DNA of 64,000 nucleotides. Source: an uncultured Maribacter sp. (lineage in GTDB: Bacteria; Bacteroidota; Bacteroidia; Flavobacteriales; Flavobacteriaceae). This document shows positions 1 to 64,000 of the stretch, piece by piece (position 1 is the stretch's first letter; each line of letters begins with the position of its first letter). The notes below the pieces were generated by a model. The model had not been told where the DNA came from, did no database searches, and was given only the letters and a program-made list of their open reading frames with translations. The stretch covers positions 1 to 64,000 of the forward strand of contig NZ_CANMBB010000003.1 of the NCBI RefSeq assembly GCF_947495965.1, given 5' to 3'. The position numbers and the translations under genes were made by a program.

Positions 1-72
1 CATAAGGGACTTGCACCCTCTAGATGAATTAGTTATCTTTCGATAAATTAAAGATGCCCATGCTGGGCACAC
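1..72 (-). mobile_element. 5' end of a group II intron, truncated by the window edge
   Basis: Read on the minus strand from position 72 leftwards, the sequence starts GTGTGCCC, a form of the GUGYG 5' end of group II introns. A CCCAGCATGGG hairpin follows, then a 6-bp stem (50-55 with 35-40), then AGGGTGCAAGTCCCT (19 to 5), whose AGGG and CCCT arms pair. This series resembles the start of domain I in many bacterial group II introns. The intron body, including any maturase, would lie outside the window. The identification rests on remembered sequence pattern and pairing. Domains V and VI and the 3' end cannot be seen, so a remnant is also possible. Confidence 0.65.
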
Positions 73-349
73 ACAATACCTAAACGTAATGCGGACTTTT
101 GGGCTAAATCGAATGGTCTGCGTATATTTATATTGTCGCTAAATCTTATGGATTTAGCTTTGGAACAAAAAAAGAAAAAGCAAAACAATAAGCTTTGCCT
201 TAGCGCGAAGACGGAATCTTTACAGATTCCTTGCCTCCACACTAATCATAGCCAAAGCCGTTGCCATTAATTATGAATGCTGCTATTTTGCGTCCTTTTA
301 AACTTTTCTGCGTCATTAGGAAAAGAAAGGAACAAAATTTACAAATTGA
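73..349. other. Gene-free 5' exon of the intron, with hairpins
   Basis: No convincing gene is visible. The stretch holds two perfect inverted repeats: GCTAAATC/GATTTAGC (138-145 with 151-158) and GGAATCT/AGATTCC (213-219 with 224-230). A GCGTATATTTAT string lies near 117-129. The structured, non-coding character fits an intergenic repeat or cassette end that served as the insertion site of the adjacent intron. A minus-strand reading frame crosses this segment and runs into the intron start, but it has no protein-like composition. The promoter of the downstream sigma factor gene should be near 290-345; I could not place its boxes. Confidence 0.4.
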
Positions 350-898
350 ATGAATGAATTAATCGAAAATATTTGGAACGACTTCCACAAAGAATTAAAA
401 AACTTCATCCAAAAAAAGGTAAAGGACGAAAATATCGCCAATGACATTTTGCAAGATGTTTTTATTAAAATAATCGACAACTCGGACAAAATAGAGAAAG
501 CGACAAGTCTACAGAATTACATTTATGCGATTGCCCGAAATGTAACAAACGACCACTTTAGAAACATAGCAAAAAACGCGGGTATTCAAAACGACTTCTT
601 GCCTTTTACAGAAGGAGAAACACAATCTTTAAATACCACAATTGCAAATTGCTGCATCAAACCGTTTATCAAGCAACTACCAGATAAATATCAAGCAGCA
701 TTGACTAAAACGGAATTTGAAAACGTCAGCCAAAAAGAATTGGCAGAACAACTGGACATTTCATATTCAGGTGCAAAATCGAGAGTTCAGAGAGGTAAAG
801 AAAAGCTTAAAGAACTCATATTAGCCTGTTGCAATTTTCCAAGCGACAGTTATGGAAACTTGAGAGACACAGAAGATAAAAATTGTGGTTGTTCCTAA
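350..898 (+). CDS. sigZ: ECF-type RNA polymerase sigma factor, SigZ-like
   Basis: The 182-residue protein has the two-domain layout of a small sigma-70 family factor. Region 2 covers about residues 5-75 (DILQDVFIKI, then YIYAIARNVTNDHFR). Region 4 covers about 105-155, with the helix-turn-helix KELAEQLDISYSGAKSRVQRG. The C-terminus ends in a cysteine-rich tail (CC near 160, CGCS at the end), seen in SigZ-like proteins and plausibly metal or metalloid responsive. It heads an apparent operon with a PIG-L deacetylase and ArsM, which suggests a role in arsenic response. No anti-sigma gene is adjacent. The family is clear; the inducer is inference. Confidence 0.85.
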   Translation: MNELIENIWNDFHKELKNFIQKKVKDENIANDILQDVFIKIIDNSDKIEKATSLQNYIYAIARNVTNDHFRNIAKNAGIQNDFLPFTEGETQSLNTTIANCCIKPFIKQLPDKYQAALTKTEFENVSQKELAEQLDISYSGAKSRVQRGKEKLKELILACCNFPSDSYGNLRDTEDKNCGCS

Positions 899-953
899 TT
901 TTGCGTCTTTTTTATCTGTTTTGCGTGTTTATATAAACAAATCAAAAGACGAT

Positions 954-1673
954 ATGAAAATTATGTACATCTTTCCGCATCCAGATGATGAATCATTTGG
1001 ACCTGCTGGAGCAATTGACAAACAAATTAAAGAAGGCAATGAGGTTATTCTTTTAACACTTACAAAAGGTGGAGCTACCAAAGTAAGACATAATCTTGGT
1101 CTTTCCATTCAAGAAATGGGAGCAGTACGAGAAAAAGAAATGCAGAAAGTACAAAAAAGTTTAGGTATTTCGGAAATGAACATTTTAGATTATAAAGATG
1201 GCGGACTTGCAAAAGTCAACCCTCTATATCTTGAAGGCGAAATACTAAAATGGTTGCAACACTACCAACCCAATGTAGTCATTACATATCCCGTTCACGG
1301 AGGTAGTGGGCATCACGACCATATTGCCTTACACCACATAATTAAAAGGCTTTATTTCGATAAAAAAGACACGCTGAAATTTTGGAAACGACTGGCTTAT
1401 TTTACTGTAATCGATACTGGAAAACCAATGTTCTTTGAAGGCGGTATTCCAAGAGTAACTTGGACAAAAGAAAAAGATATTGCAGTTACCGTTCAATTGG
1501 ACGAATCTAACATAATGGCAATGAAAAACGCATTGCTTTGTTACGACACCTATCAAGAAATGGTAAAAACCACAAATGTTATCGAAAGAATTGGAAGCAA
1601 AACGCATTTTGAACTTGAAGATGAAAACTATAAAAAAGTACTTTCCTCGATAACTGAATCCATAACAATTTAA
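954..1673 (+). CDS. PIG-L family deacetylase
   Basis: This is a LmbE/PIG-L fold N-acetyl-sugar deacetylase of about 239 residues. The zinc-site motif HPDDE sits near the N-terminus (FPHPDDESFG) and the second metal motif is GHHDH near residue 120. Relatives deacetylate GlcNAc-type substrates, including the BshB enzymes of bacillithiol synthesis. I chose the ATG at 954 because the fold begins there; an upstream in-frame start at 885 would overlap sigZ and add a non-conserved leader. It lies between sigZ and arsM, 11 bp before the latter. The substrate is unknown; a low-molecular-weight thiol or an arseno-metabolite is conceivable. Confidence 0.82.
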   Translation: MKIMYIFPHPDDESFGPAGAIDKQIKEGNEVILLTLTKGGATKVRHNLGLSIQEMGAVREKEMQKVQKSLGISEMNILDYKDGGLAKVNPLYLEGEILKWLQHYQPNVVITYPVHGGSGHHDHIALHHIIKRLYFDKKDTLKFWKRLAYFTVIDTGKPMFFEGGIPRVTWTKEKDIAVTVQLDESNIMAMKNALLCYDTYQEMVKTTNVIERIGSKTHFELEDENYKKVLSSITESITI

Positions 1674-1684
1674 ATTTCAAAAAA

Positions 1685-2608
1685 ATGAAAACAGAAACAA
1701 TTAAAGAAGAAATCAAAAAATCCTATGGAGACATTGCTAAAGGCGATATTCAAGTAGGTTGCTGTTCAACAGATACAGCGTGTTGCACCACAGACAAATT
1801 TAGCACTTCAATGGCTGAAAGCTATAATTACATTGAAGGCTACGAAAAAAAATCGGATTTATCCTTAGGTTGCGGAATTCCGACCGAAACCGCAAACATA
1901 AACAAAGGCGATACGGTTATCGACCTTGGTTCAGGTGCTGGAAATGATGCATTTGTTGCTCGTAGAATTGTTGGCAAAACAGGAAAAGTAATCGGAATTG
2001 ATATGACACCTGAAATGGTTATTAAAGCCTTACAAAACAACCAAAATTTAGGCTATCAAAATGTAGAATTCGTATTAGGCGAAATCGAAAATATGAAGAC
2101 TATTTCGAGTTCAGTTGCAGATGTAATAATAAGTAACTGCGTAATGAACCTTGTACCGAACAAGCAAAAAGCATTTAACGAAGTTTTCAGGACTTTGAAA
2201 ACTGGCGGACATTTCAGTATTTCCGACATAGTTTCAATTGGTTCACTTCCAAAAGAAATTTTGGAGGCAGCGGAACTCTATTCAGGTTGCGTAGCAGGAG
2301 CAAGTGAAAAGGGTGAATATTTAGGAATTATCAAATCGGCAGGATTTAAGAATATCCAAATTAAGAAAGAACGCAAAATAGACCTGTCAGACGACTTGTT
2401 GTCCAAATATCTAAATCCGAAAGAATTAACAGAATTCAAAGAATCAAATTCTGGAATTTATAGCGTAACTATCTATGCCGACAAGTTGGACGAAGGCAGT
2501 TGTTGCGAAACAACAGATAACGGATGTTGTGGAAGTGAGGAAAGTGAGACATTGGAAAGTGTAAGTTGTTGTGGAACGGAATCAAGCGGAGGAACAGGTT
2601 GTTGTTGA
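1685..2608 (+). CDS. arsM: Arsenite S-adenosylmethionine methyltransferase
   Basis: The 307-residue cytosolic class I methyltransferase carries the SAM motif DLGSGAGNDAF at 80-90. The three As(III)-binding cysteines expected of ArsM are present: Cys63 (LGCGIPT), Cys152 (SNCVMNLV) and Cys202 (SGCVAGA). ArsM enzymes methylate trivalent arsenic to mono-, di- and trimethyl forms. Additional Cys pairs occur near residues 26-34, and a tail from about 275 contains several CC pairs and ends in CC. That tail may bind metalloid. The gene is the last of the sigZ/PIG-L/arsM set and is followed by a strong hairpin. No arsR, arsB or arsC lies nearby. Confidence 0.92.
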   Translation: MKTETIKEEIKKSYGDIAKGDIQVGCCSTDTACCTTDKFSTSMAESYNYIEGYEKKSDLSLGCGIPTETANINKGDTVIDLGSGAGNDAFVARRIVGKTGKVIGIDMTPEMVIKALQNNQNLGYQNVEFVLGEIENMKTISSSVADVIISNCVMNLVPNKQKAFNEVFRTLKTGGHFSISDIVSIGSLPKEILEAAELYSGCVAGASEKGEYLGIIKSAGFKNIQIKKERKIDLSDDLLSKYLNPKELTEFKESNSGIYSVTIYADKLDEGSCCETTDNGCCGSEESETLESVSCCGTESSGGTGCC

Positions 2609-2716
2609 TTAAAAAAGAGTGCGGAAAGCTCAGCAGCTAACAAAGACGTATATAAAAATTACTATCAAGTACTTAATTCATTGGCTTTTCATATATTTAT
2701 AGTCAGTATTAAACCG

Positions 2717-2746
2717 AAAAGTTGCGTTTATTTACACGCAACTTTT
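2717..2746 (+). terminator. Rho-independent terminator after arsM
   Basis: AAAAGTTGCGT and ACGCAACTTTT form a perfect 11-bp inverted repeat around an 8-base loop. The T-rich end of the right arm gives the terminator tract. It separates the arsM operon from the Crp/Fnr gene. A TACCTTTG box at 2756-2763 just downstream matches the Bacteroidota -7 consensus and could start transcription of that gene. Confidence 0.75.
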
Positions 2747-2777
2747 CATATACAATACCTTTGGCAACAATTAAAAA

Positions 2778-3356
2778 ATGAACGAAAACATCCTAGATAC
2801 AATAAGTAATTTCTATACACCTCTATCATCTGAATGTCAACAAGATTTCTTTAAACATTCTACAATTAAAGTGTTTAAAAAAGGAGAAATTGTTGTTCGT
2901 GAAGGGCAGTTAGCAAAAAAAGCCTATTTAATTGAGAAAGGCTGTGCTAGGGCATACTACTTAAAAGATGGAAAAGACATTTCGGATTGGTTTACCTTTG
3001 AAAATCAATTTATGGCATCTATTGTGAGCTTTTTTAGTGAAGCACCAAGTCCACATTATATTGAGTTTATTGAAGATTCTACAGTATATGAATTTAACGA
3101 ATCAACCGTAAATATGCTTTCTAAAAAGCATCATGATTTTGAGCATTTCATCAGCAAGGTCGTTACCGAAACTATGTTAGGTTTATGTGAAAGATTACAT
3201 AGTATCCAGTTTAACAAGGCAGAACAGCGTTACGACTATCTTTTAAACATATATCCAAATATAACTAACCGAATACCACTAACTCATATTGCTTCTTATT
3301 TAGGAATTACACTTGAAACATTAAGTAGAATTCGCAACATAAAGAACCGAATTTGA
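2778..3356 (+). CDS. Crp/Fnr family transcriptional regulator
   Basis: The 192-residue protein has an N-terminal cyclic-nucleotide-binding-like beta barrel (about residues 25-115, with GEIVVREGQLAKKAYLIEKGCARAYY split across its core). A C-terminal winged helix with ASYLGITLETLSRIR follows (about 170-188). There is no Cys cluster typical of Fnr iron-sulfur sensing. It heads a co-directional set of small redox genes (3412-5775) and is probably their local regulator. A TAnnTTTG box lies 15 bp before the start. The effector is unknown. Confidence 0.85.
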   Translation: MNENILDTISNFYTPLSSECQQDFFKHSTIKVFKKGEIVVREGQLAKKAYLIEKGCARAYYLKDGKDISDWFTFENQFMASIVSFFSEAPSPHYIEFIEDSTVYEFNESTVNMLSKKHHDFEHFISKVVTETMLGLCERLHSIQFNKAEQRYDYLLNIYPNITNRIPLTHIASYLGITLETLSRIRNIKNRI

Positions 3357-3411
3357 TTTATATCAAATGACACTCTTTTTTATTGATAGACCTTTGTGAA
3401 AAAGAAATACA

Positions 3412-3750
3412 ATGAAAGAAAATACTAATCAGCAATACTCTATTTGGGGGAAATGGTGGGAACCCATAAGAAAATGGTTTTACAGCATATGGTTCACCTA
3501 TGAAACCACTATTCGATTTTACGAATATTTTATTTCGGTCCAGCAATATTTTACAGAACAACAGAATACTATTTCATCATATATCGGAAATATAGGCACC
3601 CAAATTCTCAATGTATTTTGCAGCGTAGGTACATTTTTAATTTGTGTTATTTTCCTGACTGTCCCTATCATTTTTATTTTATTCAAATTCTTTAGTGTCA
3701 ATAATCTAACCAATACAAGTTTTGAGCAAAAATTGAAACGGATATTGTAG
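3412..3750 (+). CDS. Hypothetical single-pass membrane protein
   Basis: A 112-residue protein with a Trp/Tyr/Phe-rich N-terminal half and one strong hydrophobic segment at about residues 70-95, followed by a short basic tail. No recognised domain. It lies 55 bp after the Crp/Fnr gene and 25 bp before a flavodoxin-fold oxidoreductase gene, so it is likely co-transcribed. An overlapping minus-strand frame exists, but the direction of the neighbours favours this one. Function unknown. Confidence 0.5.
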   Translation: MKENTNQQYSIWGKWWEPIRKWFYSIWFTYETTIRFYEYFISVQQYFTEQQNTISSYIGNIGTQILNVFCSVGTFLICVIFLTVPIIFILFKFFSVNNLTNTSFEQKLKRIL

Positions 3751-3775
3751 TGGCATTGTATAAATCGTGTTAAAA

Positions 3776-4354
3776 ATGAAAAAAACACTCATCATAAACG
3801 GCCATCCTGATAAAGAGAGTTTCAATTATGCTTTATCGGATGCTTATAAAAAAGGAGCAATCAGTTCAGGTGCAGATGTTAAGGAAATAAATATCAGAGA
3901 ATTGAATTTTAACCCTAATCTTCAGTTCGGATATCGAAAAAGAATGGAACTAGAACCTGATTTAATAGCTGCTCAAGAAAAATTAATTTGGGCAAATCAC
4001 ATAGTATGGGTTTACCCTGTTTGGTGGAGTTCTGTACCCGCAATTATGAAAGGTTTTTTAGACCGTATTCTGCTCCCAGGGTTTGCATTTAAAAAGAGAG
4101 AAAATTCATTATTATCAGACAAATTCTTGACTGGCAAATCTGCTAGAATAATTTGTACTCTTGATCAACCGCCTTGGTACTATAGTTTGGTTTACAAAAG
4201 CCCAAGTCATAATGCTATAAAGAAAGGTACATTACATTATATAGGTGTAAAAAAAGTACGAATTACTACTATTGGTCCTATCCGATTATCTAAAGAAAAA
4301 TTTAGGACAAAATGGTTGAATAAAGTAGAAAAACTTGGACAAAAAAACAGGTAG
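3776..4354 (+). CDS. NAD(P)H-dependent oxidoreductase, flavodoxin-2 fold
   Basis: This 192-residue protein belongs to the NQO1/MdaB/KefF-like quinone reductase group. The FMN/FAD-binding start LIINGHPDKESFNYAL and the segment YPVWWSSVPAIMKGFLDR (about residues 80-97) are diagnostic. These soluble flavoproteins perform two-electron reduction of quinones or xenobiotics. I prefer the ATG at 3776 to the in-frame GTG at 3767 because the beta strand begins directly after it. Its position behind a Crp/Fnr regulator suits a redox or electrophile response. Confidence 0.85.
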   Translation: MKKTLIINGHPDKESFNYALSDAYKKGAISSGADVKEINIRELNFNPNLQFGYRKRMELEPDLIAAQEKLIWANHIVWVYPVWWSSVPAIMKGFLDRILLPGFAFKKRENSLLSDKFLTGKSARIICTLDQPPWYYSLVYKSPSHNAIKKGTLHYIGVKKVRITTIGPIRLSKEKFRTKWLNKVEKLGQKNR

Positions 4355-4372
4355 AATTAATATTTTTATATT

Positions 4373-4777
4373 ATGAAAATTAACAACGGTAAAATTCTAA
4401 TATTTCTTGGTATTTCACATTTTCTATTAGGAATATCTCCATTGGCTTTTGGAAAACAATTTAACGTATTTTACTCCAAATTTTTCTTTAGAATTAGTGA
4501 GGGGCTCTTGGAATTCCCCTTTTTTAACGGCCAAATGAACTATGAATATTTTGCGGCTTTTTGGTTCGTATATTTTGGTTTATTACTCATTCCGTTTGGC
4601 ATGGCAATTAACCATATTGAAAAAACAAATAATTATATACCACGGCATTTATTATACACCTATTTATTTGTGGTACTCATTGGTGTTTACATGATACCTC
4701 TTTCTGGAATGACGTTTTTAATGTTACCTCAAGCAATCTATATGTTAATTCGGAGAAATAAACAAAAAGAGTCCTAA
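4373..4777 (+). CDS. Small integral membrane protein, DUF6463-like
   Basis: A 134-residue protein with four predicted membrane segments (about residues 8-28, 55-78, 88-106 and 108-127). The N-terminal pattern NGKILIFLGISHFLLGISPLAFG resembles DUF6463 family proteins; this assignment is from memory and moderate. It sits between the oxidoreductase and a DUF2867-like gene and directly abuts the latter. Function unknown. Confidence 0.6.
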   Translation: MKINNGKILIFLGISHFLLGISPLAFGKQFNVFYSKFFFRISEGLLEFPFFNGQMNYEYFAAFWFVYFGLLLIPFGMAINHIEKTNNYIPRHLLYTYLFVVLIGVYMIPLSGMTFLMLPQAIYMLIRRNKQKES

Positions 4778-5275
4778 ATGAAGAAAAAAGTAAAAGAAGA
4801 AAAAACGGAGTTAAATGATAATCAAAAAACAATACTTCCAAAAATTGATTTTTCGGACACTTTTTCCACAACTAATCACATAAACAATATTGAAGAAATT
4901 ACAAAGCTTGTTTTTAACATAACTCCAAAATGGATTAATTCATTATTTGCTCTACGGAATAAAATTGTAGGCTTGTTTGGTTTAAAAATGGAAATTCCAA
5001 ATGATTACAATGAGCAATACAAAGTAGGAGGATATATTAAATTCTTTAAGATATTCTCAATATCAGATAGCGAAGTTATTCTGGGAATAGATGACTCGCA
5101 TTTAAACTTTCGAGCGGTGATTAATAATGATAAATCTAATTCAAACAACATTAAAGTAATTACTTTAGTCGAATACAATAATCTTAAGGGAAAAATATAT
5201 ATGAAAATAATAAAACCATTTCATAAACAAGTTCTCAAAAGAATGGTTAAAAACGCATTTAGAGAAAGTAAATAA
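4778..5275 (+). CDS. DUF2867-like protein
   Basis: A 165-residue soluble protein starting immediately after the previous stop, which indicates translational coupling. The pattern of a Trp-containing helix (WINSLFALRNKIVGLFGL), then a GGYIKFF strand and LGIDDSHLNFRA resembles the DUF2867 domain. The basic C-terminal helix ends in KRMVKNAFRESK. DUF2867 domains are often encoded near or fused to NAD(P)-binding epimerase-like proteins; here the neighbour is a quinone-reductase-like flavoprotein. Biochemical role unknown. Confidence 0.6.
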   Translation: MKKKVKEEKTELNDNQKTILPKIDFSDTFSTTNHINNIEEITKLVFNITPKWINSLFALRNKIVGLFGLKMEIPNDYNEQYKVGGYIKFFKIFSISDSEVILGIDDSHLNFRAVINNDKSNSNNIKVITLVEYNNLKGKIYMKIIKPFHKQVLKRMVKNAFRESK

Positions 5276-5310
5276 ATGAACAGACAGTAGACAAAACAGA
5301 ATTTGAAAAT

Positions 5311-5775
5311 ATGACTCCCAAAGAAAATCTTAAAAATCTAAACCTTAAGCTTCCAAAAGTATCAATGCCAGGAGGAAATTATGTTTCAGTCAATATTCGA
5401 GAAAATATTGCATATATAGCAATCCAATTTCCAATATTAAATGAAGAGTTCCTTTATCAAGGAAGATTAGGAAATGAAATCTTAACAGAACAAGGCTATA
5501 AAGCTATGGAATTATGTGCATTGAATGTTTTATCCCAAGTGGAAAATAAAATTGGATTTGATAAAATTGTAGGACTAAATCATATTGATGCTTATTTTCA
5601 ATCAGAAGAAAATTGGGACGACTCTCCTATTATTGTAAACGGAGCTTCGGATTTATTTGTGAAAGTATTAGAAGAAAAAGGTAAACATTCGAGAGCTATT
5701 TTCGGGGTTGAAAAATTACCGAGAAATTTTAGTGTTGGATTGACAACTACATTTACAATAAAACACGACATTTAA
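5311..5775 (+). CDS. RidA/YjgF family protein
   Basis: A 154-residue protein resembling the YjgF/YER057c/UK114 fold: an N-terminal strand pair with LPGG-like text (MPGGNYVSVNIRENIAYIA), QGRLG, a long helix with CALNVLSQVENKIG, and a final beta stretch with VNGASDLFVKVLEEKG and HSRAIFGV. RidA proteins deaminate reactive enamine/imine intermediates; many paralogs have other roles. The Arg typical of catalytic RidA is not obvious at the expected place, so it may be a non-RidA subgroup. It is the last gene of the 2778-5775 cluster. Confidence 0.75.
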   Translation: MTPKENLKNLNLKLPKVSMPGGNYVSVNIRENIAYIAIQFPILNEEFLYQGRLGNEILTEQGYKAMELCALNVLSQVENKIGFDKIVGLNHIDAYFQSEENWDDSPIIVNGASDLFVKVLEEKGKHSRAIFGVEKLPRNFSVGLTTTFTIKHDI

Positions 5776-5850
5776 CATAATATTAGTAAATTTCAATACG
5801 GAAACGCAGCAATAAATAAGGATAATCTAATCGCTAATAATCATAAAAAT

Positions 5851-7023
5851 ATGACAAATAATATTTCAATAATTGGAGGGGGAATTGGAGGGCTAGTTAC
5901 AGCACTATCTTTTGATAAACTAAATATACCTTATAGATTATATGAGAGAGCAGAATCTTTAAAAGAAGTGGGGGCCGGAATATGGTTATCACCAAATGCA
6001 CTTCAGGTTTTAGAATGGATTAATCCTAAAATGTTAAAGGAAATTCAAGATGCTGGAAATATTTTCAACCGGATTTTAGTAGCTGACCATAGACTAAACC
6101 CAATTTCTGATTCTAGTCAAAGTTTTGTTCAAGAAAAATTTGGTTACACAACAATGGCAATTCATAGAGGGAAACTACAACAAATCTTATATAAATATGT
6201 AGCACAAGAAAAAATTGAGTTGAATAGAACTTTTAAAGCTTATTCCAAGAATAAAGACAAATCGCTAAAAATAAATTTTACAGATGGATCTTTTGTAAAC
6301 ACAAATTCTATCATCGGTGCTGATGGCATAAATTCTAATGTGAGAAAACAATTATTCCCTAAAAGTAAGATTAGGTATTCTGGACAAACTTGCTGGAGAG
6401 GGATTTCAGATTATAATATCGAAAATGAATTAGCATCGGTTGGCTTTACGCTATGGGGTAAAAAATTACAGTTTGGTGTATCAAAAATTTCAGAAGGAAA
6501 AGTATACTGGTTTGCTGTAAAATTGAGTGAACCAAATTTAATTGATGATAAAGAAAGATTAAAAGAAGAGCTAACTAATATGTTTTCAGAATTTCATCCT
6601 CTTGTAAATAATCTAATTGTAAATACACCTGAAAATAAAATTTTCAGAGGAGATCTTTCCGATTTAGAATTACTTAATAAATGGAACTCCATAAACATTT
6701 GTCTAATTGGAGATGCTGCGCATAGTATGACTCCAGATTTAGGACAAGGTGGAGCTCAGGCAATAGAAGATGCATATTATTTATCTAATTTCATACCCCA
6801 ATATGATAACTTAGAAACGGCATATTATAAATTCTATAATTATAGAAAGCCTAAAATTGAAAAATTAGTTAAACAATCTAGACTTACATCAAAAATTGCA
6901 ATAACAAATAAATTTATAGAAAAAATAAGGAATTTTATTCTCAAAAAAACACCTGAATCTTATATGAAAAAGCAAATGATTGAATTGTATTCTTTGGATA
7001 AAACTATTGCCAACAAGGTATAA
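5851..7023 (+). CDS. FAD-dependent monooxygenase
   Basis: This 390-residue flavoprotein is of the para-hydroxybenzoate-hydroxylase type. The dinucleotide fold GGGIGG is at about residues 8-13, a DG-type motif follows (GADGINSNVR), and the second FAD motif is GDAAHSMTPDLGQGGAQAIEDA split around residue 290. The GAGIWLSPNAL and TCWRGISDYN segments resemble salicylate-hydroxylase, urate-hydroxylase and zeaxanthin-epoxidase-like enzymes. Such enzymes use NAD(P)H and O2 to hydroxylate or epoxidise a small substrate, which is unknown here. It is not a close match to TetX by its motifs. Confidence 0.85.
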   Translation: MTNNISIIGGGIGGLVTALSFDKLNIPYRLYERAESLKEVGAGIWLSPNALQVLEWINPKMLKEIQDAGNIFNRILVADHRLNPISDSSQSFVQEKFGYTTMAIHRGKLQQILYKYVAQEKIELNRTFKAYSKNKDKSLKINFTDGSFVNTNSIIGADGINSNVRKQLFPKSKIRYSGQTCWRGISDYNIENELASVGFTLWGKKLQFGVSKISEGKVYWFAVKLSEPNLIDDKERLKEELTNMFSEFHPLVNNLIVNTPENKIFRGDLSDLELLNKWNSINICLIGDAAHSMTPDLGQGGAQAIEDAYYLSNFIPQYDNLETAYYKFYNYRKPKIEKLVKQSRLTSKIAITNKFIEKIRNFILKKTPESYMKKQMIELYSLDKTIANKV

Positions 7024-7158
7024 AAAACATAGGGCGTTTGTACTAAATCGGAAATTCTACAATTTTTTCTCAGGTTCGTCCCTTTTTGTTAATTTTACTA
7101 CCAACACAACAAACTATAAACCAACTGTTGTGAGCAAGCTAACCCGTCTTGAAATAGG

Positions 7159-7950
7159 TTGAATAAAAAAACAAACATAAATAAATACTATCGTCTTCCT
7201 ATTCTGGACGGAATAGAGTTACTAAATGCGAATTCTTGTACACTTGACTTTCCTTTTCACGCTCACGAAACATTAAACATTTCATTAATTTTAAAAAATA
7301 CTTTTAATACCAAACTTATTGATAGATTTTTAAAAGCGCCTGTTGGAACAATTTGCATTACTAATGCCAATGAAATCCACGCTACACCTTGCGATAATTA
7401 TATTGGAAATTCATTTTTCACTTTCTATGTTTCGCTAGATGTAATTAAAAAAATAAACAATGGGCAAGTGCTTTTTTTTAAAGACAACATAATCTATAAC
7501 CAAAAAATATTTGGCGAACTCTATTTTTTATCACTCAACTTCAAAAAAAGTAATATTCAGTTTGAAAAAAGGTTAAAATCAGTATTAACCTCTTTAATTT
7601 CAGAATATTCATCCCACAAAGAAATTAATAACGTAACAAAACATCATTTTCAAAGTTTTGTCAGTAATACACCTATTAATACTTTCTCTTTAAGTAAAAC
7701 AGCTTCGCAATTTGGAATGAGCAAATACAAGTTTATACGACTATTTAAACAAGAAACAGGATTAACACCCAATAATTTTATTCTCTTAAAAAAAATAGAA
7801 AAAAGTAAAGAGATGCTGAAAAACGGCAACTCAATATTTGATGTTGCTATCGACTGTGGATTTTACGATAATTCGCATTTTTACAAAAATTTTAAGCGAT
7901 TCATTGGGGTTAACCCTTTGGAATTCCAAAATGCTGTTCTTATAGTTTAG
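7159..7950 (+). CDS. AraC family transcriptional regulator
   Basis: A 263-residue regulator. The N-terminal cupin-like sensor domain contains FPFHAHETLNISLI (about residues 28-41). The C-terminal double helix-turn-helix covers about 165-260 (FGMSKYKFIRLFKQETG and CGFYDNSHFYKNFKR). The start is TTG; no in-frame ATG lies near. The 135-bp gap before it (7024-7158) holds an inverted repeat CACAACA/TGTTGTG (7105-7111 with 7126-7132) that could be a terminator or operator. It likely regulates the downstream serine hydrolase or the upstream monooxygenase. Confidence 0.8.
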   Translation: MNKKTNINKYYRLPILDGIELLNANSCTLDFPFHAHETLNISLILKNTFNTKLIDRFLKAPVGTICITNANEIHATPCDNYIGNSFFTFYVSLDVIKKINNGQVLFFKDNIIYNQKIFGELYFLSLNFKKSNIQFEKRLKSVLTSLISEYSSHKEINNVTKHHFQSFVSNTPINTFSLSKTASQFGMSKYKFIRLFKQETGLTPNNFILLKKIEKSKEMLKNGNSIFDVAIDCGFYDNSHFYKNFKRFIGVNPLEFQNAVLIV

Positions 7951-8017
7951 TTTGCAATATTTTACAATGGAAACGAATTTTAAATTTTCATCTTTGCTTA
8001 TATTAAAACCAAAAAAA

Positions 8018-9412
8018 ATGAAAATTTATCTTTCAATAATATTTGTACTAATATCAATTATTACATTCTCACAAAAAAAAGAATATGATGTTGAAGATTT
8101 AGAGATCAAACTCGATTCTTTGATTATAAATACAATGGAATCCGAACATATTCCTGGTGCTTCATATATCATTATAAAAGATAAAAAAACATTACTAAAA
8201 AAAGGTTATGGATATACGACTTTAGGAAAAGATTCAAAACCTGTTAATCCTGATTCTACAGTTTTTAGAATTGGTTCAATAACAAAAACCTTTACTGCTA
8301 CTGCACTTCTTCAACTTAAAGATAAAAACTTAATTAACTTAAATAAAGATGTCAATATATATTTAAAATCCGTAAAAGTTCCAACAACTTATGATGAACC
8401 AGTAACAGCTTCTAACCTTTTAACTCATAGTGCGGGATTTGATGAATTAAGAGGTAGAGTGGTTTATAAAAAAAAACAACAATTACCTTTAGATAATTTT
8501 CTTGATGGTAAATTAATAAGACTAAGAAAACCTGGTACAGTCGCAGCATATTCAACTTTCGGAGTTGCACTTGCTGGATTATTAGTTCAAGACATTAGCG
8601 AACTAACCCTAGAAGAATATATGAAAAAGAATATTTGGCAACCGCTTGGTATGTCAATGACGAGTATAGAATTACCCCAAAACCAAGAAAATAGTTTATC
8701 AATTGGTTATGAATATAAAAATGGTATTAATGTACCACAATCTTGGGAATGGTATCATACTTATCCTGCATCTTCAATTAATAGTACAACCGCAGATATG
8801 GGAAAGTATCTACAAATGCATCTTAATCTGGGCGAATTTAATGACAATAGAATTTTAAAATCAGAATCTGCATTGTCAATGCAAACGCAACAACTTTCTA
8901 TCAACAAAGAAGTTTTTGGTTTCGCATATGGTTTTTACGAAAAAAATCAATTTGGACTTAAAGCATTTAATCATGGAGGAGATATGTTAGGCTATAGTTC
9001 TTTCATAACGTTAGTTCCAGAAATTAATTTGGGGGTTTTTGTTGTACACCATCACGAGAATACAAATTTGAGAACTAAAGTTATATCTCTAGTTTTAGAA
9101 CATTTTGGAACTAAAAACATAAGTAATCTCAACCCAAAAAGGTTACACAATGACATTTCCATATTTTCTGGTAATTATAAATGGATGTCTACTTGTTATA
9201 CTTGTACAAATATTGAAAAGCAACCAACTTATAAACTTACCGCAAATGATGATAACACATTATCTGGATTTGGCAGAAAATTTTATCAAGTAGATGCTTT
9301 ACTATTCAAAAGTTATGATGGTAAAAGAATCATGGGATTTAAGAAAGATGAAAGCGGAAAAATAAAATATATGTCTTTAGGAAATGTGAACGCATTTGAG
9401 AAGGTAGAATAA
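8018..9412 (+). CDS. Serine hydrolase, class C beta-lactamase family
   Basis: A 464-residue protein starting with an export signal (about residues 1-19, ending ITFSQ). The catalytic SxxK motif is Ser87-I-T-Lys90. A YST segment near residue 180 occupies the usual YxN position and a HGG motif near 320 the KTG position. These substitutions argue for an esterase or peptidase rather than a true beta-lactamase. The C-terminal domain (about 370-464) resembles the extra domain of such hydrolases. I chose the ATG at 8018 because it places the signal peptide at the N-terminus; the upstream frame from 7952 adds a non-conserved leader. Confidence 0.85.
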   Translation: MKIYLSIIFVLISIITFSQKKEYDVEDLEIKLDSLIINTMESEHIPGASYIIIKDKKTLLKKGYGYTTLGKDSKPVNPDSTVFRIGSITKTFTATALLQLKDKNLINLNKDVNIYLKSVKVPTTYDEPVTASNLLTHSAGFDELRGRVVYKKKQQLPLDNFLDGKLIRLRKPGTVAAYSTFGVALAGLLVQDISELTLEEYMKKNIWQPLGMSMTSIELPQNQENSLSIGYEYKNGINVPQSWEWYHTYPASSINSTTADMGKYLQMHLNLGEFNDNRILKSESALSMQTQQLSINKEVFGFAYGFYEKNQFGLKAFNHGGDMLGYSSFITLVPEINLGVFVVHHHENTNLRTKVISLVLEHFGTKNISNLNPKRLHNDISIFSGNYKWMSTCYTCTNIEKQPTYKLTANDDNTLSGFGRKFYQVDALLFKSYDGKRIMGFKKDESGKIKYMSLGNVNAFEKVE

Positions 9413-9841
9413 AACTAATGGTAACGGCGTATATAATTCATCGCAATTTAGAACCTACTTAGGAATCCTGAGGCTTAGGAACTCGCGTTTTGAAAGTCTA
9501 TTCGGCTTGTATTTGCTATATTAGGTACTTAAAACACACAAAACTATATACAAATATTTTTAAAAAACTCTATCCAAAGCTAAAATCACATGTATTTACA
9601 GAGGATAAGTTCAAAGTATTGATAAGCGTTAATCCGTCAAAAGCATTCTTGATAAAAGTCAGAAATTCCCTTTCATATAAAAATAATAAGTAATACAACA
9701 AGGCATAAAACATATAATATTCAGTGATTTGTAAGAGTTTTACTCTTACATCAGCGCTCCTTTTAATGGGTAAGAATGTAGCCCTAAAAGCTTCATTTTA
9801 TAAACCTATATCAGGATAATTCATTAACGACTAAACAAAAA
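9413..9841. other. Gene-free intergenic stretch with cassette-like repeat
   Basis: No convincing gene. Near 9420-9437 is TAACGGCGTATATAA, resembling TAACAAAGACGTATATAA at 2638-2655. It is followed by AGGAATCC and TTAGGAAC strings and the TTCGGCTTGTATTTGCTA text. A TTG-initiated 67-codon frame (9490-9693) has unconvincing composition. A perfect 9-bp inverted repeat is listed separately. The region looks like the end of an accessory gene cassette, probably a family of intergenic repeats. Confidence 0.4.
9730..9750. promoter_or_regulatory. 9-bp perfect inverted repeat upstream of a Crp/Fnr gene
   Basis: TGTAAGAGT and ACTCTTACA pair perfectly around a 3-base spacer, about 90 bp before the Crp/Fnr start at 9842. 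There is no T tract after it, so an operator is more likely than a terminator. It does not match the TGTGA Crp half-site. The bound factor is unknown. Confidence 0.4.
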
Positions 9842-10423
9842 ATGGATAGAATAATAAACACAATCAACACCTATATCTCACTTTCCGAACAAGAAATAGA
9901 ATACTTAAAAGACGCTATAACTAAAAAAGAATATCATAAAAATGAAATAATTTTCTCTGAAGGTAAAATAGCTAATGAAATTTATTTTGTAAATAAAGGA
10001 TGTGTTAGACTTTTTTATAATGTTGATGGTAAAGATAAAACAGCTTTTTTCTATAGTGCTGAACAATACATATGCGCTGGGGAAAGTTATACCTATAATA
10101 TTCCAGCAGCAGAAAATTATCAGGCAATTAGTCAAACAGAAATATTTATACTTACCAAATCGAAAATTGAAAAATTACTAAAACAAGTGCCTAAAATGGA
10201 GGTTATTGCAAGAATTGCTACCGAAAACGAACTTATTACTTGTCAAAAACTAATTGCTTGTTTTATTACAAAATCCCCAGAAGAAAGGTATTTGGATTTA
10301 TTAAACACTCAAAGGGAGTTATTTCAACAGGTACCACAACAATATATAGCTTCTTATTTAGGGGTTTCACCCGAAACACTTAGTAGAATTAAAAAACGAG
10401 TATACCATAAAAGTCTTTCTTGA
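9842..10423 (+). CDS. Crp/Fnr family transcriptional regulator
   Basis: A 193-residue protein with an N-terminal cNMP-binding-like domain (about residues 15-125; NEIIFSEGKIANEIYFVNKGCVRLFY across its core). A C-terminal helix-turn-helix reads IASYLGVSPETLSRIKKR (about 170-187). It is a paralog of the regulators at 2778 and 13908. It sits upstream of a decayed NAD(P)-binding gene, an ABM-type monooxygenase and pirin, an arrangement compatible with control of quinone or electrophile defence. The effector is unknown. Confidence 0.85.
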   Translation: MDRIINTINTYISLSEQEIEYLKDAITKKEYHKNEIIFSEGKIANEIYFVNKGCVRLFYNVDGKDKTAFFYSAEQYICAGESYTYNIPAAENYQAISQTEIFILTKSKIEKLLKQVPKMEVIARIATENELITCQKLIACFITKSPEERYLDLLNTQRELFQQVPQQYIASYLGVSPETLSRIKKRVYHKSLS

Positions 10424-10476
10424 CGATAGTCAAGAGAAACCATATAGATAGCATATAAATTTGTAAAAAAATAAAT

Positions 10477-10682
10477 ATGCAAAAGAAGGCTTTAGTTGCA
10501 GGAGCAACTGGTTATTTAGGTCAATATCATGTAAAAGAGCTAAAAAAGAGACTTTTGGTACGGATATTAATACGAAAAAAAAGCAGAAAAACCTGTTTGA
10601 TTTGGTTGATGAATTTTTCATTGGTCAAATTACAAATTCAACCACTTTAAAAGGTGTTACAAAAGGTACTAAACAGAAATAA
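10477..10682 (+). pseudogene. Decayed NAD(P)-binding (NmrA/SDR-like) gene remnant
   Basis: From ATG 10477 the frame reads MQKKALVAGATGYLGQ, a Rossmann GxxGxxG start typical of NmrA/isoflavone-reductase-like proteins, and then loses protein character around 10550. A coherent stretch FDLVDEFFIGQITNSTTL resumes in another frame from 10596 and ends at the TAA at 10680-10682. An intact protein of this type would be about 290 residues, so the remnant is both frameshifted and truncated. A functional ancestor would have been the oxidoreductase partner of the ABM and pirin genes. Confidence 0.75.
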
Positions 10683-10715
10683 AAAATCAACAACATAATA
10701 TAACCTTATAAAAAC

Positions 10716-11015
10716 ATGAAAATAATATCTGGCATCTGGAAAATAAAAGAAAACTATTATAATGATTTTATTGTATTAGGAAAACAAGCAGTTGCTCAAT
10801 CAAGAAAAGAAGTTGGGAATATTAGCTTTCGCTTTTCTGAAATAAAAATAGAGGAAAATACTTTTATGTTTTTTGAAGAATGGAAAGATCAAGAAGCCAT
10901 AGATTTTCACGTTTCTCAAGATTATTTTAAAGCATTTATGAAAGCATCTGAGAAAATGCTTGAATCGGCACCAATAATTACAGTTTACAACACCAATAAA
11001 CAAACAAAATTATAA
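10716..11015 (+). CDS. Antibiotic biosynthesis monooxygenase (ABM) family protein
   Basis: A 99-residue dimeric ferredoxin-like fold protein similar to quinol monooxygenase YgiN. It has the typical sequence flow SGIWKIKENYY, then FRFSEIKIEENTFMFFEEWKDQEAIDFHVSQDYFKAF, then a final strand ITVYNT. YgiN-type proteins act with quinone reductases on quinols. Here it follows a broken NAD(P)-binding gene and precedes pirin by 18 bp, so the two are likely co-transcribed. Confidence 0.8.
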   Translation: MKIISGIWKIKENYYNDFIVLGKQAVAQSRKEVGNISFRFSEIKIEENTFMFFEEWKDQEAIDFHVSQDYFKAFMKASEKMLESAPIITVYNTNKQTKL

Positions 11016-11033
11016 CAAACAAAATTAAATTAA

Positions 11034-11756
11034 ATGGAAAACATAGTATTACACAAAGCAGAAACTAGAGGACATGCAAACCACGGTTGGTTAGAGAGCT
11101 ATCACACATTTAGTTTTGCAAGTTACCATAACGCTGAACGTATGAATTTTGGTGTACTAAGAGTTCTTAATGATGATACTGTGGCTCCAGGAATGGGATT
11201 TGGTAAACACCCGCATAGAAATATGGAAATTATATCTATTCCATTAGAAGGAGATCTAGAGCATAAAGATAGTATGGGTAATACAACTACAATACACTAT
11301 GGAGATGTACAAGTAATGAGTGCCGGAACAGGTGTACAACATAGCGAGTTTAATAAAAATAAGGACAGCCAAGTAAAATTTTTACAAATTTGGGTTATTC
11401 CAAATAAAGAAAATGTTACTCCTAGGTACGATCAAATTTCTCTTGATAAAAAAGATAGATTAAATACTTTCCAGCAAATTTTATCTCCTAATTCTAATGA
11501 TGAAGGTGTATGGATACATCAAAACGCTTGGTTTCATTTAGCAAATTTTGAAAGTGGATTTTCATCAGAATACAAGTTTAAATCTAAAGGAAACGGATTA
11601 TACCTTTTTAACCTAAAAGGAGATATTGAAGTAAATGGACAAGAATTAACAACTAGAGATGGTCTTGGTATTTGGGATATCAGTGAGGTAGTTATTAAAG
11701 CAAATAGCGATTCAGAATTCTTATTAATGGAAGTACCAATGGAACTTCCAAAATAA
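11034..11756 (+). CDS. Pirin family protein
   Basis: A 240-residue bicupin. The metal-binding motif is in the N-terminal cupin: HPHRNMEIISIPLEG (His56, His58 region) and GTGVQHSEFN (about residues 97-106). Bacterial pirins such as YhhW have quercetin 2,3-dioxygenase activity; others act as redox sensors. The WLESYHTFSFASYHN start is strongly diagnostic. It sits in a tight set with ABM and a TMEM175-like channel gene (6-bp gap), in keeping with an electrophile or redox stress role. Confidence 0.92.
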   Translation: MENIVLHKAETRGHANHGWLESYHTFSFASYHNAERMNFGVLRVLNDDTVAPGMGFGKHPHRNMEIISIPLEGDLEHKDSMGNTTTIHYGDVQVMSAGTGVQHSEFNKNKDSQVKFLQIWVIPNKENVTPRYDQISLDKKDRLNTFQQILSPNSNDEGVWIHQNAWFHLANFESGFSSEYKFKSKGNGLYLFNLKGDIEVNGQELTTRDGLGIWDISEVVIKANSDSEFLLMEVPMELPK

Positions 11757-11762
11757 GTAACA

Positions 11763-12332
11763 ATGAAAACAGGAAGGCTTGAAGCTTTTAGTGATGGTGT
11801 ATTGGCCATTATAATTACCATAATGGTTTTAGAAATGAAAATTCCTCAAGGAGCAAGTTTAGATACTCTAAAACCATTAGTGCCATTGTTTTTATCATAT
11901 GTATTAAGCTTTTTTTATCTAGGAATTTATTGGAACAACCACCATCATTTATTTCAAGCCGCGAATGGCGTAAACGGAAAAATATTGTGGGCTAATCTAA
12001 ACCTTTTATTTTGGTTGTCTTTATTTCCGTTTGTAACTGGTTGGATGGGAGAAAATAATTTTAATAAAAACCCAGTAGCCTTATATGGAATTATACTATT
12101 ATTAGCCTCATTAGCATATAAACTGTTAATATATTGCATTCTAAAGAATGAAAACAAAAACTCTATTGTACATAAAGCCTTAAAAAAAGACCCTAAAGGT
12201 AATTTCTCATTGTTTCTATATATTGCAGGAATAGGAATTTCTCTATACTTTCCTAAAGTAAGCTTAGGCATTTATTTTATTGTTGCTTTAATATGGTTAA
12301 TTCCAGAAAAAAGAATTGAACGTATATTTTAA
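11763..12332 (+). CDS. TMEM175 family (DUF1211) potassium channel-like protein
   Basis: A 189-residue integral membrane protein with about six hydrophobic segments. The first helix carries the signature RLEAFSDGVLAIIITIMVLEM (RxxxFSDGV at residues 4-12), which is the selectivity-determining helix of bacterial TMEM175 channels. Bacterial homologs are tetrameric K+ channels with one six-helix unit. It starts 6 bp after pirin. The physiological link is unknown. Confidence 0.85.
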   Translation: MKTGRLEAFSDGVLAIIITIMVLEMKIPQGASLDTLKPLVPLFLSYVLSFFYLGIYWNNHHHLFQAANGVNGKILWANLNLLFWLSLFPFVTGWMGENNFNKNPVALYGIILLLASLAYKLLIYCILKNENKNSIVHKALKKDPKGNFSLFLYIAGIGISLYFPKVSLGIYFIVALIWLIPEKRIERIF

Positions 12333-12351
12333 ATTAAAAAAATGAATTTAA

Positions 12352-12483
12352 CCAAATTACTATGCCCTCTCTGCCTTGGATAGAGGCAAAATTAAAAGAT
12401 TTGATTGGAACCAATTAATACCTTTTTACAGTAGAGAAAACAGACTAAACCAGCCATGGAAAATAGATACTAAAAAGGAGTAG
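12352..12483 (+). pseudogene. Remnant of an unidentified gene
   Basis: An open frame without a start codon reads PNYYALSALDRG, then FDWNQLIPFYSRENRLNQPW, and stops at TAG 12481-12483. The composition is protein-like but no start codon or family was recognised. An ATG-started short frame in another phase (12362) closes after 18 codons. It is probably the 3' end of a deleted gene, adjacent to another remnant. Confidence 0.35.
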
Positions 12484-12542
12484 TAAGGTTTTACTCTATT
12501 CTTATTATTTTTAGCAATATATAATAAATTCAAATCCATTGA

Positions 12543-12833
12543 AAGGTAAAATATGAATTCTCTGCAAACTTATGGAAACACAACTCTGAAGGGGGCTGGC
12601 ATTTTATAACTATCCCTAAAGCGTTTTCTAAAGAAATTAGAAAAAACCTTCAATGGCAAGAGGAAGGTTGGGGAAGAATGAAAGCTTCTGTTATAGTAAA
12701 AAATATAACTTGGAATACTTCCATTTGGTTTGACACCAAAATAAACTGCTACATTTTACCCGTAAAAGCAGAAATTAGAAGAAAAACAAATATTAAAAAA
12801 GACCAAACACTACAAGTAACCCTATTAGTGTAA
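12543..12833 (+). pseudogene. DUF1905 domain gene lacking a usable start
   Basis: The frame from 12543 encodes 96 codons ending at TAA 12831: KYEFSANLWKHNSEGGWHFI, then KEIRKNLQWQEEGWGRMKAS, TSIWFDTK and LPVKAEIRRK. This is the DUF1905 domain pattern. A TGA (12540-12542) lies directly upstream, with no ATG, GTG or TTG before the conserved core. The gene has apparently lost its start, or uses a rare codon. DUF1905 is often joined to or near YdeI/OmdA proteins; one such gene is at 34276, too far away to be a partner. Confidence 0.7.
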
Positions 12834-12858
12834 CTAAACCTCTATAAAAAATGTAACT

Positions 12859-13212
12859 ATGTTAAAAACTATTTTACTAATTCTTTTAGGTCTTTTCTTT
12901 ATTCTCAATGGTATTAACCATTTAATAAATACACATATCTATGAAGAATACTCTCTAAAAAGAGGGCTCGTTTCTCCTCGCTTAATGGTTCAACTAAGTA
13001 GTGTTGTTCTTATTTTTGGTGGCACTACCCTAATGTTTAACTTTTTAATATTCTATGGGGTAATTGGGCTTTCTATTTTTCTTATAATTGCGTCTTTTAG
13101 TCTTCATAAGTTCTGGAAAGAAAAGGATAGTCAATCAAAATTACTAGAAAGTATGCATTTTGCGAAAAACATGGCCATTCTTACAGAACTTATTTATATT
13201 GCTTTTTCATAA
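12859..13212 (+). CDS. DoxX-like membrane protein
   Basis: A 117-residue protein with four hydrophobic segments. The pattern LGLFFILNGINHLINTHIYE at the start, PRLMVQLSSVVLIFGG, LHKFWKEKD and MHFAKNMAIL resembles the DoxX family. DoxX-like proteins are small membrane subunits tied to quinone or oxidative stress systems. The neighbourhood of pirin, ABM and Crp fits. The start is the ATG at 12859. Confidence 0.75.
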   Translation: MLKTILLILLGLFFILNGINHLINTHIYEEYSLKRGLVSPRLMVQLSSVVLIFGGTTLMFNFLIFYGVIGLSIFLIIASFSLHKFWKEKDSQSKLLESMHFAKNMAILTELIYIAFS

Positions 13213-13241
13213 AACTCAATCTAAAAATAGTTATAGAAAAA

Positions 13242-13814
13242 ATGCCCCAAGAGTTAGAAAACAACCTAATAGAAATCATTGAAAATGATATTTGGATGAC
13301 TAACATTTTGAAAATTGTTAGAGATTTAAACTTAAATGATTGTTGGATTGGAGCTGGTTTTGTTAGAAACAAAATTTGGGATAAAAAACATGGGAAATAC
13401 AGAACGGAACTTAATGATATTGATGTAATACATTTTGACAAATTAAACCCGAGTAAAAAATATGACTTGCAAATAGAAAACAAATTAAAAAAACTTAATT
13501 CTAATCTAAACTGGTCTGTTAAAAATCAGGCAAGAATGCATATTAGAAATGGGCACCAACCCTATACTAATTGTAAACATGCTATTTCTTTTTGGCCTGA
13601 AACAGCAACTGCAATAGCTGTAAGGCTTAATAATAAAAATAAAGTTGAATTTATAGCTCCTTATGGTTTAGAAGACTTATTTAATCTTTTGGTTAGACCA
13701 ACACCTAAATTTAATTTGACTATATACCATGCTAGAATAAAAAATAAGAGGTGGAAAGAGAAATGGAGTAAATTAGAAATAGAAACTAGATATAACGATA
13801 AATTTGATAAATAG
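13242..13814 (+). CDS. Nucleotidyltransferase family protein (COG3575/PF06042-like)
   Basis: A 190-residue protein with CWIGAGFVRNKIWDKKHG (about residues 35-52) followed by ELNDIDVIHFD (DxD pair, about 58-68) and NWSVKNQARMH. This is the pattern of the uncharacterised nucleotidyltransferase-like family. Members may transfer nucleotides to a small substrate or macromolecule; no activity is established for this group. It lies 29 bp after the DoxX-like gene. Confidence 0.85.
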   Translation: MPQELENNLIEIIENDIWMTNILKIVRDLNLNDCWIGAGFVRNKIWDKKHGKYRTELNDIDVIHFDKLNPSKKYDLQIENKLKKLNSNLNWSVKNQARMHIRNGHQPYTNCKHAISFWPETATAIAVRLNNKNKVEFIAPYGLEDLFNLLVRPTPKFNLTIYHARIKNKRWKEKWSKLEIETRYNDKFDK

Positions 13815-13907
13815 ATTCATTACTTTTTAACCTAAAATCTTTACTTTATTATACCTTTTGCGTGTATAACGTTATATCTAATAAAAAACATTTTAAATTA
13901 CTAAAAA

Positions 13908-14492
13908 TTGAGTTCTACTAAAATACAACATCTTCTAAATTATTTTGACAATTATTGGGCTGTTGAAGAATTAACCGTAAAAATGCTTGATAAATGCGTA
14001 ACTAAAAGGAAACTTAAGAGAAAAGAAAACATCTTAACAGAAGGAGAAAAATGTAACCACTTAACCTTTGTTACAAAAGGAATTTTAAAGACTTATCATG
14101 TGAACAGAAAAGGAAACCAACATAACTTAAAATTTACTGCAGAAAATAACTGGTTAACTGATTTTAATAGTTTGTATAATAACATTCCTAGCAAACTTTA
14201 TATTCAAGCTATGACACCTGCAACTATTCTACAAATTAAAAATGAAGACCTTTTTCATTTATATGACAACTCCCCACTTTTTGATAGAAACATGAGAATT
14301 GTTACTGAAGAAGCCTTTATAGAACAACAAGAAAGAGTTTTACAGCATATCAGCTCTACAGCACATGAGAGATACTTATATTTTTTAAAAAAGTATCCAG
14401 ACTTATCAAACCGTATCTCAAATATCCAGATTGCTTCATATATTGGTGTTACCCCTGAATTTTTAAGCACCATAAGAAAAAAACAGCTGTAA
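13908..14492 (+). CDS. Crp/Fnr family transcriptional regulator
   Basis: A 194-residue protein with a TTG start. The cNMP-binding-like domain (about residues 25-130) contains ENILTEGEKCNHLTFVTKG; the C-terminal helix-turn-helix is IASYIGVTPEFLSTIRKK. Upstream, TATAACGTTATA (13865-13876) is a perfect 12-bp palindrome that could be an operator or a cassette boundary. It is the third paralog of its kind in the window and precedes the ABM-like gene at 14582, its likely target. Confidence 0.85.
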   Translation: MSSTKIQHLLNYFDNYWAVEELTVKMLDKCVTKRKLKRKENILTEGEKCNHLTFVTKGILKTYHVNRKGNQHNLKFTAENNWLTDFNSLYNNIPSKLYIQAMTPATILQIKNEDLFHLYDNSPLFDRNMRIVTEEAFIEQQERVLQHISSTAHERYLYFLKKYPDLSNRISNIQIASYIGVTPEFLSTIRKKQL

Positions 14493-14527
14493 AAAAGGTA
14501 ATTTCTTAAACTATCTTATTGTTGTGC

Positions 14528-14551
14528 GCAAAATTCTAAAAGTAATTTTGC
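14528..14551 (+). promoter_or_regulatory. Promoter box embedded in a palindrome
   Basis: GCAAAATT and AATTTTGC form a perfect 8-bp inverted repeat with an 8-bp spacer. The right arm overlaps TAATTTTG (14543-14550), a match to the Bacteroidota -7 consensus TAnnTTTG. A TTG lies 18 bp upstream (14522-14524), as expected for -33. A regulator bound here would cover the promoter of the gene at 14582. Candidates are the adjacent Crp/Fnr protein and the WYL protein. Confidence 0.6.
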
Positions 14552-14581
14552 AATCAATAATTTAAAATAAATAGTTAAAAA

Positions 14582-14887
14582 ATGATAGTAGAAATTACCA
14601 CTTACAAAGCAGCAGAAAATGTAACTCACAAAGAGCTTTTAATAGCTTCAAAAGCATTTAATAAAGAGTATTGTTCTAAATGTAAAGGTCTAATTAGTAG
14701 ACAATTCTTAAAAACAGCAGACGGTTACATGGATATCTTTGTTTGGAAAAGCAAAGAGGCAGTTGAACAAGTTCAAGAAACATTTATGCAAGATACAGAT
14801 GCCATGAAATTTGCCAGTTTAACAGACGCAAATAGTTTAACAATGAAAAACTATGAGGTCTTAGAAACTTCTATTTTTAATAATTAA
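14582..14887 (+). CDS. ABM-like dimeric alpha/beta barrel protein
   Basis: A 101-residue soluble protein. It aligns by eye with the second half of the lipoprotein at 16067: GLISRQ with GFISRK, TADGYMDIFVW with TTDGQWMDILYW, then a helix with AMKF or TFFE. This suggests an ABM-like ferredoxin fold of unknown activity. A CSKC motif at about residues 31-34 is absent from the paralog. It is preceded by a palindromic promoter and followed by a WYL regulator. Confidence 0.65.
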   Translation: MIVEITTYKAAENVTHKELLIASKAFNKEYCSKCKGLISRQFLKTADGYMDIFVWKSKEAVEQVQETFMQDTDAMKFASLTDANSLTMKNYEVLETSIFNN

Positions 14888-14928
14888 TATTTTTACAATA
14901 TATAACTCATACAATAGTACTTATTAAA

Positions 14929-15618
14929 ATGAACAGACTTACACGAATCACAGCTATTTTAATTCAATTACAATCTAAAAAGGTTGTAACCGCGAAAGAA
15001 ATTGCTAGTAGATTTGAAATTAGTTTACGTACTGTTTACAGAGATATAAAAACGTTACAAGATGCTGGTATTCCAATAGGTTCAGAAAACGGAGTTGGTT
15101 ATTTTATTGTTGATGGATATTCTTTGCCTCCTGTTATGATTACAGAAGAAGAAGCTAATGCATTAATTATTTCTGAAAAATTCATTTTAAACCAAGGAGA
15201 TATTTCGTTAAAAAAAGATTTCAACTCCGTACTATTTAAGATCAAATCAGTATTAAGAAACCTTGAAAAAGATAAGATTACGAAACTTGAAAATAGAATC
15301 TCTCCTTCTTATAAAAAAGATACGTTTAAAAGTAATTCATTATCCGTAATTCAAAAAGCAATAACCAATAATGTAGTTGTACAAATTAAATATCATTCGC
15401 TATATAAAGATGAAACAACCCTAAGAAAAATAGAACCTTTAGGAATATATTTTACAGAGAAAGCTTGGGTGGTTATTGCGTATTGTAGATTGAGAAAAGA
15501 ATTACGAGAATTTAGATTAGACCGATTTTTAGAGTCAAATACAACTAGTCAAATACCTGAATATCAGGAAGTTTTTAATCTAACCAAATATTTTCAAAAT
15601 CTTTATAATATAAGTTGA
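14929..15618 (+). CDS. WYL-domain (YafY-type) transcriptional regulator
   Basis: A 229-residue regulator with an N-terminal DeoR-like winged helix (ASRFEISLRTVYRDIKTLQDAGIP across residues 25-48, then GVGYF). The C-terminal WYL-like ligand-binding domain spans about 130-205 (VQIKYHS, LRKIEPLGIYF, WVVIAYCRLRKELREFRLDR). Such regulators sense small molecules or nucleic acid ligands. It lies between two genes encoding related ABM-like domains, and a palindrome overlaps its stop codon, so control of the 15672-18575 operon is likely. Confidence 0.85.
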   Translation: MNRLTRITAILIQLQSKKVVTAKEIASRFEISLRTVYRDIKTLQDAGIPIGSENGVGYFIVDGYSLPPVMITEEEANALIISEKFILNQGDISLKKDFNSVLFKIKSVLRNLEKDKITKLENRISPSYKKDTFKSNSLSVIQKAITNNVVVQIKYHSLYKDETTLRKIEPLGIYFTEKAWVVIAYCRLRKELREFRLDRFLESNTTSQIPEYQEVFNLTKYFQNLYNIS

Positions 15619-15631
15619 CATAGGGTTGTCA
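15616..15631. promoter_or_regulatory. Candidate operator TGACA-n6-TGTCA
   Basis: A perfect 5-bp inverted repeat with a 6-bp spacer overlaps the WYL gene stop and lies 41 bp before the next gene. A TATTTTTG box (15643-15650) matching TAnnTTTG sits 11 bp downstream. This is the position expected for an operator controlling the 15672 operon. Binding by the WYL protein is inference. Confidence 0.5.
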
Positions 15632-15671
15632 CCCCTTCATTATATTTTTGTTTTATTAAAAAAACTATACA

Positions 15672-16052
15672 ATGGAACAAAACAAAATTATGACTGTGGT
15701 AAAGTCATATCCTGAAGCTTTTAAATTAATGGACACCTCTTTAATTGACAAAAATTTTACTAAAAACGCCTCTAAAACAGGGGTCTTATACGATTACGAA
15801 ACAAAGAAATGGGGTGAATTAACTAATGCTAATATTGAAGAAATCAAAAAATGGGTAACCGTTCATAATAAGGAAAATAGTATGCCCGATATTCATATAA
15901 AATCTCAAATAATTGATATCCAAGATAAAATAGCACTTGTAAAAATTGAGTTAGAATGGATAAAAAACATAAAAGGAAGCGATTATATATTGCTTGTTAA
16001 AAAAGGGAATGAATGGCTAATTGACAAAATATACTATCAAAGTATTATTTAA
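15672..16052 (+). CDS. NTF2-like (putative lumazine-binding) protein
   Basis: A 126-residue soluble protein resembling the nuclear transport factor 2-like fold: VVKSYPEAFKLMDTSLIDKNF (split core, about residues 9-29), then IDIQDKIALVKIELEW and DYILLVKKGNEWLIDKIYY. The C-terminal strand LLVKKGNEWLIDKI is typical of SnoaL/lumazine-binding-2 families. Substrate unknown. It heads the operon with the lipoprotein, GyrI-like and AlkC genes. Confidence 0.75.
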   Translation: MEQNKIMTVVKSYPEAFKLMDTSLIDKNFTKNASKTGVLYDYETKKWGELTNANIEEIKKWVTVHNKENSMPDIHIKSQIIDIQDKIALVKIELEWIKNIKGSDYILLVKKGNEWLIDKIYYQSII

Positions 16053-16066
16053 AACTAGAAAACAAA

Positions 16067-16816
16067 ATGATGATGAAAAATATTTTAATAGTTATAGGTG
16101 TAATATTCATATTTGGTTGTAACCAACATAAAACAAAAAAAATGAACGAAGCAAACACAGTAAATTCTAAAGCAGAAATAGCGCCTAAAATAGGGACAGT
16201 TGTATTAGTATTAGGCGAACAAAACCCAGAATATTCTAAAGAACAAGTGTTGGAACTATCCAGAGCTATAGACCCTATGGTAGATACTTTTGATGGCTAT
16301 TATGGACGAAAGATGATTTTTGGAATTGAAAACCCAAAATTGATGGGTGATGCCGTTTATTACAGAGATATTGAATCCTTTGAAAAAGCAACTGAAATAG
16401 AACTTAAAAGTGAAACATGTCTAAAGTTTTTTGCCACCATGCTACCAGAATCTAATTTAACAAAAATGTTAATAGGCTCTCCTGTATACATAAGCCCTAA
16501 AAAACAGGAAAAAGTAGGAGTTGTAGAAGTGGCTCTATTCAAGGCAAAACCAGAATTTACCAAAGAAGAGATAACAAAAAGCGCTATTGCTATTAACCCA
16601 ATATTAAAGAAATTAGATGGTTTTATAAGTCGTAAACTAGCAGTTACTACAGATGGACAATGGATGGATATTTTGTATTGGTCAAGCCTAGAAAAAGCAA
16701 AAAGTGCATTAGCAGTAGTAATGAAAAGCGAAGTTTGCAAAACTTTCTTCGAGATGACCGATGAGGCTAACTCAGAATTTATACATTTTGATATAGCAAT
16801 TGACACAGAACAATAG
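16067..16816 (+). CDS. Lipoprotein with two tandem ABM-like domains
   Basis: A 249-residue protein whose N-terminal signal ends in a lipobox (VIFIFGC, Cys near residue 18). Two related domains follow, at about residues 45-135 and 148-245. They share GYYGRK/GFISRK and similar helix text KSETCLKFFATM/KSEVCKTFFEMT. The second is closest to the protein at 14582. The start is ambiguous among three adjacent ATGs (16067, 16070, 16073). An exported tandem ABM-like protein is unusual; function unknown. Confidence 0.75.
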   Translation: MMMKNILIVIGVIFIFGCNQHKTKKMNEANTVNSKAEIAPKIGTVVLVLGEQNPEYSKEQVLELSRAIDPMVDTFDGYYGRKMIFGIENPKLMGDAVYYRDIESFEKATEIELKSETCLKFFATMLPESNLTKMLIGSPVYISPKKQEKVGVVEVALFKAKPEFTKEEITKSAIAINPILKKLDGFISRKLAVTTDGQWMDILYWSSLEKAKSALAVVMKSEVCKTFFEMTDEANSEFIHFDIAIDTEQ

Positions 16817-16818
16817 AT

Positions 16819-17454
16819 ATGCCAACAAAACACGAATGGCGAAAAGCCGAAAAAGCACTGTATTTACCCAAAACTAAACCCGAATTAATAGAGGTTTCGG
16901 CGCAAAAATTCATTACTATTTCAGGAGCAGGAAACCCGAATAGTCAACATTTTGCAAATTGTGTGTCGGTATTATACCCAATCTCGTATGCAATTAAAAT
17001 GAACGCTAAAAAAATGAAACAACCATCTATTGGGTATTTTGATTATACTGTATATCCCTTAGAAGGTCTTTGGGATTTAAATGAAGAAGCAAAAAAACGA
17101 TATAACGGCACATTAAATAAAGATGATTTGGTATTTAAACTTATGATTCGTCAGCCAGATTTCGTATCTCAAGATTTTTTTAGTGAAATGCTAGCTCTTA
17201 CCAAAAAGAAAAAACCACACTCGCTTTTGGAAAACTTAAAGTTTGAAACCATTACAGATGGGAAATGCATACAAATGATGCATATAGGGCATTACGATGA
17301 TGAACCCAAAAGTTTTAAACTAATGGAGCAATTTGCATTAGAACAAGGCGTAGAAAGGTTGTCGAAAGCACATAGGGAAATCTATTTATCCGATTTTAGA
17401 AAAGTAGCACCTGAAAAACTAAAAACGGTTTTACGATTTCAATTAAAAAATTAG
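16819..17454 (+). CDS. GyrI-like small-molecule-binding domain protein
   Basis: A 211-residue protein with the GyrI/BltR-like ligand-binding fold. Features include KFITISGAGNPNSQ (about residues 31-44), then WDLNEEAKKRYNG, and near the end CIQMMHIGHYDDEP (about 153-166), typical of the stand-alone cytosolic members. It starts 2 bp after the lipoprotein stop and 5 bp before the AlkC-like gene, so the three are tightly linked. Members bind lipophilic or cationic compounds, and some hydrolyse cyclopropanoids. Confidence 0.85.
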   Translation: MPTKHEWRKAEKALYLPKTKPELIEVSAQKFITISGAGNPNSQHFANCVSVLYPISYAIKMNAKKMKQPSIGYFDYTVYPLEGLWDLNEEAKKRYNGTLNKDDLVFKLMIRQPDFVSQDFFSEMLALTKKKKPHSLLENLKFETITDGKCIQMMHIGHYDDEPKSFKLMEQFALEQGVERLSKAHREIYLSDFRKVAPEKLKTVLRFQLKN

Positions 17455-17459
17455 TAGGT

Positions 17460-18575
17460 ATGGCAGACTTATTTAAACACATATACAATCACACTTTTTT
17501 TGAAGTCTTTACCTCAATTTTTAAAGAGGTAGTACCCTCATTCAATACCAAAGAATTTTTAAATGACATTTTTGATGATGAATGGGAAAATCGAGAGTTA
17601 AAACAGCGGATGCGCCATACCACAAATACTCTACATCGGCAACTTTCAGGTAACTTTGAAAAGGATGTTGCAGATATTCTTCGTTTTATCACCTTGTGGA
17701 AAGGCAGAGAAACCAAAGTTAGCCCAAATGATGGTTTAGCGTTTATCTTTTTACCCGACTATTTAGAGCAATATGGCATAGAACACTATACTCTGGCGAT
17801 GAATGCCACAGAAGCGATTACAGCATTTGCGAGTTGTGAATTTTCAATACGCCCTTTTATTATAAAATACCCAGAAAAAAGCATGGTACAAATGCTTCAA
17901 TGGGCGTCACATAATAATTTGCATGTTAGACGATTGGCATCAGAAGGTTCAAGACCACGCTTACCTTGGGCAATGGCACTTCCTGTTTTAAAGAAAGACC
18001 CTGCTCCTATTTTGCCTATATTGGAAAAACTAAAAACAGACCCGTCAGAATATGTCCGTAGAAGTGTTGCTAATAACCTAAACGATATTGCTAAGGACAA
18101 CCCAGAAGTAGTTATTAAAATAGCTAAACAATGGAAAGGTATTTCAAAAGAAACCGATTGGGTGGTTAAACACGCTTGTCGTACCTTATTAAAACAAGGC
18201 AATCAAGAAATTATGGCATTGTTTGGCTTTGGGAAAGTGGACAAGTTTAAACTTTCTAATTTTAAAATTAATACAACTAAGGTTAAAATTGGAACTCATC
18301 TAGATTTTTCGTTTGATTTAATAAACACAAATAATACAACATCAAAAATTAGATTAGAATATGGCTTATACTATCAAAAACTCAATGGCACCTTATCGAA
18401 AAAAGTGTTTAAGATAAGTGAGAAAGAATATTCTCCAAAATCGACAACCAGTATTAATAGAAAACAATCTTTTAAACGGATCACTACTAGGAAATTTCAC
18501 ACCGGAAAACATCAAGTATCCGTTATAATAAATGGAAGCGAATTAGAAAAAAGAAATTTTGAACTAATTGAATAG
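17460..18575 (+). CDS. DNA alkylation repair glycosylase, AlkC type
   Basis: A 371-residue protein. The HEAT-like repeat domain (about residues 1-260) includes HNNLHVRRLASEGSRPRLPW (162-181) and PSEYVRRSVANNLNDIAKDN. The C-terminal segment (about 265-371) has beta-rich text expected of an Ig-like domain. AlkC enzymes excise N3-methyl-type alkylpurines, and the added Ig-like domain distinguishes them from AlkD. It is the last gene of the WYL-linked operon, which implies that the operon answers electrophilic or alkylating stress. Confidence 0.88.
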   Translation: MADLFKHIYNHTFFEVFTSIFKEVVPSFNTKEFLNDIFDDEWENRELKQRMRHTTNTLHRQLSGNFEKDVADILRFITLWKGRETKVSPNDGLAFIFLPDYLEQYGIEHYTLAMNATEAITAFASCEFSIRPFIIKYPEKSMVQMLQWASHNNLHVRRLASEGSRPRLPWAMALPVLKKDPAPILPILEKLKTDPSEYVRRSVANNLNDIAKDNPEVVIKIAKQWKGISKETDWVVKHACRTLLKQGNQEIMALFGFGKVDKFKLSNFKINTTKVKIGTHLDFSFDLINTNNTTSKIRLEYGLYYQKLNGTLSKKVFKISEKEYSPKSTTSINRKQSFKRITTRKFHTGKHQVSVIINGSELEKRNFELIE

Positions 18576-18593
18576 AAAAATGCCATTACAAAA

Positions 18594-18620
18594 TGTCACG
18601 TTTTCACTTTTCAAATTGTC
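18594..18620 (+). promoter_or_regulatory. ECF41-type promoter for the sigma factor gene
   Basis: TGTCACG (18594-18600), a 16-bp spacer and TGTC (18617-18620) match the published ECF41 promoter architecture TGTCACA-n16-CGTC with exact spacing and one change in each box. The same element occurs at 19483. It lies 28 bp before the TTG start of the ECF41-like gene, implying autoregulation. Confidence 0.8.
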
Positions 18621-18647
18621 ATACCTTCAAAACATAATAATTAGATT

Positions 18648-19478
18648 TTGAAAAATTATCACGACATATTGTTTCCATTCGCATATAACATTCTTGGTTC
18701 TTCTGAAGATGCAAAAGATACTATTCAAGATATTCTTGTAAAGTACTTGATAATTGACAAAGAGCATATTAAGAATGAAATTGGATATTTAATCAAGTCT
18801 GTTATCAATCAATCAATTAATGTAAAAAAGAAGAAAAAAGCAATAGGAACTGATAGTATTTGGCTTCCAGAGCCACTTTCCACTGAAAATGCAGATGACA
18901 ACATCAATCACAATGAGGTTTTATCTTATTCAATGCTTACGCTTCTGGAGAAATTAACAGCAAAAGAACGTGCTGTTTTTATTTTAAAAGTAGCTTTTGA
19001 TTATTCTCATAAAGAAATTGCTGAAACCATTGGTTTTACAATTGAAAATTCAAGAAAATTATTAAGTAGAGCAAAAATTAAACTGAATAATAGCAAAACA
19101 AAAAACAATAGTATTCCCAAAAATGAATCCCAAAAATTGAAGCAATACATTGAAGCAATGCAAAATGGAAACTTGTCTGCTTTAGAAAAACTACTATCTA
19201 AAGACATACTACTAGCCGCAGATGGAGGGAAAAACATTAAAGTAGTTAGAGAATTAACAAGCGGTATAACAAACACTTCTAAGCTATTGCTATATGTTTA
19301 CAAAGCCTTTTTAACTGGTTTAGAGATTAAACACTCCATCATAAATCACCAACCTGCTATTCTATTTTATCAAAATGAGGTACTTAAAAATTGTCAGATA
19401 TTTGAAATAGAAAAAAATAAGATTGTAAATATTTACTCTATTGTTGATCCAAATAAACTAAAATCACTTTCCTTTTAA
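18648..19478 (+). CDS. ECF41-type sigma factor with fused NTF2-like C-terminal domain
   Basis: A 276-residue protein with a TTG start. Sigma region 2 is at about residues 1-62 and region 4 at about 90-148 (YSHKEIAETIGFTIENSRKL). The signature motifs of ECF41 factors are visible: WLPEP (72-76) in the linker, DGGK (192-195) in the C-terminal SnoaL/NTF2-like domain, and DPNKL (267-271) near the end. In this group the C-terminal domain modulates activity in place of an anti-sigma factor. Promoters of the predicted ECF41 class precede both this gene and the adjacent azoreductase gene. Confidence 0.92.
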   Translation: MKNYHDILFPFAYNILGSSEDAKDTIQDILVKYLIIDKEHIKNEIGYLIKSVINQSINVKKKKKAIGTDSIWLPEPLSTENADDNINHNEVLSYSMLTLLEKLTAKERAVFILKVAFDYSHKEIAETIGFTIENSRKLLSRAKIKLNNSKTKNNSIPKNESQKLKQYIEAMQNGNLSALEKLLSKDILLAADGGKNIKVVRELTSGITNTSKLLLYVYKAFLTGLEIKHSIINHQPAILFYQNEVLKNCQIFEIEKNKIVNIYSIVDPNKLKSLSF

Positions 19479-19482
19479 AATT

Positions 19483-19509
19483 TGTCACGTTTTCTCTTTT
19501 GGTTTTGTC
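19483..19509 (+). promoter_or_regulatory. ECF41-type promoter for azoreductase/cupin operon
   Basis: TGTCACG (19483-19489), 16 bp, then TGTC (19506-19509). The element is nearly identical to the one at 18594, including the TTTTC-rich spacer and the following ATAC. It lies 28 bp before the azoreductase start, the same distance as at the sigma gene. This argues that the two genes share the sigma factor. Confidence 0.8.
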
Positions 19510-19536
19510 ATACTATTGAACATAAATACGCAATAG

Positions 19537-20154
19537 ATGAAAAAATTATTACGAATAGATGCCAGCTTAAGAAAAGAAGGTTCGCACTCCAGACACTTAG
19601 CTAATTATTTTGAAAAAAATTGGCTAAAAGCCCATCCTACAGGAAAAGTGATTTATAAAGACTTAACAAAAACTGAAATACCTCACTTGCAGAATGAAAC
19701 AGTAGAAGCATTCCATATTCCTCTAAAAGAGCAAAACAAGATTAATAAACAAGCTACAAGTTTATCTGACAAACTTATTTCGGAACTAAAATCTGCAGAC
19801 TATGTACTTATTAGTAGTCCTTTGTATAATTTAAATATCCCATCCACTTTAAAATCGTACTTAGATCACATCATTAGATCTGGACATACATTTAGAGTAA
19901 ATAAAGATGGTAGTTATCAAGGTTTACTCAAAAACACTAAAGCATATGTAATTACAACTAAAGGCGAAACATATAAAGGTACAACAATGGCTTCTTTAGA
20001 TTTTCAAGAACCATACCTCAAAACAATTTTCGGTTTTATCAATTTAGAGCTTAAAGCTATTTTTTCTCTTGAAGGAACAGCTTATCCGGAGCTTCTAGAA
20101 AAGAATAATAAAATACAACAGGAAAAAATTTTAATGACCTTACAAAATATTTAA
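19537..20154 (+). CDS. FMN-dependent NADH:quinone oxidoreductase / azoreductase
   Basis: A 205-residue flavodoxin-like protein of the AzoR family. The FMN phosphate-binding start is DASLRKEGSHSRHLANYF. The flavin-contact segment SSPLYNLNIPSTLKSYLDHI (about residues 93-112) and TTKGETYKG (about 144-152) are typical. AzoR enzymes reduce quinones and azo compounds with NADH in the cytosol. Preceded by a predicted ECF41 promoter and followed 3 bp later by a cupin gene, it is the likely main target of the sigma factor. Confidence 0.88.
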   Translation: MKKLLRIDASLRKEGSHSRHLANYFEKNWLKAHPTGKVIYKDLTKTEIPHLQNETVEAFHIPLKEQNKINKQATSLSDKLISELKSADYVLISSPLYNLNIPSTLKSYLDHIIRSGHTFRVNKDGSYQGLLKNTKAYVITTKGETYKGTTMASLDFQEPYLKTIFGFINLELKAIFSLEGTAYPELLEKNNKIQQEKILMTLQNI

Positions 20155-20157
20155 TCT

Positions 20158-20664
20158 ATGAAACCAGATTACTTTAATGACAAGCTTGAAAATAAAGCAT
20201 CTATTATACAGCCTAATGAAGGAGAAAAATTAGAGTTAAGTACCATTGCAATAACATTTAAAGTAACTAGTGAAATGTCTAATGACCAATTAGGTGTTTA
20301 TGAAATTACACTTCCGCCAATGGCAATTGGTGCAAAATTGCATTACCATAGATTTATGGACGAAACTTTTATTGTAAACCAAGGAGAGTTAACCATGCAA
20401 GTTGGCAAAGAAGAATACAAAGCCAAACCAGGAACTGTTGCTTATGTTCCAAGATTTACACCCCACGGATTTAAAAATGACACGGATAAAACTGTAAAAC
20501 TAACCTTAATTTTTAATCCATCTCAAAAACGAGAAGGTTTTTTTAAAGGCTTACACGAAACCTTAAATGAAGTACCTATTAACCCCGAAAAATATTTAAA
20601 ACTATACAATAAATATGATAGTTTCCCTGTAGATACTTCTAATATGATCCCAATAAGGAAATAA
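20158..20664 (+). CDS. Cupin domain protein
   Basis: A 168-residue single-cupin protein. The metal-binding motif 1 reads GAKLHYHRFMDETFIVNQGE (about residues 60-79) and motif 2 PGTVAYVPRFTPHGFKN (about 97-113). The spacing fits a functional metal cupin such as a quercetinase-like or other small-molecule dioxygenase. Co-transcribed with the azoreductase (3-bp gap). The substrate is unknown. Confidence 0.85.
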   Translation: MKPDYFNDKLENKASIIQPNEGEKLELSTIAITFKVTSEMSNDQLGVYEITLPPMAIGAKLHYHRFMDETFIVNQGELTMQVGKEEYKAKPGTVAYVPRFTPHGFKNDTDKTVKLTLIFNPSQKREGFFKGLHETLNEVPINPEKYLKLYNKYDSFPVDTSNMIPIRK

Positions 20665-20677
20665 TTTTTAAAAAATC

Positions 20678-20711
20678 AAAGCAGCTTTAACTGGGGACTA
20701 AAGTTGCTTTT
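20678..20711 (+). terminator. Rho-independent terminator after cupin
   Basis: AAAGCAGCTTTA and TAAAGTTGCTTT pair over 12 bp with one G-T wobble around a 9-base loop. A T-rich tail follows. It ends the ECF41-dependent azoreductase/cupin unit. Confidence 0.75.
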
Positions 20712-20728
20712 CCTATTTTAGTTGTTAA

Positions 20729-21475
20729 TTGGAATATAAAGAATACATACCATATAATAATTTAAATTCTATTGTTGATACAATTTGGCTAGCCACAAAT
20801 TTTAATCAAGAAATTGAATCAAGAATAATTCCTGATGGTCATATCGACGTTATTTTTGAGCTAGATAAAGAAACTTACAATTATTCAAAGAATAAAATTA
20901 GAGTTTCAGGAATGATGACCACTTATAAAAAAGTAACCTCAAAAAAAAACTCAAAAACCATAGGAGTACGTTTTAAAGCTGGTCAATTTAATACAATTTC
21001 AAACATTCCTGTTTCAGAGTTAAAGAATGAAACATTGAGCGCTTCAGATATCTTTCCGCACTTTAATTATTCTATTTTAGACAAGCTCATTGAATGTAAA
21101 AATCAATTTGGAAAAATAATGCTTGTCAATGATTTTATAACAAATATTATTCAATGGAATAAGGTAAACAAAAACAAGTTAGAACTTTCTGTTTGTAAGT
21201 CTATTGAAACTAATTTTCAAGATATTGACCTTGCTAAAATTGCAAAAGAACATCTTATAAGTTTAAGGCAGTTAGAAAGACGTTTTAAAGCAATAGTTGG
21301 AGTTACCATGAAGGAATATCATGCCATAACCCGATTTAACAAAACAATGAAATACATTTCTACAAACCCTAATACAAGTTTACTACATGTTGCATTTGAT
21401 ATGGGGTATTTTGATCATTCTCATCTCACTAAAGAGATTAACAAAATGTCGGGCTTAAATCCATCAGAAATTTAA
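20729..21475 (+). CDS. AraC family transcriptional regulator (DUF6597-like N-terminus)
   Basis: A 248-residue regulator with a TTG start. The N-terminal region (IIPDGHIDVIFEL, about residues 33-45) is of the DUF6597-like type seen with AraC domains. The C-terminal helix-turn-helix covers about 160-245 (HLISLRQLERRFKAIVGV and MGYFDHSHLTKEINKMSG). It may regulate the next gene, a VOC protein, or act remotely. Inducer unknown. Confidence 0.85.
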   Translation: MEYKEYIPYNNLNSIVDTIWLATNFNQEIESRIIPDGHIDVIFELDKETYNYSKNKIRVSGMMTTYKKVTSKKNSKTIGVRFKAGQFNTISNIPVSELKNETLSASDIFPHFNYSILDKLIECKNQFGKIMLVNDFITNIIQWNKVNKNKLELSVCKSIETNFQDIDLAKIAKEHLISLRQLERRFKAIVGVTMKEYHAITRFNKTMKYISTNPNTSLLHVAFDMGYFDHSHLTKEINKMSGLNPSEI

Positions 21476-21536
21476 TGCTGTCGTTTTTTTACAAAGTATA
21501 GAGCTTTGGTTGTTTTTACTTTTGTTTGAAAACAAA

Positions 21537-22004
21537 ATGAGAAAATACTTTTTAATACTTATTTTTATTGGTTTCTCATACAATCTTCATTCACAAACTA
21601 AAAACAAAAAAATGTCAAAATTAGAGTCTCTTACACCTAATATAATGGTTAAGGATGTAAATACAACACTGGGGTATTACATAGATAAACTAGGTTTTAA
21701 ATTGATTGATACGAATCCTGAAAAAGGAGAATATGAATGGGGTTATGTTATGTTAGATAATGTAGGCCTTATGTTCCAAGAAGAAAAATCACTAAAAAAT
21801 GAATATAAAGAAATAGAACCAATGCATGTTGGAGGTGCGTTAACCTTTTACATTCGGGTAAAAAACATACAGGATTATTATAGTAAAATCTCTGATAAGG
21901 TTACGGTAATAAAACCAATAAACAAAACTTTCTACGGCACCAATGAATTTGCTATACTGGATATAAATGGGTTTGTTTTAACCTTTTCTGAAACTCCAGA
22001 ATAA
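21537..22004 (+). CDS. VOC-fold (glyoxalase-like) protein with a possible signal peptide
   Basis: A 155-residue protein from the ATG at 21537, beginning with a hydrophobic stretch MRKYFLILIFIGFSYNLHSQ that resembles a signal peptide. The VOC domain (about residues 27-155) contains LTPNIMVKDVNTTLGYYIDK, GALTFYIRVKNIQDYYSKI and ILDINGFVLTFSE. VOC proteins are normally cytosolic, so an alternative start at the internal ATG (21612) would give a plain VOC protein; both are possible. Function is likely fosfomycin/bleomycin-type binding or dioxygenase-like, unproved. Confidence 0.75.
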   Translation: MRKYFLILIFIGFSYNLHSQTKNKKMSKLESLTPNIMVKDVNTTLGYYIDKLGFKLIDTNPEKGEYEWGYVMLDNVGLMFQEEKSLKNEYKEIEPMHVGGALTFYIRVKNIQDYYSKISDKVTVIKPINKTFYGTNEFAILDINGFVLTFSETPE

Positions 22005-22012
22005 ATCTGAAA

Positions 22013-22690
22013 ATGGATTTTGAAAAAATTGCTAAGCAGCTAGCAAATCCATCAGGTAAATTTGGGGTAAATGTAGCATTAGGAATGAATACAATGAATG
22101 CATTTATAAGTAAAACAACTTATGATTTATTACAAATTAAAGATGCCGAAAGTGTTCTAGAAATTGGATTGGGTAATGGTAAATTCATTGAAAGCATTTT
22201 AGCTTATGGAAATAGTATTTCATATACTGGTATTGATATTTCAGAAATTATGATAACTGAAGCTAAAAAAATTAACAGGCATTTATTAGACACAAATCAT
22301 ATTGATTTATTTAAGGCAGATGTTGAAAAAATGTCATTTTGGGATGAAACATTTGACAAGATATGTACCATTAATACCATTTACTTTTGGAAAAATCCAT
22401 CTATTGCACTAAAAGAAATGTACAGAGTATTAAAACCAAATGGCATATTAATTGTTTCATTCAGACCTTTTATTGAAGGGCAAACACTTGACTTTACTAA
22501 ATATGGATTTAAAGAATATAGAGCAGAAGATTTTGAGGCTTTAATGCAACAAACAGATTTTAAAATAATTGGAAAGATTGATAAAATTGAACCCTCAATT
22601 GTTTTTAATGGGCAAATTCAGAATCTATCTTCTCAATATTTTACTTTAAAAAAACTAGGAATGAGAAAAAACTTATCCTTGTCTATTTAA
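22013..22690 (+). CDS. Class I SAM-dependent methyltransferase
   Basis: A 225-residue methyltransferase with motif I VLEIGLGNGKFIESIL (about residues 49-64), acidic GIDISEIMITEA for motif post-I and TINTIYFWKNPSIALKEMYRVLKPNG (split motif region III). It is in the UbiE/methyltransferase-11 group of small-molecule methyltransferases. It starts 8 bp after the VOC gene. Substrate unknown. Confidence 0.85.
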   Translation: MDFEKIAKQLANPSGKFGVNVALGMNTMNAFISKTTYDLLQIKDAESVLEIGLGNGKFIESILAYGNSISYTGIDISEIMITEAKKINRHLLDTNHIDLFKADVEKMSFWDETFDKICTINTIYFWKNPSIALKEMYRVLKPNGILIVSFRPFIEGQTLDFTKYGFKEYRAEDFEALMQQTDFKIIGKIDKIEPSIVFNGQIQNLSSQYFTLKKLGMRKNLSLSI

Positions 22691-22925
22691 AACCTTAAAT
22701 ACAGAACAAGATTTATAGAAAAAAACTAAATTTAAAGCTATTTAAACAAAGCATAAAATAGTCAACCTATTTCAGATTAACATAAAGTATAAATATTAAT
22801 TATACTTTAAATTCTTTTATAAATAAAACCTAACTAACAATTATTTGTCGAATTTAGAAGTTATAAAAAAAGTGCAAGACTACTACGTGATCTATTACAT
22901 ATTTTTTTGATTTAATAAAACAGTA

Positions 22926-23606
22926 ATGAATTTAAAAGAACACTATAACCTATTGTATAACAGTACAATTAAAAAACTTAAAAACAATAACTATAGTGTA
23001 GATACATTAATAAATTCTCCGTTAGACAACAGGTTTGGAATAACGCTTTTAATACGACCAAGTGCTACTGTAAAAAATAAAATTCAAGAGTTTATCTCAG
23101 AACTTAAAGTCCTTGAACCCGACCAATATTTTTATCCTAGTTCCGATATTCATATAACTGTTATGTCTATCATTTCTTGTTATGATGGTTTTACACTTTC
23201 GCAAATAAACCCTACAGAGTATCAATCTATAATTAAGCAAAGTCTACATCAAAAAAATAAATTCAACATTTCCTTTAAAGGCATAACTGCTTCTACGTCT
23301 TGTGTTATGTTACAAGGTTTTTTTAATGACGAAACACTAGATAATATTAGAAATTCTTTACGTACAAATTTTAAAAATACAACTCTAGAACAATCTTTAG
23401 ATAAACGCTATACGATACAAACTGCACATGCTACAATTTTTAGAATACAAAAACCGCTGAAAGATAAAATTGCCTTCATTAATTTACTTAAAACATATAA
23501 AGACTTTGATTTTGGTACTTTTACTGTAGATTCTTTAGAACTTGTGTATAATGATTGGTATCAGAAAGCAGAAAAAATTCAAAAACTTTATACCTTCCCG
23601 CTTTAA
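22926..23606 (+). CDS. 2H phosphoesterase superfamily (RNA ligase-like) protein
   Basis: A 226-residue protein with two H-x-T motifs: HIT in SDIHITVMS (about residue 77) and HAT in AHATIFRI (about residue 180). The double HxT/S pattern defines the 2H phosphoesterase fold (2'-5' RNA ligase, cyclic phosphodiesterase). Substrate not predictable. It is preceded by a 235-bp gap in which I see no gene and lies 23 bp before modA, though a functional link to molybdate is not expected. Confidence 0.75.
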   Translation: MNLKEHYNLLYNSTIKKLKNNNYSVDTLINSPLDNRFGITLLIRPSATVKNKIQEFISELKVLEPDQYFYPSSDIHITVMSIISCYDGFTLSQINPTEYQSIIKQSLHQKNKFNISFKGITASTSCVMLQGFFNDETLDNIRNSLRTNFKNTTLEQSLDKRYTIQTAHATIFRIQKPLKDKIAFINLLKTYKDFDFGTFTVDSLELVYNDWYQKAEKIQKLYTFPL

Positions 23607-23629
23607 TTAGTCTTGTTATCTAAAATCTT

Positions 23630-24406
23630 ATGTTATCCATAAAAAACATTTATATACTTTTTAAAAGTTGGTTCCTGTTCATTTTAATTTCTTCATGTAA
23701 CTCTAATACCTCTAATACCAAAATTATAATAGCTACTGCAGCAAATATGCAGCCTGCTATAGCCGAAATTTCTAATTCATTTTCTAAAAAATCTGGTATA
23801 AAATGCAAAACTGTAGTAAGCTCTTCTGGTAAATTAACTGCTCAAATTAAAGAAGGAGCTCCTTACAATATTTTTATTTCTGCGAATAGAAAATATCCTC
23901 AAGAAATATATGATCACAAATTAGGACTTACAATTCCAAAAATATATGCGTATGGAAAATTGGTTCTTTGGTCTGCTATAGATACTATAACACCATCAAC
24001 ATCTATTTTAAAAAACGCTAACATAAAACATATTGCTATTGCCAATCCTAAAACAGCACCATACGGAGCTGCTGCTATAGAATCTTTAAAAAATTATAAC
24101 TTATACAATGCAATAGAGAGTAAATTAGTGTTTGGGGAGAGTATTTCCCAAACCAATCAATTTATAACATCTAAATCTGCATCTATTGGTTTTACAGCCT
24201 TATCTGTTGTATTAGATAAAAAAATGAAAAATATTGGTAAATGGGTTGCTGTAGATACTACTACCTACTCCCCTATTGCTCAAAGCATTATTGTAATTAA
24301 ACAAAATGCTAAAGAAAATAAAAACGCAACAGCTTTTTATAACTATCTTTTTTCTAAAGAAGGACAAGAAATTATAAAGAAATACGGATATTCGGTAAAT
24401 GAATAA
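23630..24406 (+). CDS. modA: Molybdate ABC transporter substrate-binding lipoprotein
   Basis: A 258-residue lipoprotein; the lipobox is ISSC (Cys near residue 23). It has the periplasmic-binding fold with TAANMQPAIAEI, KTVVSSSGKLTAQIKEGAPYN split over about residues 63-83, and AIANPKTAPYGAAAIE near 144-159. It binds molybdate or tungstate outside the inner membrane and delivers it to ModB. Its 3' end overlaps the Mop gene by 8 bp, which indicates coupled translation. Confidence 0.92.
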   Translation: MLSIKNIYILFKSWFLFILISSCNSNTSNTKIIIATAANMQPAIAEISNSFSKKSGIKCKTVVSSSGKLTAQIKEGAPYNIFISANRKYPQEIYDHKLGLTIPKIYAYGKLVLWSAIDTITPSTSILKNANIKHIAIANPKTAPYGAAAIESLKNYNLYNAIESKLVFGESISQTNQFITSKSASIGFTALSVVLDKKMKNIGKWVAVDTTTYSPIAQSIIVIKQNAKENKNATAFYNYLFSKEGQEIIKKYGYSVNE

Positions 24407-24803
24407 CCTAAAGGGACATATAAGTGCAGTTCAAGTAAGCGGAACGATGTCTATTGTATCTGTTACAATTGCCAAAAACCTAATCTGGAAAGTAATTGTT
24501 ATAGAAACTCCAGAGACTTCTCCTTATCTAGTTATTAATAAAAAAATAACACTTTTATTTAAAGAAACAGAAGTAATTATAGGCACTGGAGACCTACCTA
24601 ATGTAAGTATCCAGAATAGAATTAATGGTACCATTAAACAGTTAAAAAAAGGAACTTTATTAAGTAATGTACTTATAAATACTCCCCATGGAGATATTTC
24701 TGCTATACTAGCTACAGAAGTTATAGAACAATTGCTACTCAAAGAAGGTTTAAACGTAACCGCAATGGTGAAACTAAATGAAATAATGCTTTCTAAAGTA
24801 TGA
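24399..24803 (+). CDS. Molybdopterin-binding (Mop/TOBE domain) protein
   Basis: A 134-residue cytosolic protein composed of two Mop-type domains (about residues 1-64 and 68-134), as in molbindins and the C-terminus of ModE. Such proteins bind oxyanion molybdate for storage or sensing. It has no DNA-binding domain. It is encoded between modA and modB, overlapping the latter start by 4 bp, so its dosage is tied to the transporter. Confidence 0.85.
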   Translation: MNNLKGHISAVQVSGTMSIVSVTIAKNLIWKVIVIETPETSPYLVINKKITLLFKETEVIIGTGDLPNVSIQNRINGTIKQLKKGTLLSNVLINTPHGDISAILATEVIEQLLLKEGLNVTAMVKLNEIMLSKV

Positions 24804-25471
24804 CTTGGGAACCGCTACTACTTACCTTTAAACTTGCATTAGTAACAACTATTTTGTTATTACTAGTGGCTATTCCTTTGGCCTATTGGTTGGCTTTTTC
24901 TAAATCTAAAATAAAGCCCATTATAGAAACTTTGGTAAGTATGCCTTTAGTTTTACCTCCTACAGTTTTAGGTTTCTATTTCTTAATTGTTTTTAGCCCT
25001 AATAATAGTTTTGGTAATTGGTTAAATTCCGTCTTAGGGATTAAACTTGTATTTTCCTTTACAGGTCTTGTTATTGCATCTATTATTTATAGTTTACCTT
25101 TTATGGTACACCCAATACAGTCTGGATTTAATAGTATTTCTTCTAATTTAAAAGATGCTGCTTATGTTATGGGTAAATCTAAATTTAGAACTTTAACCAA
25201 AGTACTTTTACCAAATATAAAACCAGCATTATTAACAGGTATTGTACTTTCTTTTGCGCATACGGTAGGAGAATTTGGTGTTGTTTTAATGATTGGAGGT
25301 AACATTCCTGGAAGTACAAAAGTAGCCTCTATTGCTATTTATGATGAAGTAGAAGCTTTAAATTATAGTGCTGCAAATTTTTATTCTTTAGTACTTTTTG
25401 CAATCACCTTTTCTATTCTGTTAGTAGTTTATTTAGTTAATGGAGGGTATTTAAAACGTTTTTGGAAATGA
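24800..25471 (+). CDS. modB: Molybdate ABC transporter permease
   Basis: A 223-residue inner membrane permease with about five membrane segments. The EAA loop AAYVMGKSKFRTLTKVLLPNIKP (about residues 116-138) contacts ModC. MPLVLPPTVLGFY (about 49-61) and HTVGEFGVVLMIGGNIPG are strongly typical of ModB. It overlaps modC by 4 bp (ATGA). Confidence 0.95.
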   Translation: MTWEPLLLTFKLALVTTILLLLVAIPLAYWLAFSKSKIKPIIETLVSMPLVLPPTVLGFYFLIVFSPNNSFGNWLNSVLGIKLVFSFTGLVIASIIYSLPFMVHPIQSGFNSISSNLKDAAYVMGKSKFRTLTKVLLPNIKPALLTGIVLSFAHTVGEFGVVLMIGGNIPGSTKVASIAIYDEVEALNYSAANFYSLVLFAITFSILLVVYLVNGGYLKRFWK

Positions 25472-26343
25472 TACATATAAACATTGAAAAAAAACTAAAA
25501 GCAGCGCATGGAGATATGCTTCTTAATTTAGATATACATATTAAGAAAGGGCAATTAGTTACTTTGTATGGAGAATCTGGAGCAGGAAAAACATCTACCT
25601 TAAAAATACTTTCGGGTTTACTACAAGCAGAAAAAGGCCTCATTACTGTTGCTAATGAAACTTGGTTTAATAGCAATACAAAAATAAATAAGACGCCACA
25701 AAAAAGAAATATAGGATATGTTTTTCAAGATTATGCCTTGTTTCCGCATATGACTGTTGTTCAAAATTTAGAATTTGCTTTAGAAAAAAATCAATCCAAA
25801 GCTATTATTCAAGAGCTACTACAAATTATAGAACTAGATGCTTTAAAAGACCGAAAACCGGATACACTTTCTGGCGGACAAAAACAACGGGTTGCGCTTG
25901 CTAGAGCTCTAGTGCAAAAACCAGAAATACTATTATTAGATGAGCCTTTATCTGCATTAGATATAAAAATTAGATTAAAATTACAGGACTACTTATTAAA
26001 GGTTCATAAAAAATACAACTTAACCACTATTTTAATTAGTCATGATATTGGTGAAATTCACAAACTGTCGGACTGGGTTTTTGTTCTTAAAAATGGTGTA
26101 GTTGAAAAAATGGGAAACCCAACCGAAGTTTTTATAAATAAAAAACTCAGTGGTAAGTTTAAATTTAAAGGGGAGATTTTAAAAATTGAAAAAGAAGAAA
26201 TTGTTTATGTAATTAGTATTCTTATTTTTAATGATGTAGTAAAAATAATAGCCCAAGAATCTGAGGTAAAAAACTTAAATCCGGGAGACAAAGTTATTGT
26301 TGCTTCTAAAGCCTTTAATCCTATTATTTATAGGATAGAATAG
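25468..26343 (+). CDS. modC: Molybdate ABC transporter ATP-binding protein
   Basis: A 291-residue ATPase. Walker A is GESGAGKT (35-42), the signature is LSGGQKQR and Walker B is ILLLDEPLSALD. A C-terminal TOBE-like segment follows residue about 235. I chose the ATG at 25468, which overlaps the modB stop as ATGA, over the TTG at 25462. The gene ends 3 bp before the end of convergent meaB. Confidence 0.93.
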   Translation: MIHINIEKKLKAAHGDMLLNLDIHIKKGQLVTLYGESGAGKTSTLKILSGLLQAEKGLITVANETWFNSNTKINKTPQKRNIGYVFQDYALFPHMTVVQNLEFALEKNQSKAIIQELLQIIELDALKDRKPDTLSGGQKQRVALARALVQKPEILLLDEPLSALDIKIRLKLQDYLLKVHKKYNLTTILISHDIGEIHKLSDWVFVLKNGVVEKMGNPTEVFINKKLSGKFKFKGEILKIEKEEIVYVISILIFNDVVKIIAQESEVKNLNPGDKVIVASKAFNPIIYRIE

Positions 26344-26346
26344 CTA

Positions 26347-27351
26347 TTAAAACCCTTTTTTATATTCTTCAATAATACTATGTGCTGCATTTACAGGCGA
26401 TACTTTTGAATCTAAAATATCTTTCTCTAATTGCTTTATTTGTTTGGTAACCACATCAGAACCATAAAACAATTGCTTTAATTCTTCATTTATGGTATTA
26501 TACATCCACTGTATTTGCTGTTCTTTTCTATTGTTTATAAAATAACCATTATCATTGACTAGCTTTTTAAATTCTAATATTTTATCCCAAACTGTGTCTA
26601 TACCTATATTTTGTATAGAAGAAGCTGTGCTAACTATTGGGCTCCATCCAGAATTTGGCATTGGAAAAATATGTAATGCATTCTGGTATTGTCTTTTTGC
26701 AATTTTACTTAAGGCAACATTATCTCCGTCGGCTTTATTTATAACCACCATATCTGCCATTTCCATAATGCCTTTCTTTATACCTTGCAACTCATCTCCT
26801 GCACCAGCCAGCATTAACAAAAGAAAAAAATCGGTCATTCCGTGTACCGCAGTTTCCGATTGCCCTACTCCTACTGTTTCAATTAAAATAACATTATAGC
26901 CAGCTGCCTCGCAAAGCAACATGGTTTCTCCTGTTTTATTCGCTACACCTCCCAAAGTATCTCCAGATGCAGATGGTCTTATATAGGCTTCTTTTAAATT
27001 GGCCAATTCTTCCATTCTTGTTTTATCGCCAAGAATACTGCCTCTAGAACGTTGACTACTAGGGTCTATAGATAATATGGCAACTTTATTTCCTTCGGCA
27101 ACTAAATGCTTTCCAAAGGTTTCTATAAAAGTACTTTTCCCAACTCCAGGAACTCCTGTAACACCTATACGAATAGAATTTCCAGATTTAGGTAAAATAG
27201 CTTGTATAATCTCTTTTGCAATTGCTTTATCACTCTCTAAATTACTCTCTATTATCGTAATTGCTCTAGATAAAATAACGCGATCTCCTGCTAAAACCCC
27301 TTCAATATATGCAGCTGCAGTTAACCTTTTTTTTAGTTTATAATTATTCAT
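26347..27351 (-). CDS. meaB: Methylmalonyl-CoA mutase-associated GTPase
   Basis: A 334-residue G3E-family GTPase (MeaB/ArgK). Walker A is GVPGVGKST (66-74), and SIDPSSQRSRGSILGD and ETVGVGQSE follow, with the NKAD guanine motif near residue 205. MeaB protects and gates cofactor loading of adenosylcobalamin-dependent methylmalonyl-CoA mutase. The mutase genes are not in the window. Start chosen at 27351 because AAGGATAG lies just upstream as a ribosome-binding site; the longer frame to 27387 is less likely. Confidence 0.93.
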   Translation of the reverse strand: MNNYKLKKRLTAAAYIEGVLAGDRVILSRAITIIESNLESDKAIAKEIIQAILPKSGNSIRIGVTGVPGVGKSTFIETFGKHLVAEGNKVAILSIDPSSQRSRGSILGDKTRMEELANLKEAYIRPSASGDTLGGVANKTGETMLLCEAAGYNVILIETVGVGQSETAVHGMTDFFLLLMLAGAGDELQGIKKGIMEMADMVVINKADGDNVALSKIAKRQYQNALHIFPMPNSGWSPIVSTASSIQNIGIDTVWDKILEFKKLVNDNGYFINNRKEQQIQWMYNTINEELKQLFYGSDVVTKQIKQLEKDILDSKVSPVNAAHSIIEEYKKGF

Positions 27352-27537
27352 ACTATCCTTTCTAAATATAAAAATAAGCAATAACAATTGGTTATTATAA
27401 TACAGGAGAAATAGATAAGAACATATGTAATACTAATTAGCTAGATTGTTATGCTATTAAAATACACAATCCCATATTTTTACTATTAATTTATTACTTT
27501 TAAAACACATTTAAAACCATACTTTAATTTACGTCAC

Positions 27538-28416
27538 ATGAAAACCAAAATCCTTTTTTTATTTACTCTACTCCTTTCTATAAGTTTTATAACTAATGCT
27601 CAAAAAAAACAGAAAGACTGGGAATTTTTATTAGACAAAGATTTGAGTAAATGGGATATTTTTATAGGCGTACCACATACTACCGTTAATTTAGATGGTT
27701 ATGAAAAAGGAGATGGTATGCACGGTACTCCTGTAGGTTTAAACAAAGACCCCTTACATGTTTTCACTGTTACTAAAACAAAAAAAGATGTACCTGTACT
27801 TAATGTTTCTGGGGAAATATATGGAGGATTAAGTACTAAAAAAGAATATGAAAATTACCATTTGGTCTTTTATGTAAAATGGGGAACTAAACAATGGGAA
27901 CCACGTTTAAAGGACAAAAGAGATAGTGGCGTTTTATACCATGCGCAAGAACCTCATGGCCAATTCTGGAATGTTTGGATGAAAGCTCCAGAAATGCAAG
28001 TACAAGAAACAGATTCTGGCGACTTTTTTCCTTTAGCTGGTGTTAGTATGGAAGTTAAAGCTACTAAACGAGAGGAAAATGGTAAAGAGTTTTGGTTTTA
28101 TGATCCTAAAGGAGAATTAAAAACTTTTAAAACAGGAGCAAATGGTCGTTGCAGAAGAATAGAAGATTTTGAAAAGCCCCATGGAGATTGGAATAAATTA
28201 GAATTAATTTGCTTAGGAGATAAGGCATACCACATTGTAAATGGAAAAGTAGTAATGGCTTTAGAAAATTCTTTAGAATATGATAAAGAAGGAAACGCTA
28301 CTCCCCTAACAAAAGGAAAAATACAATTTCAGTCGGAAGCTGCAGAAGTATATTATAAAAACATAAAAATTAGAAGTATTACGAAACTTCCTAAGAAAAT
28401 AGCTGCGCAACTATAA
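27538..28416 (+). CDS. DUF1080 (3-keto-disaccharide hydrolase-like) secreted protein
   Basis: A 292-residue protein with a signal peptide (about residues 1-21, ending TNAQ). The DUF1080 lamG-like fold contains YGGLSTKKEYENYHLVFYVK (about 97-116), RDSGVLYHAQEPHG and WNKLELICLGDKAYHIVNG. Some DUF1080 proteins hydrolyse 3-keto-glycosides. ThuA-domain proteins often occur with DUF1080 in keto-sugar clusters, and one is encoded nearby at 30761. A terminator follows. Confidence 0.85.
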   Translation: MKTKILFLFTLLLSISFITNAQKKQKDWEFLLDKDLSKWDIFIGVPHTTVNLDGYEKGDGMHGTPVGLNKDPLHVFTVTKTKKDVPVLNVSGEIYGGLSTKKEYENYHLVFYVKWGTKQWEPRLKDKRDSGVLYHAQEPHGQFWNVWMKAPEMQVQETDSGDFFPLAGVSMEVKATKREENGKEFWFYDPKGELKTFKTGANGRCRRIEDFEKPHGDWNKLELICLGDKAYHIVNGKVVMALENSLEYDKEGNATPLTKGKIQFQSEAAEVYYKNIKIRSITKLPKKIAAQL

Positions 28417-28427
28417 ACGCTTTTTAA

Positions 28428-28453
28428 AAAGAGGAGTAACTTTGCTCCTCTTT
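28428..28453 (+). terminator. Rho-independent terminator after DUF1080 gene
   Basis: AAAGAGGAG and CTCCTCTTT form a 9-bp stem with an 8-base loop. A weak T-rich run follows. Confidence 0.7.
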
Positions 28454-28509
28454 AATTACCCCTTATTTTCTATTACCTTTACGCCTAATATTAATAGTAC
28501 ATAGGCCAT

Positions 28510-30702
28510 TTGGAAAACGTTTTACTTATTACACCTCCTTTTACCCAACTTAATACGCCTTATCCAGCTACGGCTTATTTAAAAGGGTTTTTAAACACTA
28601 AAAATATCCCTAGTTATCAGTCCGATTTAGGGATAGAAGTCATCCTTAAACTCTTTTCAAAAGAATATTTGCAATTAGTTTTTAATACCGCCCAAGAGAA
28701 TAACACTATTGTTTCTGATAACGCAAAGCGCATATATGCATTAAAAGCATCTTATATTAAAAACATTGACGATGTAATTCTGTTTCTACAAGGGAAAAAT
28801 CAAACTTTTGCAAGGCAAGTATGCACCCAAGGATTTCTTCCAAGGGCATCAAGATTTCAACAACTAGACGATTTAGATTGGGCCTTTGGTTCCATGGGAT
28901 TACAAGACAAAGCAAAACATTTATGCACTTTGTTTTTAGAAGATTTATCAGACTTTATTATAGAATGTATAGATTCTAATTTTGGTTTTAGCAGATATGC
29001 AGAACGCCTAGGTCGTAGTGCTAACGACTTTGATGAAATTTATGATGAATTACAGCAACATATAACTTTTATTGATAGTATTACTTTAGACCTGCTGGAA
29101 GATTTATTACAAAAAACAAACCCTAAATTAGTATGCTTTTCCGTTCCTTTTCCTGGTAATTTGTATAGTGCCTTTCGTTGTGCTCAATATATAAAAACGC
29201 ATTTTCCAGATATAAAAACCGCTATGGGCGGTGGTTTCCCTAATACCGAGTTAAGACAACTTACCGATGTTCGTGTTTTTGAGTTCTTTGATTATATAAC
29301 TCTAGATGATGGCGAATTACCTATTGAGTTACTTTTTGAAAATTTAAAAAATACGGACACTAGTAAAAGAGAATACAAACGTACATTTCTATTAGAAAAC
29401 AATACGGTTACATATAAAAACGACACCAAACAACAAGACTATAAACAAAACCAATTAGGTACTCCAGACTATTCTAATTTATTATTAGACCAATATATTT
29501 CTGTTATAGAAATTGCAAACCCAATGCATAGCCTTTGGAGCGATGGCCGATGGAACAAACTTACCATGGCACATGGCTGCTATTGGGGAAAATGTACTTT
29601 TTGCGATATTTCATTAGATTATATAAAACTATACGAACCCATTACAGCTACTATTTTAGTAGACCGTATGGAAGAAATAATAACACAAACTGGAGAAACT
29701 GGTTTTCATTTTGTAGATGAAGCCGCACCGCCCTCTTTAATGAAAAGTCTTGCGTTAGAAATACTTAAAAGAGAACTTACCGTTACCTGGTGGACAAACA
29801 TACGTTTTGAAAAGAACTTTACTAAAGATTTATGTTTGTTATTACAAGCGTCTGGTTGCATTGCTGTTTCTGGCGGACTAGAAGTAGCATCGGACCGGTT
29901 ATTACAATTAATAGATAAAGGAGTAACCGTAGAACAAGTGGCACAAGTAACCCGCAATTTTACCGAAGCAAATATTATGGTGCATTCCTATTTAATGTAT
30001 GGCTACCCAACCCAAAGCCTTCAAGAAACTATAGATAGTTTAGAAATGGTACGTCAGCTTTTTGAAATTGGAGTTCTACAATCTGGTTTTTGGCACCAAT
30101 TTGCATTAACAGCACATAGCCCTGTTGGTATAAATCCAAAAGACTATGCAATTACGCCAAAGTATAAAGAAATTACATTTGCTAATAATGACATCGATTT
30201 TACGGACCAAACTGGCATAGATCATTCTAAATTTAGCTTTGGATTAAAAAAATCTTTATTTAATTATATGCACGGAGTTAGTTTTGAATTACCGCTACAA
30301 GATTGGTTTAATTTTAAAATTCCAAACACTACAATACCCCCTGATTTTATTTATAATTGTCTAGAAAATGAGCTGCCAATTATACCTAAACCACAGCACA
30401 AAACTTATTGGTTAGGGAGCATACCTACTCTAGAATATAGTTCTAAAACAAAAAGAGGACAAACCTGGAAATTGGCAACTTTAGGTTTTCATAATCACGA
30501 GGAATCTTTTTCTATAACCCTAGATAAACCAGAAGGAGAATGGCTTTCTAAGCAACTACCTTTTTTTAAACCTAATACCAACAAACCCATAACTTTTAAA
30601 GATTTAAAAGCTAATTACGAAACTATTTTTAGTGATTTTGAACTATTTTGGGCTTCTAAACCAATAAAAAAATTACGAAATAAAGGGTTGTTATTAATAT
30701 AG
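28510..30702 (+). CDS. B12-binding domain radical SAM protein
   Basis: A 730-residue protein with a TTG start. The N-terminal region (about 1-310) resembles a cobalamin-binding Rossmann-like domain (LVCFSVPFPGNLYSAFRCAQ, then MGGGFPNTE). The radical SAM core has cysteines at 357, 362 and 365 (CYWGKCTFC), a C-x4-C-x2-C spacing rather than the common C-x3-C-x2-C. Later segments (GCIAVSGGLEVASDRLLQLI, SYLMYGYPTQ) are typical. No partner gene is adjacent. The substrate, possibly a methylation or rearrangement target, is unknown. Confidence 0.88.
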   Translation: MENVLLITPPFTQLNTPYPATAYLKGFLNTKNIPSYQSDLGIEVILKLFSKEYLQLVFNTAQENNTIVSDNAKRIYALKASYIKNIDDVILFLQGKNQTFARQVCTQGFLPRASRFQQLDDLDWAFGSMGLQDKAKHLCTLFLEDLSDFIIECIDSNFGFSRYAERLGRSANDFDEIYDELQQHITFIDSITLDLLEDLLQKTNPKLVCFSVPFPGNLYSAFRCAQYIKTHFPDIKTAMGGGFPNTELRQLTDVRVFEFFDYITLDDGELPIELLFENLKNTDTSKREYKRTFLLENNTVTYKNDTKQQDYKQNQLGTPDYSNLLLDQYISVIEIANPMHSLWSDGRWNKLTMAHGCYWGKCTFCDISLDYIKLYEPITATILVDRMEEIITQTGETGFHFVDEAAPPSLMKSLALEILKRELTVTWWTNIRFEKNFTKDLCLLLQASGCIAVSGGLEVASDRLLQLIDKGVTVEQVAQVTRNFTEANIMVHSYLMYGYPTQSLQETIDSLEMVRQLFEIGVLQSGFWHQFALTAHSPVGINPKDYAITPKYKEITFANNDIDFTDQTGIDHSKFSFGLKKSLFNYMHGVSFELPLQDWFNFKIPNTTIPPDFIYNCLENELPIIPKPQHKTYWLGSIPTLEYSSKTKRGQTWKLATLGFHNHEESFSITLDKPEGEWLSKQLPFFKPNTNKPITFKDLKANYETIFSDFELFWASKPIKKLRNKGLLLI

Positions 30703-30709
30703 TTTTAAT

Positions 30710-30747
30710 AAAAAACAGAGCTACTAATTAAAGTAACCCTGTTTTTT
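30710..30747. terminator. Bidirectional terminator between convergent genes
   Basis: AAAAAACAG (30710-30718) and CTGTTTTTT (30739-30747) form the base of a hairpin, with partial pairing inside. It would serve the radical SAM gene on the plus strand and the ThuA-type gene on the minus strand. Confidence 0.65.
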
Positions 30748-30760
30748 ATATTACCAATTT

Positions 30761-33700
30761 TTATTTAAAAGTTACTCCCATAGTTGCCATAAAACCATCT
30801 GGCTTATTACCATTGGTTTTTCTTTTACACACAATGTATAACTTCTTTACTATGTTATTCTTCTGTTGTAAAGGAATAGGAACACTACCATAAGATTGTG
30901 CTTTATTAGGTTGTGCCATTACCGCTTCTCCCAATAGTTCTCCGTCTGGAGTATTTGCATGAACTTCAAAAGTATACTCATTCTTTGGTATTGCTCTCCA
31001 AGCAGTAGATATTACTATGTTTTTTATGTTTTTTAGGTCTATATTTTCTAGCATAAACCAACCTTTATTTTTTTCTAATCTTATTCCTTCATCTCCTTTA
31101 AATTTTACATTTCTAAAATCTTTATTTACAATTTTATTATGTATTAAAAAGGTATTATTTTCTAATACTACAGCTTTTGTTCCTGTTAGTGGTATTGCTC
31201 CATTCTTACCATCATCTGTATAACTAGCCGTTAAAACTAGCATATTTCCTGGCTTCCTATTTTCTGCTTTTATAGCACCTTTAGATGGTAAAGATTGTTT
31301 TTTTACATTATTATTAGCTAAGGATAAAATATACTGCGCTATTTGGCTTGTTTCATCACTAGTTATGTTTGGGTGTGCTGGCATGGTTACTTCACCCCAT
31401 ACACCGGTACCACCACTTTTCATTTTTTCTTGCAAATATGCCATTGCATTTTCATCGTCTTTATACTTCTTGGCTACGTCTATATACATTGGTCCTATAG
31501 AGGCTTCTGCTTCTTTATGGCATGCTTTACAATCCATAGACTGTGTTAGTGCTTTACCGGTAACTGCCGCAGATACTTGCTGGTGCCCTAAGGACATTGC
31601 CACCTTATCTAACCCTTCAAGATAATCTACAGAAACAAATATATTCTCTGGGTTTATTTCTTCATTACCATCTTCATCTGTTACCGTTACATTATATGCT
31701 ATTTTTTTTCCTGGAGTATAAAAAGTAGTATTGCTTTCCAATAAATCTATGGTTACTTCTGGTCTTGTATTTCCTGCAACAATGATAATTTCTTCACTAT
31801 TTGCAATTTCATTACTAGTATCTTTTACTTTTACAGAAAGTTTATAGTCGCCAACATTAGAATAGGTATAATTAATCTTAGGTTCTTTTGTTTCTTTTGT
31901 TTGCCCATCTCCAAAACTCCATAAATAAGTAAGTGCATCTTTTTCTAAATCTTTAGCACTTACGGTTGCATTTATCTCTAATGGTGTTTTACCAGATGTT
32001 TTATCTATATGTAACCCTTCTACTAATGGTGGTCTATTACCCCCATTATAGTCTATATACCCCAATGAAGAGTTTTTATTTTGAGAAAACCAACCACTAC
32101 CATACTCTAATAAATACAGTCGTCCGTTTGGTCCTACTTCCATATCTATTAAACTATTAACTTCTACATCAGAGGCAAAAGGTTCCATTTTATTAAAATC
32201 TCCATCATCAAACAGTGTTACAGCTTTCATCCATCCACGCATCCAATCGTAAATAATAACTTTACCATCATAATAGCTTGGTAGTTCATTTTCTCCTTCA
32301 TACATATCAGAATAATACGTAGGGCCTGCCATAGCATTACGGCCTCCGCTGCCTAATTGCGGAAAATCACTAGATTCTACATAAGGATAGTAAACAAAAG
32401 CAGGCATTGCTTCTGGCAATTCTCTTAACCCCGTATTATTAATAGAATTATTTATAGGTTTTTTAGAATCAAAAAAGTCTCCGCTTTCTCCTGTAGCATA
32501 ATTATACTCTCTATACGCTTCATTGTTACCTACAAAAAATGGCCATCCAAAATTTCCCGCCTTTTTTGCTTGGTTTACTTCATCATATCCTCGTGGTCCT
32601 CTTGTTGCATATTGATTATTTCCTGCATCAGGACCAACTTCTCCCCAGTATAAATACTTTCTCTTTTGGTCTACAGATATTCTGTACGGGTTTCTATGCC
32701 CCATGGTATAAATTTCTGGCCTTGTTTTAGCAGTTCCTTCTGGAAATAAATTACCTTCTGGTATAGAATACGTTCCGTTTTCATTAACTTTAATTCTAAT
32801 AATTTTCCCTCTTAAATCATTGGTATTTCCTGAAGAACGACGAGCATCATACTGCTGTTTACCTTTTATATTGTTTAATGGAGCAAAACCATTATTTGTA
32901 TATTTTACTCCTTTTTCATTAAAAGGTGTTGAATTATCTCCTGTAGATAAATATAAAAGTTTATCTGGTCCAAAGGTTATGGAACCTCCAGTGTGGCAAC
33001 ATATTTCTCTTTGGCTTTCTACATCTAGAATAATTTGTTCGGACTTTAGATCAAAAACATCATTCTTAAATTTAAATCTAGATAAACGATTAACCCACTT
33101 ATCTCCCGTAGGGCTATAATAAACATACACCCAATTATTAGTTGCAAAATCTGGGTCTTTCTGTAATCCCATAAGGCCTTCCTCTGCGTTAACCCCTGGT
33201 GTATGTAGTGCTTTATAATATACATCTAACAAAGCTACTTGCTTAAGCTCTTTGGTAGCTTCTTTATACAACAATATTTCTCCTCTACGTTGCGCTATTA
33301 AAACATCATTATTAGGTAAAATTGCCATCTCGGTAGGTTCAAAAAACTTCCCTAAGCTTAAAGTTACTTTAGAAAAACGATTTATCTCTGGTGGAATTTG
33401 ACTTGTTGCTTTACTATAATCTAAAACTTCATTATCCCCTATTGCATATTGTATACCTCCTAAAACATGTTTTAAAAACATTTCCTCTGTAAAACTTTCG
33501 TTGGTATGCCCACCTGCTGTATAAAAAGCTCTACCACCATCATAGGCATGGTACCACGCCATTGGATGATTCTTTCCGTTTATTCCTCCTTCGTACGTGC
33601 TTTCATCTACAGTAAGAATAACATTAACATCAGGATTAATTTTTCTATAATTATATAGCTCATCTTTTCTATGCCAAATAGAATCTTTAAAAAAATTTGT

Positions 33701-34162
33701 TGCTATAAAATTTGGGTCTTTTATTATAAAATCTGCTTCTGGAGTTCCTTTTGGGTGACTATGAAAATAAGCCCCTGCTAATTTGTTATACCAACCCCAA
33801 TCATACTCTGTATCTGTTGCAGCATGTATCCCAACATAACCGCCCCCAGCTTGTATATACCTTTCAAAAGCTGCTTCTTGATAATGGTCTAAAACATTAC
33901 CGGTTGTACTTAAAAATACAACAGCTGCATATTGCTTTAAGTTTTCTTCAGTAAATAATTCTGCATTTTTTGTAGTATCTACCTGTATACCATTTTCTAA
34001 TCCTAATTTTTGAAGTGCAGCAACACCTGTTGGTATAGATGCATGCTTAAATCCCATTGTTTTAGAAAAAACTAAAATTTTTGGCGCCCCTTCTCGTTTC
34101 TTAGCACAGGAAGTTACTAGGAGTCCTAAAATCATAAAAATGACAACTACAATTTTTTTCAT
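30761..34162 (-). CDS. Multidomain lipoprotein: ThuA, glucose/sorbosone dehydrogenase, PKD, cytochrome c
   Basis: A 1133-residue envelope protein. The lipobox is VTSC (Cys near residue 19). Domains in order are a ThuA-like domain (about 28-240), a PQQ-type sugar/sorbosone dehydrogenase beta-propeller (about 255-700), a PKD domain (about 710-790; WSFGDGQTKE), a heme-binding cytochrome c with CKACH at 878-882 and Met in VTMPAHPN as likely axial ligand, and a C-terminal carbohydrate-binding-like region (about 985-1133). This implies sugar oxidation linked to electron transfer at the outer membrane or periplasm. The arrangement is known in Bacteroidota but functionally uncertain. Confidence 0.9.
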   Translation of the reverse strand: MKKIVVVIFMILGLLVTSCAKKREGAPKILVFSKTMGFKHASIPTGVAALQKLGLENGIQVDTTKNAELFTEENLKQYAAVVFLSTTGNVLDHYQEAAFERYIQAGGGYVGIHAATDTEYDWGWYNKLAGAYFHSHPKGTPEADFIIKDPNFIATNFFKDSIWHRKDELYNYRKINPDVNVILTVDESTYEGGINGKNHPMAWYHAYDGGRAFYTAGGHTNESFTEEMFLKHVLGGIQYAIGDNEVLDYSKATSQIPPEINRFSKVTLSLGKFFEPTEMAILPNNDVLIAQRRGEILLYKEATKELKQVALLDVYYKALHTPGVNAEEGLMGLQKDPDFATNNWVYVYYSPTGDKWVNRLSRFKFKNDVFDLKSEQIILDVESQREICCHTGGSITFGPDKLLYLSTGDNSTPFNEKGVKYTNNGFAPLNNIKGKQQYDARRSSGNTNDLRGKIIRIKVNENGTYSIPEGNLFPEGTAKTRPEIYTMGHRNPYRISVDQKRKYLYWGEVGPDAGNNQYATRGPRGYDEVNQAKKAGNFGWPFFVGNNEAYREYNYATGESGDFFDSKKPINNSINNTGLRELPEAMPAFVYYPYVESSDFPQLGSGGRNAMAGPTYYSDMYEGENELPSYYDGKVIIYDWMRGWMKAVTLFDDGDFNKMEPFASDVEVNSLIDMEVGPNGRLYLLEYGSGWFSQNKNSSLGYIDYNGGNRPPLVEGLHIDKTSGKTPLEINATVSAKDLEKDALTYLWSFGDGQTKETKEPKINYTYSNVGDYKLSVKVKDTSNEIANSEEIIIVAGNTRPEVTIDLLESNTTFYTPGKKIAYNVTVTDEDGNEEINPENIFVSVDYLEGLDKVAMSLGHQQVSAAVTGKALTQSMDCKACHKEAEASIGPMYIDVAKKYKDDENAMAYLQEKMKSGGTGVWGEVTMPAHPNITSDETSQIAQYILSLANNNVKKQSLPSKGAIKAENRKPGNMLVLTASYTDDGKNGAIPLTGTKAVVLENNTFLIHNKIVNKDFRNVKFKGDEGIRLEKNKGWFMLENIDLKNIKNIVISTAWRAIPKNEYTFEVHANTPDGELLGEAVMAQPNKAQSYGSVPIPLQQKNNIVKKLYIVCKRKTNGNKPDGFMATMGVTFK

Positions 34163-34275
34163 ATCTTATTAAATTATTGAATCACTCAAAATAAATCTAA
34201 AACTTTAAACATTGCATATAAAAAGGTGCATTTTCGTGCTTTTTTACGAAAAACTACTACAACTTAGAAAAAATT

Positions 34276-34851
34276 ATGTCCGAGAAATTAGTTCTTTATT
34301 TTAAAAATGACACAGAATGGCGTACCTGGCTACAAGTAAATTATACAAGAACAGAAGGCGTTTATTTAATTTTTTATAAAGTAGACCATGCTATGGAAAG
34401 TATGCGCTGGGAAGAAGCTGTAAAAGTGGCTTTATGTTATGGTTGGATAGATAGTACTGTAAAGAGTCTTGGTAATGGCAAAAGACAACAATACTTTTCG
34501 CCTAGAAAACAAAAAAGTGTTTGGAGTAAACTAAATAAGACATATATAAAATTGCTTATTAAAAATGAATTAATGCACGATAGTGGCTTAGTAAAAATTA
34601 AACAAGCAAAGAAAGATGGATCCTGGAATGTCTTAGATAATGTGGAAAACGGAATTATCCCTAAAGATTTACGAATTGCCTTTAACCAAAATGAAATTGC
34701 TTTTAAAAACTACACCGCTTTTAGTAAAAGTTATAGAAAAAACTATCTATACTGGTTACACCAAGCAAAAAGAGAGACTACAAGACTTAAAAGAATATCT
34801 GAAATTATTAATCTTTGTGAGAACAATATAAAATCTAGAGAAAATAGATAA
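34276..34851 (+). CDS. YdeI/OmpD-associated family protein
   Basis: A 191-residue soluble protein with the YdeI pattern EWRTWLQVNY, then KVALCYGWIDSTVKSLG (about 48-64) and FSPRKQKSVWSKLNK. The C-terminal OmdA-like segment (about 120-185) contains AFNQNEIAFKNYTAFSKSYR and YWLHQAKRETTRLKR. Members have been linked to bacteriocin protection and membrane stress in enterobacteria; the role here is open. Confidence 0.85.
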   Translation: MSEKLVLYFKNDTEWRTWLQVNYTRTEGVYLIFYKVDHAMESMRWEEAVKVALCYGWIDSTVKSLGNGKRQQYFSPRKQKSVWSKLNKTYIKLLIKNELMHDSGLVKIKQAKKDGSWNVLDNVENGIIPKDLRIAFNQNEIAFKNYTAFSKSYRKNYLYWLHQAKRETTRLKRISEIINLCENNIKSRENR

Positions 34852-34939
34852 TTATTTTTCCATTTTATCCTAGAGAATACTTGTTCTCTTATTGTTAGGT
34901 GCACAAATAATATGTATTTTTATGGTCAAAATACAGTCC

Positions 34940-35566
34940 ATGAAAAAAATAGCTCTTATTACATTAAGTTTATTAGTATTTGCAGGATTTAGCTGCAAAG
35001 ATGCTAAGAAGGAAAAAGAACAAACTGAAGAAGCCCAAGTAGAACAGTATAGCTTGGTAGCAGATTCTACTAAAGTTAGTTTTACGGCCTACAAAACTAC
35101 AGAAAAAAAGCCTGTAGGTGGTAAATTCACTTCTATTAATATAACTAATGCTACTACTGGCGAAACAGCTTTAGAAGCTTTAAACGGAACAAAATTTAGT
35201 ATTCCTGTAAGTAGTTTATTTACTAATGATGCTACCGGAACAAGAGACCCTAAATTATTAGAGTTCTTTTTTGGAGTAATGAAAAATACAGAACTAATTT
35301 CAGGTGAATTTAAAGCTACGGCAGACAATACTTGCTCTATAGATGTTACTTTAAATGGCGAAACTGCAAATATCCCTTTAACCTATGAAAATACAGGCAA
35401 TGCTTATACTTTTAAAGGAGTTATGAATTTAGAAAACTGGAATGCTTTAGATGCTGTTGCCTCTATAAACAAAGCTTGTGAAGCTTTACATACAGGAGCA
35501 GACGGTGTTAGCAAAACTTGGAATGATGTTGCTGTACAGGCGCAAGTTCTTTTAGAAAAAAAATAA
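34940..35566 (+). CDS. YceI-like lipoprotein
   Basis: A 208-residue lipoprotein from the ATG at 34940, which puts the signal and lipobox (AGFSC) at the N-terminus; the frame from 34892 adds a leader without features. The YceI-like beta barrel includes VSFTAYKTTEKKPVGGKF and FFFGVMKNTELISGEFKA. YceI proteins bind isoprenoid lipids such as quinones. It is followed by a strong terminator. Confidence 0.78.
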   Translation: MKKIALITLSLLVFAGFSCKDAKKEKEQTEEAQVEQYSLVADSTKVSFTAYKTTEKKPVGGKFTSINITNATTGETALEALNGTKFSIPVSSLFTNDATGTRDPKLLEFFFGVMKNTELISGEFKATADNTCSIDVTLNGETANIPLTYENTGNAYTFKGVMNLENWNALDAVASINKACEALHTGADGVSKTWNDVAVQAQVLLEKK

Positions 35567-35586
35567 ATAACGTATTTATCCTAGTA

Positions 35587-35619
35587 ACAAAAGGCTGCTT
35601 TATTAAAGTAGCCTTTTGT
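35587..35619 (+). terminator. Rho-independent terminator after YceI gene
   Basis: ACAAAAGGCT and AGCCTTTTGT form a 10-bp stem at the base of a hairpin, with further pairing (CTTTA/TAAAG) inside. It ends the YceI transcript just before the MMPL gene. Confidence 0.8.
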
Positions 35620-35633
35620 TGTAATTAAAAACT

Positions 35634-37880
35634 ATGCATAAGTTAATTGCTGCAAAAAAAAGTATTGTTACTGTATTTATTGCTTTAGCGGCAATTTCGG
35701 CCTTTTTGCTTGGCAACCTTAAGTTTACGTTCGATTTTGACCAATTTTTTCCTATCGGAGATCCCGATTTATTATTCTATCAAGAGTTTATGGAAGAGTT
35801 TGGTACCGATGACAATTTTTTACTAATTGCCGTTGAAAATGACTCCACAGTATTTAAAAAAGAGTTCTTAGAGCGCTTTCATCAATTTTCTTTAGATGCA
35901 GAAAAGTTTAGCTACACAAAAAACAGCTCTTCTTTAACCACTATGTTTTACCCATTAAAAACTTCTTTTGGGTATACAAAACTGCCCGTAATACATATTA
36001 AGGATAGTACAAAATATGCTAAAGATTGGGATAAAATAAAAAACGATAGTATTTTTACCAATAGTCTTATAGATACCAAAGGCACATCTTTAGTAGTTGC
36101 AATAGAAACCGAAGACAATTTAGATTATGACAACTGCCTGTTATTTTTAAAAGAAGTTCGTGCATCTCTAAAAAACAACCATATAGAAGAATATCATTTT
36201 TTAGGAAGAGCTTATTTTTATGAGTCCTTCGTAGCCATGCAAAAAAGAGAGTTATTAGTAACAAGTGCTCTTTCTGCTCTATTGGTTTTACTAGTTTTAT
36301 TAGTTATTTACAGAAAAATAGCGGTGGTTGCTCTTGCTTTTTCTTCTATTGTAATGGCATTACTTTTATTCTTAGGCGTATTATCTATATTAGGAAAAGA
36401 ATTAAATACACTTTCCTCCTTCTACCCTATTTTACTTTTAATTGTAGGTTCTGCAGATGTTATCCATATAATGGATAGTTATCTAGAGAAACTAAACCTA
36501 AATATGGATAAAAATAGTGCAATAATAAGCACTTTAAAAGAAGTTGGCCTTACCACCTTATTAACCTCCGTAACTACCGCCATTGGTTTTTTATCGCTTG
36601 TAACCTCTAAACTAATGCCTATTAAAGATTTTGGTTTAAACTCTGCCATTGGGGTAATGGTAGCGTATGTAACTGTTATATTTTTTACAAGTGCGTTACT
36701 GTTACTTATTAATAAAAAACACCTTTTATCTAAAAAGAATTCTATAGAAAAATGGGACTCTTACCTACAACGAATTAATGTATTTACGCGTAAAAAACCC
36801 AAAACTATACTATATAGCGCAGCTCTATTTGGTATCCTATGTTTTTGGGGAGTATCTATGATAAACACTAATTATGAGTTTCAGGCTAGTTTTCCTAAGA
36901 ATAGTAAACTTGCCGATGATTTTTCTTTTTACCAAGAAAAATACGCTGGTTTTAGACCATTAGAAGTTGCAATAATTGCCAAAGGAGAAAATAAGATAAC
37001 TGATTTTAAAGTGCTTCAAGAAATAGATAAAATGGAAGCGCAACTAAACTCCTTTAAAGACATTGGAGAAGTAACCTCTGTAAACCTCTTATTTAAAGGT
37101 ATTAACAAAGCTCACAACTTAAATAAAAAAGAGTTTTTCACACTTCCAAAAGACAATAAAACTTATTTATCTTATAAGAAAGATATTAAAAAAATTGCTC
37201 GTAAACAGCTTAAAAAGTTTGTGAATGAGAGCGAAACGAAAGGCCGTATTTCTGCAAAAGTATTAGATATTGGTACCGATAGTCTTATTAGAGTATACGG
37301 CAGTTTAAATAACTTTATTGCCACAAAAACAGACACCTCATTAGTAAAATTTAGACTTACTGGAAAAGGATTATTATTAGATAAAAACTCTGTCTACATA
37401 AGAAACAGTTTGCTACAAGGTCTTGGTATTGGACTATTGCTTGTTGGTATTATAATGGTTATTTTATTTAAAGACATAAAATTGCTCTTAATTTCTTTAA
37501 TTCCTAATATATTGCCTTTACTTTTTGCTGGCGCATTACTAGGCTTTTTAGAAATACCTTTAGAAGCAACTATATCTATCATTTTTGCAATTGTATTTGG
37601 TATTGCCGTGGATGATACCATACACTTTCTAGGGCGCTATAAACTATGCAGACACAACGGACTTAATAAGGAAAAAGCAATAGAAAAAACCTTTAAAGAA
37701 ACTGGTAGAGCTTTAATAATAACAACTGTTTTGCTATTTTTTGGCTTTATGGTTTTAGTTTTTTCTGTGCATTTACCAAGTATTACCATAGGGCTTCTAT
37801 TAAGTGCAACACTACTAACAGCATTAATTTTAGATTTATTACTATTACCGGTGCTAATTAGAAAATGGATTAAGAATTAA
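35634..37880 (+). CDS. MMPL/RND family transporter
   Basis: A 748-residue inner membrane exporter with the expected duplicated topology: one N-terminal segment, a periplasmic loop, five or six membrane helices around 200-360, a further segment near 395, a second loop, and five helices around 595-745. Charged membrane motifs occur at DVIHIMDSYLEKL (about 275-287) and GIAVDDTIHFLGRYK (about 655-669). This RND superfamily subgroup moves lipids, hopanoids or hydrophobic compounds by proton-motive force. No adaptor or outer membrane gene is adjacent. Confidence 0.88.
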   Translation: MHKLIAAKKSIVTVFIALAAISAFLLGNLKFTFDFDQFFPIGDPDLLFYQEFMEEFGTDDNFLLIAVENDSTVFKKEFLERFHQFSLDAEKFSYTKNSSSLTTMFYPLKTSFGYTKLPVIHIKDSTKYAKDWDKIKNDSIFTNSLIDTKGTSLVVAIETEDNLDYDNCLLFLKEVRASLKNNHIEEYHFLGRAYFYESFVAMQKRELLVTSALSALLVLLVLLVIYRKIAVVALAFSSIVMALLLFLGVLSILGKELNTLSSFYPILLLIVGSADVIHIMDSYLEKLNLNMDKNSAIISTLKEVGLTTLLTSVTTAIGFLSLVTSKLMPIKDFGLNSAIGVMVAYVTVIFFTSALLLLINKKHLLSKKNSIEKWDSYLQRINVFTRKKPKTILYSAALFGILCFWGVSMINTNYEFQASFPKNSKLADDFSFYQEKYAGFRPLEVAIIAKGENKITDFKVLQEIDKMEAQLNSFKDIGEVTSVNLLFKGINKAHNLNKKEFFTLPKDNKTYLSYKKDIKKIARKQLKKFVNESETKGRISAKVLDIGTDSLIRVYGSLNNFIATKTDTSLVKFRLTGKGLLLDKNSVYIRNSLLQGLGIGLLLVGIIMVILFKDIKLLLISLIPNILPLLFAGALLGFLEIPLEATISIIFAIVFGIAVDDTIHFLGRYKLCRHNGLNKEKAIEKTFKETGRALIITTVLLFFGFMVLVFSVHLPSITIGLLLSATLLTALILDLLLLPVLIRKWIKN

Positions 37881-38007
37881 ATCGCATTAGATTTAACAAT
37901 AATAAAATATACTTCACAATCTATTGCATTAAATTTAAAAGCTAGATTAATTATAAGAAAAGTCTTATAAAATATAGTAATTTGGCTTTTTATTTCAATA
38001 AAAACGA

Positions 38008-39192
38008 ATGAACCCATCTTCAGTTGGCTGGATAGACAAGTATTTTCATCTTATTAAAGATGATGCTATGCCGTTTACTACTTTTAGAGATTTGTACGGC
38101 GTTCTTAAAAAAACAGGATTTGTATACGGTATTAACATCCGCATACCTAGAAAAATAGAGGCCGAACATAAGCTCACGGAGGATGAGTGCGCTAAAATCA
38201 ACCTCCTAAATGCCCTCTATTACACTTATGTATTAGAAAAAAAAAGCACTGATACAGCACTATTTATTACAACCATTAATGCGTTTTATAAAGATTTAGA
38301 GATAAATCATGTTTCTTTCTGGGATAAGTTTTTAAACACCAATAAGGAGTCTACTAAACTAGAAAAAATAATAGACTCTAGGGTTTATATAGATGATAAT
38401 GTTATTAGCAAAACATTTAATAGTATTATTACCAACTCTTTCTTATATATTGATGTATTAACTTTTAAAAGGTATTTAAACAATACAGATAGCATAAGAA
38501 TTTATGCTCAGAACATAGAATATGTAGCAATAAATATTATTTACCACGCTTTAAATTCTAAAGAAAAAAACAAATCTGATGAAAAATTAGCCTCACTATT
38601 TAAAAACTCTTTGACATTTATTGATGGTGAACAACACAATTTTGACGGCTCTTATAGAGACCAAATTCTAAATAATTTTATAGAATGGGAGAATAGATAT
38701 TATTTAGAAATGGCTTGCCTTACGGTTTGGGAAGATAAATCTTTAGAGTATAAAGAATCTGTTTTTATATACGGAATTGGTAAAGACCTAGGTTTTACTG
38801 ACAAACAAATTTCTAGATCTATTGAAGAAATTACCTCTTTTTTTGATAAAAATGCAAGTACAATTCCTTTCTTAAAAGACAATAATTTAGCGGTACAATT
38901 TTATGATAGCATGTCTAAAATTGTAAATAAATTAATTATTAGAAATAGCAAAAGACTCCAAAAAGAGCTTTCTGAAAGCAAAGAATTAGTTGCTTTATTA
39001 TCCAAATCTACCATTAAAGATTTAAGTCCAGAAGAGAAGAAAAAGGTACAAAATCAACTATTAGACATTTGTAAAAGCGTACCATCTTTAGCCATTTTCA
39101 TGCTTCCTGGAGGAGCGGTTTTGTTGCCCATTTTTATTAAATTAATACCTAAATTATTACCTTCTTCTTTTGATGAAAACAGAGTGGAATAA
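38008..39192 (+). CDS. LETM1-related biofilm-associated protein
   Basis: A 394-residue protein with a strongly helical body and a C-terminal segment resembling the LETM1 membrane motif: SLAIFMLPGGAVLLPIFIKL (about 363-382), then IPKLLPSSFDENR. Flavobacterial relatives are annotated as LETM1-related biofilm-associated proteins. The function is uncertain; LETM1 in mitochondria exchanges cations. It is followed by a 277-bp gap before the convergent LytTR gene, where I see only A/T-rich runs. Confidence 0.8.
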   Translation: MNPSSVGWIDKYFHLIKDDAMPFTTFRDLYGVLKKTGFVYGINIRIPRKIEAEHKLTEDECAKINLLNALYYTYVLEKKSTDTALFITTINAFYKDLEINHVSFWDKFLNTNKESTKLEKIIDSRVYIDDNVISKTFNSIITNSFLYIDVLTFKRYLNNTDSIRIYAQNIEYVAINIIYHALNSKEKNKSDEKLASLFKNSLTFIDGEQHNFDGSYRDQILNNFIEWENRYYLEMACLTVWEDKSLEYKESVFIYGIGKDLGFTDKQISRSIEEITSFFDKNASTIPFLKDNNLAVQFYDSMSKIVNKLIIRNSKRLQKELSESKELVALLSKSTIKDLSPEEKKKVQNQLLDICKSVPSLAIFMLPGGAVLLPIFIKLIPKLLPSSFDENRVE

Positions 39193-39469
39193 CATTGCTT
39201 TTTTACTTTAAAAGACCTTTTTTTACCTGCCAATATTTCACAAAAAAAGAAAGGTTTATAAATTTATTATTAACAGTAAATTAATTTATTTGCCTTTTAA
39301 AAAGCATAAAAAAAAGGGCTTAAAAATCTTTGTTTTTTATAAGGTAATTAATTGTATATTTAAACTTCTTAAAAAAGACGTTTTTTCCCTAAAAAACAGT
39401 AAAAAAAGGCACTATAAGAAAAAACTATAGTTATTGTTAAAAATCACGTTTCCAGAATATTAACAAAAA

Positions 39470-40225
39470 TTACTCTAACCAAAGCTTAAAGTCTTTTACT
39501 TTTTCTCTACTTACTATAATTTCTTGCTCATTATACCTATTTACCTTGATTTGAAGTCTTGAATTTGTATAAGAAACAATATCTTTTATATGATTTATGT
39601 TTACATAAAACTTTCTACTAACTCTAAAAAATATTTTTGGTTCTAGTTCGTTTTCCAAATTTTCCAAGGTAATATCTAAGAGATAATTTCTACCGTCTAA
39701 AGTTGCAGCATAGGTTCCTTTATTTTCGCTATAGAAACACTCTACCTCATCGGCATTTATAATCTTTAAATGTTGCCCTACTCTAGCGGTAAATCTTTTT
39801 TTATATTCACGCTCTAATGGGTTTACCAAAAGCTTTTTAATATCCTCAAAATCTAAAGCTAATTTTTCGGGTTCTGGTTTTAGGTTTCTATATTTTTTTA
39901 CTGCAACCTCTAACTCTTCATCATCAATTGGTTTTAGCAAATAATCTATGCTATTTAATTTAAATGCTTGTAATGCATATTCATCATAAGCCGTTGTAAA
40001 AATTATAGCACTCTTAATTTCTATAGTTTCAAAAATTTCAAAAGACAATCCGTCCGATAGTTGAATATCTAAAAAAATTAAATCGGGATGTTCATTTTCA
40101 TTAAACCATAAAATTGACTCTTCTACAGAATGTAACATGGTAGAAACCTCTACACCTAAATCACTTAACAGCCTAGATAATCTTCTTGCTGCAGGTTTTT
40201 CATCTTCTATAATAATTACATTCAT
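39470..40225 (-). CDS. LytTR family response regulator
   Basis: A 251-residue response regulator. The receiver domain (1-120) has acidic Glu7-Asp8, the phospho-acceptor Asp53 (LIFLDIQLSDG), and conserved Thr/Lys in FTTAYDEYA and LLKPID. The LytTR DNA-binding domain is at about 145-250 (RVGQHLKIINADEVECFYSE, FFRVSRKFYVNINHI). The cognate kinase is presumably the LytS-like protein at 42310. Predicted binding sites occur upstream of four transcription units including its own array (41888, 42270, 44797, 57691). Confidence 0.95.
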   Translation of the reverse strand: MNVIIIEDEKPAARRLSRLLSDLGVEVSTMLHSVEESILWFNENEHPDLIFLDIQLSDGLSFEIFETIEIKSAIIFTTAYDEYALQAFKLNSIDYLLKPIDDEELEVAVKKYRNLKPEPEKLALDFEDIKKLLVNPLEREYKKRFTARVGQHLKIINADEVECFYSENKGTYAATLDGRNYLLDITLENLENELEPKIFFRVSRKFYVNINHIKDIVSYTNSRLQIKVNRYNEQEIIVSREKVKDFKLWLE

Positions 40226-40230
40226 ACGTT

Positions 40231-40578
40231 CTAATTATATTTTTCAAAAGAATCTTCTTCTTTCATTATCTTTTTAATTCTGCGCTCTTCCCACTTTCTT
40301 AGAGGTTTATTTTTAAAAACAAATAACCACAACCCCTTTATTAATAAAATAATAGAAATGATAACTGGTGTACACCATAAACTCCAATTTACCCAATACA
40401 AAATATGCTCATTATCTAAACCTCTATCAATAAACAATTGTAAAATACTATCATTCAAGAAAAATAAAAGAATTGAAAAAATTAATAAACGTACTATAGC
40501 AAGGTAAAACTTTCGTTCGGTTTTAACCCTATCCATAGCTTTCTCATACTTTTCTTCTTTTATACTTCTACGCTCCAT
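40231..40578 (-). CDS. 2TM domain protein (array member 6)
   Basis: A 115-residue small membrane protein of the 2TM family: an N-terminal charged helix (YEKAMDRVKTERKFY), two membrane segments (about 29-50 and 68-92), and the C-terminal motif KWEERRIKKIMKEED. It is the most divergent member of the array, with a longer N-terminus and inter-helix loop. Its start overlaps the preceding stop by one base (TAATG), and it ends 5 bp before the response regulator gene. Confidence 0.85.
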   Translation of the reverse strand: MERRSIKEEKYEKAMDRVKTERKFYLAIVRLLIFSILLFFLNDSILQLFIDRGLDNEHILYWVNWSLWCTPVIISIILLIKGLWLFVFKNKPLRKWEERRIKKIMKEEDSFEKYN

Positions 40579-40886
40579 TACTTATATTTTTCTAGCCTCT
40601 CGCCTTCTTCTTTCATAAACTTCCTAATCTGACGTTCTTCCCAGTTTCTAAAAGGCCAAGGAAGCAAAGTTCTTATTCCTAATCCCTGCAAAACAATAAT
40701 TAACCACCAAACTATTGGAATTAACCTATAAATCCACCCAACAAACTCTGGAGCTGCAAAATCTTGCATTTTAAAAGAAAACCATAGCATAACAAAGCTA
40801 CCTACAGTAGATAAAGCTATAAAATAATACCAATTTTTAAGATTCTTGACTTTCTTTCTTGCTCTATTAACTTTATTATTTTCCAT
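40578..40886 (-). CDS. 2TM domain protein (array member 5)
   Basis: A 102-residue 2TM family protein: charged start ARKKVKNLKNWYYF, two hydrophobic helices (about 18-38 and 50-70), and C-terminal NWEERQIRKFMKEEG. It is joined by one-base TAATG overlaps to the genes on both sides, an arrangement that promotes coupled translation. It closely resembles member 4. Confidence 0.85.
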   Translation of the reverse strand: MENNKVNRARKKVKNLKNWYYFIALSTVGSFVMLWFSFKMQDFAAPEFVGWIYRLIPIVWWLIIVLQGLGIRTLLPWPFRNWEERQIRKFMKEEGERLEKYK

Positions 40887-41194
40887 TACTTATATTTTGC
40901 AATTTTGTTTTCTTCGTCTTCTAATATTTTTTTTAACTGACGTTCTTCCCAATTTTTAAAGAACCTTGGGAGTTTATTAAAAATAATTAATCCTTTAAAA
41001 AGTATAATAAATACCCAAATAACTGGCCCGATCATTACTAACCAACTCCATTTTTCTGGCGTTCCAATGTTTATTAAATAAACTCTAAACCAAGACAAAC
41101 AAATGGTACCTAATATTGCAAATACAATAAGAATATACCAATGCTTAACAGCCTTCACCTTTTTCTTGGCTAATTGTAGTTTTTGATTTTCCAT
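40886..41194 (-). CDS. 2TM domain protein (array member 4)
   Basis: A 102-residue 2TM protein with AKKKVKAVKHWYIL, membrane helices at about 18-38 and 49-70, and NWEERQLKKILEDEE. It shares length and layout with member 5 and is probably a recent tandem duplicate. Both ends overlap neighbours by one base. Confidence 0.85.
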   Translation of the reverse strand: MENQKLQLAKKKVKAVKHWYILIVFAILGTICLSWFRVYLINIGTPEKWSWLVMIGPVIWVFIILFKGLIIFNKLPRFFKNWEERQLKKILEDEENKIAKYK

Positions 41195-41532
41195 TATCTA
41201 AATTTTTCAGATTGTCTACGGTCTTCGTCCATAAACTTTTTAATTTGCTTTTCTTCCCAATCTTTACCAAACAAAGGATTTAGAGAAAATACTTTTATGG
41301 TATGAAAAAACAACCCTATTCCCCAAAATATCCATGTAGCAAAAGTTCCAAAGTCAAAGAAAGCTTCACTAAAGGTTTCTCCGTTATTTATACCTCCTAT
41401 TACCTTAGCTACCGATATAAAGATATTTACTCCTATATATGCTGTTAGATGCCCGTAATATCCTTTTAAATCGGCTACTCGTTTTTTAGCTTTGCGTAGC
41501 TTTTCTCTTTGACTTCCCTCTTTTATTTCCAT
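41194..41532 (-). CDS. 2TM domain protein (array member 3)
   Basis: A 112-residue 2TM protein: AKKRVADLKGYYGHL, two membrane segments (about 26-44 and 66-86) and DWEEKQIKKFMDEDR. The loop between helices is longer and includes GGINNGETFSEAF. Its start lies inside the end of member 2 (10-bp overlap). Confidence 0.85.
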   Translation of the reverse strand: MEIKEGSQREKLRKAKKRVADLKGYYGHLTAYIGVNIFISVAKVIGGINNGETFSEAFFDFGTFATWIFWGIGLFFHTIKVFSLNPLFGKDWEEKQIKKFMDEDRRQSEKFR

Positions 41533-41825
41533 AAGTCATTTTTTTTATCTTCATTCATGTATTCTTTGATCTTGCGCTCTTCCCAACTAGTGCTGAAAAA
41601 AGTGCCATAACCAAAAACTTTAATAGCCTGAAAAACCAGCCCAATACCCCAACCAAAAGCAGCCCATAAAAACCAGGGGTAATTCAATTTGTCTGTATAA
41701 TAATTAATTCCTGCAAGGAAAAGTATAAAAACAAAATAAGACATTAGACTAGTGTAGAATTTCTTCTCCGCTGCAACTCTCTCTTTTGCTTTTAAATATC
41801 TATTTTCTTTATCTAAATCATTCAT
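41523..41825 (-). CDS. 2TM domain protein (array member 2)
   Basis: A 100-residue 2TM protein: AKERVAAEKKFYTSL, two membrane segments (about 24-42 and 50-70), and SWEERKIKEYMNEDK. It follows its own predicted LytTR site (41888-41917), so it probably heads the transcript that includes members 3-6 and the response regulator. Confidence 0.88.
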   Translation of the reverse strand: MNDLDKENRYLKAKERVAAEKKFYTSLMSYFVFILFLAGINYYTDKLNYPWFLWAAFGWGIGLVFQAIKVFGYGTFFSTSWEERKIKEYMNEDKKNDLWK

Positions 41826-41887
41826 AAGGTTGGTTTTTTAATTACATCTAAATTCTAAATAAAGACTTTGAAATTTAAATATTAATT

Positions 41888-41917
41888 ACTGAATTGTTGT
41901 TGTTTGTCTCTGAGTTG
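41888..41917 (-). promoter_or_regulatory. Predicted LytTR site D, upstream of 2TM member 2
   Basis: Read on the minus strand: ACAACTCAG, 12 bp, ACAATTCAG. It is a direct repeat with a 21-bp period, located 63 bp before the start codon at 41825. The corresponding -7 position reads GAATTTAG (41854-41847), a weaker match than in the other three sites. Two 9-mers with this spacing are the form known for LytTR regulators. Confidence 0.75.
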
Positions 41918-41926
41918 TAAAACATA

Positions 41927-42205
41927 CTAAATATCATCTTTCATATATTCAGCAATTTTTCTCTCTTCCCAATTTCTACCTAAAAAAAGATTAAATCCAA
42001 AAATCTTCATCGCATGTAAAATAAGACCTAACCCCCAACCCAAAGCTGGAAAAACAACCCAATAAAATCCTGATGTATAAAAGTTTACTAACCCTAACAT
42101 TGGTATCACCAAACAATATGCTGTTAGGTTAGAGTAAAAACTTTTTTCTTCTTGTACTCTTTCTTTGGCTCTTAAATACCTACCCTCTTGATGTAATGTT
42201 TTCAT
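41927..42205 (-). CDS. 2TM domain protein (array member 1)
   Basis: A 92-residue 2TM protein: AKERVQEEKSFYSNL, two membrane helices (about 26-44 and 50-70), and NWEERKIAEYMKDD. The sequence closely resembles the C-terminal 2TM domain of the neighbouring histidine kinase, including the YCLVIPML text, which suggests one arose from the other. A predicted LytTR site lies 65 bp before its start. Confidence 0.88.
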   Translation of the reverse strand: MKTLHQEGRYLRAKERVQEEKSFYSNLTAYCLVIPMLGLVNFYTSGFYWVVFPALGWGLGLILHAMKIFGFNLFLGRNWEERKIAEYMKDDI

Positions 42206-42269
42206 AATTTTTGTTTTTTTATTTACATCAAATTTCTATAAAAACAGCTTGTTTTCTAAATAGGCTTTA

Positions 42270-42299
42270 CCCAGTTGTTAAGTTCTTAGGACGAACTGT
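42270..42299 (-). promoter_or_regulatory. Predicted LytTR site B, upstream of 2TM member 1
   Basis: Read on the minus strand: ACAGTTCGT, 12 bp, ACAACTGGG. The first half matches the published LytTR half-site [TA][AC][CA]GTTN[AG][TG] exactly. It is placed 65 bp before the start at 42205. A promoter-like GAAATTTG (42236-42229) follows, with its TTTG at the same offset as at sites A and C. Confidence 0.8.
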
Positions 42300-42309
42300 A
42301 AAAATTACA

Positions 42310-43644
42310 TTATTCCTCATCTCCCATATACTCCTTAAGCTTACGCTCTTCCCAGCTTTTACCCCATAAAGGGTTATAACCAAAAGCTTCCATACCATGC
42401 ACAACTAAACCAAAACCCCAACCTAATGTTGGGAAAATAGCCCAAGGAAAATTTGTAGTCCTGTAATTTAAAACTACAAGCATAGGAATTACAATACAAT
42501 ATGCTATTAAATTACCGTAAAAGCCTTTTATAGCTTCTACTCTTTCTTTTGCTTTTTGGTAGCGCTTATCCTCTATATAAGACTCCTGTACTTCCATAGT
42601 TGTAACCTTTTTAGTTAGCATAGGAAGTCTTACCGTAAACTCCATAGTTTCTTTAGATATTTCTACATTTCTATCCGTTAAAATAGCATAGCGTTCTTGA
42701 ATATTTTTTAAACCTACACCGCTACTTTTCTTAACTACTCTTTTCTCCTGTATATTATTTGTAACACATAAGTTACCATCTTCTTCATATACACTAATAG
42801 ATAAGGGTTTTTCTGTAGTTACTATATTATGTTTAACCGCATTTTCTAATAATAACTGTAGAGACAAAGGAATTATCTTTGCTTCTGGGTTTGTACAATT
42901 ATCAGGAATTTCTAAAATAATACTATCCTCAAATCGCATTTTTAGAAGCTTTATATATGTTTTGGCAAATTGTAGTTCTTCATCTACAGAAACTAAATCT
43001 TTATTTTTCTGCTCTAATACATATCTATACACTTTAGAAAGTGATGTTGTAAATTTTTGTGCTTGGTAAGGGTCTTCTTCTATTAAACTAGTTAATACAT
43101 TTAAACTATTAAACAGAAAATGCGGATCTAACTGGTTTTTTAAAGCATCGAATTTTGCTGATGCCGTTCCAGCAATTATTTTTTGTTCTTTTACTTTATT
43201 TTCTTGCCTATTCTTATAATACCAAATAGCATAAAAAACCAATGAAATAACTATAGAAATTAACATAGACATTCTATACTCTTCTAGATGTTGTCCTCCA
43301 AAAAAGTTCCAAAAAGACAACTTATAAATGCCAACTTCTATAATTAAGTCAGAAACAAACACTCCCAATAAAGAAAATACAACGTTTCCTAAAATAGCTA
43401 TCAAAAATCTTTTTATAGTAAAAAGGTTATTTTTAAAAGCTTTAATATGGTATTCTATCCAATAAGCATTAGCAAAATAAAGCACCAAGGAAAAAATCAT
43501 ATTTTGCCAATACATTCTCCAAGCCATTTCTACATTAAATTCTGGAGAAATGGAACCCGTAATATAATATATAGCAATAAAAACTATATATATTAGAGTA
43601 CCAATAAGAATAGCTCTTCCAAGGTGTTTTAAAAAATTTTGCAT
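42310..43644 (-). CDS. LytS-like sensor histidine kinase with C-terminal 2TM domain
   Basis: A 444-residue kinase. Four membrane segments occupy about residues 1-145. The His_kinase motif DPHFLFNSLNVLTSL is at about 192-206, with the phospho-His in it, and an HATPase region contains LQLLLENAVKHN and SSGVGLKNIQERYAI. After about residue 355 a complete 2TM domain follows (KERVEAIKGFYGNL, then SWEERKLKEYMGDEE). Fusion of a 2TM domain to the kinase, next to free-standing 2TM proteins, suggests that 2TM domains assemble with one another in the membrane and affect kinase output; this is inference. It starts 10 bp after the TPR gene. Confidence 0.93.
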   Translation of the reverse strand: MQNFLKHLGRAILIGTLIYIVFIAIYYITGSISPEFNVEMAWRMYWQNMIFSLVLYFANAYWIEYHIKAFKNNLFTIKRFLIAILGNVVFSLLGVFVSDLIIEVGIYKLSFWNFFGGQHLEEYRMSMLISIVISLVFYAIWYYKNRQENKVKEQKIIAGTASAKFDALKNQLDPHFLFNSLNVLTSLIEEDPYQAQKFTTSLSKVYRYVLEQKNKDLVSVDEELQFAKTYIKLLKMRFEDSIILEIPDNCTNPEAKIIPLSLQLLLENAVKHNIVTTEKPLSISVYEEDGNLCVTNNIQEKRVVKKSSGVGLKNIQERYAILTDRNVEISKETMEFTVRLPMLTKKVTTMEVQESYIEDKRYQKAKERVEAIKGFYGNLIAYCIVIPMLVVLNYRTTNFPWAIFPTLGWGFGLVVHGMEAFGYNPLWGKSWEERKLKEYMGDEE

Positions 43645-43654
43645 CTATTTTTCT

Positions 43655-44278
43655 TTATTTTCCACAATTTTTAGCTACTATTTCTGCTCTGTCTTTTCCC
43701 CAATTAGGATGAAACTCTGACTCTGGCTTAAAGTTAGCAAAAAGTTCCAAAGCACGTTCTACTTCTTTACAGTAAGGCGCAGTATCTTGTCCAAAATATT
43801 TTGCAGATCCCATATCCCATTCTGCTTTAGAAAAAACAACTCTTGGATTATCTGGAGCAATGGCTAATGCTTTTTGGTATAAAGCAACTATTTCTGGAGA
43901 CAATGTCATTCCATAACTAGCGCCATCAAAAACTACATATGCAGTATGTATCATAGCTTGTTGTATTATAATTTCTGGATTATTTGGTGATATTGCTTTG
44001 GCAATATCTACAAACTCTTGTGCTTTTTCTAACTGCTTTACCAGCTTTTCTTTATCCTTTTCCCCAAAAGACGCTACTGTATTTACTTGTGCAGCGTAAT
44101 AAGCCGGCAACCAGTTATCCATTTCTGCTGTAGAAATACGCTCAAAAAGATTAGAAGCCTCGGTAATTTTACCTTCTCCCCAAAATCCAAAAGCTTTTTG
44201 CATTCCTGCCGTATATTGGTCTTGTGCAAAAGTTAGTGCCGAAATAAATACTGCTAAAATTGTAATTAATTTTTTCAT
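43655..44278 (-). CDS. Secreted TPR-like repeat protein
   Basis: A 207-residue exported protein with a signal peptide (about 1-18, ending LTFAQ). Helical repeat text resembles tetratricopeptide repeats (GKITEASNLFERI, EIVALYQKALAIAPDNPRV). It is co-transcribed with the kinase gene (10-bp gap) and may act as a periplasmic partner of the sensor. Function unknown. Confidence 0.8.
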   Translation of the reverse strand: MKKLITILAVFISALTFAQDQYTAGMQKAFGFWGEGKITEASNLFERISTAEMDNWLPAYYAAQVNTVASFGEKDKEKLVKQLEKAQEFVDIAKAISPNNPEIIIQQAMIHTAYVVFDGASYGMTLSPEIVALYQKALAIAPDNPRVVFSKAEWDMGSAKYFGQDTAPYCKEVERALELFANFKPESEFHPNWGKDRAEIVAKNCGK

Positions 44279-44312
44279 GATTGTTCGTTTTTTAATTGTT
44301 GATTTTTATTAA

Positions 44313-44729
44313 TTATAAATTGATGATTTGCTTTACTGTATTCTCTTTTACTTCAAATTTTGCATCTTCCCATTTTGGAGGGCCAAACATAGCAGGAGCG
44401 TTATTAGAACTTCCTGTATCCTCTGAAGGGATTCCTAAAAAATTAGTCTTTAATATTCCATCCATATCTTCATCATGAAAAACCGATATAGCATATATTC
44501 CTTCTGGAATATCTATAAAAGTTGCTACACTCTTTCCTTCCAAAATTTTGGCAACTGCTCCTTTGTACGTTTTTTTAAGCCACAACTCTTCTGAGTTATA
44601 TAGCCCAACAAGTACTTGGCCGTTAGAACTATTAATATCTTGTATCTCTACCTCTATTGTAGTGAGTTTCTCTTGAGCAACAACTATTGTTGCCACTAAT
44701 ACGAATACGATGGTAATAATTTTTTTCAT
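44313..44729 (-). CDS. DUF2141 domain secreted protein
   Basis: A 138-residue protein from the ATG at 44729, which places the signal peptide at the start (MKKIITIVFV, ending VVAQ). The DUF2141 beta fold follows: NSSNGQVLVGLYNSEELWLK, IPEGIYAISVFHDEDMDG, and LGIPSEDTGSSNNAPAMFGP. DUF2141 proteins are exported, of unknown function, and often flank LytTR systems in flavobacteria. It heads the minus-strand operon and has a predicted LytTR site 68 bp upstream. Confidence 0.88.
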   Translation of the reverse strand: MKKIITIVFVLVATIVVAQEKLTTIEVEIQDINSSNGQVLVGLYNSEELWLKKTYKGAVAKILEGKSVATFIDIPEGIYAISVFHDEDMDGILKTNFLGIPSEDTGSSNNAPAMFGPPKWEDAKFEVKENTVKQIINL

Positions 44730-44796
44730 GATGCATGTTTTTTTGATTAACACTTCAAAGATGAAGCAATCCTACACCATACATAAAAAAGAAAGA

Positions 44797-44826
44797 CTGA
44801 ACTGTTATATTACAGTACCCAATTGT
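44797..44826 (-). promoter_or_regulatory. Predicted LytTR site A, upstream of DUF2141
   Basis: Read on the minus strand: ACAATTGGG, 12 bp, ACAGTTCAG. The second half matches the published LytTR half-site consensus exactly. It lies 68 bp before the start at 44729. The -7-like CATCTTTG (44763-44756) has its TTTG at the same 38-bp offset as at sites B and C. This site would give positive autoregulation of the kinase operon. Confidence 0.8.
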
Positions 44827-44850
44827 ATAACTTAAAGAATTACTAGAAAC

Positions 44851-45834
44851 TTATAGCTTATGATATGCCTGTAGTATGTTTTCTATTTTTTGTTCTTCTT
44901 CTGGACTAATTACTTTATGCTCTGGATTAGCATGAAACCAATTAATAGTTTTTACAATACCTTCTGAGAAAGGAATAGTTGCTTTAAAACCAGGAACAAA
45001 CATTTTTATTTTACTATTATCAAATATTACACTTTCTGCTTTATCTGCTAACAAAGTTCCAGTAAAAGAAGGCTCTACTTTACAAATAAAGTCCGAAGCT
45101 ATATGAACAATATTAGCTTCTTTCCCTAATGCATTTGCCAAAATCTTATAAATCATATTCCAACTTAGTATTTCATCCGAAGTTATATGAAAAGCATGCC
45201 CTATAGCTGGCATTAAACCCAAAAGACCAACAAAACCTTTTGCAAAATCACTGGCATGGGTTACCGTCCAGATAGATGTACCATCGCCATGTACAATAAT
45301 TTCTTTCCCTTTTAAAATTCTATCCACAGTATTATAATGTCTAAAACCTCCTATAGCAATAGGAAATACAGTGTCATAGGTTAAAGAAGGGCGTACTATA
45401 GTCATAGGAAAGTCTTCTTCTCTATATGCTTTTTGCAAACGGTCTTCGCACAATATTTTATTACGAGAATACTCCCATGAACTGTTAGAAAGTGGTGTAG
45501 ACTCTGTTATTACAGGGTAACTTAAAGGGGTTTGGTAACAAGATGCAGAGCTAATAAAAATATATTGTTTTGTTTTACCTTTAAAAAGAGCTATGTCTCT
45601 TTCTATGTCTTCTGGGGTAAAGGCTATCCAATTTACAACAACATCCCATTCGTGTTTTTGTAATTCTAATAATTCATCTGGTTTATTTATATCTCCAATA
45701 ATAGATTTTACTCCCGCAATATCTACTTTAGAATTCCCTCTGTTTAGAACATATAAATCTATTCCTCTACATGTAGCTAGTTTACTAGATTCTTTACTAA
45801 TATTCCCTGTACCCCCTATAAACAAAACTTTCAT
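44851..45834 (-). CDS. NAD-dependent epimerase/dehydratase family protein
   Basis: A 327-residue extended SDR protein. The NAD-binding start is VLFIGGTGNISKESSKLA (TGxxGxx-like pattern with Asn in the middle), with FISSASCYQTPL near residue 95 as the active-site region and TIVRPSLTYDT. Substrates are likely nucleotide sugars or plant-isoflavone-like compounds. It sits between the LytTR operon and an Lrp gene, with no obvious functional link. Confidence 0.85.
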   Translation of the reverse strand: MKVLFIGGTGNISKESSKLATCRGIDLYVLNRGNSKVDIAGVKSIIGDINKPDELLELQKHEWDVVVNWIAFTPEDIERDIALFKGKTKQYIFISSASCYQTPLSYPVITESTPLSNSSWEYSRNKILCEDRLQKAYREEDFPMTIVRPSLTYDTVFPIAIGGFRHYNTVDRILKGKEIIVHGDGTSIWTVTHASDFAKGFVGLLGLMPAIGHAFHITSDEILSWNMIYKILANALGKEANIVHIASDFICKVEPSFTGTLLADKAESVIFDNSKIKMFVPGFKATIPFSEGIVKTINWFHANPEHKVISPEEEQKIENILQAYHKL

Positions 45835-45873
45835 ACCCTAACTACTTTATTTTTACTATTTTCTTTTCAGTGA

Positions 45874-46335
45874 TTACATAGGAACCGCATAAGATTGTTT
45901 TATAACTCCTATAACAAAAGTACTATGAGCACTTCCTATATTTTCTATATCTCCCAAACTATTAATAACAAAATCTTGATAATGTTTCATGTCCTTTACC
46001 ATTATCTTTAACTTAAAGTCATAGTCGCCAGAAATATTATAACACTCTGTTACCTCTTTTAATGCAACAATATCTTCCACAAATTTATTACCAATTGCCT
46101 TGGTATGCTGCTTTAGTGTAATATTACAAAAAACAATGAGTTCTCTATTCAATTTATCAGCATTTAATAAAGCTACATATTGCTTAATATATCCTTCCTT
46201 TTCCAATTTCCTAACACGTTCATACACTGGTGTAGGAGACAAATTTACCAAAGCTGCTAGCTCTTTTGTGGTAACATTAGAATTTTCTTGAAGGTGTTTT
46301 AACAATTGAATATCGGTTACATCTAAATTTTCCAT
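45874..46335 (-). CDS. Lrp/AsnC family transcriptional regulator
   Basis: A 153-residue regulator. The N-terminal helix-turn-helix (about residues 20-60) has VTTKELAALVNLSPTPVYERV and KLEKEGYIKQYVA. The C-terminal RAM domain (about 65-145) includes VTECYNISGDYDFKLKIMV. It is transcribed divergently from metE, which makes control of methionine synthesis in response to an amino acid plausible. Inference only. Confidence 0.9.
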   Translation of the reverse strand: MENLDVTDIQLLKHLQENSNVTTKELAALVNLSPTPVYERVRKLEKEGYIKQYVALLNADKLNRELIVFCNITLKQHTKAIGNKFVEDIVALKEVTECYNISGDYDFKLKIMVKDMKHYQDFVINSLGDIENIGSAHSTFVIGVIKQSYAVPM

Positions 46336-46490
46336 AGATAAATTCTCTTTGAAGGTTTATATTTTATCTTAATAATAAAAATTACATCTTCAAAAATACC
46401 ACTTTGTAGTTAAATAATCTTATTTAAAAACATTATAAAGGATAAATAATCTTTACTTATAGATTTGCAAAGAATTTATATCTACACATA

Positions 46491-48815
46491 ATGAAAACTA
46501 CAAATTTAGGATACCCAAGAATAGGAAGTAAAAGAGAATTAAAAAAGTCTTTAGAAAATTACTGGTCTGGCAAATCTTCTTTAGGTTCTCTCTTATTAAC
46601 TGCAAAAAACATTAGACATCAAAATTGGATTTTACAAAAAGAAAAAGGGATAGATATTATTCCCTCTAACGACTTTTCTCTATACGATCAAGTATTAGAC
46701 CTTAGCTTTACTTTAGGCTGTATCCCAGAAAGGTATTCTGCCATTAAAAACAACCCAAACTTTGCTAAACAGGACCTTTATTTTGCAATGGCAAGAGGGC
46801 ATCAAAAAAATAATATTGATGTTACTGCTTTAGAAATGACAAAATGGTTTGATACAAATTACCATTACCTAGTACCGGAGTTTACAAAAGACCAAACTTT
46901 TTTAGTTTATGATTCTAAAATAGTGGATGAATACAAAGAAGCCTTAGAAATAGGTATAAAAACAAAGCCTGTTATTCTTAGCCCTGTATCTTTTTTGCTA
47001 TCTGGTAAAGAAAAAGAAGATGGTTTTCATAGGATAAATTTACTAGAGAAGTTACTTCCTGTTTATGAAACTATTATACAAGAATTGGTAAATTTAGGAG
47101 TAGAATACATACAGTTGGATGAGCCTTACTTAGCTACAAATTTATCTAATAAAGAACAAGAAGCGATACAAAACACATATCAAAGATTTACAAGTGCTTT
47201 TCCTAACTTAAAAATAGTTATTGCCAATTATTTTGATTGTTATGGCGATAATTTAGAAACTGCACTTTCTTTACCTGTACATACCTTACAAATAGATTTG
47301 GTACGTTGCCCGCTGCAACTTGATGACATTTTGCAATCTGGAAAACTACAAGAAAAAACGCACTTATCTTTAGGAGTTGTAGATGGCAGGAATATTTGGA
47401 AAAATAATTTTGACGCCTCTTTAAATCTTATTCAAAAAGCAATAGATGCTATTGGTAAGGAGCGTATTCTTATTTCTCCTTCCTGTTCCCTACTCCACTC
47501 CCCATGCGATTTAGATGTAGAAACAAATTCAAAAAATCTAAGCAAAGAGGTAAAACAATGGCTAGCATTTGCAAAACAAAAACTGGAAGAAGTTACCATA
47601 TTAAAACAGTTAGCAAATCAAGAAAATTTAGAAATAAGTTTAGTAAAACTACATGAAAACACTAAAATTCATGAGTTTAAAAAAACCACTTCTTTAATTC
47701 ATAATCCTATTGTAAAAGAGCGTGTAAAAGCACTTACAGAAAAAGACTCGAAAAGAGAGAATCCTTTTTCTGTTCGTCAAAAACTTCAGAAAACCGCATT
47801 AAAATTACCTTTATTCCCTACAACTACCATTGGGTCTTTTCCGCAAACAAAAGAGGTACGTAGCTGGAGAGCAAAGCATAAAAAAGGAACTATTAATGCT
47901 AAAGAATATCAAAATTTACTAGAAAAAGAAACTAAAGAAACCATACAATTCCAAGAAGAAGCAGGCTTAGATGTTCTAGTGCATGGCGAGTTTGAACGCA
48001 ATGATATGGTGGAGTATTTTGGAGAACAACTAAATGGTTTTGCTTTTACACAATTTGGCTGGGTACAAAGTTATGGTAGCCGTTGTGTAAAACCCCCTAT
48101 TATTTATGGCGATGTTTCTAGAGAAAACCCAATGACAGTAAAATGGTCTTCTTATGCACAATCTTTAACCAAAAAGCCAGTAAAAGGGATGCTTACAGGC
48201 CCAGTTACTATACTACAATGGTCTTTTGTTCGTAATGACCAAGCTCGTTCCAAAACGGCTACACAAATTGCATTAGCTATTAGAGATGAAGTGGTAGACT
48301 TAGAAAAAGCTGGCTTACAAATTATACAGATAGATGAACCTGCTATAAGAGAAGGGTTACCATTACGAAAAGAAGATTGGAAAACATATTTAAACTGGGC
48401 AATAAAAGCCTTTAGAATTTCTGCTAGTGGCGTAAAAGACGAAACCCAAATACATACCCATATGTGTTATTCTGAATTTAATGATATTATAACCGATATT
48501 GCAGATATGGATGCCGATGTAATTACCATTGAATGTTCTAGATCACAAATGGAACTTTTAGACGTTTTTGCCGCTTTTAAATATCCTAATGAAATTGGTC
48601 CTGGTGTGTATGATATTCACTCCCCTAGAGTACCAGAAAAAGAAGAAATGGTTTCTTTAATTAATAAAGCTTCCAAATACATTCCTCTGGAACAATTATG
48701 GATTAATCCAGATTGCGGTTTAAAAACAAGACATTGGGAAGAAACCAAAAAGGCATTAATAGAAATGGTTGCTGCGGCACAAGAATGTAGAGAAAGTATT
48801 TCTGTTTTAGCATAA
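46491..48815 (+). CDS. metE: Cobalamin-independent methionine synthase
   Basis: A 774-residue enzyme with two (beta/alpha)8 barrels. It transfers the methyl group from methyltetrahydropteroyltri-L-glutamate to homocysteine. The N-terminus LGYPRIGSKRELKKSLENYW is typical. The zinc ligands include His657 and Cys659 (HTHMC) and the later Cys in NPDCGLKTR. TAGATTTG at 46460-46467 fits a promoter -7 box. No SAM or B12 riboswitch was recognised in the 155-bp gap before it. A hairpin terminator follows. Confidence 0.95.
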   Translation: MKTTNLGYPRIGSKRELKKSLENYWSGKSSLGSLLLTAKNIRHQNWILQKEKGIDIIPSNDFSLYDQVLDLSFTLGCIPERYSAIKNNPNFAKQDLYFAMARGHQKNNIDVTALEMTKWFDTNYHYLVPEFTKDQTFLVYDSKIVDEYKEALEIGIKTKPVILSPVSFLLSGKEKEDGFHRINLLEKLLPVYETIIQELVNLGVEYIQLDEPYLATNLSNKEQEAIQNTYQRFTSAFPNLKIVIANYFDCYGDNLETALSLPVHTLQIDLVRCPLQLDDILQSGKLQEKTHLSLGVVDGRNIWKNNFDASLNLIQKAIDAIGKERILISPSCSLLHSPCDLDVETNSKNLSKEVKQWLAFAKQKLEEVTILKQLANQENLEISLVKLHENTKIHEFKKTTSLIHNPIVKERVKALTEKDSKRENPFSVRQKLQKTALKLPLFPTTTIGSFPQTKEVRSWRAKHKKGTINAKEYQNLLEKETKETIQFQEEAGLDVLVHGEFERNDMVEYFGEQLNGFAFTQFGWVQSYGSRCVKPPIIYGDVSRENPMTVKWSSYAQSLTKKPVKGMLTGPVTILQWSFVRNDQARSKTATQIALAIRDEVVDLEKAGLQIIQIDEPAIREGLPLRKEDWKTYLNWAIKAFRISASGVKDETQIHTHMCYSEFNDIITDIADMDADVITIECSRSQMELLDVFAAFKYPNEIGPGVYDIHSPRVPEKEEMVSLINKASKYIPLEQLWINPDCGLKTRHWEETKKALIEMVAAAQECRESISVLA

Positions 48816-48831
48816 TACAATCAAGTTTTTT

Positions 48832-48869
48832 AAAAAATGCATCTTACAAATTGTAAGATGCATTTTTTT
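48832..48869 (+). terminator. Strong Rho-independent terminator after metE
   Basis: AAAAAATGCATCTTAC and GTAAGATGCATTTTTT pair perfectly over 16 bp with a 5-base loop, followed by more T. Confidence 0.88.
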
Positions 48870-48897
48870 ATACCTTAAAGTAGTTTAGCTTTGCGCT

Positions 48898-50451
48898 ATG
48901 GTAAGGAATATACAATATAGACTATCTCTTAAAGAAGAAGGCCAACCCGGAATGCTTTTAAAAAAGGTTGCAAAACATCTAGGGCAAGACGAAAAAGACA
49001 TTACAATAAAAGTTTTACGTAAATCTATTGATGCTCGTAAACCCTCTATTTATTTTAATTATAAGTTAGAAATCTATATTCGCGAAAAACCATCAGAAAA
49101 ACCAGATTATACGTTTGATTATAAAGATGTTTCTAAAGCCAAAGAAATACATATAATTGGTTTTGGACCCGCTGGCATGTGGGCTGCTTTACGCTGTTTA
49201 GAATTGGGTTACAAGCCTATTGTGTTAGAACGCGGTACTAAAGTGCAAGAACGTAGACGTGATTTAAAAGCCATAAACCAAGACCATTTAGTAAATGAAG
49301 ACAGTAATTACTGCTTTGGAGAAGGTGGCGCAGGAACTTATTCCGATGGAAAACTATATACTCGTAGCCTTAAAAGAGGAGATGTTCGTAAAATTTTTGA
49401 AAGCCTTGTTTATCACGGCGCTACAGAACAAATTTTGGTAGATGCGCACCCACATATTGGCACCAATAAACTACCAAAGATTGTTCAAAATATTCGAGAA
49501 AAAATTATAGAACACGGTGGCGAAATTCATTTTAATACTCGTGTAACCGATTTCACAGTTAAAAATAACAAAATAACTGCCATACAATTACAGAACGGTA
49601 ATGAAATGATTGCTAATAGAGTTATACTAGCAACAGGACATTCTGCGCGCGATATTTATTATTTACTAAATGATAAAAAGATAGCTCTAAAAGCAAAGTC
49701 ATTTGCTATGGGTGTTCGTGTAGAGCATCCGCAGCATATAATAGATTCTATACAGTACCATTGTAAGGGGGATAGAAATTCCCTTTTACCAGCCGCTTCT
49801 TATAGCTTGGTAGAACAGGTTAAAAACAGAGGTGTATACTCTTTTTGTATGTGCCCTGGCGGATTTATTGTTCCTGCTGCTACTGCTCCTGGAGAAGTTG
49901 TTGTAAACGGCATGTCTCCCTCTAAACGAAATAATTTATATGCAAACTCAGGAATAGTGGTAGAAATTAATGCCGAGGAAGATTTGTATAAGTTCGAAAA
50001 ATTTGGAGTTCTTAAAGGTTTGGAATACCAAAAAAGTTTAGAACGCTTAGCTTTTACTGCAGGTGGTCGCAGCCAAGTTGCACCATCTCAAAGACTTACT
50101 GATTTTGTGGAAGGAAATTTATCTACAGACTTAAACCCAACTTCTTACCAACCGGGATTAAAATCATCTCCCCTACATTCTCTTTTACCAAAAGCAATAG
50201 GAAGTAGGTTACGAGGCGGATTCAAAGCTTTTGGAGAAAAAATGAGAGGTTACTATACTGCAGAAGCTAATATTGTCGGTGTAGAATCTAGAACCTCATC
50301 TCCAGTAAATATTCCTAGAAATGAAAAATTAGAGCATCCAGAAATTGAAGGTTTATTCCCTTGTGGAGAAGGTGGTGGTTATGCTGGCGGTATTGTATCT
50401 GCTGCTATGGATGGAGAACGTTGCGCTGAGGCTGCAATTGCTGGATTATAA
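48898..50451 (+). CDS. COG2509-type FAD-dependent oxidoreductase
   Basis: A 517-residue flavoprotein. The Rossmann FAD motif GFGPAGMWAALRC is at about residues 93-105, followed by VLERGTKVQERRRD. A GGAGTYSDGKLYTR segment (about 142-155) and the C-terminal GEGGGYAGGIVSAAMDG are typical of the uncharacterised COG2509 family. A TAGCTTTG box (48886-48893) lies only 4 bp before the ATG, so the transcript may be leaderless or the promoter lies elsewhere. Reaction unknown. Confidence 0.88.
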   Translation: MVRNIQYRLSLKEEGQPGMLLKKVAKHLGQDEKDITIKVLRKSIDARKPSIYFNYKLEIYIREKPSEKPDYTFDYKDVSKAKEIHIIGFGPAGMWAALRCLELGYKPIVLERGTKVQERRRDLKAINQDHLVNEDSNYCFGEGGAGTYSDGKLYTRSLKRGDVRKIFESLVYHGATEQILVDAHPHIGTNKLPKIVQNIREKIIEHGGEIHFNTRVTDFTVKNNKITAIQLQNGNEMIANRVILATGHSARDIYYLLNDKKIALKAKSFAMGVRVEHPQHIIDSIQYHCKGDRNSLLPAASYSLVEQVKNRGVYSFCMCPGGFIVPAATAPGEVVVNGMSPSKRNNLYANSGIVVEINAEEDLYKFEKFGVLKGLEYQKSLERLAFTAGGRSQVAPSQRLTDFVEGNLSTDLNPTSYQPGLKSSPLHSLLPKAIGSRLRGGFKAFGEKMRGYYTAEANIVGVESRTSSPVNIPRNEKLEHPEIEGLFPCGEGGGYAGGIVSAAMDGERCAEAAIAGL

Positions 50452-50504
50452 TACATTCCTTTTATCCAAACATTAACTGTATCTTCGCCGCTTATTTACA
50501 ATAC

Positions 50505-51812
50505 ATGACATTTAAAGATTTAGGTCTAGCTTTACCTATATTAAAAGCTATAGACGAACAAGGGTATACCAACCCTACTCCTATTCAAGAACAAGCAATT
50601 CCTATTTTACTTCAAAAAAAAGACCTTTTAGGGGTTGCACAAACTGGAACAGGAAAAACTGCAGCTTTTAGTATTCCTATAATTCATCACCTACATAGTA
50701 AGCAAGAACATATAAAAGGAAAAAAACGCGTAAAAGCGCTTATAGTTACTCCAACACGTGAGTTGGCTATACAAATTGGGGAAAATTTTACGGCGTATAG
50801 TAAGTATACAAATGTTAAAAACACGGTTATTTTTGGTGGCGTAAAACAACAAAGACAAGTGAATGCTTTACGCCCAGGTGTAGATGCTTTGATTGCAACT
50901 CCTGGAAGATTATTAGATTTAATGAATCAAAAAATTATCTCACTTAGAGATGTTGAATATGTAGTTCTAGATGAAGCAGACCAAATGCTAGACATGGGGT
51001 TTATTCATGATATTAAAAAGATTATTGCAAAATTACCTGCTAAGAGACAATCTTTATTTTTTTCTGCTACCATGCCAAAAGATATTGTAGAACTTTCTAA
51101 AAGAATATTAGGAGATTTTGAGCGTGTTACTATAAAGCCAAAACAAGCTACAGCAGAAAGAGTTGAGCAAGGTATTTATTTTGTTAGTAAAGCTAATAAA
51201 CCAAAATTACTAATACATTTAATACAAGAAAAACCAGAGGCATCGGTTTTAGTTTTTTCTAGAACTAAGCATGGTGCTAATAAAATTGTTAAGAAACTTG
51301 CGCAAGCAGATATTAATTCTGCAGCCATTCACGGTAACAAATCACAAACAGCAAGACAAAAGGCACTAGGAGCTTTTAAAGAAGGTAAACTTAATGTTCT
51401 TGTTGCTACAGATATTGCTGCACGTGGTATAGATGTAGACGACCTTTCTTTGGTAATAAATTACGATTTACCTAATATTCCAGAAACCTACGTACACCGT
51501 ATTGGTAGAACAGGACGTGCCAGTGCCAGTGGTATTGCTATATCTTTTTGCATGGCAGAAGAACGTGCCTATTTAAAAGATATAGAAAAGTTAATTAAGC
51601 AACAAGTTCCAAGATTGGGAGAACATCCTTTTATGGAAGATGCACAAGAAAACGCCGAAGTTAAACCCCAAAAACCTAGTAACAATAAAACTAGAAATAA
51701 TAATAATAATAATAATAGGCCTTCTAGAAATTCAAATAGAAACCGAAAATCTAACTATAGAGGAAAAAACAATAGAAACTCTAGCAGAAATAATCCTGAT
51801 AAGAGAGATTAA
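50505..51812 (+). CDS. DEAD-box RNA helicase
   Basis: A 435-residue helicase. Motifs include the Q motif (PTPIQEQAIP), Walker A AQTGTGKT, PTRELA, TPGRLLD, DEAD in VLDEADQML, SAT in FFSATMP, and HRIGRTGR. The C-terminal tail (from about 385) is rich in Asn, Arg and Lys, including a run of seven Asn, as in RhlE-type cold-shock helicases with basic tails. The gene likely acts in ribosome assembly or mRNA turnover. Confidence 0.93.
   Translation: MTFKDLGLALPILKAIDEQGYTNPTPIQEQAIPILLQKKDLLGVAQTGTGKTAAFSIPIIHHLHSKQEHIKGKKRVKALIVTPTRELAIQIGENFTAYSKYTNVKNTVIFGGVKQQRQVNALRPGVDALIATPGRLLDLMNQKIISLRDVEYVVLDEADQMLDMGFIHDIKKIIAKLPAKRQSLFFSATMPKDIVELSKRILGDFERVTIKPKQATAERVEQGIYFVSKANKPKLLIHLIQEKPEASVLVFSRTKHGANKIVKKLAQADINSAAIHGNKSQTARQKALGAFKEGKLNVLVATDIAARGIDVDDLSLVINYDLPNIPETYVHRIGRTGRASASGIAISFCMAEERAYLKDIEKLIKQQVPRLGEHPFMEDAQENAEVKPQKPSNNKTRNNNNNNNRPSRNSNRNRKSNYRGKNNRNSSRNNPDKRD
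51696..51716 (+). repeat. (AAT)7 microsatellite in helicase tail
   Basis: Seven AAT units in frame encode seven consecutive Asn residues. A slippage-prone in-frame repeat changes tail length without shifting frame. Confidence 0.9.
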
Positions 51813-51828
51813 AAAAAAATAATTATTT

Positions 51829-51867
51829 AAAAAAAGCCTGTTCTAGCCTATAGAATGGGCTTTTTTT
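51829..51867 (+). terminator. Rho-independent terminator after helicase
   Basis: AAAAAAGCC and GGCTTTTTT form the base of a hairpin containing the further partial pairing TTCTA/TAGAA. A T tract follows. Confidence 0.75.
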
Positions 51868-51992
51868 ATGCATCAGCAACACCCATTAAAAATATTTTAT
51901 CTTTTTTTAGGACCATATGCAACCTATTCTATTTTCTTTTGTCTTTACTAAATATACATTAAAAACATCCATCAAAAAACAACAATTAAATC

Positions 51993-54359
51993 ATGAAGAA
52001 ATTAGGATTACTATTTTTATTTTTCACTTCGCTCCTAAGTGCGCAGGAAAATTTTACGGTCAGCGGGTCTATTACCGATGCCAGTAATGGGGAAACTCTC
52101 TTTGGAGCATCCGTTTTTTTAGAAGGCACTACTATAGGTGCTATTACTAATGAGTATGGCTTTTACTCTATCACTGCTCCTAGCGGAGATTACAATTTAA
52201 TAATCTCTTATGTAGGTTTTTTAGATGTAAAAAAGGAAATTACTCTAAATCAAAATCAAAAAGTAAATTTTGAAATTCAAGAATATGCTACACAGTTAGA
52301 AGAAGTTGTTTTAACAGCAGATGAAAAAGAGCATGTAAACATTAGAAAACCAGAAATGAGCGTTAACAAGCTTAACATTAAAACGGTAAAACGTATGCCT
52401 GTGGTTTTAGGAGAGGTAGATATTATAAAGTCTCTACAAATGCTCCCTGGAGTTACTAATAATGGAGAAGGCTCTAGTGGCTTTAACGTACGTGGAGGCG
52501 CGGCAGACCAGAATTTAGTGTTGCTAGATGAAGCCATTATTTACAATACATCGCATATGTTAGGTTTCTTTTCGGTCTTTAATGCAGATGCTATTAAAGA
52601 CATTAAACTACACAAAGGAGGTATTCCTGCTAAGTTTGGCGGTAGAACTTCCTCTGTATTAGATGTAAGACAAAAAGACGGTAATAATAAAAGGTTCGCT
52701 GCCTCTGGAGGAATTGGTCTTATTTCTAGTAGATTGGCATTAGAAGGACCTTTATTTAATAAAAAAGGGTCTTTTCTTGTTGCTGGTAGATCCTCTTATG
52801 TAAATGTATTTTTAGCTGCATTTAATAACAAAAATAGAGTTGGTTTTTACGATTTAAACCTAAAAACACATTATAACTTTAATGAAAATAATAAGCTTTT
52901 TCTTTCTGGATATTTTGGAAGAGACACATTTAAATTAGGGAGTAGTTTTGAAACTACCTATGGTAATGCTTCTGGAAACTTACGTTGGAATCATATTTTT
53001 AATGAGCGTTTATTTTCTAATTTATCTTTAATCTATAGCCGTTATGATTACGACATTGGAATAAGAGTTGCCGAGTTTAACTGGATTTCTGCAATAGATA
53101 ACTACAATGCTAAGTACGATTTAAAATACTACTTCAATGATAAATTTAAATTAGACTTTGGTGCTAGTGCCATTTATTATGACTTTAATCCAGGCGCCAT
53201 AGAACCTACCTCTAGTGAATCCTCTGTAAATGCTAGGCAATTAGATAAAAAGAAAGCCTTAGAAACTGGTGTATATATTAATGCAGAACACAAACTTACA
53301 GATAAGTTAACCGCGCAATATGGTTTACGCTACAGCTATTTTAACCGTTTAGGAGGGCAAGCTTTAAATAATTATGCAAATAACCAGCCTGTTGCTTACA
53401 ACCCTGTTTTAGGCATTTATGAACGTGGTGAGGAAATAGGAGAAACTAATTATGATAACGGAGAATCTATTGCAAATTATGGCAATTTAGAACCTAGAGT
53501 TTCTATGGCTTATGAGTTAAACGAAAACTCCTCTGTAAAATTAGGATATTCTAGAGTTGCACAGTATATACATTTATTATCTAACACAACTTCGGTTACT
53601 CCATTAGATGTTTGGACACCGAGTGGCAAATATGTAAAACCGCAATTGTCTGACCAATTTGCTATAGGCTATTTTAAAAATTTTAAAGATGAAGCATATT
53701 CTTTAGAAGTAGAGTCTTATTACAAAACCACCGATAACCGTATAGATTACATAGATGGTTCCGATTTAATTGGGAACAACACCATAGAAACAGAAATTTT
53801 AAATAGTGAATCTAGAGCGTACGGATTAGAGGTTTTATTTAGAAAAAATACTGGTAAATTTACTGGATGGGTAGCCTATACACTTTCTAGATCAGAACAA
53901 AGAACAGATGATGCCAATGCTGGAGGCCCTGGAATTAGTAATGGTGAGTGGTACAAAACACCTTACGATCGTTTGCATGATTTATCTATTACAGGATCTT
54001 ACAAAGCATCAGACAAATGGACTTTTAGTTCTAACTTTGCTTTACAATCGGGAAGGCCTGTTACCTATCCTAACGGTCAATACCAATACGAAGGGCTTTC
54101 TATTGCAAGTTACTCTAATAGAAACTCGGACAGGTTACCATTGTACCACCGCCTAGATATATCGGCTACATATACGCCAAACAAAAAACCAAATAGAAGA
54201 TGGAAAGGCGAATGGGTTTTTGGAATCTATAATGTCTACAATAAGAAAAATGCGGCTTCTATCTCTTTTGGTCAAAACACAGAAACTGGTGTAAATGAAG
54301 CTACAAGAACTGCCATCTTTGGAATGGTACCATCTGCAACCTATAACTTTAAATTTTAA
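51993..54359 (+). CDS. TonB-dependent receptor with carboxypeptidase-like N-terminal domain
   Basis: A 788-residue outer membrane receptor. Signal peptide about 1-18; carboxypeptidase-like regulatory beta domain about 22-105 (GATVFLEGT-like text reads GASVFLEGTTIGAITNEYGF); plug domain about 115-225 (MLPGVTNNGEGSSGFNVRGG); then a 22-stranded barrel ending in Phe (YNFKF). It overlaps no gene and is followed 4 bp later by a DUF4249 lipoprotein, the common Bacteroidota receptor pair. Ligand unknown. Confidence 0.92.
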   Translation: MKKLGLLFLFFTSLLSAQENFTVSGSITDASNGETLFGASVFLEGTTIGAITNEYGFYSITAPSGDYNLIISYVGFLDVKKEITLNQNQKVNFEIQEYATQLEEVVLTADEKEHVNIRKPEMSVNKLNIKTVKRMPVVLGEVDIIKSLQMLPGVTNNGEGSSGFNVRGGAADQNLVLLDEAIIYNTSHMLGFFSVFNADAIKDIKLHKGGIPAKFGGRTSSVLDVRQKDGNNKRFAASGGIGLISSRLALEGPLFNKKGSFLVAGRSSYVNVFLAAFNNKNRVGFYDLNLKTHYNFNENNKLFLSGYFGRDTFKLGSSFETTYGNASGNLRWNHIFNERLFSNLSLIYSRYDYDIGIRVAEFNWISAIDNYNAKYDLKYYFNDKFKLDFGASAIYYDFNPGAIEPTSSESSVNARQLDKKKALETGVYINAEHKLTDKLTAQYGLRYSYFNRLGGQALNNYANNQPVAYNPVLGIYERGEEIGETNYDNGESIANYGNLEPRVSMAYELNENSSVKLGYSRVAQYIHLLSNTTSVTPLDVWTPSGKYVKPQLSDQFAIGYFKNFKDEAYSLEVESYYKTTDNRIDYIDGSDLIGNNTIETEILNSESRAYGLEVLFRKNTGKFTGWVAYTLSRSEQRTDDANAGGPGISNGEWYKTPYDRLHDLSITGSYKASDKWTFSSNFALQSGRPVTYPNGQYQYEGLSIASYSNRNSDRLPLYHRLDISATYTPNKKPNRRWKGEWVFGIYNVYNKKNAASISFGQNTETGVNEATRTAIFGMVPSATYNFKF

Positions 54360-54363
54360 TACG

Positions 54364-55200
54364 ATGAAATTATATATAAAACTCATAACTCTACTAACCA
54401 TAAGTTTATTCATCTCATGTGAAGATGTAATTGATGTAGAAGTACAAAACGCTCCAGAAAGGCTGGTTATTGAAGCATCTTTAGACTGGGAAAAAGGAAC
54501 AACAGGTGCTAACCAAACCATAAAGTTATCTACCTCATCTACTTATTTTGCAGAAGACCAAAGTTCCCCTGTAACTAATGCTACGGTAAAGGTTACGAAT
54601 ACAAATACCACCGAAGAATTCATTTTTGAAAATCAAAATAATGGGGATTATACCATTACCACATTTAATCCAATTATTGAGAATACATATACGCTAGAAG
54701 TTATATACAATAATGAAGTATACACTGCTACAGAAAATTTAAAACCTGTAACCGATATTACTAGAGTAGAACAGTCTACAGAAAAAGGGTTTGATGATGA
54801 AGTACTAGAGGTGGTTGCATATTTTAATGACCCAGCAGACGAAGACAATTTTTATCTATTTAGATTTAAAGAAGATGGAGATTTATTTTATGAATTAGAA
54901 GATGGTGATGATGAGTTTATTAATGGAAATGAAGTAGACTGGTGGTATGAAAAAGATGAAGATGATAACCAAGGGGAATTTACTGCTGGAGATCGTGTAG
55001 AATTAGAAATGTACGGTATTTCTGAAGCATATTTTAATTACATAAGAACCTTAATAGAACAATCTGAAGGTGTAGGTTTATTTGGCACTACTCCCGTAGC
55101 CTTAAAAGGTAATTGTATAAACCAAACAAATGCCGATAACTATGCGCATGGCTATTTTAGATTAACCCAAGTTGTAAAAACCAATTACACATTTGAATAA
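54364..55200 (+). CDS. DUF4249 family lipoprotein
   Basis: A 278-residue lipoprotein. The ATG at 54364 places the signal at the start (MKLYIKLITLLTISLFISC) with Cys19 as the lipid anchor; the upstream frame from 54295 overlaps the receptor gene. The beta-rich body with acidic stretches is typical of DUF4249. It probably forms a surface lid or substrate-binding partner of the receptor, analogous to SusD. Inference from context. Confidence 0.85.
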   Translation: MKLYIKLITLLTISLFISCEDVIDVEVQNAPERLVIEASLDWEKGTTGANQTIKLSTSSTYFAEDQSSPVTNATVKVTNTNTTEEFIFENQNNGDYTITTFNPIIENTYTLEVIYNNEVYTATENLKPVTDITRVEQSTEKGFDDEVLEVVAYFNDPADEDNFYLFRFKEDGDLFYELEDGDDEFINGNEVDWWYEKDEDDNQGEFTAGDRVELEMYGISEAYFNYIRTLIEQSEGVGLFGTTPVALKGNCINQTNADNYAHGYFRLTQVVKTNYTFE

Positions 55201-55225
55201 TATTTTTTTGGTTTTTTTTAATGGT

Positions 55226-55256
55226 AAGGGAGTAGCCTAGTTGCTACTCCCTTTTT
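55226..55256 (+). terminator. Rho-independent terminator after DUF4249 gene
   Basis: AAGGGAGTAGC and GCTACTCCCTT pair perfectly around a 6-base loop, followed by TTT. The remaining 200 bp up to the convergent receptor gene hold no visible gene. Confidence 0.85.
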
Positions 55257-55457
55257 ATATTTTATATTATTTCTTAAAAAAAGAAATTAAAATTTTATTT
55301 AGCCCTTTAGCATGTGTAATATAATGTTTGGCTGTTCTTTACTTTTACACCTTAAAAAATGCTAATTATGACATAATAATTTTAAAAAAATTGTGAAATA
55401 GTAATTAATACTACCATTTTAAAACAGAAAAGAATGTCCGCTTATTGGTTAAAGTTA

Positions 55458-57620
55458 TTACAGATTATCTAATTGATTACTTTTTTTGTCTTTACTAATA
55501 GTCCAAAAGAAACCTACAAAAAAGAATGTATCTGCAGTTGGCCTTATAGAACGCCTATTAAATGTTCCGTTTACATCTGGAGCGTTAGCATATTGATAAC
55601 CACTTACATTATTAAACCCTAGAGCATTGTTTACAGATAGATATAAGATTTTTTGAGGCGATATTAAATACGCCCAATTAAAACTTAAATTATTATAGCT
55701 CTTTGTTTTTTCTGCTAAAAAGTTAGAAGAATTAGGATTATCATAAGGCCTACCAGAACCATAGGTATAAGAAGCACCAATTTGTGAACGCCAATCTTCT
55801 ACCCAATATTTAGTTACTAAAGAAAAGTTATGGGTAGGTGCAAAATTGGGGGTCGCTTTTTCTTCAAAATTTAAATAATCTCTTTCCGTATTTAAATAAG
55901 AATAAGAAACCCAGTAATCTAAGTTTTTAATACTCTTATTATCTCTCCAAAATACATCTATACCAGAAGCGTAACCACTTCCTAAATTGTTATACGTACT
56001 ATTAAACATGGGCATATCTGTATCATACTTTACTAAATTTTTATAGTCTTTATAGTATGCTTCTGCCCTAAAAGTTTTTCCATCATTTAAATATTGGTAA
56101 TTAAATATGTAATGTGCCGTTTTTTCAGATTTTAAATTATCCTCAAACTTTAAAAAATTGGTTTGTGGGTTTTGATAAAAATCGCCATAGGCCAAAGAAA
56201 ATTGCCCTTTATCACTACTCTTATACGCTAAGGATACTCTTGGAGAGACCTTAAAATCTTTCAACGTTTTAGAATACTCTCCTCTTACTCCTACTTTCAT
56301 TGCTAGCTTATTGCTAAAAAAAATATCGGCCTCCGAAAACACACCAGATAAATTCTCTTTTAAACCACTAGTAAAAGCAGTCCCACTTTCTTCCGTAAAA
56401 ATATCTTCATAATCTGTACTAAAATATTCTGCTCCAAAGTGTAACTGAAACCTACTACTAAAACTCTTTTTCACCTTTACTTTTACATGTGATGCTGTTT
56501 CCTCCGCATCTATCTTATTGGTTAAAATTCCTATTTTATTTTTGTCTGATGAAATACTAGCTCCAGAAGTAATGGTCCACTCGTTCTCTAAAAAATGCTT
56601 GTAAGAGGCATTTACGTATAAATTGTTATTTTTTAATTGAAAAGGAACATAGTCTTCATAATTTACATCCTCTTGCTCAATATCTAAATTACTATGGTTA
56701 AACCCTGTATATAATTTAAACATACTTTTATCTGCTTTACTTCTAAAAACTGCTTCACCTGCAATAGATTCATAAGGCTTATTCCAACGTGCCCCTTGAT
56801 TATTAGGAATTATACTTTGGTATGGAGCCAAATTAATATAAGACGTATTAAAACTTAGAGATTGGTTTCCCCAAATCTCGGTATGCCCCAAACCTCCTCC
56901 AACAGACATTAATGAAATATCAGTCTTTTCTTGTTTTGGCATATCTTCTGTATTTAATAACAAAACACTGGATAACGCTTGCCCATATTCTGCAGAATAT
57001 CCTCCAGTACTAAACGTTATTCCTTTAAATAAGAAAGGAGAAAACCTGCCTCTTGTAGGAATGTTATTTGCTGTAGCATTAAAAGGCTGAAAAACTCGTA
57101 AACCATCTATAAAAACCTGAGTTTCTCCTGCGGCACCACCACGAACAAATAATCTACCATCTTCACTAACTGTACTAGTTCCTGGCAAGGTTTGTAATGC
57201 TGCAACAAAGTCTCCTAAAGCGCCTGCAGTGGTAACAACATCTAATGGCTTTAATACCGCTACTTTAGAATTATCGCCTGCCTTAAAAGTCCCCGCAGTT
57301 AACGTTACTCCTGTAAGTTCATTAATGGCTTCACGCATTTTAATACGCATATTTTTAAAATAGGAAACTTCTCCCATTTCATAGTGTGTTTCATAAGAAA
57401 GCGCAGATATAATAAGGGTTTTTGAGCCTTTTAATGTAGTTTCAAAAGAAAAAACTCCTTCTGTATTTGTAGAAGCGCCATCATAGGTACCTTCTAAATA
57501 TACATTGGCACCTACAATAGGATTTCCTTTTTCATTTACTACTTTTCCAGAAATTGTAGTCTGACAGAAAGCAACTGTAGTTGCAAAAAATAAAATAAGA
57601 TTAGTTACTAGTTTTAACAT
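55458..57620 (-). CDS. TonB-dependent receptor, predicted LytTR target
   Basis: A 720-residue outer membrane receptor with signal peptide (about 1-19), carboxypeptidase-like domain (about 22-100; KGNPIVGANVYLEGTYDG) and plug (about 125-230; DGRLFVRGGAAGETQVFIDG). No SusD or DUF4249 partner adjoins. A direct-repeat site of the predicted LytTR type lies 71 bp upstream, like those of the 39470-44729 array. The substrate is unknown. Confidence 0.9.
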   Translation of the reverse strand: MLKLVTNLILFFATTVAFCQTTISGKVVNEKGNPIVGANVYLEGTYDGASTNTEGVFSFETTLKGSKTLIISALSYETHYEMGEVSYFKNMRIKMREAINELTGVTLTAGTFKAGDNSKVAVLKPLDVVTTAGALGDFVAALQTLPGTSTVSEDGRLFVRGGAAGETQVFIDGLRVFQPFNATANNIPTRGRFSPFLFKGITFSTGGYSAEYGQALSSVLLLNTEDMPKQEKTDISLMSVGGGLGHTEIWGNQSLSFNTSYINLAPYQSIIPNNQGARWNKPYESIAGEAVFRSKADKSMFKLYTGFNHSNLDIEQEDVNYEDYVPFQLKNNNLYVNASYKHFLENEWTITSGASISSDKNKIGILTNKIDAEETASHVKVKVKKSFSSRFQLHFGAEYFSTDYEDIFTEESGTAFTSGLKENLSGVFSEADIFFSNKLAMKVGVRGEYSKTLKDFKVSPRVSLAYKSSDKGQFSLAYGDFYQNPQTNFLKFEDNLKSEKTAHYIFNYQYLNDGKTFRAEAYYKDYKNLVKYDTDMPMFNSTYNNLGSGYASGIDVFWRDNKSIKNLDYWVSYSYLNTERDYLNFEEKATPNFAPTHNFSLVTKYWVEDWRSQIGASYTYGSGRPYDNPNSSNFLAEKTKSYNNLSFNWAYLISPQKILYLSVNNALGFNNVSGYQYANAPDVNGTFNRRSIRPTADTFFFVGFFWTISKDKKSNQLDNL

Positions 57621-57690
57621 GACTGTTCGATTTTTTGATTTTGATACTCCAAAAATGCGAACGGCATAGCTCCAAAACGAAATAAGATTA

Positions 57691-57720
57691 CCCAGTTGGG
57701 AATTATGGCTACTGAAATGT
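57691..57720 (-). promoter_or_regulatory. Predicted LytTR site C, upstream of a TonB receptor
   Basis: Read on the minus strand: ACATTTCAG, 12 bp, CCAACTGGG. The second half shares 8 of 9 bases with ACAACTGGG of site B. It lies 71 bp before the start at 57620; the -7-like CATTTTTG (57657-57650) has its TTTG at the same 38-bp offset as at sites A and B. This is the only predicted site outside the array. Confidence 0.7.
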
Positions 57721-57864
57721 TATAAATGAGATGGGGCAACAATCATTACTAGTTAATATTTGTTATGAAAAAACTAGTAATACTTTTGTAAAAAACACTT
57801 ACTATTAAAATTTATATATTCTTTTATCTTTGATTTGAAGCAAACAGTTCAAAAAAAAATATGA

Positions 57865-58164
57865 ATGGCTAAAATAAAAACCTATTTAGACTTTAAGGAT
57901 ACGCTTAAAAATGAATCGCCAGAAAAAGATTGGCCAGAGGCGTTAAAATCACTTTGGTTTGATGCCAATGGAAATTGGGAAGCTTCTCATAACATTGCTC
58001 AAGATATGCATAATAATATAGGAATCTGGATACATGCTTACCTACATAGACAAGAAGGCGATAAATTTAATGCAAGCTATTGGTACCGCCAAGCAGGAAA
58101 AAATTTCCCTACCGTTTCTTTAGAACAAGAACACAAAGAATTGGTAGCGTTTATTTTAAAATAA
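57865..58164 (+). CDS. Conserved hypothetical protein
   Basis: A 99-residue soluble protein starting MAKIKTYLDF, with WPEALKSLWFDANGNWEASH and IWIHAYLHRQEGDKFNASYW segments and several Trp and His residues. The length and composition look like a real, conserved small protein of Bacteroidota; I recognise no domain. It lies opposite dps, from which it is separated by a terminator. Confidence 0.6.
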   Translation: MAKIKTYLDFKDTLKNESPEKDWPEALKSLWFDANGNWEASHNIAQDMHNNIGIWIHAYLHRQEGDKFNASYWYRQAGKNFPTVSLEQEHKELVAFILK

Positions 58165-58183
58165 TTATTAAGCGCACTATAAC

Positions 58184-58217
58184 AAAAAGCGCCCTCCTAC
58201 ATAGCAGGGCGCTTTTT
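58184..58217. terminator. Bidirectional terminator between 57865 gene and dps
   Basis: AAAAAGCGCCCT and AGGGCGCTTTTT pair over 12 bp around the loop region, with T tracts on both strands, so it can serve the two convergent genes. Confidence 0.88.
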
Positions 58218-58239
58218 CATAACATAATATTGGTTTCTT

Positions 58240-58719
58240 CTAAATCTCTTCGGTTAACCAAGCTTTCATCATCCAAACAGTTTTTTCTTGCTCTGAGATA
58301 AAATCGCTCATCATAGCACTTGTACCTTCATCACTAGCATCTGCAGCATGGTTTAATATTTGTCTCTCTAATAATAACAACTCTGATAAAGACGCTACTA
58401 TTAAACGAATTGCTTCTTCGTCTTTTGTAATATTTTTACCAACTGGAACAGTTCCTTTAGCCATGTAATCATTAAAAGTGTGTAATGGCACTCCTCCTAA
58501 AGTTAAAATACGTTCTGCAATTTCATCTACCTTTAAATTAGCATCATTATATAACTCCTCAAATTTTACATGCAAATCAAAAAAACGTTTTCCTTTAATG
58601 TTCCAATGTATGCCTCTTAAATTTTGATAATATCTTTGAAAATTAGCTAAAAGAACGTTCAAATTCTTGCTTAAATTTTCTGACTTTTTTGCGTCTAATC
58701 CTATACTATTTAGTTTCAT
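58240..58719 (-). CDS. dps: Dps family DNA-protection ferritin
   Basis: A 159-residue four-helix ferritin-like protein. The inter-subunit ferroxidase ligands are present with the exact family spacing: His38, His50, Asp65 and Glu69. Dps dodecamers oxidise Fe(II) with H2O2 and store iron, protecting DNA. It is transcribed divergently from oxyR, its likely activator. A promoter-like TACCTTTA lies upstream on the minus strand (58764-58757). Confidence 0.93.
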   Translation of the reverse strand: MKLNSIGLDAKKSENLSKNLNVLLANFQRYYQNLRGIHWNIKGKRFFDLHVKFEELYNDANLKVDEIAERILTLGGVPLHTFNDYMAKGTVPVGKNITKDEEAIRLIVASLSELLLLERQILNHAADASDEGTSAMMSDFISEQEKTVWMMKAWLTEEI

Positions 58720-58755
58720 AATTCTATTTTCTAAAAAATTATTTTCTTTTTACAG

Positions 58756-58820
58756 TATAAAGGTATTGCATAAAAAATCGTTTTATAATAAGTTTTATTG
58801 ATAGTTTTAATACCTTTATA
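58756..58820. promoter_or_regulatory. Divergent dps/oxyR promoter region with 12-bp inverted repeat
   Basis: TATAAAGGTATT (58756-58767) and AATACCTTTATA (58809-58820) are perfect reverse complements. Each contains TACCTTTA, close to the -7 consensus TAnnTTTG, pointing to dps on one strand and oxyR on the other. The repeat may just be two similar promoters, or an operator pair for OxyR. Confidence 0.5.
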
Positions 58821-58837
58821 GCTTAAAATTATGATGC

Positions 58838-59776
58838 ATGACTATTACACAATTACAGTATGTTTTAGCAGTTGCTGAGCACCAAAACTTTACGCTTGCT
58901 GCACAAAAGAGTTTTGTTACCCAACCAACTTTAAGCATGCAAGTGCAAAAACTTGAAGATGAGTTAGATATACTTATTTTTGACCGAAGTAAAAAACCAA
59001 TTACAATAACCGAAGTTGGTAAAAAAATTGTAGAACAAGCTAAAAATATTGTAAACGAAGCGGAACGTATTAAAGATATTGTAGATCAAGAAAAGGGATT
59101 TATTGGGGGCGATTATACTTTAGGAATAATACCCACTATTATGCCAACCTTACTACCAATGTTTTTAAAAACTTTTATTAATAAGTACCCTAAAGTAAAC
59201 CTTATTATAAAAGAACAAAGTACAGAAAATTTAATACGAAATATACAAGATGGCCATATAGATGCTGCTATTGCTGCAACTCCGCTAGAGGTCGAGTTTA
59301 TAAAAGAACGCCCTTTGTATTATGAACCTTTTGTTGGTTATGTTCCAAACAACCACAGACTTAAAAACTTAGATAATTTAAAGCCAGAGGATTTAAGTAT
59401 TAATGATATTCTTTTATTACAAGATGGACATTGTTTTAGAGAAGGCGTAATTAACTTATGTAAAGCTTCTAAAAATTATGATGATGAGCATTTTCAATTA
59501 CAAAGCGGTAGTTTTGAAACTCTAGTTAATCTTTCTGATGAAGGTCTTGGAATGACACTACTACCCTATTTAAATACTTTGAGTCTAGATGCAGTTAAAA
59601 AAATGAATCTAAAGTATTTTGATGCACCTTCTCCAGCAAGAGAAGTAAGTCTTATTTATCATAAGAGCGAACTAAAAATACAAATAACAGAAGCGTTAAG
59701 AGATGTAATTTCTGGAATTGTTAGAGGAGCTATTGCTTTTCAGGATGTAAAAATAATTAGTCCTATTTCTAAATAA
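58838..59776 (+). CDS. oxyR: OxyR-type LysR regulator of peroxide response
   Basis: A 312-residue LysR regulator. The N-terminal winged helix has QNFTLAAQKSFVTQPTLSMQ (about 16-35). The redox pair is Cys199 and Cys208 (GHCFREGVINLC), which are the same numbers and spacing as in E. coli OxyR, supporting disulfide sensing of H2O2. Divergent dps is its probable target. A hairpin terminator follows. Confidence 0.95.
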   Translation: MTITQLQYVLAVAEHQNFTLAAQKSFVTQPTLSMQVQKLEDELDILIFDRSKKPITITEVGKKIVEQAKNIVNEAERIKDIVDQEKGFIGGDYTLGIIPTIMPTLLPMFLKTFINKYPKVNLIIKEQSTENLIRNIQDGHIDAAIAATPLEVEFIKERPLYYEPFVGYVPNNHRLKNLDNLKPEDLSINDILLLQDGHCFREGVINLCKASKNYDDEHFQLQSGSFETLVNLSDEGLGMTLLPYLNTLSLDAVKKMNLKYFDAPSPAREVSLIYHKSELKIQITEALRDVISGIVRGAIAFQDVKIISPISK

Positions 59777-59829
59777 GCTAATAGCCTAAAGACTAAGAAT
59801 AGTAATAAGTACTTACTATTCTATAAAAG

Positions 59830-59858
59830 AAAACGGTCACTAAATAGTGACCGTTTTT
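59830..59858. terminator. Bidirectional terminator after oxyR
   Basis: AAAACGGTCACTA and TAGTGACCGTTTT pair around a very short loop, with T and A tracts on the two sides. It serves oxyR and the small convergent gene. Confidence 0.85.
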
Positions 59859-59861
59859 ATG

Positions 59862-60059
59862 TTATGCAGTTAAAAAAACCATACTGGTTTGTAATTCTGG
59901 TTTATCATTAATAAACTGTTGTAACCATTTTTTTAACTCTTCTATTTCTTCTGGTAATAGTATTCCTAAGCTTTTTTTTAATTCTTTACAGAAAAGAACA
60001 CTATCAAAACTAACTTTTTTTAAGATTGTTTTTGTGTATTCAAGCATTGCCTTTGGCAT
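59862..60059 (-). CDS. Small conserved hypothetical protein
   Basis: A 65-residue helical protein: MPKAMLEYTKTILKKV, then FCKELKKSLGILLPEEIEELKKWL. It has coiled-coil-like helix spacing and no membrane segment. A shared terminator supports that it is a real convergent transcript. Function unknown. Confidence 0.6.
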   Translation of the reverse strand: MPKAMLEYTKTILKKVSFDSVLFCKELKKSLGILLPEEIEELKKWLQQFINDKPELQTSMVFLTA

Positions 60060-60380
60060 ATTTTTAGTTGTTTAAATTAAAATAATACTCTCTAGTAAAT
60101 TTAACTATAATAGATTTTATATATTGTCTCTACTACGTTAAAAATTAGATAATTTCTTGTTAAAACGATGTATTTTCTTACATATTGTATTTTAACATTT
60201 ATTTATTTTTCAGAGAGAGAATTTATCTAACCAAAAAACTAATTCACAACAAGTTACAAATTCATAATTAAAAAAAGAAATAATAACCAAACCAAAGAGA
60301 AATATAAAAACTCTATATATAATTGCATTCACAAGTTTTTAGTTAATTTTAAATTCATTCTAGGATAACTTGTTTTTTAC
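60060..60380. other. Gene-free A/T-rich stretch
   Basis: About 320 bp with no open frame of protein-like composition, no convincing hairpin and no matched promoter box. It must contain the promoters of the two flanking divergent genes. Confidence 0.5.
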
Positions 60381-61619
60381 ATGAAAAAAATTGCCTTATA
60401 CATTGGTCTACTTCTTACTCTTGTTAATTGTAAAAATTCTAAAGTAATTTTAGATTCTAAACTTTACCAGAACAGCTTTACTGGTGTACTAGTAATAAAC
60501 CCAACTACCAGAGACACCTTATATAATTATAATAGCACTAAATATTTTACGCCAGCTAGTAATATTAAAATAGTTACTCTATTTACCGCCTTAAACACTA
60601 TACCAGATAAAATTCCTTCTTTAAAATATCATATTACAAAAGACACACTTTATACGGAAGGAACTGGAGACCCAACCCTATTACATCCTTATTTTAAGGA
60701 TAGTACAGCTATTTTATTCTTAAAAAAATATTCTAATATAGTTGTAAACACTTCTAATTTTAAAGATCATAAATATGGTCCTGGTTGGGCTTGGGAAGAT
60801 TACGACACCTATTATTCTCCAGAAAAAAGTGGTTTCCCCATATATGGTAATGTTCTTACTATATACAATAAGGGTAATTTAATATCTAAACCTAATTATT
60901 TTAAAGACAGTATAACATTTTCTGATTTGCTAAAAAGAAGAGAAGAGCATGCCAATACGTTTTATTATAATAGCACCTCTAAAGACACTATTATTACTCC
61001 TTTTATTACAGACAATAATTTAACTAAAAACCTTCTAGAAGATATACTACAAAAGAATGTCACAATTTCTTCTACGTTTCCAGAGGGGGATAAAAACATT
61101 TTATATGGTATAGCATCAGATTCTGTTTATAAAAGAATGATGCATAAAAGCGATAATTTTTTAGCAGAACAATTAATGCTTGTAAGTTCTGGTGTTCTTA
61201 CAGATACTCTAAGCTTTAAAATAGCTAAAGAACATATTTTAAAAACAAAATTATCTAATCTAAGACAAAAACCAAGATGGGTAGATGGCTCTGGTTTATC
61301 TAGGTATAATCTTTTTACACCAGAATCTATGGTACACGTGCTTCATGAACTTTATAAAAAGTTACCTAAAGAAAGGTTATATACTTTATTTCCAGTAGTT
61401 AACGCTCCTAAAACAAAAAAAGAAGATCCTGTGCAAGAACCATATTTGTATGCCAAGTCTGGTAGTTTGGGTAACAATTATTGCTTAAGCGGTTACCTTA
61501 TTACCAACTCTGGAAAAACAGTTATTTTTAGTTTTATGAATAATCATTTTATGACGTCTTCATCTGGTATTAAAAAAGAAATACACCATTTTTTTGAACA
61601 CATAAGAGATACCTATTAA
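60381..61619 (+). CDS. D-alanyl-D-alanine carboxypeptidase/endopeptidase, PBP4 type
   Basis: A 412-residue peptidase S13 lipoprotein; lipobox LVNC with Cys17. The active-site motifs are SxxK at Ser60-N-I-Lys63, SDN (in HKSDNFLAEQ) and KSG (in YAKSGSLGNNYCLSG). These enzymes trim peptidoglycan stem peptides or cross-links in the periplasm. It is shorter than classical DacB (about 480), lacking much of the insert domain. Confidence 0.9.
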   Translation: MKKIALYIGLLLTLVNCKNSKVILDSKLYQNSFTGVLVINPTTRDTLYNYNSTKYFTPASNIKIVTLFTALNTIPDKIPSLKYHITKDTLYTEGTGDPTLLHPYFKDSTAILFLKKYSNIVVNTSNFKDHKYGPGWAWEDYDTYYSPEKSGFPIYGNVLTIYNKGNLISKPNYFKDSITFSDLLKRREEHANTFYYNSTSKDTIITPFITDNNLTKNLLEDILQKNVTISSTFPEGDKNILYGIASDSVYKRMMHKSDNFLAEQLMLVSSGVLTDTLSFKIAKEHILKTKLSNLRQKPRWVDGSGLSRYNLFTPESMVHVLHELYKKLPKERLYTLFPVVNAPKTKKEDPVQEPYLYAKSGSLGNNYCLSGYLITNSGKTVIFSFMNNHFMTSSSGIKKEIHHFFEHIRDTY

Positions 61620-61621
61620 AG

Positions 61622-62206
61622 CTATACAAGATTTTGTATTTGCGCGTGCTGTAAAAGCATTATCGTTTTTCCGTCTTTAATTTTACCCATTTGCACCCAA
61701 CTAATTGCTTCTTTTAAAGAAACCTCTAAAACTTCAATATTCTCCGTCTCATAATCTGCTCCTCCTCCAACACTTATTTTATTCTCCTCTTCATACTCTC
61801 CAACAAAAAAATGTACTTTTTGCATAACCGTTCCGGGTACCATAAAACTCTCGAAAACTTTAGTAACTACATTTATTTTATATCCTGTTTCTTCTAAAGC
61901 TTCTTTTTTAATACAAACTTCTGGTGTATCACCGTCTAATAGTCCGGCACAAACCTCTACCATCATTCCATCTCCAGATTCTGTTTTATTTTGAAAAACT
62001 GGCATCCTAAACTGCTTTGTTAAAATTACCGTTTGCTTTTTTTTGTTATATAAGAGTATTGCTGCTGCATCTCCGCAATCATAGACCTCACGTTCTTGCT
62101 TTTCCCAAACTTTGTCTTCTCTTAAATATTCAAAACTAAATTTGTTTAATGTATACCAATTATCTGAGAGAAGTACTTTTTCTATATTCTTTAAAAATTT
62201 ATTCAA
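61622..62206 (-). CDS. nudK: GDP-mannose pyrophosphatase, Nudix family
   Basis: A 194-residue Nudix hydrolase. The signature region GLLDGDTPEVCIKKEALEET (about residues 89-108) carries the KEALEETGY part of the Nudix box, and closely follows NudK, including CGDAAAILLYN and FRMPVFQN. NudK hydrolyses GDP-mannose to GMP and mannose-1-phosphate. The gene ends 2 bp after the end of the convergent PBP4 gene. Confidence 0.88.
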   Translation of the reverse strand: MNKFLKNIEKVLLSDNWYTLNKFSFEYLREDKVWEKQEREVYDCGDAAAILLYNKKKQTVILTKQFRMPVFQNKTESGDGMMVEVCAGLLDGDTPEVCIKKEALEETGYKINVVTKVFESFMVPGTVMQKVHFFVGEYEEENKISVGGGADYETENIEVLEVSLKEAISWVQMGKIKDGKTIMLLQHAQIQNLV

Positions 62207-62287
62207 TGAAAGTATTTTAATTTATGTTCTTATTATAACTCTTAACGGCAGATAAAATTACTAATTTTAAGCACTAAGAGTTTTCTC

Positions 62288-63466
62288 ATGAAAAATTATT
62301 TCGCTTTTTTATTTCTAGTTGGTATTACGTATTGTAATTCTCAAACACTAGAAAAATATAACACTGTACTATCCCAATTAAAAGAATATACTAATGTTAT
62401 TGAGCTTACTACTAATAACGGTAAATCTAGGCTTATAATAACCCCAGAGCTTCAGGGTAGAATAATTACTAGCACTTATGATGGCATATTAGGAGATGCT
62501 AATGGATGGTTTAATAAAAATAGTATTACAAACAAACTTAAGGGTGGTATTGGTGGTGAAGACAGACTTTGGATTGGACCTCTAGGTAGCCAATTTTCTT
62601 TTTATTACCAACAAATAAAACCGATTAGCGAAACTAATTGGTTAGTTCCTAATACTATGGAAAATGAAGCCTACCAACTTACGAAACAAACTACCAAAGA
62701 AGTTAGTATGCGTAAAAAAATGACGCTTACAAACCATATTGGTACAGATTTTATTTTAGATATTTCTAGAACTATTACAATTTTAGATGCACTAGATATA
62801 ACTAAAAATCTTAAAATTTTAATCCCAGAGCACCTAAACTATACTGCTTATGAGAGCGCTAATACTTTACAAAATATAGGGACAGAAAAAATAACAAAAG
62901 AAAAAGGGTTAATTTCTTTATGGAGTGCAGGAATGTTTAATGGAGCTACAGAAAGTATTGTTATAGTACCATTAACTAAAAAGGGAAACCTTGAAGATTT
63001 ATATACCTATATGGGGCCTTTAGGAAAAGACCGTCTACAAATAAAAAAGAATGTAGTTTTATATAAAGCAGATGGTACATACAGATCTAAAATAGGAGTC
63101 CCTCCACATGTAGCGCCTTCTATTTATGGGTGCTATTCTGCAAAAAAAGAAAGACTAACTATTGTACAATATAAAAGAACAAAAGATAGCCTTTATTTTA
63201 ATTCTAATGCCTCTAACCAAGAATACCCATATAAAGGGGAAGTTATTCCTATTTATAATAATGGAACAATGGATTATTCTCCTACTACTATTCCTAGTTT
63301 TTTTGAGTTAGAGTCTACCTCTGCCATGCGAGAATTAGAGATTAATGATACTCTAAGTCACTACCACAGGGTATACCATTTTTCTGGGAATGAAAAAGAA
63401 TTAGATGTTATTGCTAAAAAGTTATTGGGTATCTCTTTAGAAGATGTTAATTTAATACACAATTAA
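62288..63466 (+). CDS. Secreted conserved hypothetical protein, DUF6786-like
   Basis: A 392-residue protein with a signal peptide (about 1-19, ending YCNSQ). The body is beta-rich with [36 protein letters not shown] and [15 protein letters not shown]; it resembles the DUF6786 family from memory. The sugar-mutarotase-like pattern of strands is possible but unproved. Its stop overlaps the end of the convergent AIM24-type gene by 4 bp. Confidence 0.65.
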
Positions 63467-64000
63467 AATCTATTATCGCCATCTAATAAGTCTCCAATAC
63501 CACCTAAAAGGCTACCTTCTCCTTTACTATTTCCGTTTCTAGGTAGTGCCGATAAAACTCTACCAGCTAATCTACTAAAAGGTAAGGATTGTACATATAC
63601 TGTACCAGGGCCTCTTAGGGTTGCAAAAAATAAGCCTTCGCCACCAAAAACTGTATTCTTAATACCACCAATAAACTCTATATCATAATCTACAGTTTGA
63701 CTAAAACCTACAATACAACCGGTATCTACTTTTAAAACTTCACCAGCAGCAAGTTCTTTCTTTGCCAAAGTACCGCCAGCATGTACAAATGCCATACCAT
63801 CGCCTTCTAACTTTTGCATGATAAACCCTTCTCCCCCAAAAAGACCGCGACCTAATTTTTTAGAAAATTCAACTCCTACAGAAACTCCTTTTGCAGCACA
63901 TAAAAAAGCATCTTTTTGGCAAATAAATTTTCCTTGTTTTTCAGATAAATCTATTGGTACAATTTTTCCAGGATAAGGCGATGCAAAACTTACTTGCTTT
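63463..64000 (-). CDS. TIGR00266/AIM24 family protein, partial at the window edge
   Basis: At least 179 residues are seen; the frame stays open to the window end, so the true start lies beyond 64000. Segments [40 protein letters not shown] and [20 protein letters not shown] are typical of the AIM24/TIGR00266 beta-barrel family. The glycine-rich C-terminus ends in [15 protein letters not shown]. Function unknown in bacteria. The ATG at 63819 is only an internal methionine codon. Confidence 0.88.

Follow-up and report, generated by a model that had tools for sequence, protein, structure and literature searches.

A predicted LytTR two-component regulon acting on its own kinase operon, a 2TM array and a TonB receptor gene in Maribacter and its family

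A membrane kinase and a LytTR regulator encoded in the window (the whole 64,000-nucleotide stretch of DNA from an uncultured Maribacter sp. analysed here) most probably form a dedicated two-component regulon, in which the kinase acts through the regulator on paired sites before its own operon and before 2TM, TonB receptor and Toastrack genes; we put the probability of this reading at about 0.85. The four paired sites of the window are, as predicted from the sequence, genuine switch sites, and the system very probably turns on its own genes, the 2TM set, the receptor and the lipoprotein. The kinase-regulator system is family-wide, a point that the preliminary description of this DNA had missed.

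All four sites lie on the minus strand. Site 1 (44826-44797), a 9-12-9 direct repeat reading ACAATTGGG-N12-ACAGTTCAG, precedes the DUF2141 gene at the start of the kinase operon, site 2 (42299-42270; ACAGTTCGT-N12-ACAACTGGG) lies between the kinase and the first 2TM gene, site 3 (41918-41889; ACAACTCAG-N12-ACAATTCAG) precedes the second 2TM gene and site 4 (57720-57691; ACATTTCAG-N12-CCAACTGGG) the TonB receptor gene. The preliminary description had pointed to all four and they do exist, although it had placed the third 1 bp too low (its true position is 41889-41918, minus strand). Its distance of 63-71 bp between site and start codon agrees with the values obtained (proximal edge minus start is 68, 65, 64 and 71 for sites 1-4), and the TTTG that it described as starting exactly 38 bp below the proximal edge in three sites is seen at sites 1, 2 and 4. 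The LytTR half-site consensus that it quoted suits the sites only in part, as not every half-site fits and most have A, not G, at position 4; the half-sites of the regulon read ACARTYCAT / ACARTTSRG. As in known LytTR operators, where direct repeats of about 9 bp with a spacer of 11-13 bp stand about 10 bp upstream of a -35/-33 element, the spacing is exactly 12 bp and a TTT lies 9 bp below the proximal half-site.

Half-sites this short in an AT-rich genome invite the explanation that the four sites are chance matches. In the window, 3 MCARYTSRK pairs match perfectly and 4 at no more than 1 mismatch, whereas 60 simulated first-order Markov windows averaged 0.0 and 0.25 such pairs and never exceeded 0 and 1; up to 2 mismatches give 6 pairs against 1.98 expected. 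Since this motif was derived from the sites themselves, the weight rests on tests in other genomes. On the operon strand of 60 loci of other genomes, seven of them congeners, half-site pairs with up to 1 mismatch occur 90 times at spacing 12 and 0-4 times at each other spacing from 0 to 40, so that the claimed 12-bp separation is the sole peak. Moreover, a profile named R1 was built from 93 promoters drawn from outside this genome and its seven congeners, although seven of its source genomes (L057, L058, L060, L061, L072, L076 and L084) still bear the NCBI name Maribacter. In the 3.9-Mb genome its ranks 1-4 are exactly the four window sites, at E-values, rough ones from a shortened calibration, of 2.3e-8 (rank 1, site 2), 2.0e-6 (rank 2), 7.7e-5 (rank 3, site 3) and 0.024 (rank 4, site 4), the genome scans having scored 40-150 of thousands of first-look candidates. 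With a full-length matrix of the 93 promoters the four sites score 46.8, 45.9, 32.7 and 31.8, and the next place in the window -9.4. Among ten further genomes, none shared with the R1 sources, 22 of the 24 genome-wide matches stand before TonB receptor, DUF2141, TPR, kinase, 2TM or Toastrack genes.

Within the genus, the sites at the kinase operon start, before the first 2TM gene and before the TonB receptor gene are each present in 8/8 genomes, the TonB counterparts lying 67-72 bp before the start; site 3 (41889) is found in this genome and one congener (G007) only. A site is also present within 1.5 kb upstream of the kinase at every orthologous locus with that much DNA (53/53), and between the kinase and the first 2TM gene at 43/56. 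Both the LytTR geometry and the three targets named in the preliminary description (kinase operon, 2TM array, TonB receptor) hold in the genus as well as across the family, and its own refuting conditions for a genome scan and for relatives, random scatter and lack of conservation, were checked and did not refute the prediction. A homolog of the TonB-dependent receptor (55458-57620, minus strand; 720 aa, PF00593/PF07715/PF13715), for which no solved structure was matched at E 0.001, lies directly upstream of the kinase cluster at 8 of the 60 fetched loci.

A fifth site, present in 8/8 genus genomes, lies beyond the window; it precedes the gene of a Toastrack (DUF2807) lipoprotein that adjoins PadR-PspC. 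PspC and Toastrack genes stand together there (PF04024, PF22744, PF10988, PF13349, PF03551), and the lipoprotein has a weak NCBIfam match to LiaG (22 bits, cut-off 285). In this genome the TonB and Toastrack sites reach R1 E-values of only 0.024 and 0.19; the case for both leans on conservation. The fifth site, the altered -7 box and the 2TM domain of the kinase, the last two treated below, were absent from the preliminary description.

Across 120 family genomes, one per genus, 94 have both the kinase and an R1 match, 0 the kinase only, 6 R1 only and 20 neither, at cut-offs of E 1e-60 for the kinase and 0.001 for R1 and in a set that may overlap the R1 sources. Fisher's test for this co-occurrence gives 8e-18, a value that overstates certainty, since related genomes do not supply independent promoters. 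Some kinase-positive genomes have weak R1 matches only (G123, 1.7e-4). Of the six with R1 only, G013 shows clear sites upstream of its Toastrack and DUF2141 genes, but it yielded no kinase at 1e-60 and its best regulator is at most 32% identical; the other five have one R1 match each at 0.001. The match of G068 stands before a diverged kinase accompanied by a 51%-identical regulator, that of G058 has a matrix score of 30.4 and no identified gene, and in G053, G088 and G106 nothing near the match exceeds 8 on the matrix. Co-occurrence, the spacing test, the separately trained genome scan and the TonB site of all eight genus genomes contradict chance, whose probability we consider vanishingly small.

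The genes of the operon all lie on the minus strand. The DUF2141 gene (44313-44729; 138 aa, PF09912) comes first; in the accessible part of PMC5989583, a link of DUF2141 to carotenoids amounts to co-location with crtG in Sphingomonadales only. It is followed by a TPR-like protein (43655-44278; 207 aa), whose TPR matches are weak and below the Pfam cut-off and whose gene place is conserved, and by the histidine kinase (42310-43644; PF06580 and PF13239), with N-terminal membrane helices, a His_kinase domain and a C-terminal 2TM domain. 2TM proteins 1 to 6 (41927-42205, 41523-41825, 41194-41532, 40886-41194, 40578-40886 and 40231-40578) match PF13239, the fifth at 24.7 bits against a cut-off of 24.8. 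The presumed binder, a LytTR response regulator (REC and LytTR; 39470-40225, PF00072 and PF04397), stands last. As expected of a LytTR two-component system, its receiver and LytTR domains score above cut-off and a PF06580 kinase with His and N-box lies nearby, H175 and N268 of the kinase being invariant in 29 sequences. At 0.001, NCBIfam gave no match for the kinase or 2TM protein 1, and the best NCBIfam matches of the regulator, BtsR and LytR, fall far below their cut-offs; among the matches listed, solved structures cover its receiver part (two alignments shown). Evolved F. johnsoniae lines are reported, in the available portion of PMC10197871, to carry a LytTR mutation.

From co-occurrence and gene neighbourhood, the adjacent LytTR regulator very likely binds the sites. 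It is unlikely that most of the binding comes from one of the other eight LytTR proteins instead, with the adjacent regulator serving a different target. The genome does hold nine LytTR domains, G013 has sites and no recognisable regulator ortholog, and at L092 and L103 no LytTR gene was recognised adjoining the 2TM array. Yet the promoter travels with the kinase (94 genomes with both, none with the kinase alone) and stands within 1.5 kb upstream of it at all 53 loci, and a search of about 1.5 kb around each of the eight remaining LytTR genes gave no such promoter. Furthermore, K169, K205, E241 and V243 are fixed in 51/51 orthologs of the regulator, and none of these residues is present in the genome's eight remaining LytTR proteins.

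The 93 deduplicated promoters align without gaps over 75 bp, with TTT (the -33-like element) in columns 40-42 and the -7 box in columns 64-71. C2, C23, T41, A65, T68 and T69 are invariant, and of these T41, A65, T68 and T69 fall outside the half-sites used to select the promoters. By these columns, promoter 1 has the -7 box CATCTTTG (44756-44763, minus strand, as for the following) and its TTT at 44785-44787; the boxes of promoters 2 and 4 are GAAATTTG (42229-42236) and CATTTTTG (57650-57657). The box of promoter 3, GAATTTAG (41848-41855), sits at the -7 position and is also off consensus at its seventh base. The excerpted text of PMC9723704 gives TAnnTTTG as the -7 consensus of the housekeeping sigma factor. 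The regulon promoters keep AnnTTTG and replace the T by C/G in 87/101, against 14/85 NAnnTTTG sites at other genes of the same loci, a control set that admits any NAnnTTTG up to 130 bp from a gene, including those that occur by chance. This altered first base could be taken to mean that an alternative sigma factor, and no regulator, uses the element as its core promoter. We find this very doubtful, as the half-sites stand well above the -7 box (their edge is 38 bp above TTTG), a direct repeat is the mark of a regulator site, and the TTTG and the T-run at -33 are kept as for the housekeeping sigma factor (PMC9723704, in part). The altered box points instead to regulon promoters that would depend on an activator. 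Transcription starts were mapped in a flavobacterium in PMC9723704, and the data behind that partly available paper may hold starts for regulon promoters.

Autoregulated operons are often repressed, and the regulator might repress these promoters rather than activate them. This is quite unlikely, given that the repeats stay clear of the core promoter, their lower end lying 9 bp above the -33-like element, that the -7 box is systematically off consensus, and that LytTR promoters of the same geometry are activated in Streptococcus mutans according to the accessible sections of PMC6193735.

In the mechanism that we infer, from phosphorelay, binding by this regulator and activation to kinase feedback and an envelope signal, the membrane kinase would phosphorylate the co-encoded LytTR regulator, which would bind as a tandem pair to half-sites 21 bp apart on one helix face, just above the -33-like T element. 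Bound there, it would recruit the housekeeping polymerase to (C/G)AnnTTTG promoters, which, without the T of TAnnTTTG, are proposed to fire poorly alone. It would thereby turn on its own operon (positive autoregulation), the extra 2TM proteins via internal promoters, and the TonB receptor and the Toastrack lipoprotein that adjoins PspC. At 52 of 55 loci, free 2TM protein 1 is closest to the C-terminal 2TM domain of the kinase itself, a resemblance which makes it probable that the 2TM proteins associate with the kinase or titrate it, tuning the response to an envelope signal; this suggests a feedback of the free 2TM proteins on the kinase. Loci carry 1-9 free 2TM copies, in places as repeating promoter-plus-2TM units (e.g. 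L102, L063). An AlphaFold prediction for the kinase (mean pLDDT 72, pTM 0.39) shows membrane, catalytic and 2TM helices, with domain packing too uncertain to reveal the contacts of the 2TM domain. Perhaps, and we hold this only tentatively, the 2TM array consists of self-induced mimics of a kinase subunit that assemble with the kinase and set the gain or shut-off of a PspC/Toastrack-linked envelope-stress response. If this is true, it would be a two-component system with a built-in, copy-number-tuned membrane feedback. It raises the question of why a kinase domain is amplified under the system's own control.

A literature search of open-licence PMC papers found no description of this regulon. 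It would be a near-complete and testable one (operator, promoter type and targets) for a system present in 94 of the 120 sampled genera of the family, with DUF2141, 2TM and TonB receptor genes under one predicted regulator tied to the PspC/Toastrack envelope machinery. Among known systems, the operators of AgrA and ComE have the same two-repeat LytTR geometry and likewise belong to autoregulated operons. Those of HdrR/BrsR type are alike in their repeats, 12-bp spacer, distance of about 10 bp above the -35/-33 element and autoregulated operon; the available text of PMC6193735 describes this promoter geometry, with repeats of 9 bp, and the main text of that source contains "Bacteroidetes" 0 times. 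In contrast to all of these, the present regulon combines ACARTYCAT / ACARTTSRG half-sites with a -7 box of C/G-AnnTTTG in promoters of Bacteroidota, and its targets are TonB receptor, DUF2141, TPR, 2TM and Toastrack genes. The LytTR Regulatory Systems (LRS), as far as PMC6193735 describes them in its accessible sections, likewise encode membrane proteins with a LytTR protein and share the operator geometry. They pair a minimal LytTR regulator with a membrane inhibitor, distinct from two-component systems, whereas the present system has a cognate kinase and a regulator with a receiver domain, and its 2TM proteins are homologs of one of the kinase domains. Kinases of LytS/BtsS type (PF06580) with LytR/BtsR-type regulators have the same domain types, yet here the kinase has a C-terminal 2TM domain. 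Finally, in LiaFSR and PspC-Toastrack modules, the latter described as envelope-stress modules in the accessible part of PMC11237479, a Toastrack (DUF2807/DUF4097) lipoprotein stands beside PadR and a PspC-Toastrack protein as it does at the fifth site, but the predicted regulator here is a LytTR two-component system encoded elsewhere, rather than LiaRS or HAAS-PadR alone.

The four minus-strand direct repeats of the preliminary description are all present in the window, at 44797–44826, 42270–42299, 41889–41918 and 57691–57720; only the third had been misplaced, at 41888–41917. At all four, related 9-mers stand in pairs with 12 bp between them, as described, 64–71 bp before the start codons of, respectively, the DUF2141 gene opening the operon, the first and second free 2TM genes and a TonB receptor gene (55458–57620), and at three of them the TTTG indeed starts exactly 38 bp below the proximal repeat edge. 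A degenerate half-site pair occurs in the window 3 times with no mismatch and 4 times with up to 1, the means in 60 simulated windows being 0.0 and 0.25. Since this motif was derived from the sites themselves, the external tests are the real ones.

The minus-strand gene order is DUF2141, a TPR-like protein, a histidine kinase with its own C-terminal 2TM domain (42310–43644), six free 2TM proteins (40231–42205) and a LytTR response regulator (39470–40225), the TonB receptor lying ~11 kb upstream of the operon. A non-exhaustive scan of genome contigs for two conserved kinase peptide patterns yielded 60 loci, and the kinase exceeds 300 bits in 56 of them, plus the window. The cluster recurring in the family loci is [TonB receptor]-[DUF2141]-TPR-kinase-2TM(n)-LytTR. 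As the receptor is directly upstream of the cluster in 8/60 loci (L078, L088, L089, L090, L092, L093, L094 and L103), the distant receptor of the window has the appearance of a member split off from this unit. At L067:4018-5224, the TonB receptor homolog lying upstream of the cluster falls into three reading-frame pieces; either the gene is broken or the draft sequence is at fault. In L092 and L103, no recognisable LytTR regulator gene was found next to the 2TM array; the gene after the array in L092 resembles, by eye, an amidohydrolase. Within the window, at 45874–48815, an AsnC/Lrp-type regulator is divergent from a cobalamin-independent methionine synthase.

Half-site pairs with up to 1 mismatch were counted at spacings 0–40 on both strands of the 60 loci (753 kb). 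The operon strand holds 90 pairs at spacing 12 and 0–4 at each other spacing, and the opposite strand 7 at spacing 12 and 0–4 elsewhere, four of the opposite-strand pairs preceding separate DUF2141 genes (L082, L090, L092, L103). The same site lies at DUF2141 genes off the operon in L082, L090, L092, L103 and L073, minus strand, making DUF2141 a repeated target.

From 116 promoters, 93 were kept after deduplication and leaving out the window and its congeners, and these align without gaps over 75 columns. Both sets have the consensus ACARTYCAT-N12-ACARTTSRG, a T-run, then (C/G)AnnTTTG at columns 64–71, with T41 of the T-run and A65, T68 and T69 of the -7 box fixed in all 93; columns 31–75 played no part in site choice. 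The Bacteroidota -7 consensus is TAnnTTTG (PMC9723704). The first base of the box is C/G in 87/101 and T in 11/101 regulon promoters (C/G in 53/58 when each locus is counted once), and in NAnnTTTG boxes upstream of 207 other genes of the same loci it is T in 48/85 and C/G in 14/85. An off-consensus, conserved -7 box below a fixed site has the look of an activator-dependent promoter, as far as sequence can suggest it.

The same 93 promoters gave a sequence-only profile, R1, and a full-length matrix. In a whole-genome scan, a kind of check that had been proposed, R1 placed the four sites at ranks 1–4 in the window's own genome (E 2.3e-8, 2.0e-6, 7.7e-5 and 0.024; next place 0.046), 150 of 9,944 first-look candidates having been scored, so that other weak sites may have escaped. 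NCBI assigns the name Maribacter to seven of the genomes from which R1 was built, yet these fall outside the eight genus genomes; their kinases are 61–70% identical to that of the window. Matrix scores of the four sites are 46.8, 45.9, 32.7 and 31.8, the next place in the window scoring -9.4 and the best at the other eight LytTR loci of the genome -12.6.

Conservation in relatives, another proposed check, was likewise borne out for three sites, each found in 8/8 genus genomes. Kinase and receptor orthologs occur in all eight; the receptor site lies 67–72 bp before the receptor with 1–3 mismatches to the motif, the operon-start site has 0–2, and the site in the kinase-2TM gap, ahead of the first free 2TM gene, has none, its 30 bp being identical in L012 and L014. 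Site 41889–41918 was seen in none of the eight but the own genome and G007. By the matrix, which was trained on part of these same loci, all 53 orthologous loci whose sequence extends far enough (1.5 kb) have a site within that distance upstream of the kinase, and 43/56 have one in the kinase-2TM gap; of the 13 loci lacking the latter, 12 have ≤22 bp between the two genes.

A fifth LytTR-type promoter lies 4.8 kb past the window end, at contig position 68787–68861 (L184:4787-4861; R1 E 0.19, matrix 19.9), with both half-sites and CAATTTTA in the -7 place. It stands 65 bp before a DUF2807/Toastrack lipoprotein gene, the end of a DUF4870-PadR-PspC-lipoprotein series, and precedes the corresponding gene in 8/8 genus genomes (matrix 15.3–35.6). 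Separately, L153 (G007, contig C2) carries a promoter copy (matrix 32.9) before a 347-aa gene whose product resembles, by eye, a serine hydrolase of beta-lactamase type; G007 was the one genome with such a copy among the retrieved genus matches.

Across 120 family genomes, one per genus (thresholds: kinase 1e-60, R1 0.001), 94 have both kinase and R1, none the kinase without R1, 6 R1 without the kinase and 20 neither (Fisher 8e-18, a statistic that ignores relatedness of genomes). Of the 6 with R1 and no kinase at threshold, G068 has a diverged kinase without 2TM domain, a 51%-identical regulator and a site upstream. In G013, sites precede genes for DUF2807 and DUF2141, and neither the kinase nor a close regulator was found in that genome; either it truly departs from the pattern or its assembly has a gap. 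G058 shows one site-like match close to one end of a contig of 5.3 kb, with no gene identified, and the R1 matches of G053, G088 and G106 are weak. In a class-wide sample, the kinase was matched at 1e-50 in 26/295 genomes, matches reaching the 2TM end being seen only within the order, in the kinase's own family and a second one.

Ten kinase-positive genomes, the first ten of the 94 listed with the own genome excluded, gave 24 R1 matches at E ≤ 0.001; no contig carrying one of these matches has the same length as an R1 source contig. In 22/24, the match stands no more than 600 bp upstream of a gene for TonB receptor (6), DUF2141 (5, including one weak 16-bit match, L200), TPR (3), free 2TM (3, one of which, in L202, encodes 96 aa), Toastrack lipoprotein (3; no Toastrack genes were included in R1 training) or kinase (2). 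The remaining two, both in G010, precede other genes.

In the LytTR domain of the regulator, K169, K205, E241 and V243 are fixed in 51/51 orthologs and lacking in the genome's eight remaining LytTR proteins, which is compatible with, and no proof of, a conserved DNA specificity. Free 2TM genes number 1–9 recognised per locus, the closest own-locus relative of the kinase 2TM domain is the first free 2TM protein in 52/55 loci, and a Trp-Glu pair near the C-terminus is found in 99–100% of 235 2TM domains, kinase domains included. Moreover, several successive 2TM genes each have their own promoter copy (L102:7360, 7785, 8208; L063:7331, 7735), and thus promoter plus gene looks like the repeating unit of duplication. 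Because of this copy number, the likeness to the first protein, the Trp-Glu pair and the promoter-gene units, we favour 2TM proteins that would form mixed assemblies with the kinase and exert feedback of either sign.

No description of this regulon was found in the open-licence literature searched. LytTR operators of this geometry are already known (PMC6193735), and PspC-Toastrack-PadR modules have been described (PMC11237479). We file the system as a LytTR two-component regulon whose novelty lies in its kinase-domain array, its set of target genes and a promoter form that appears to depend on an activator.
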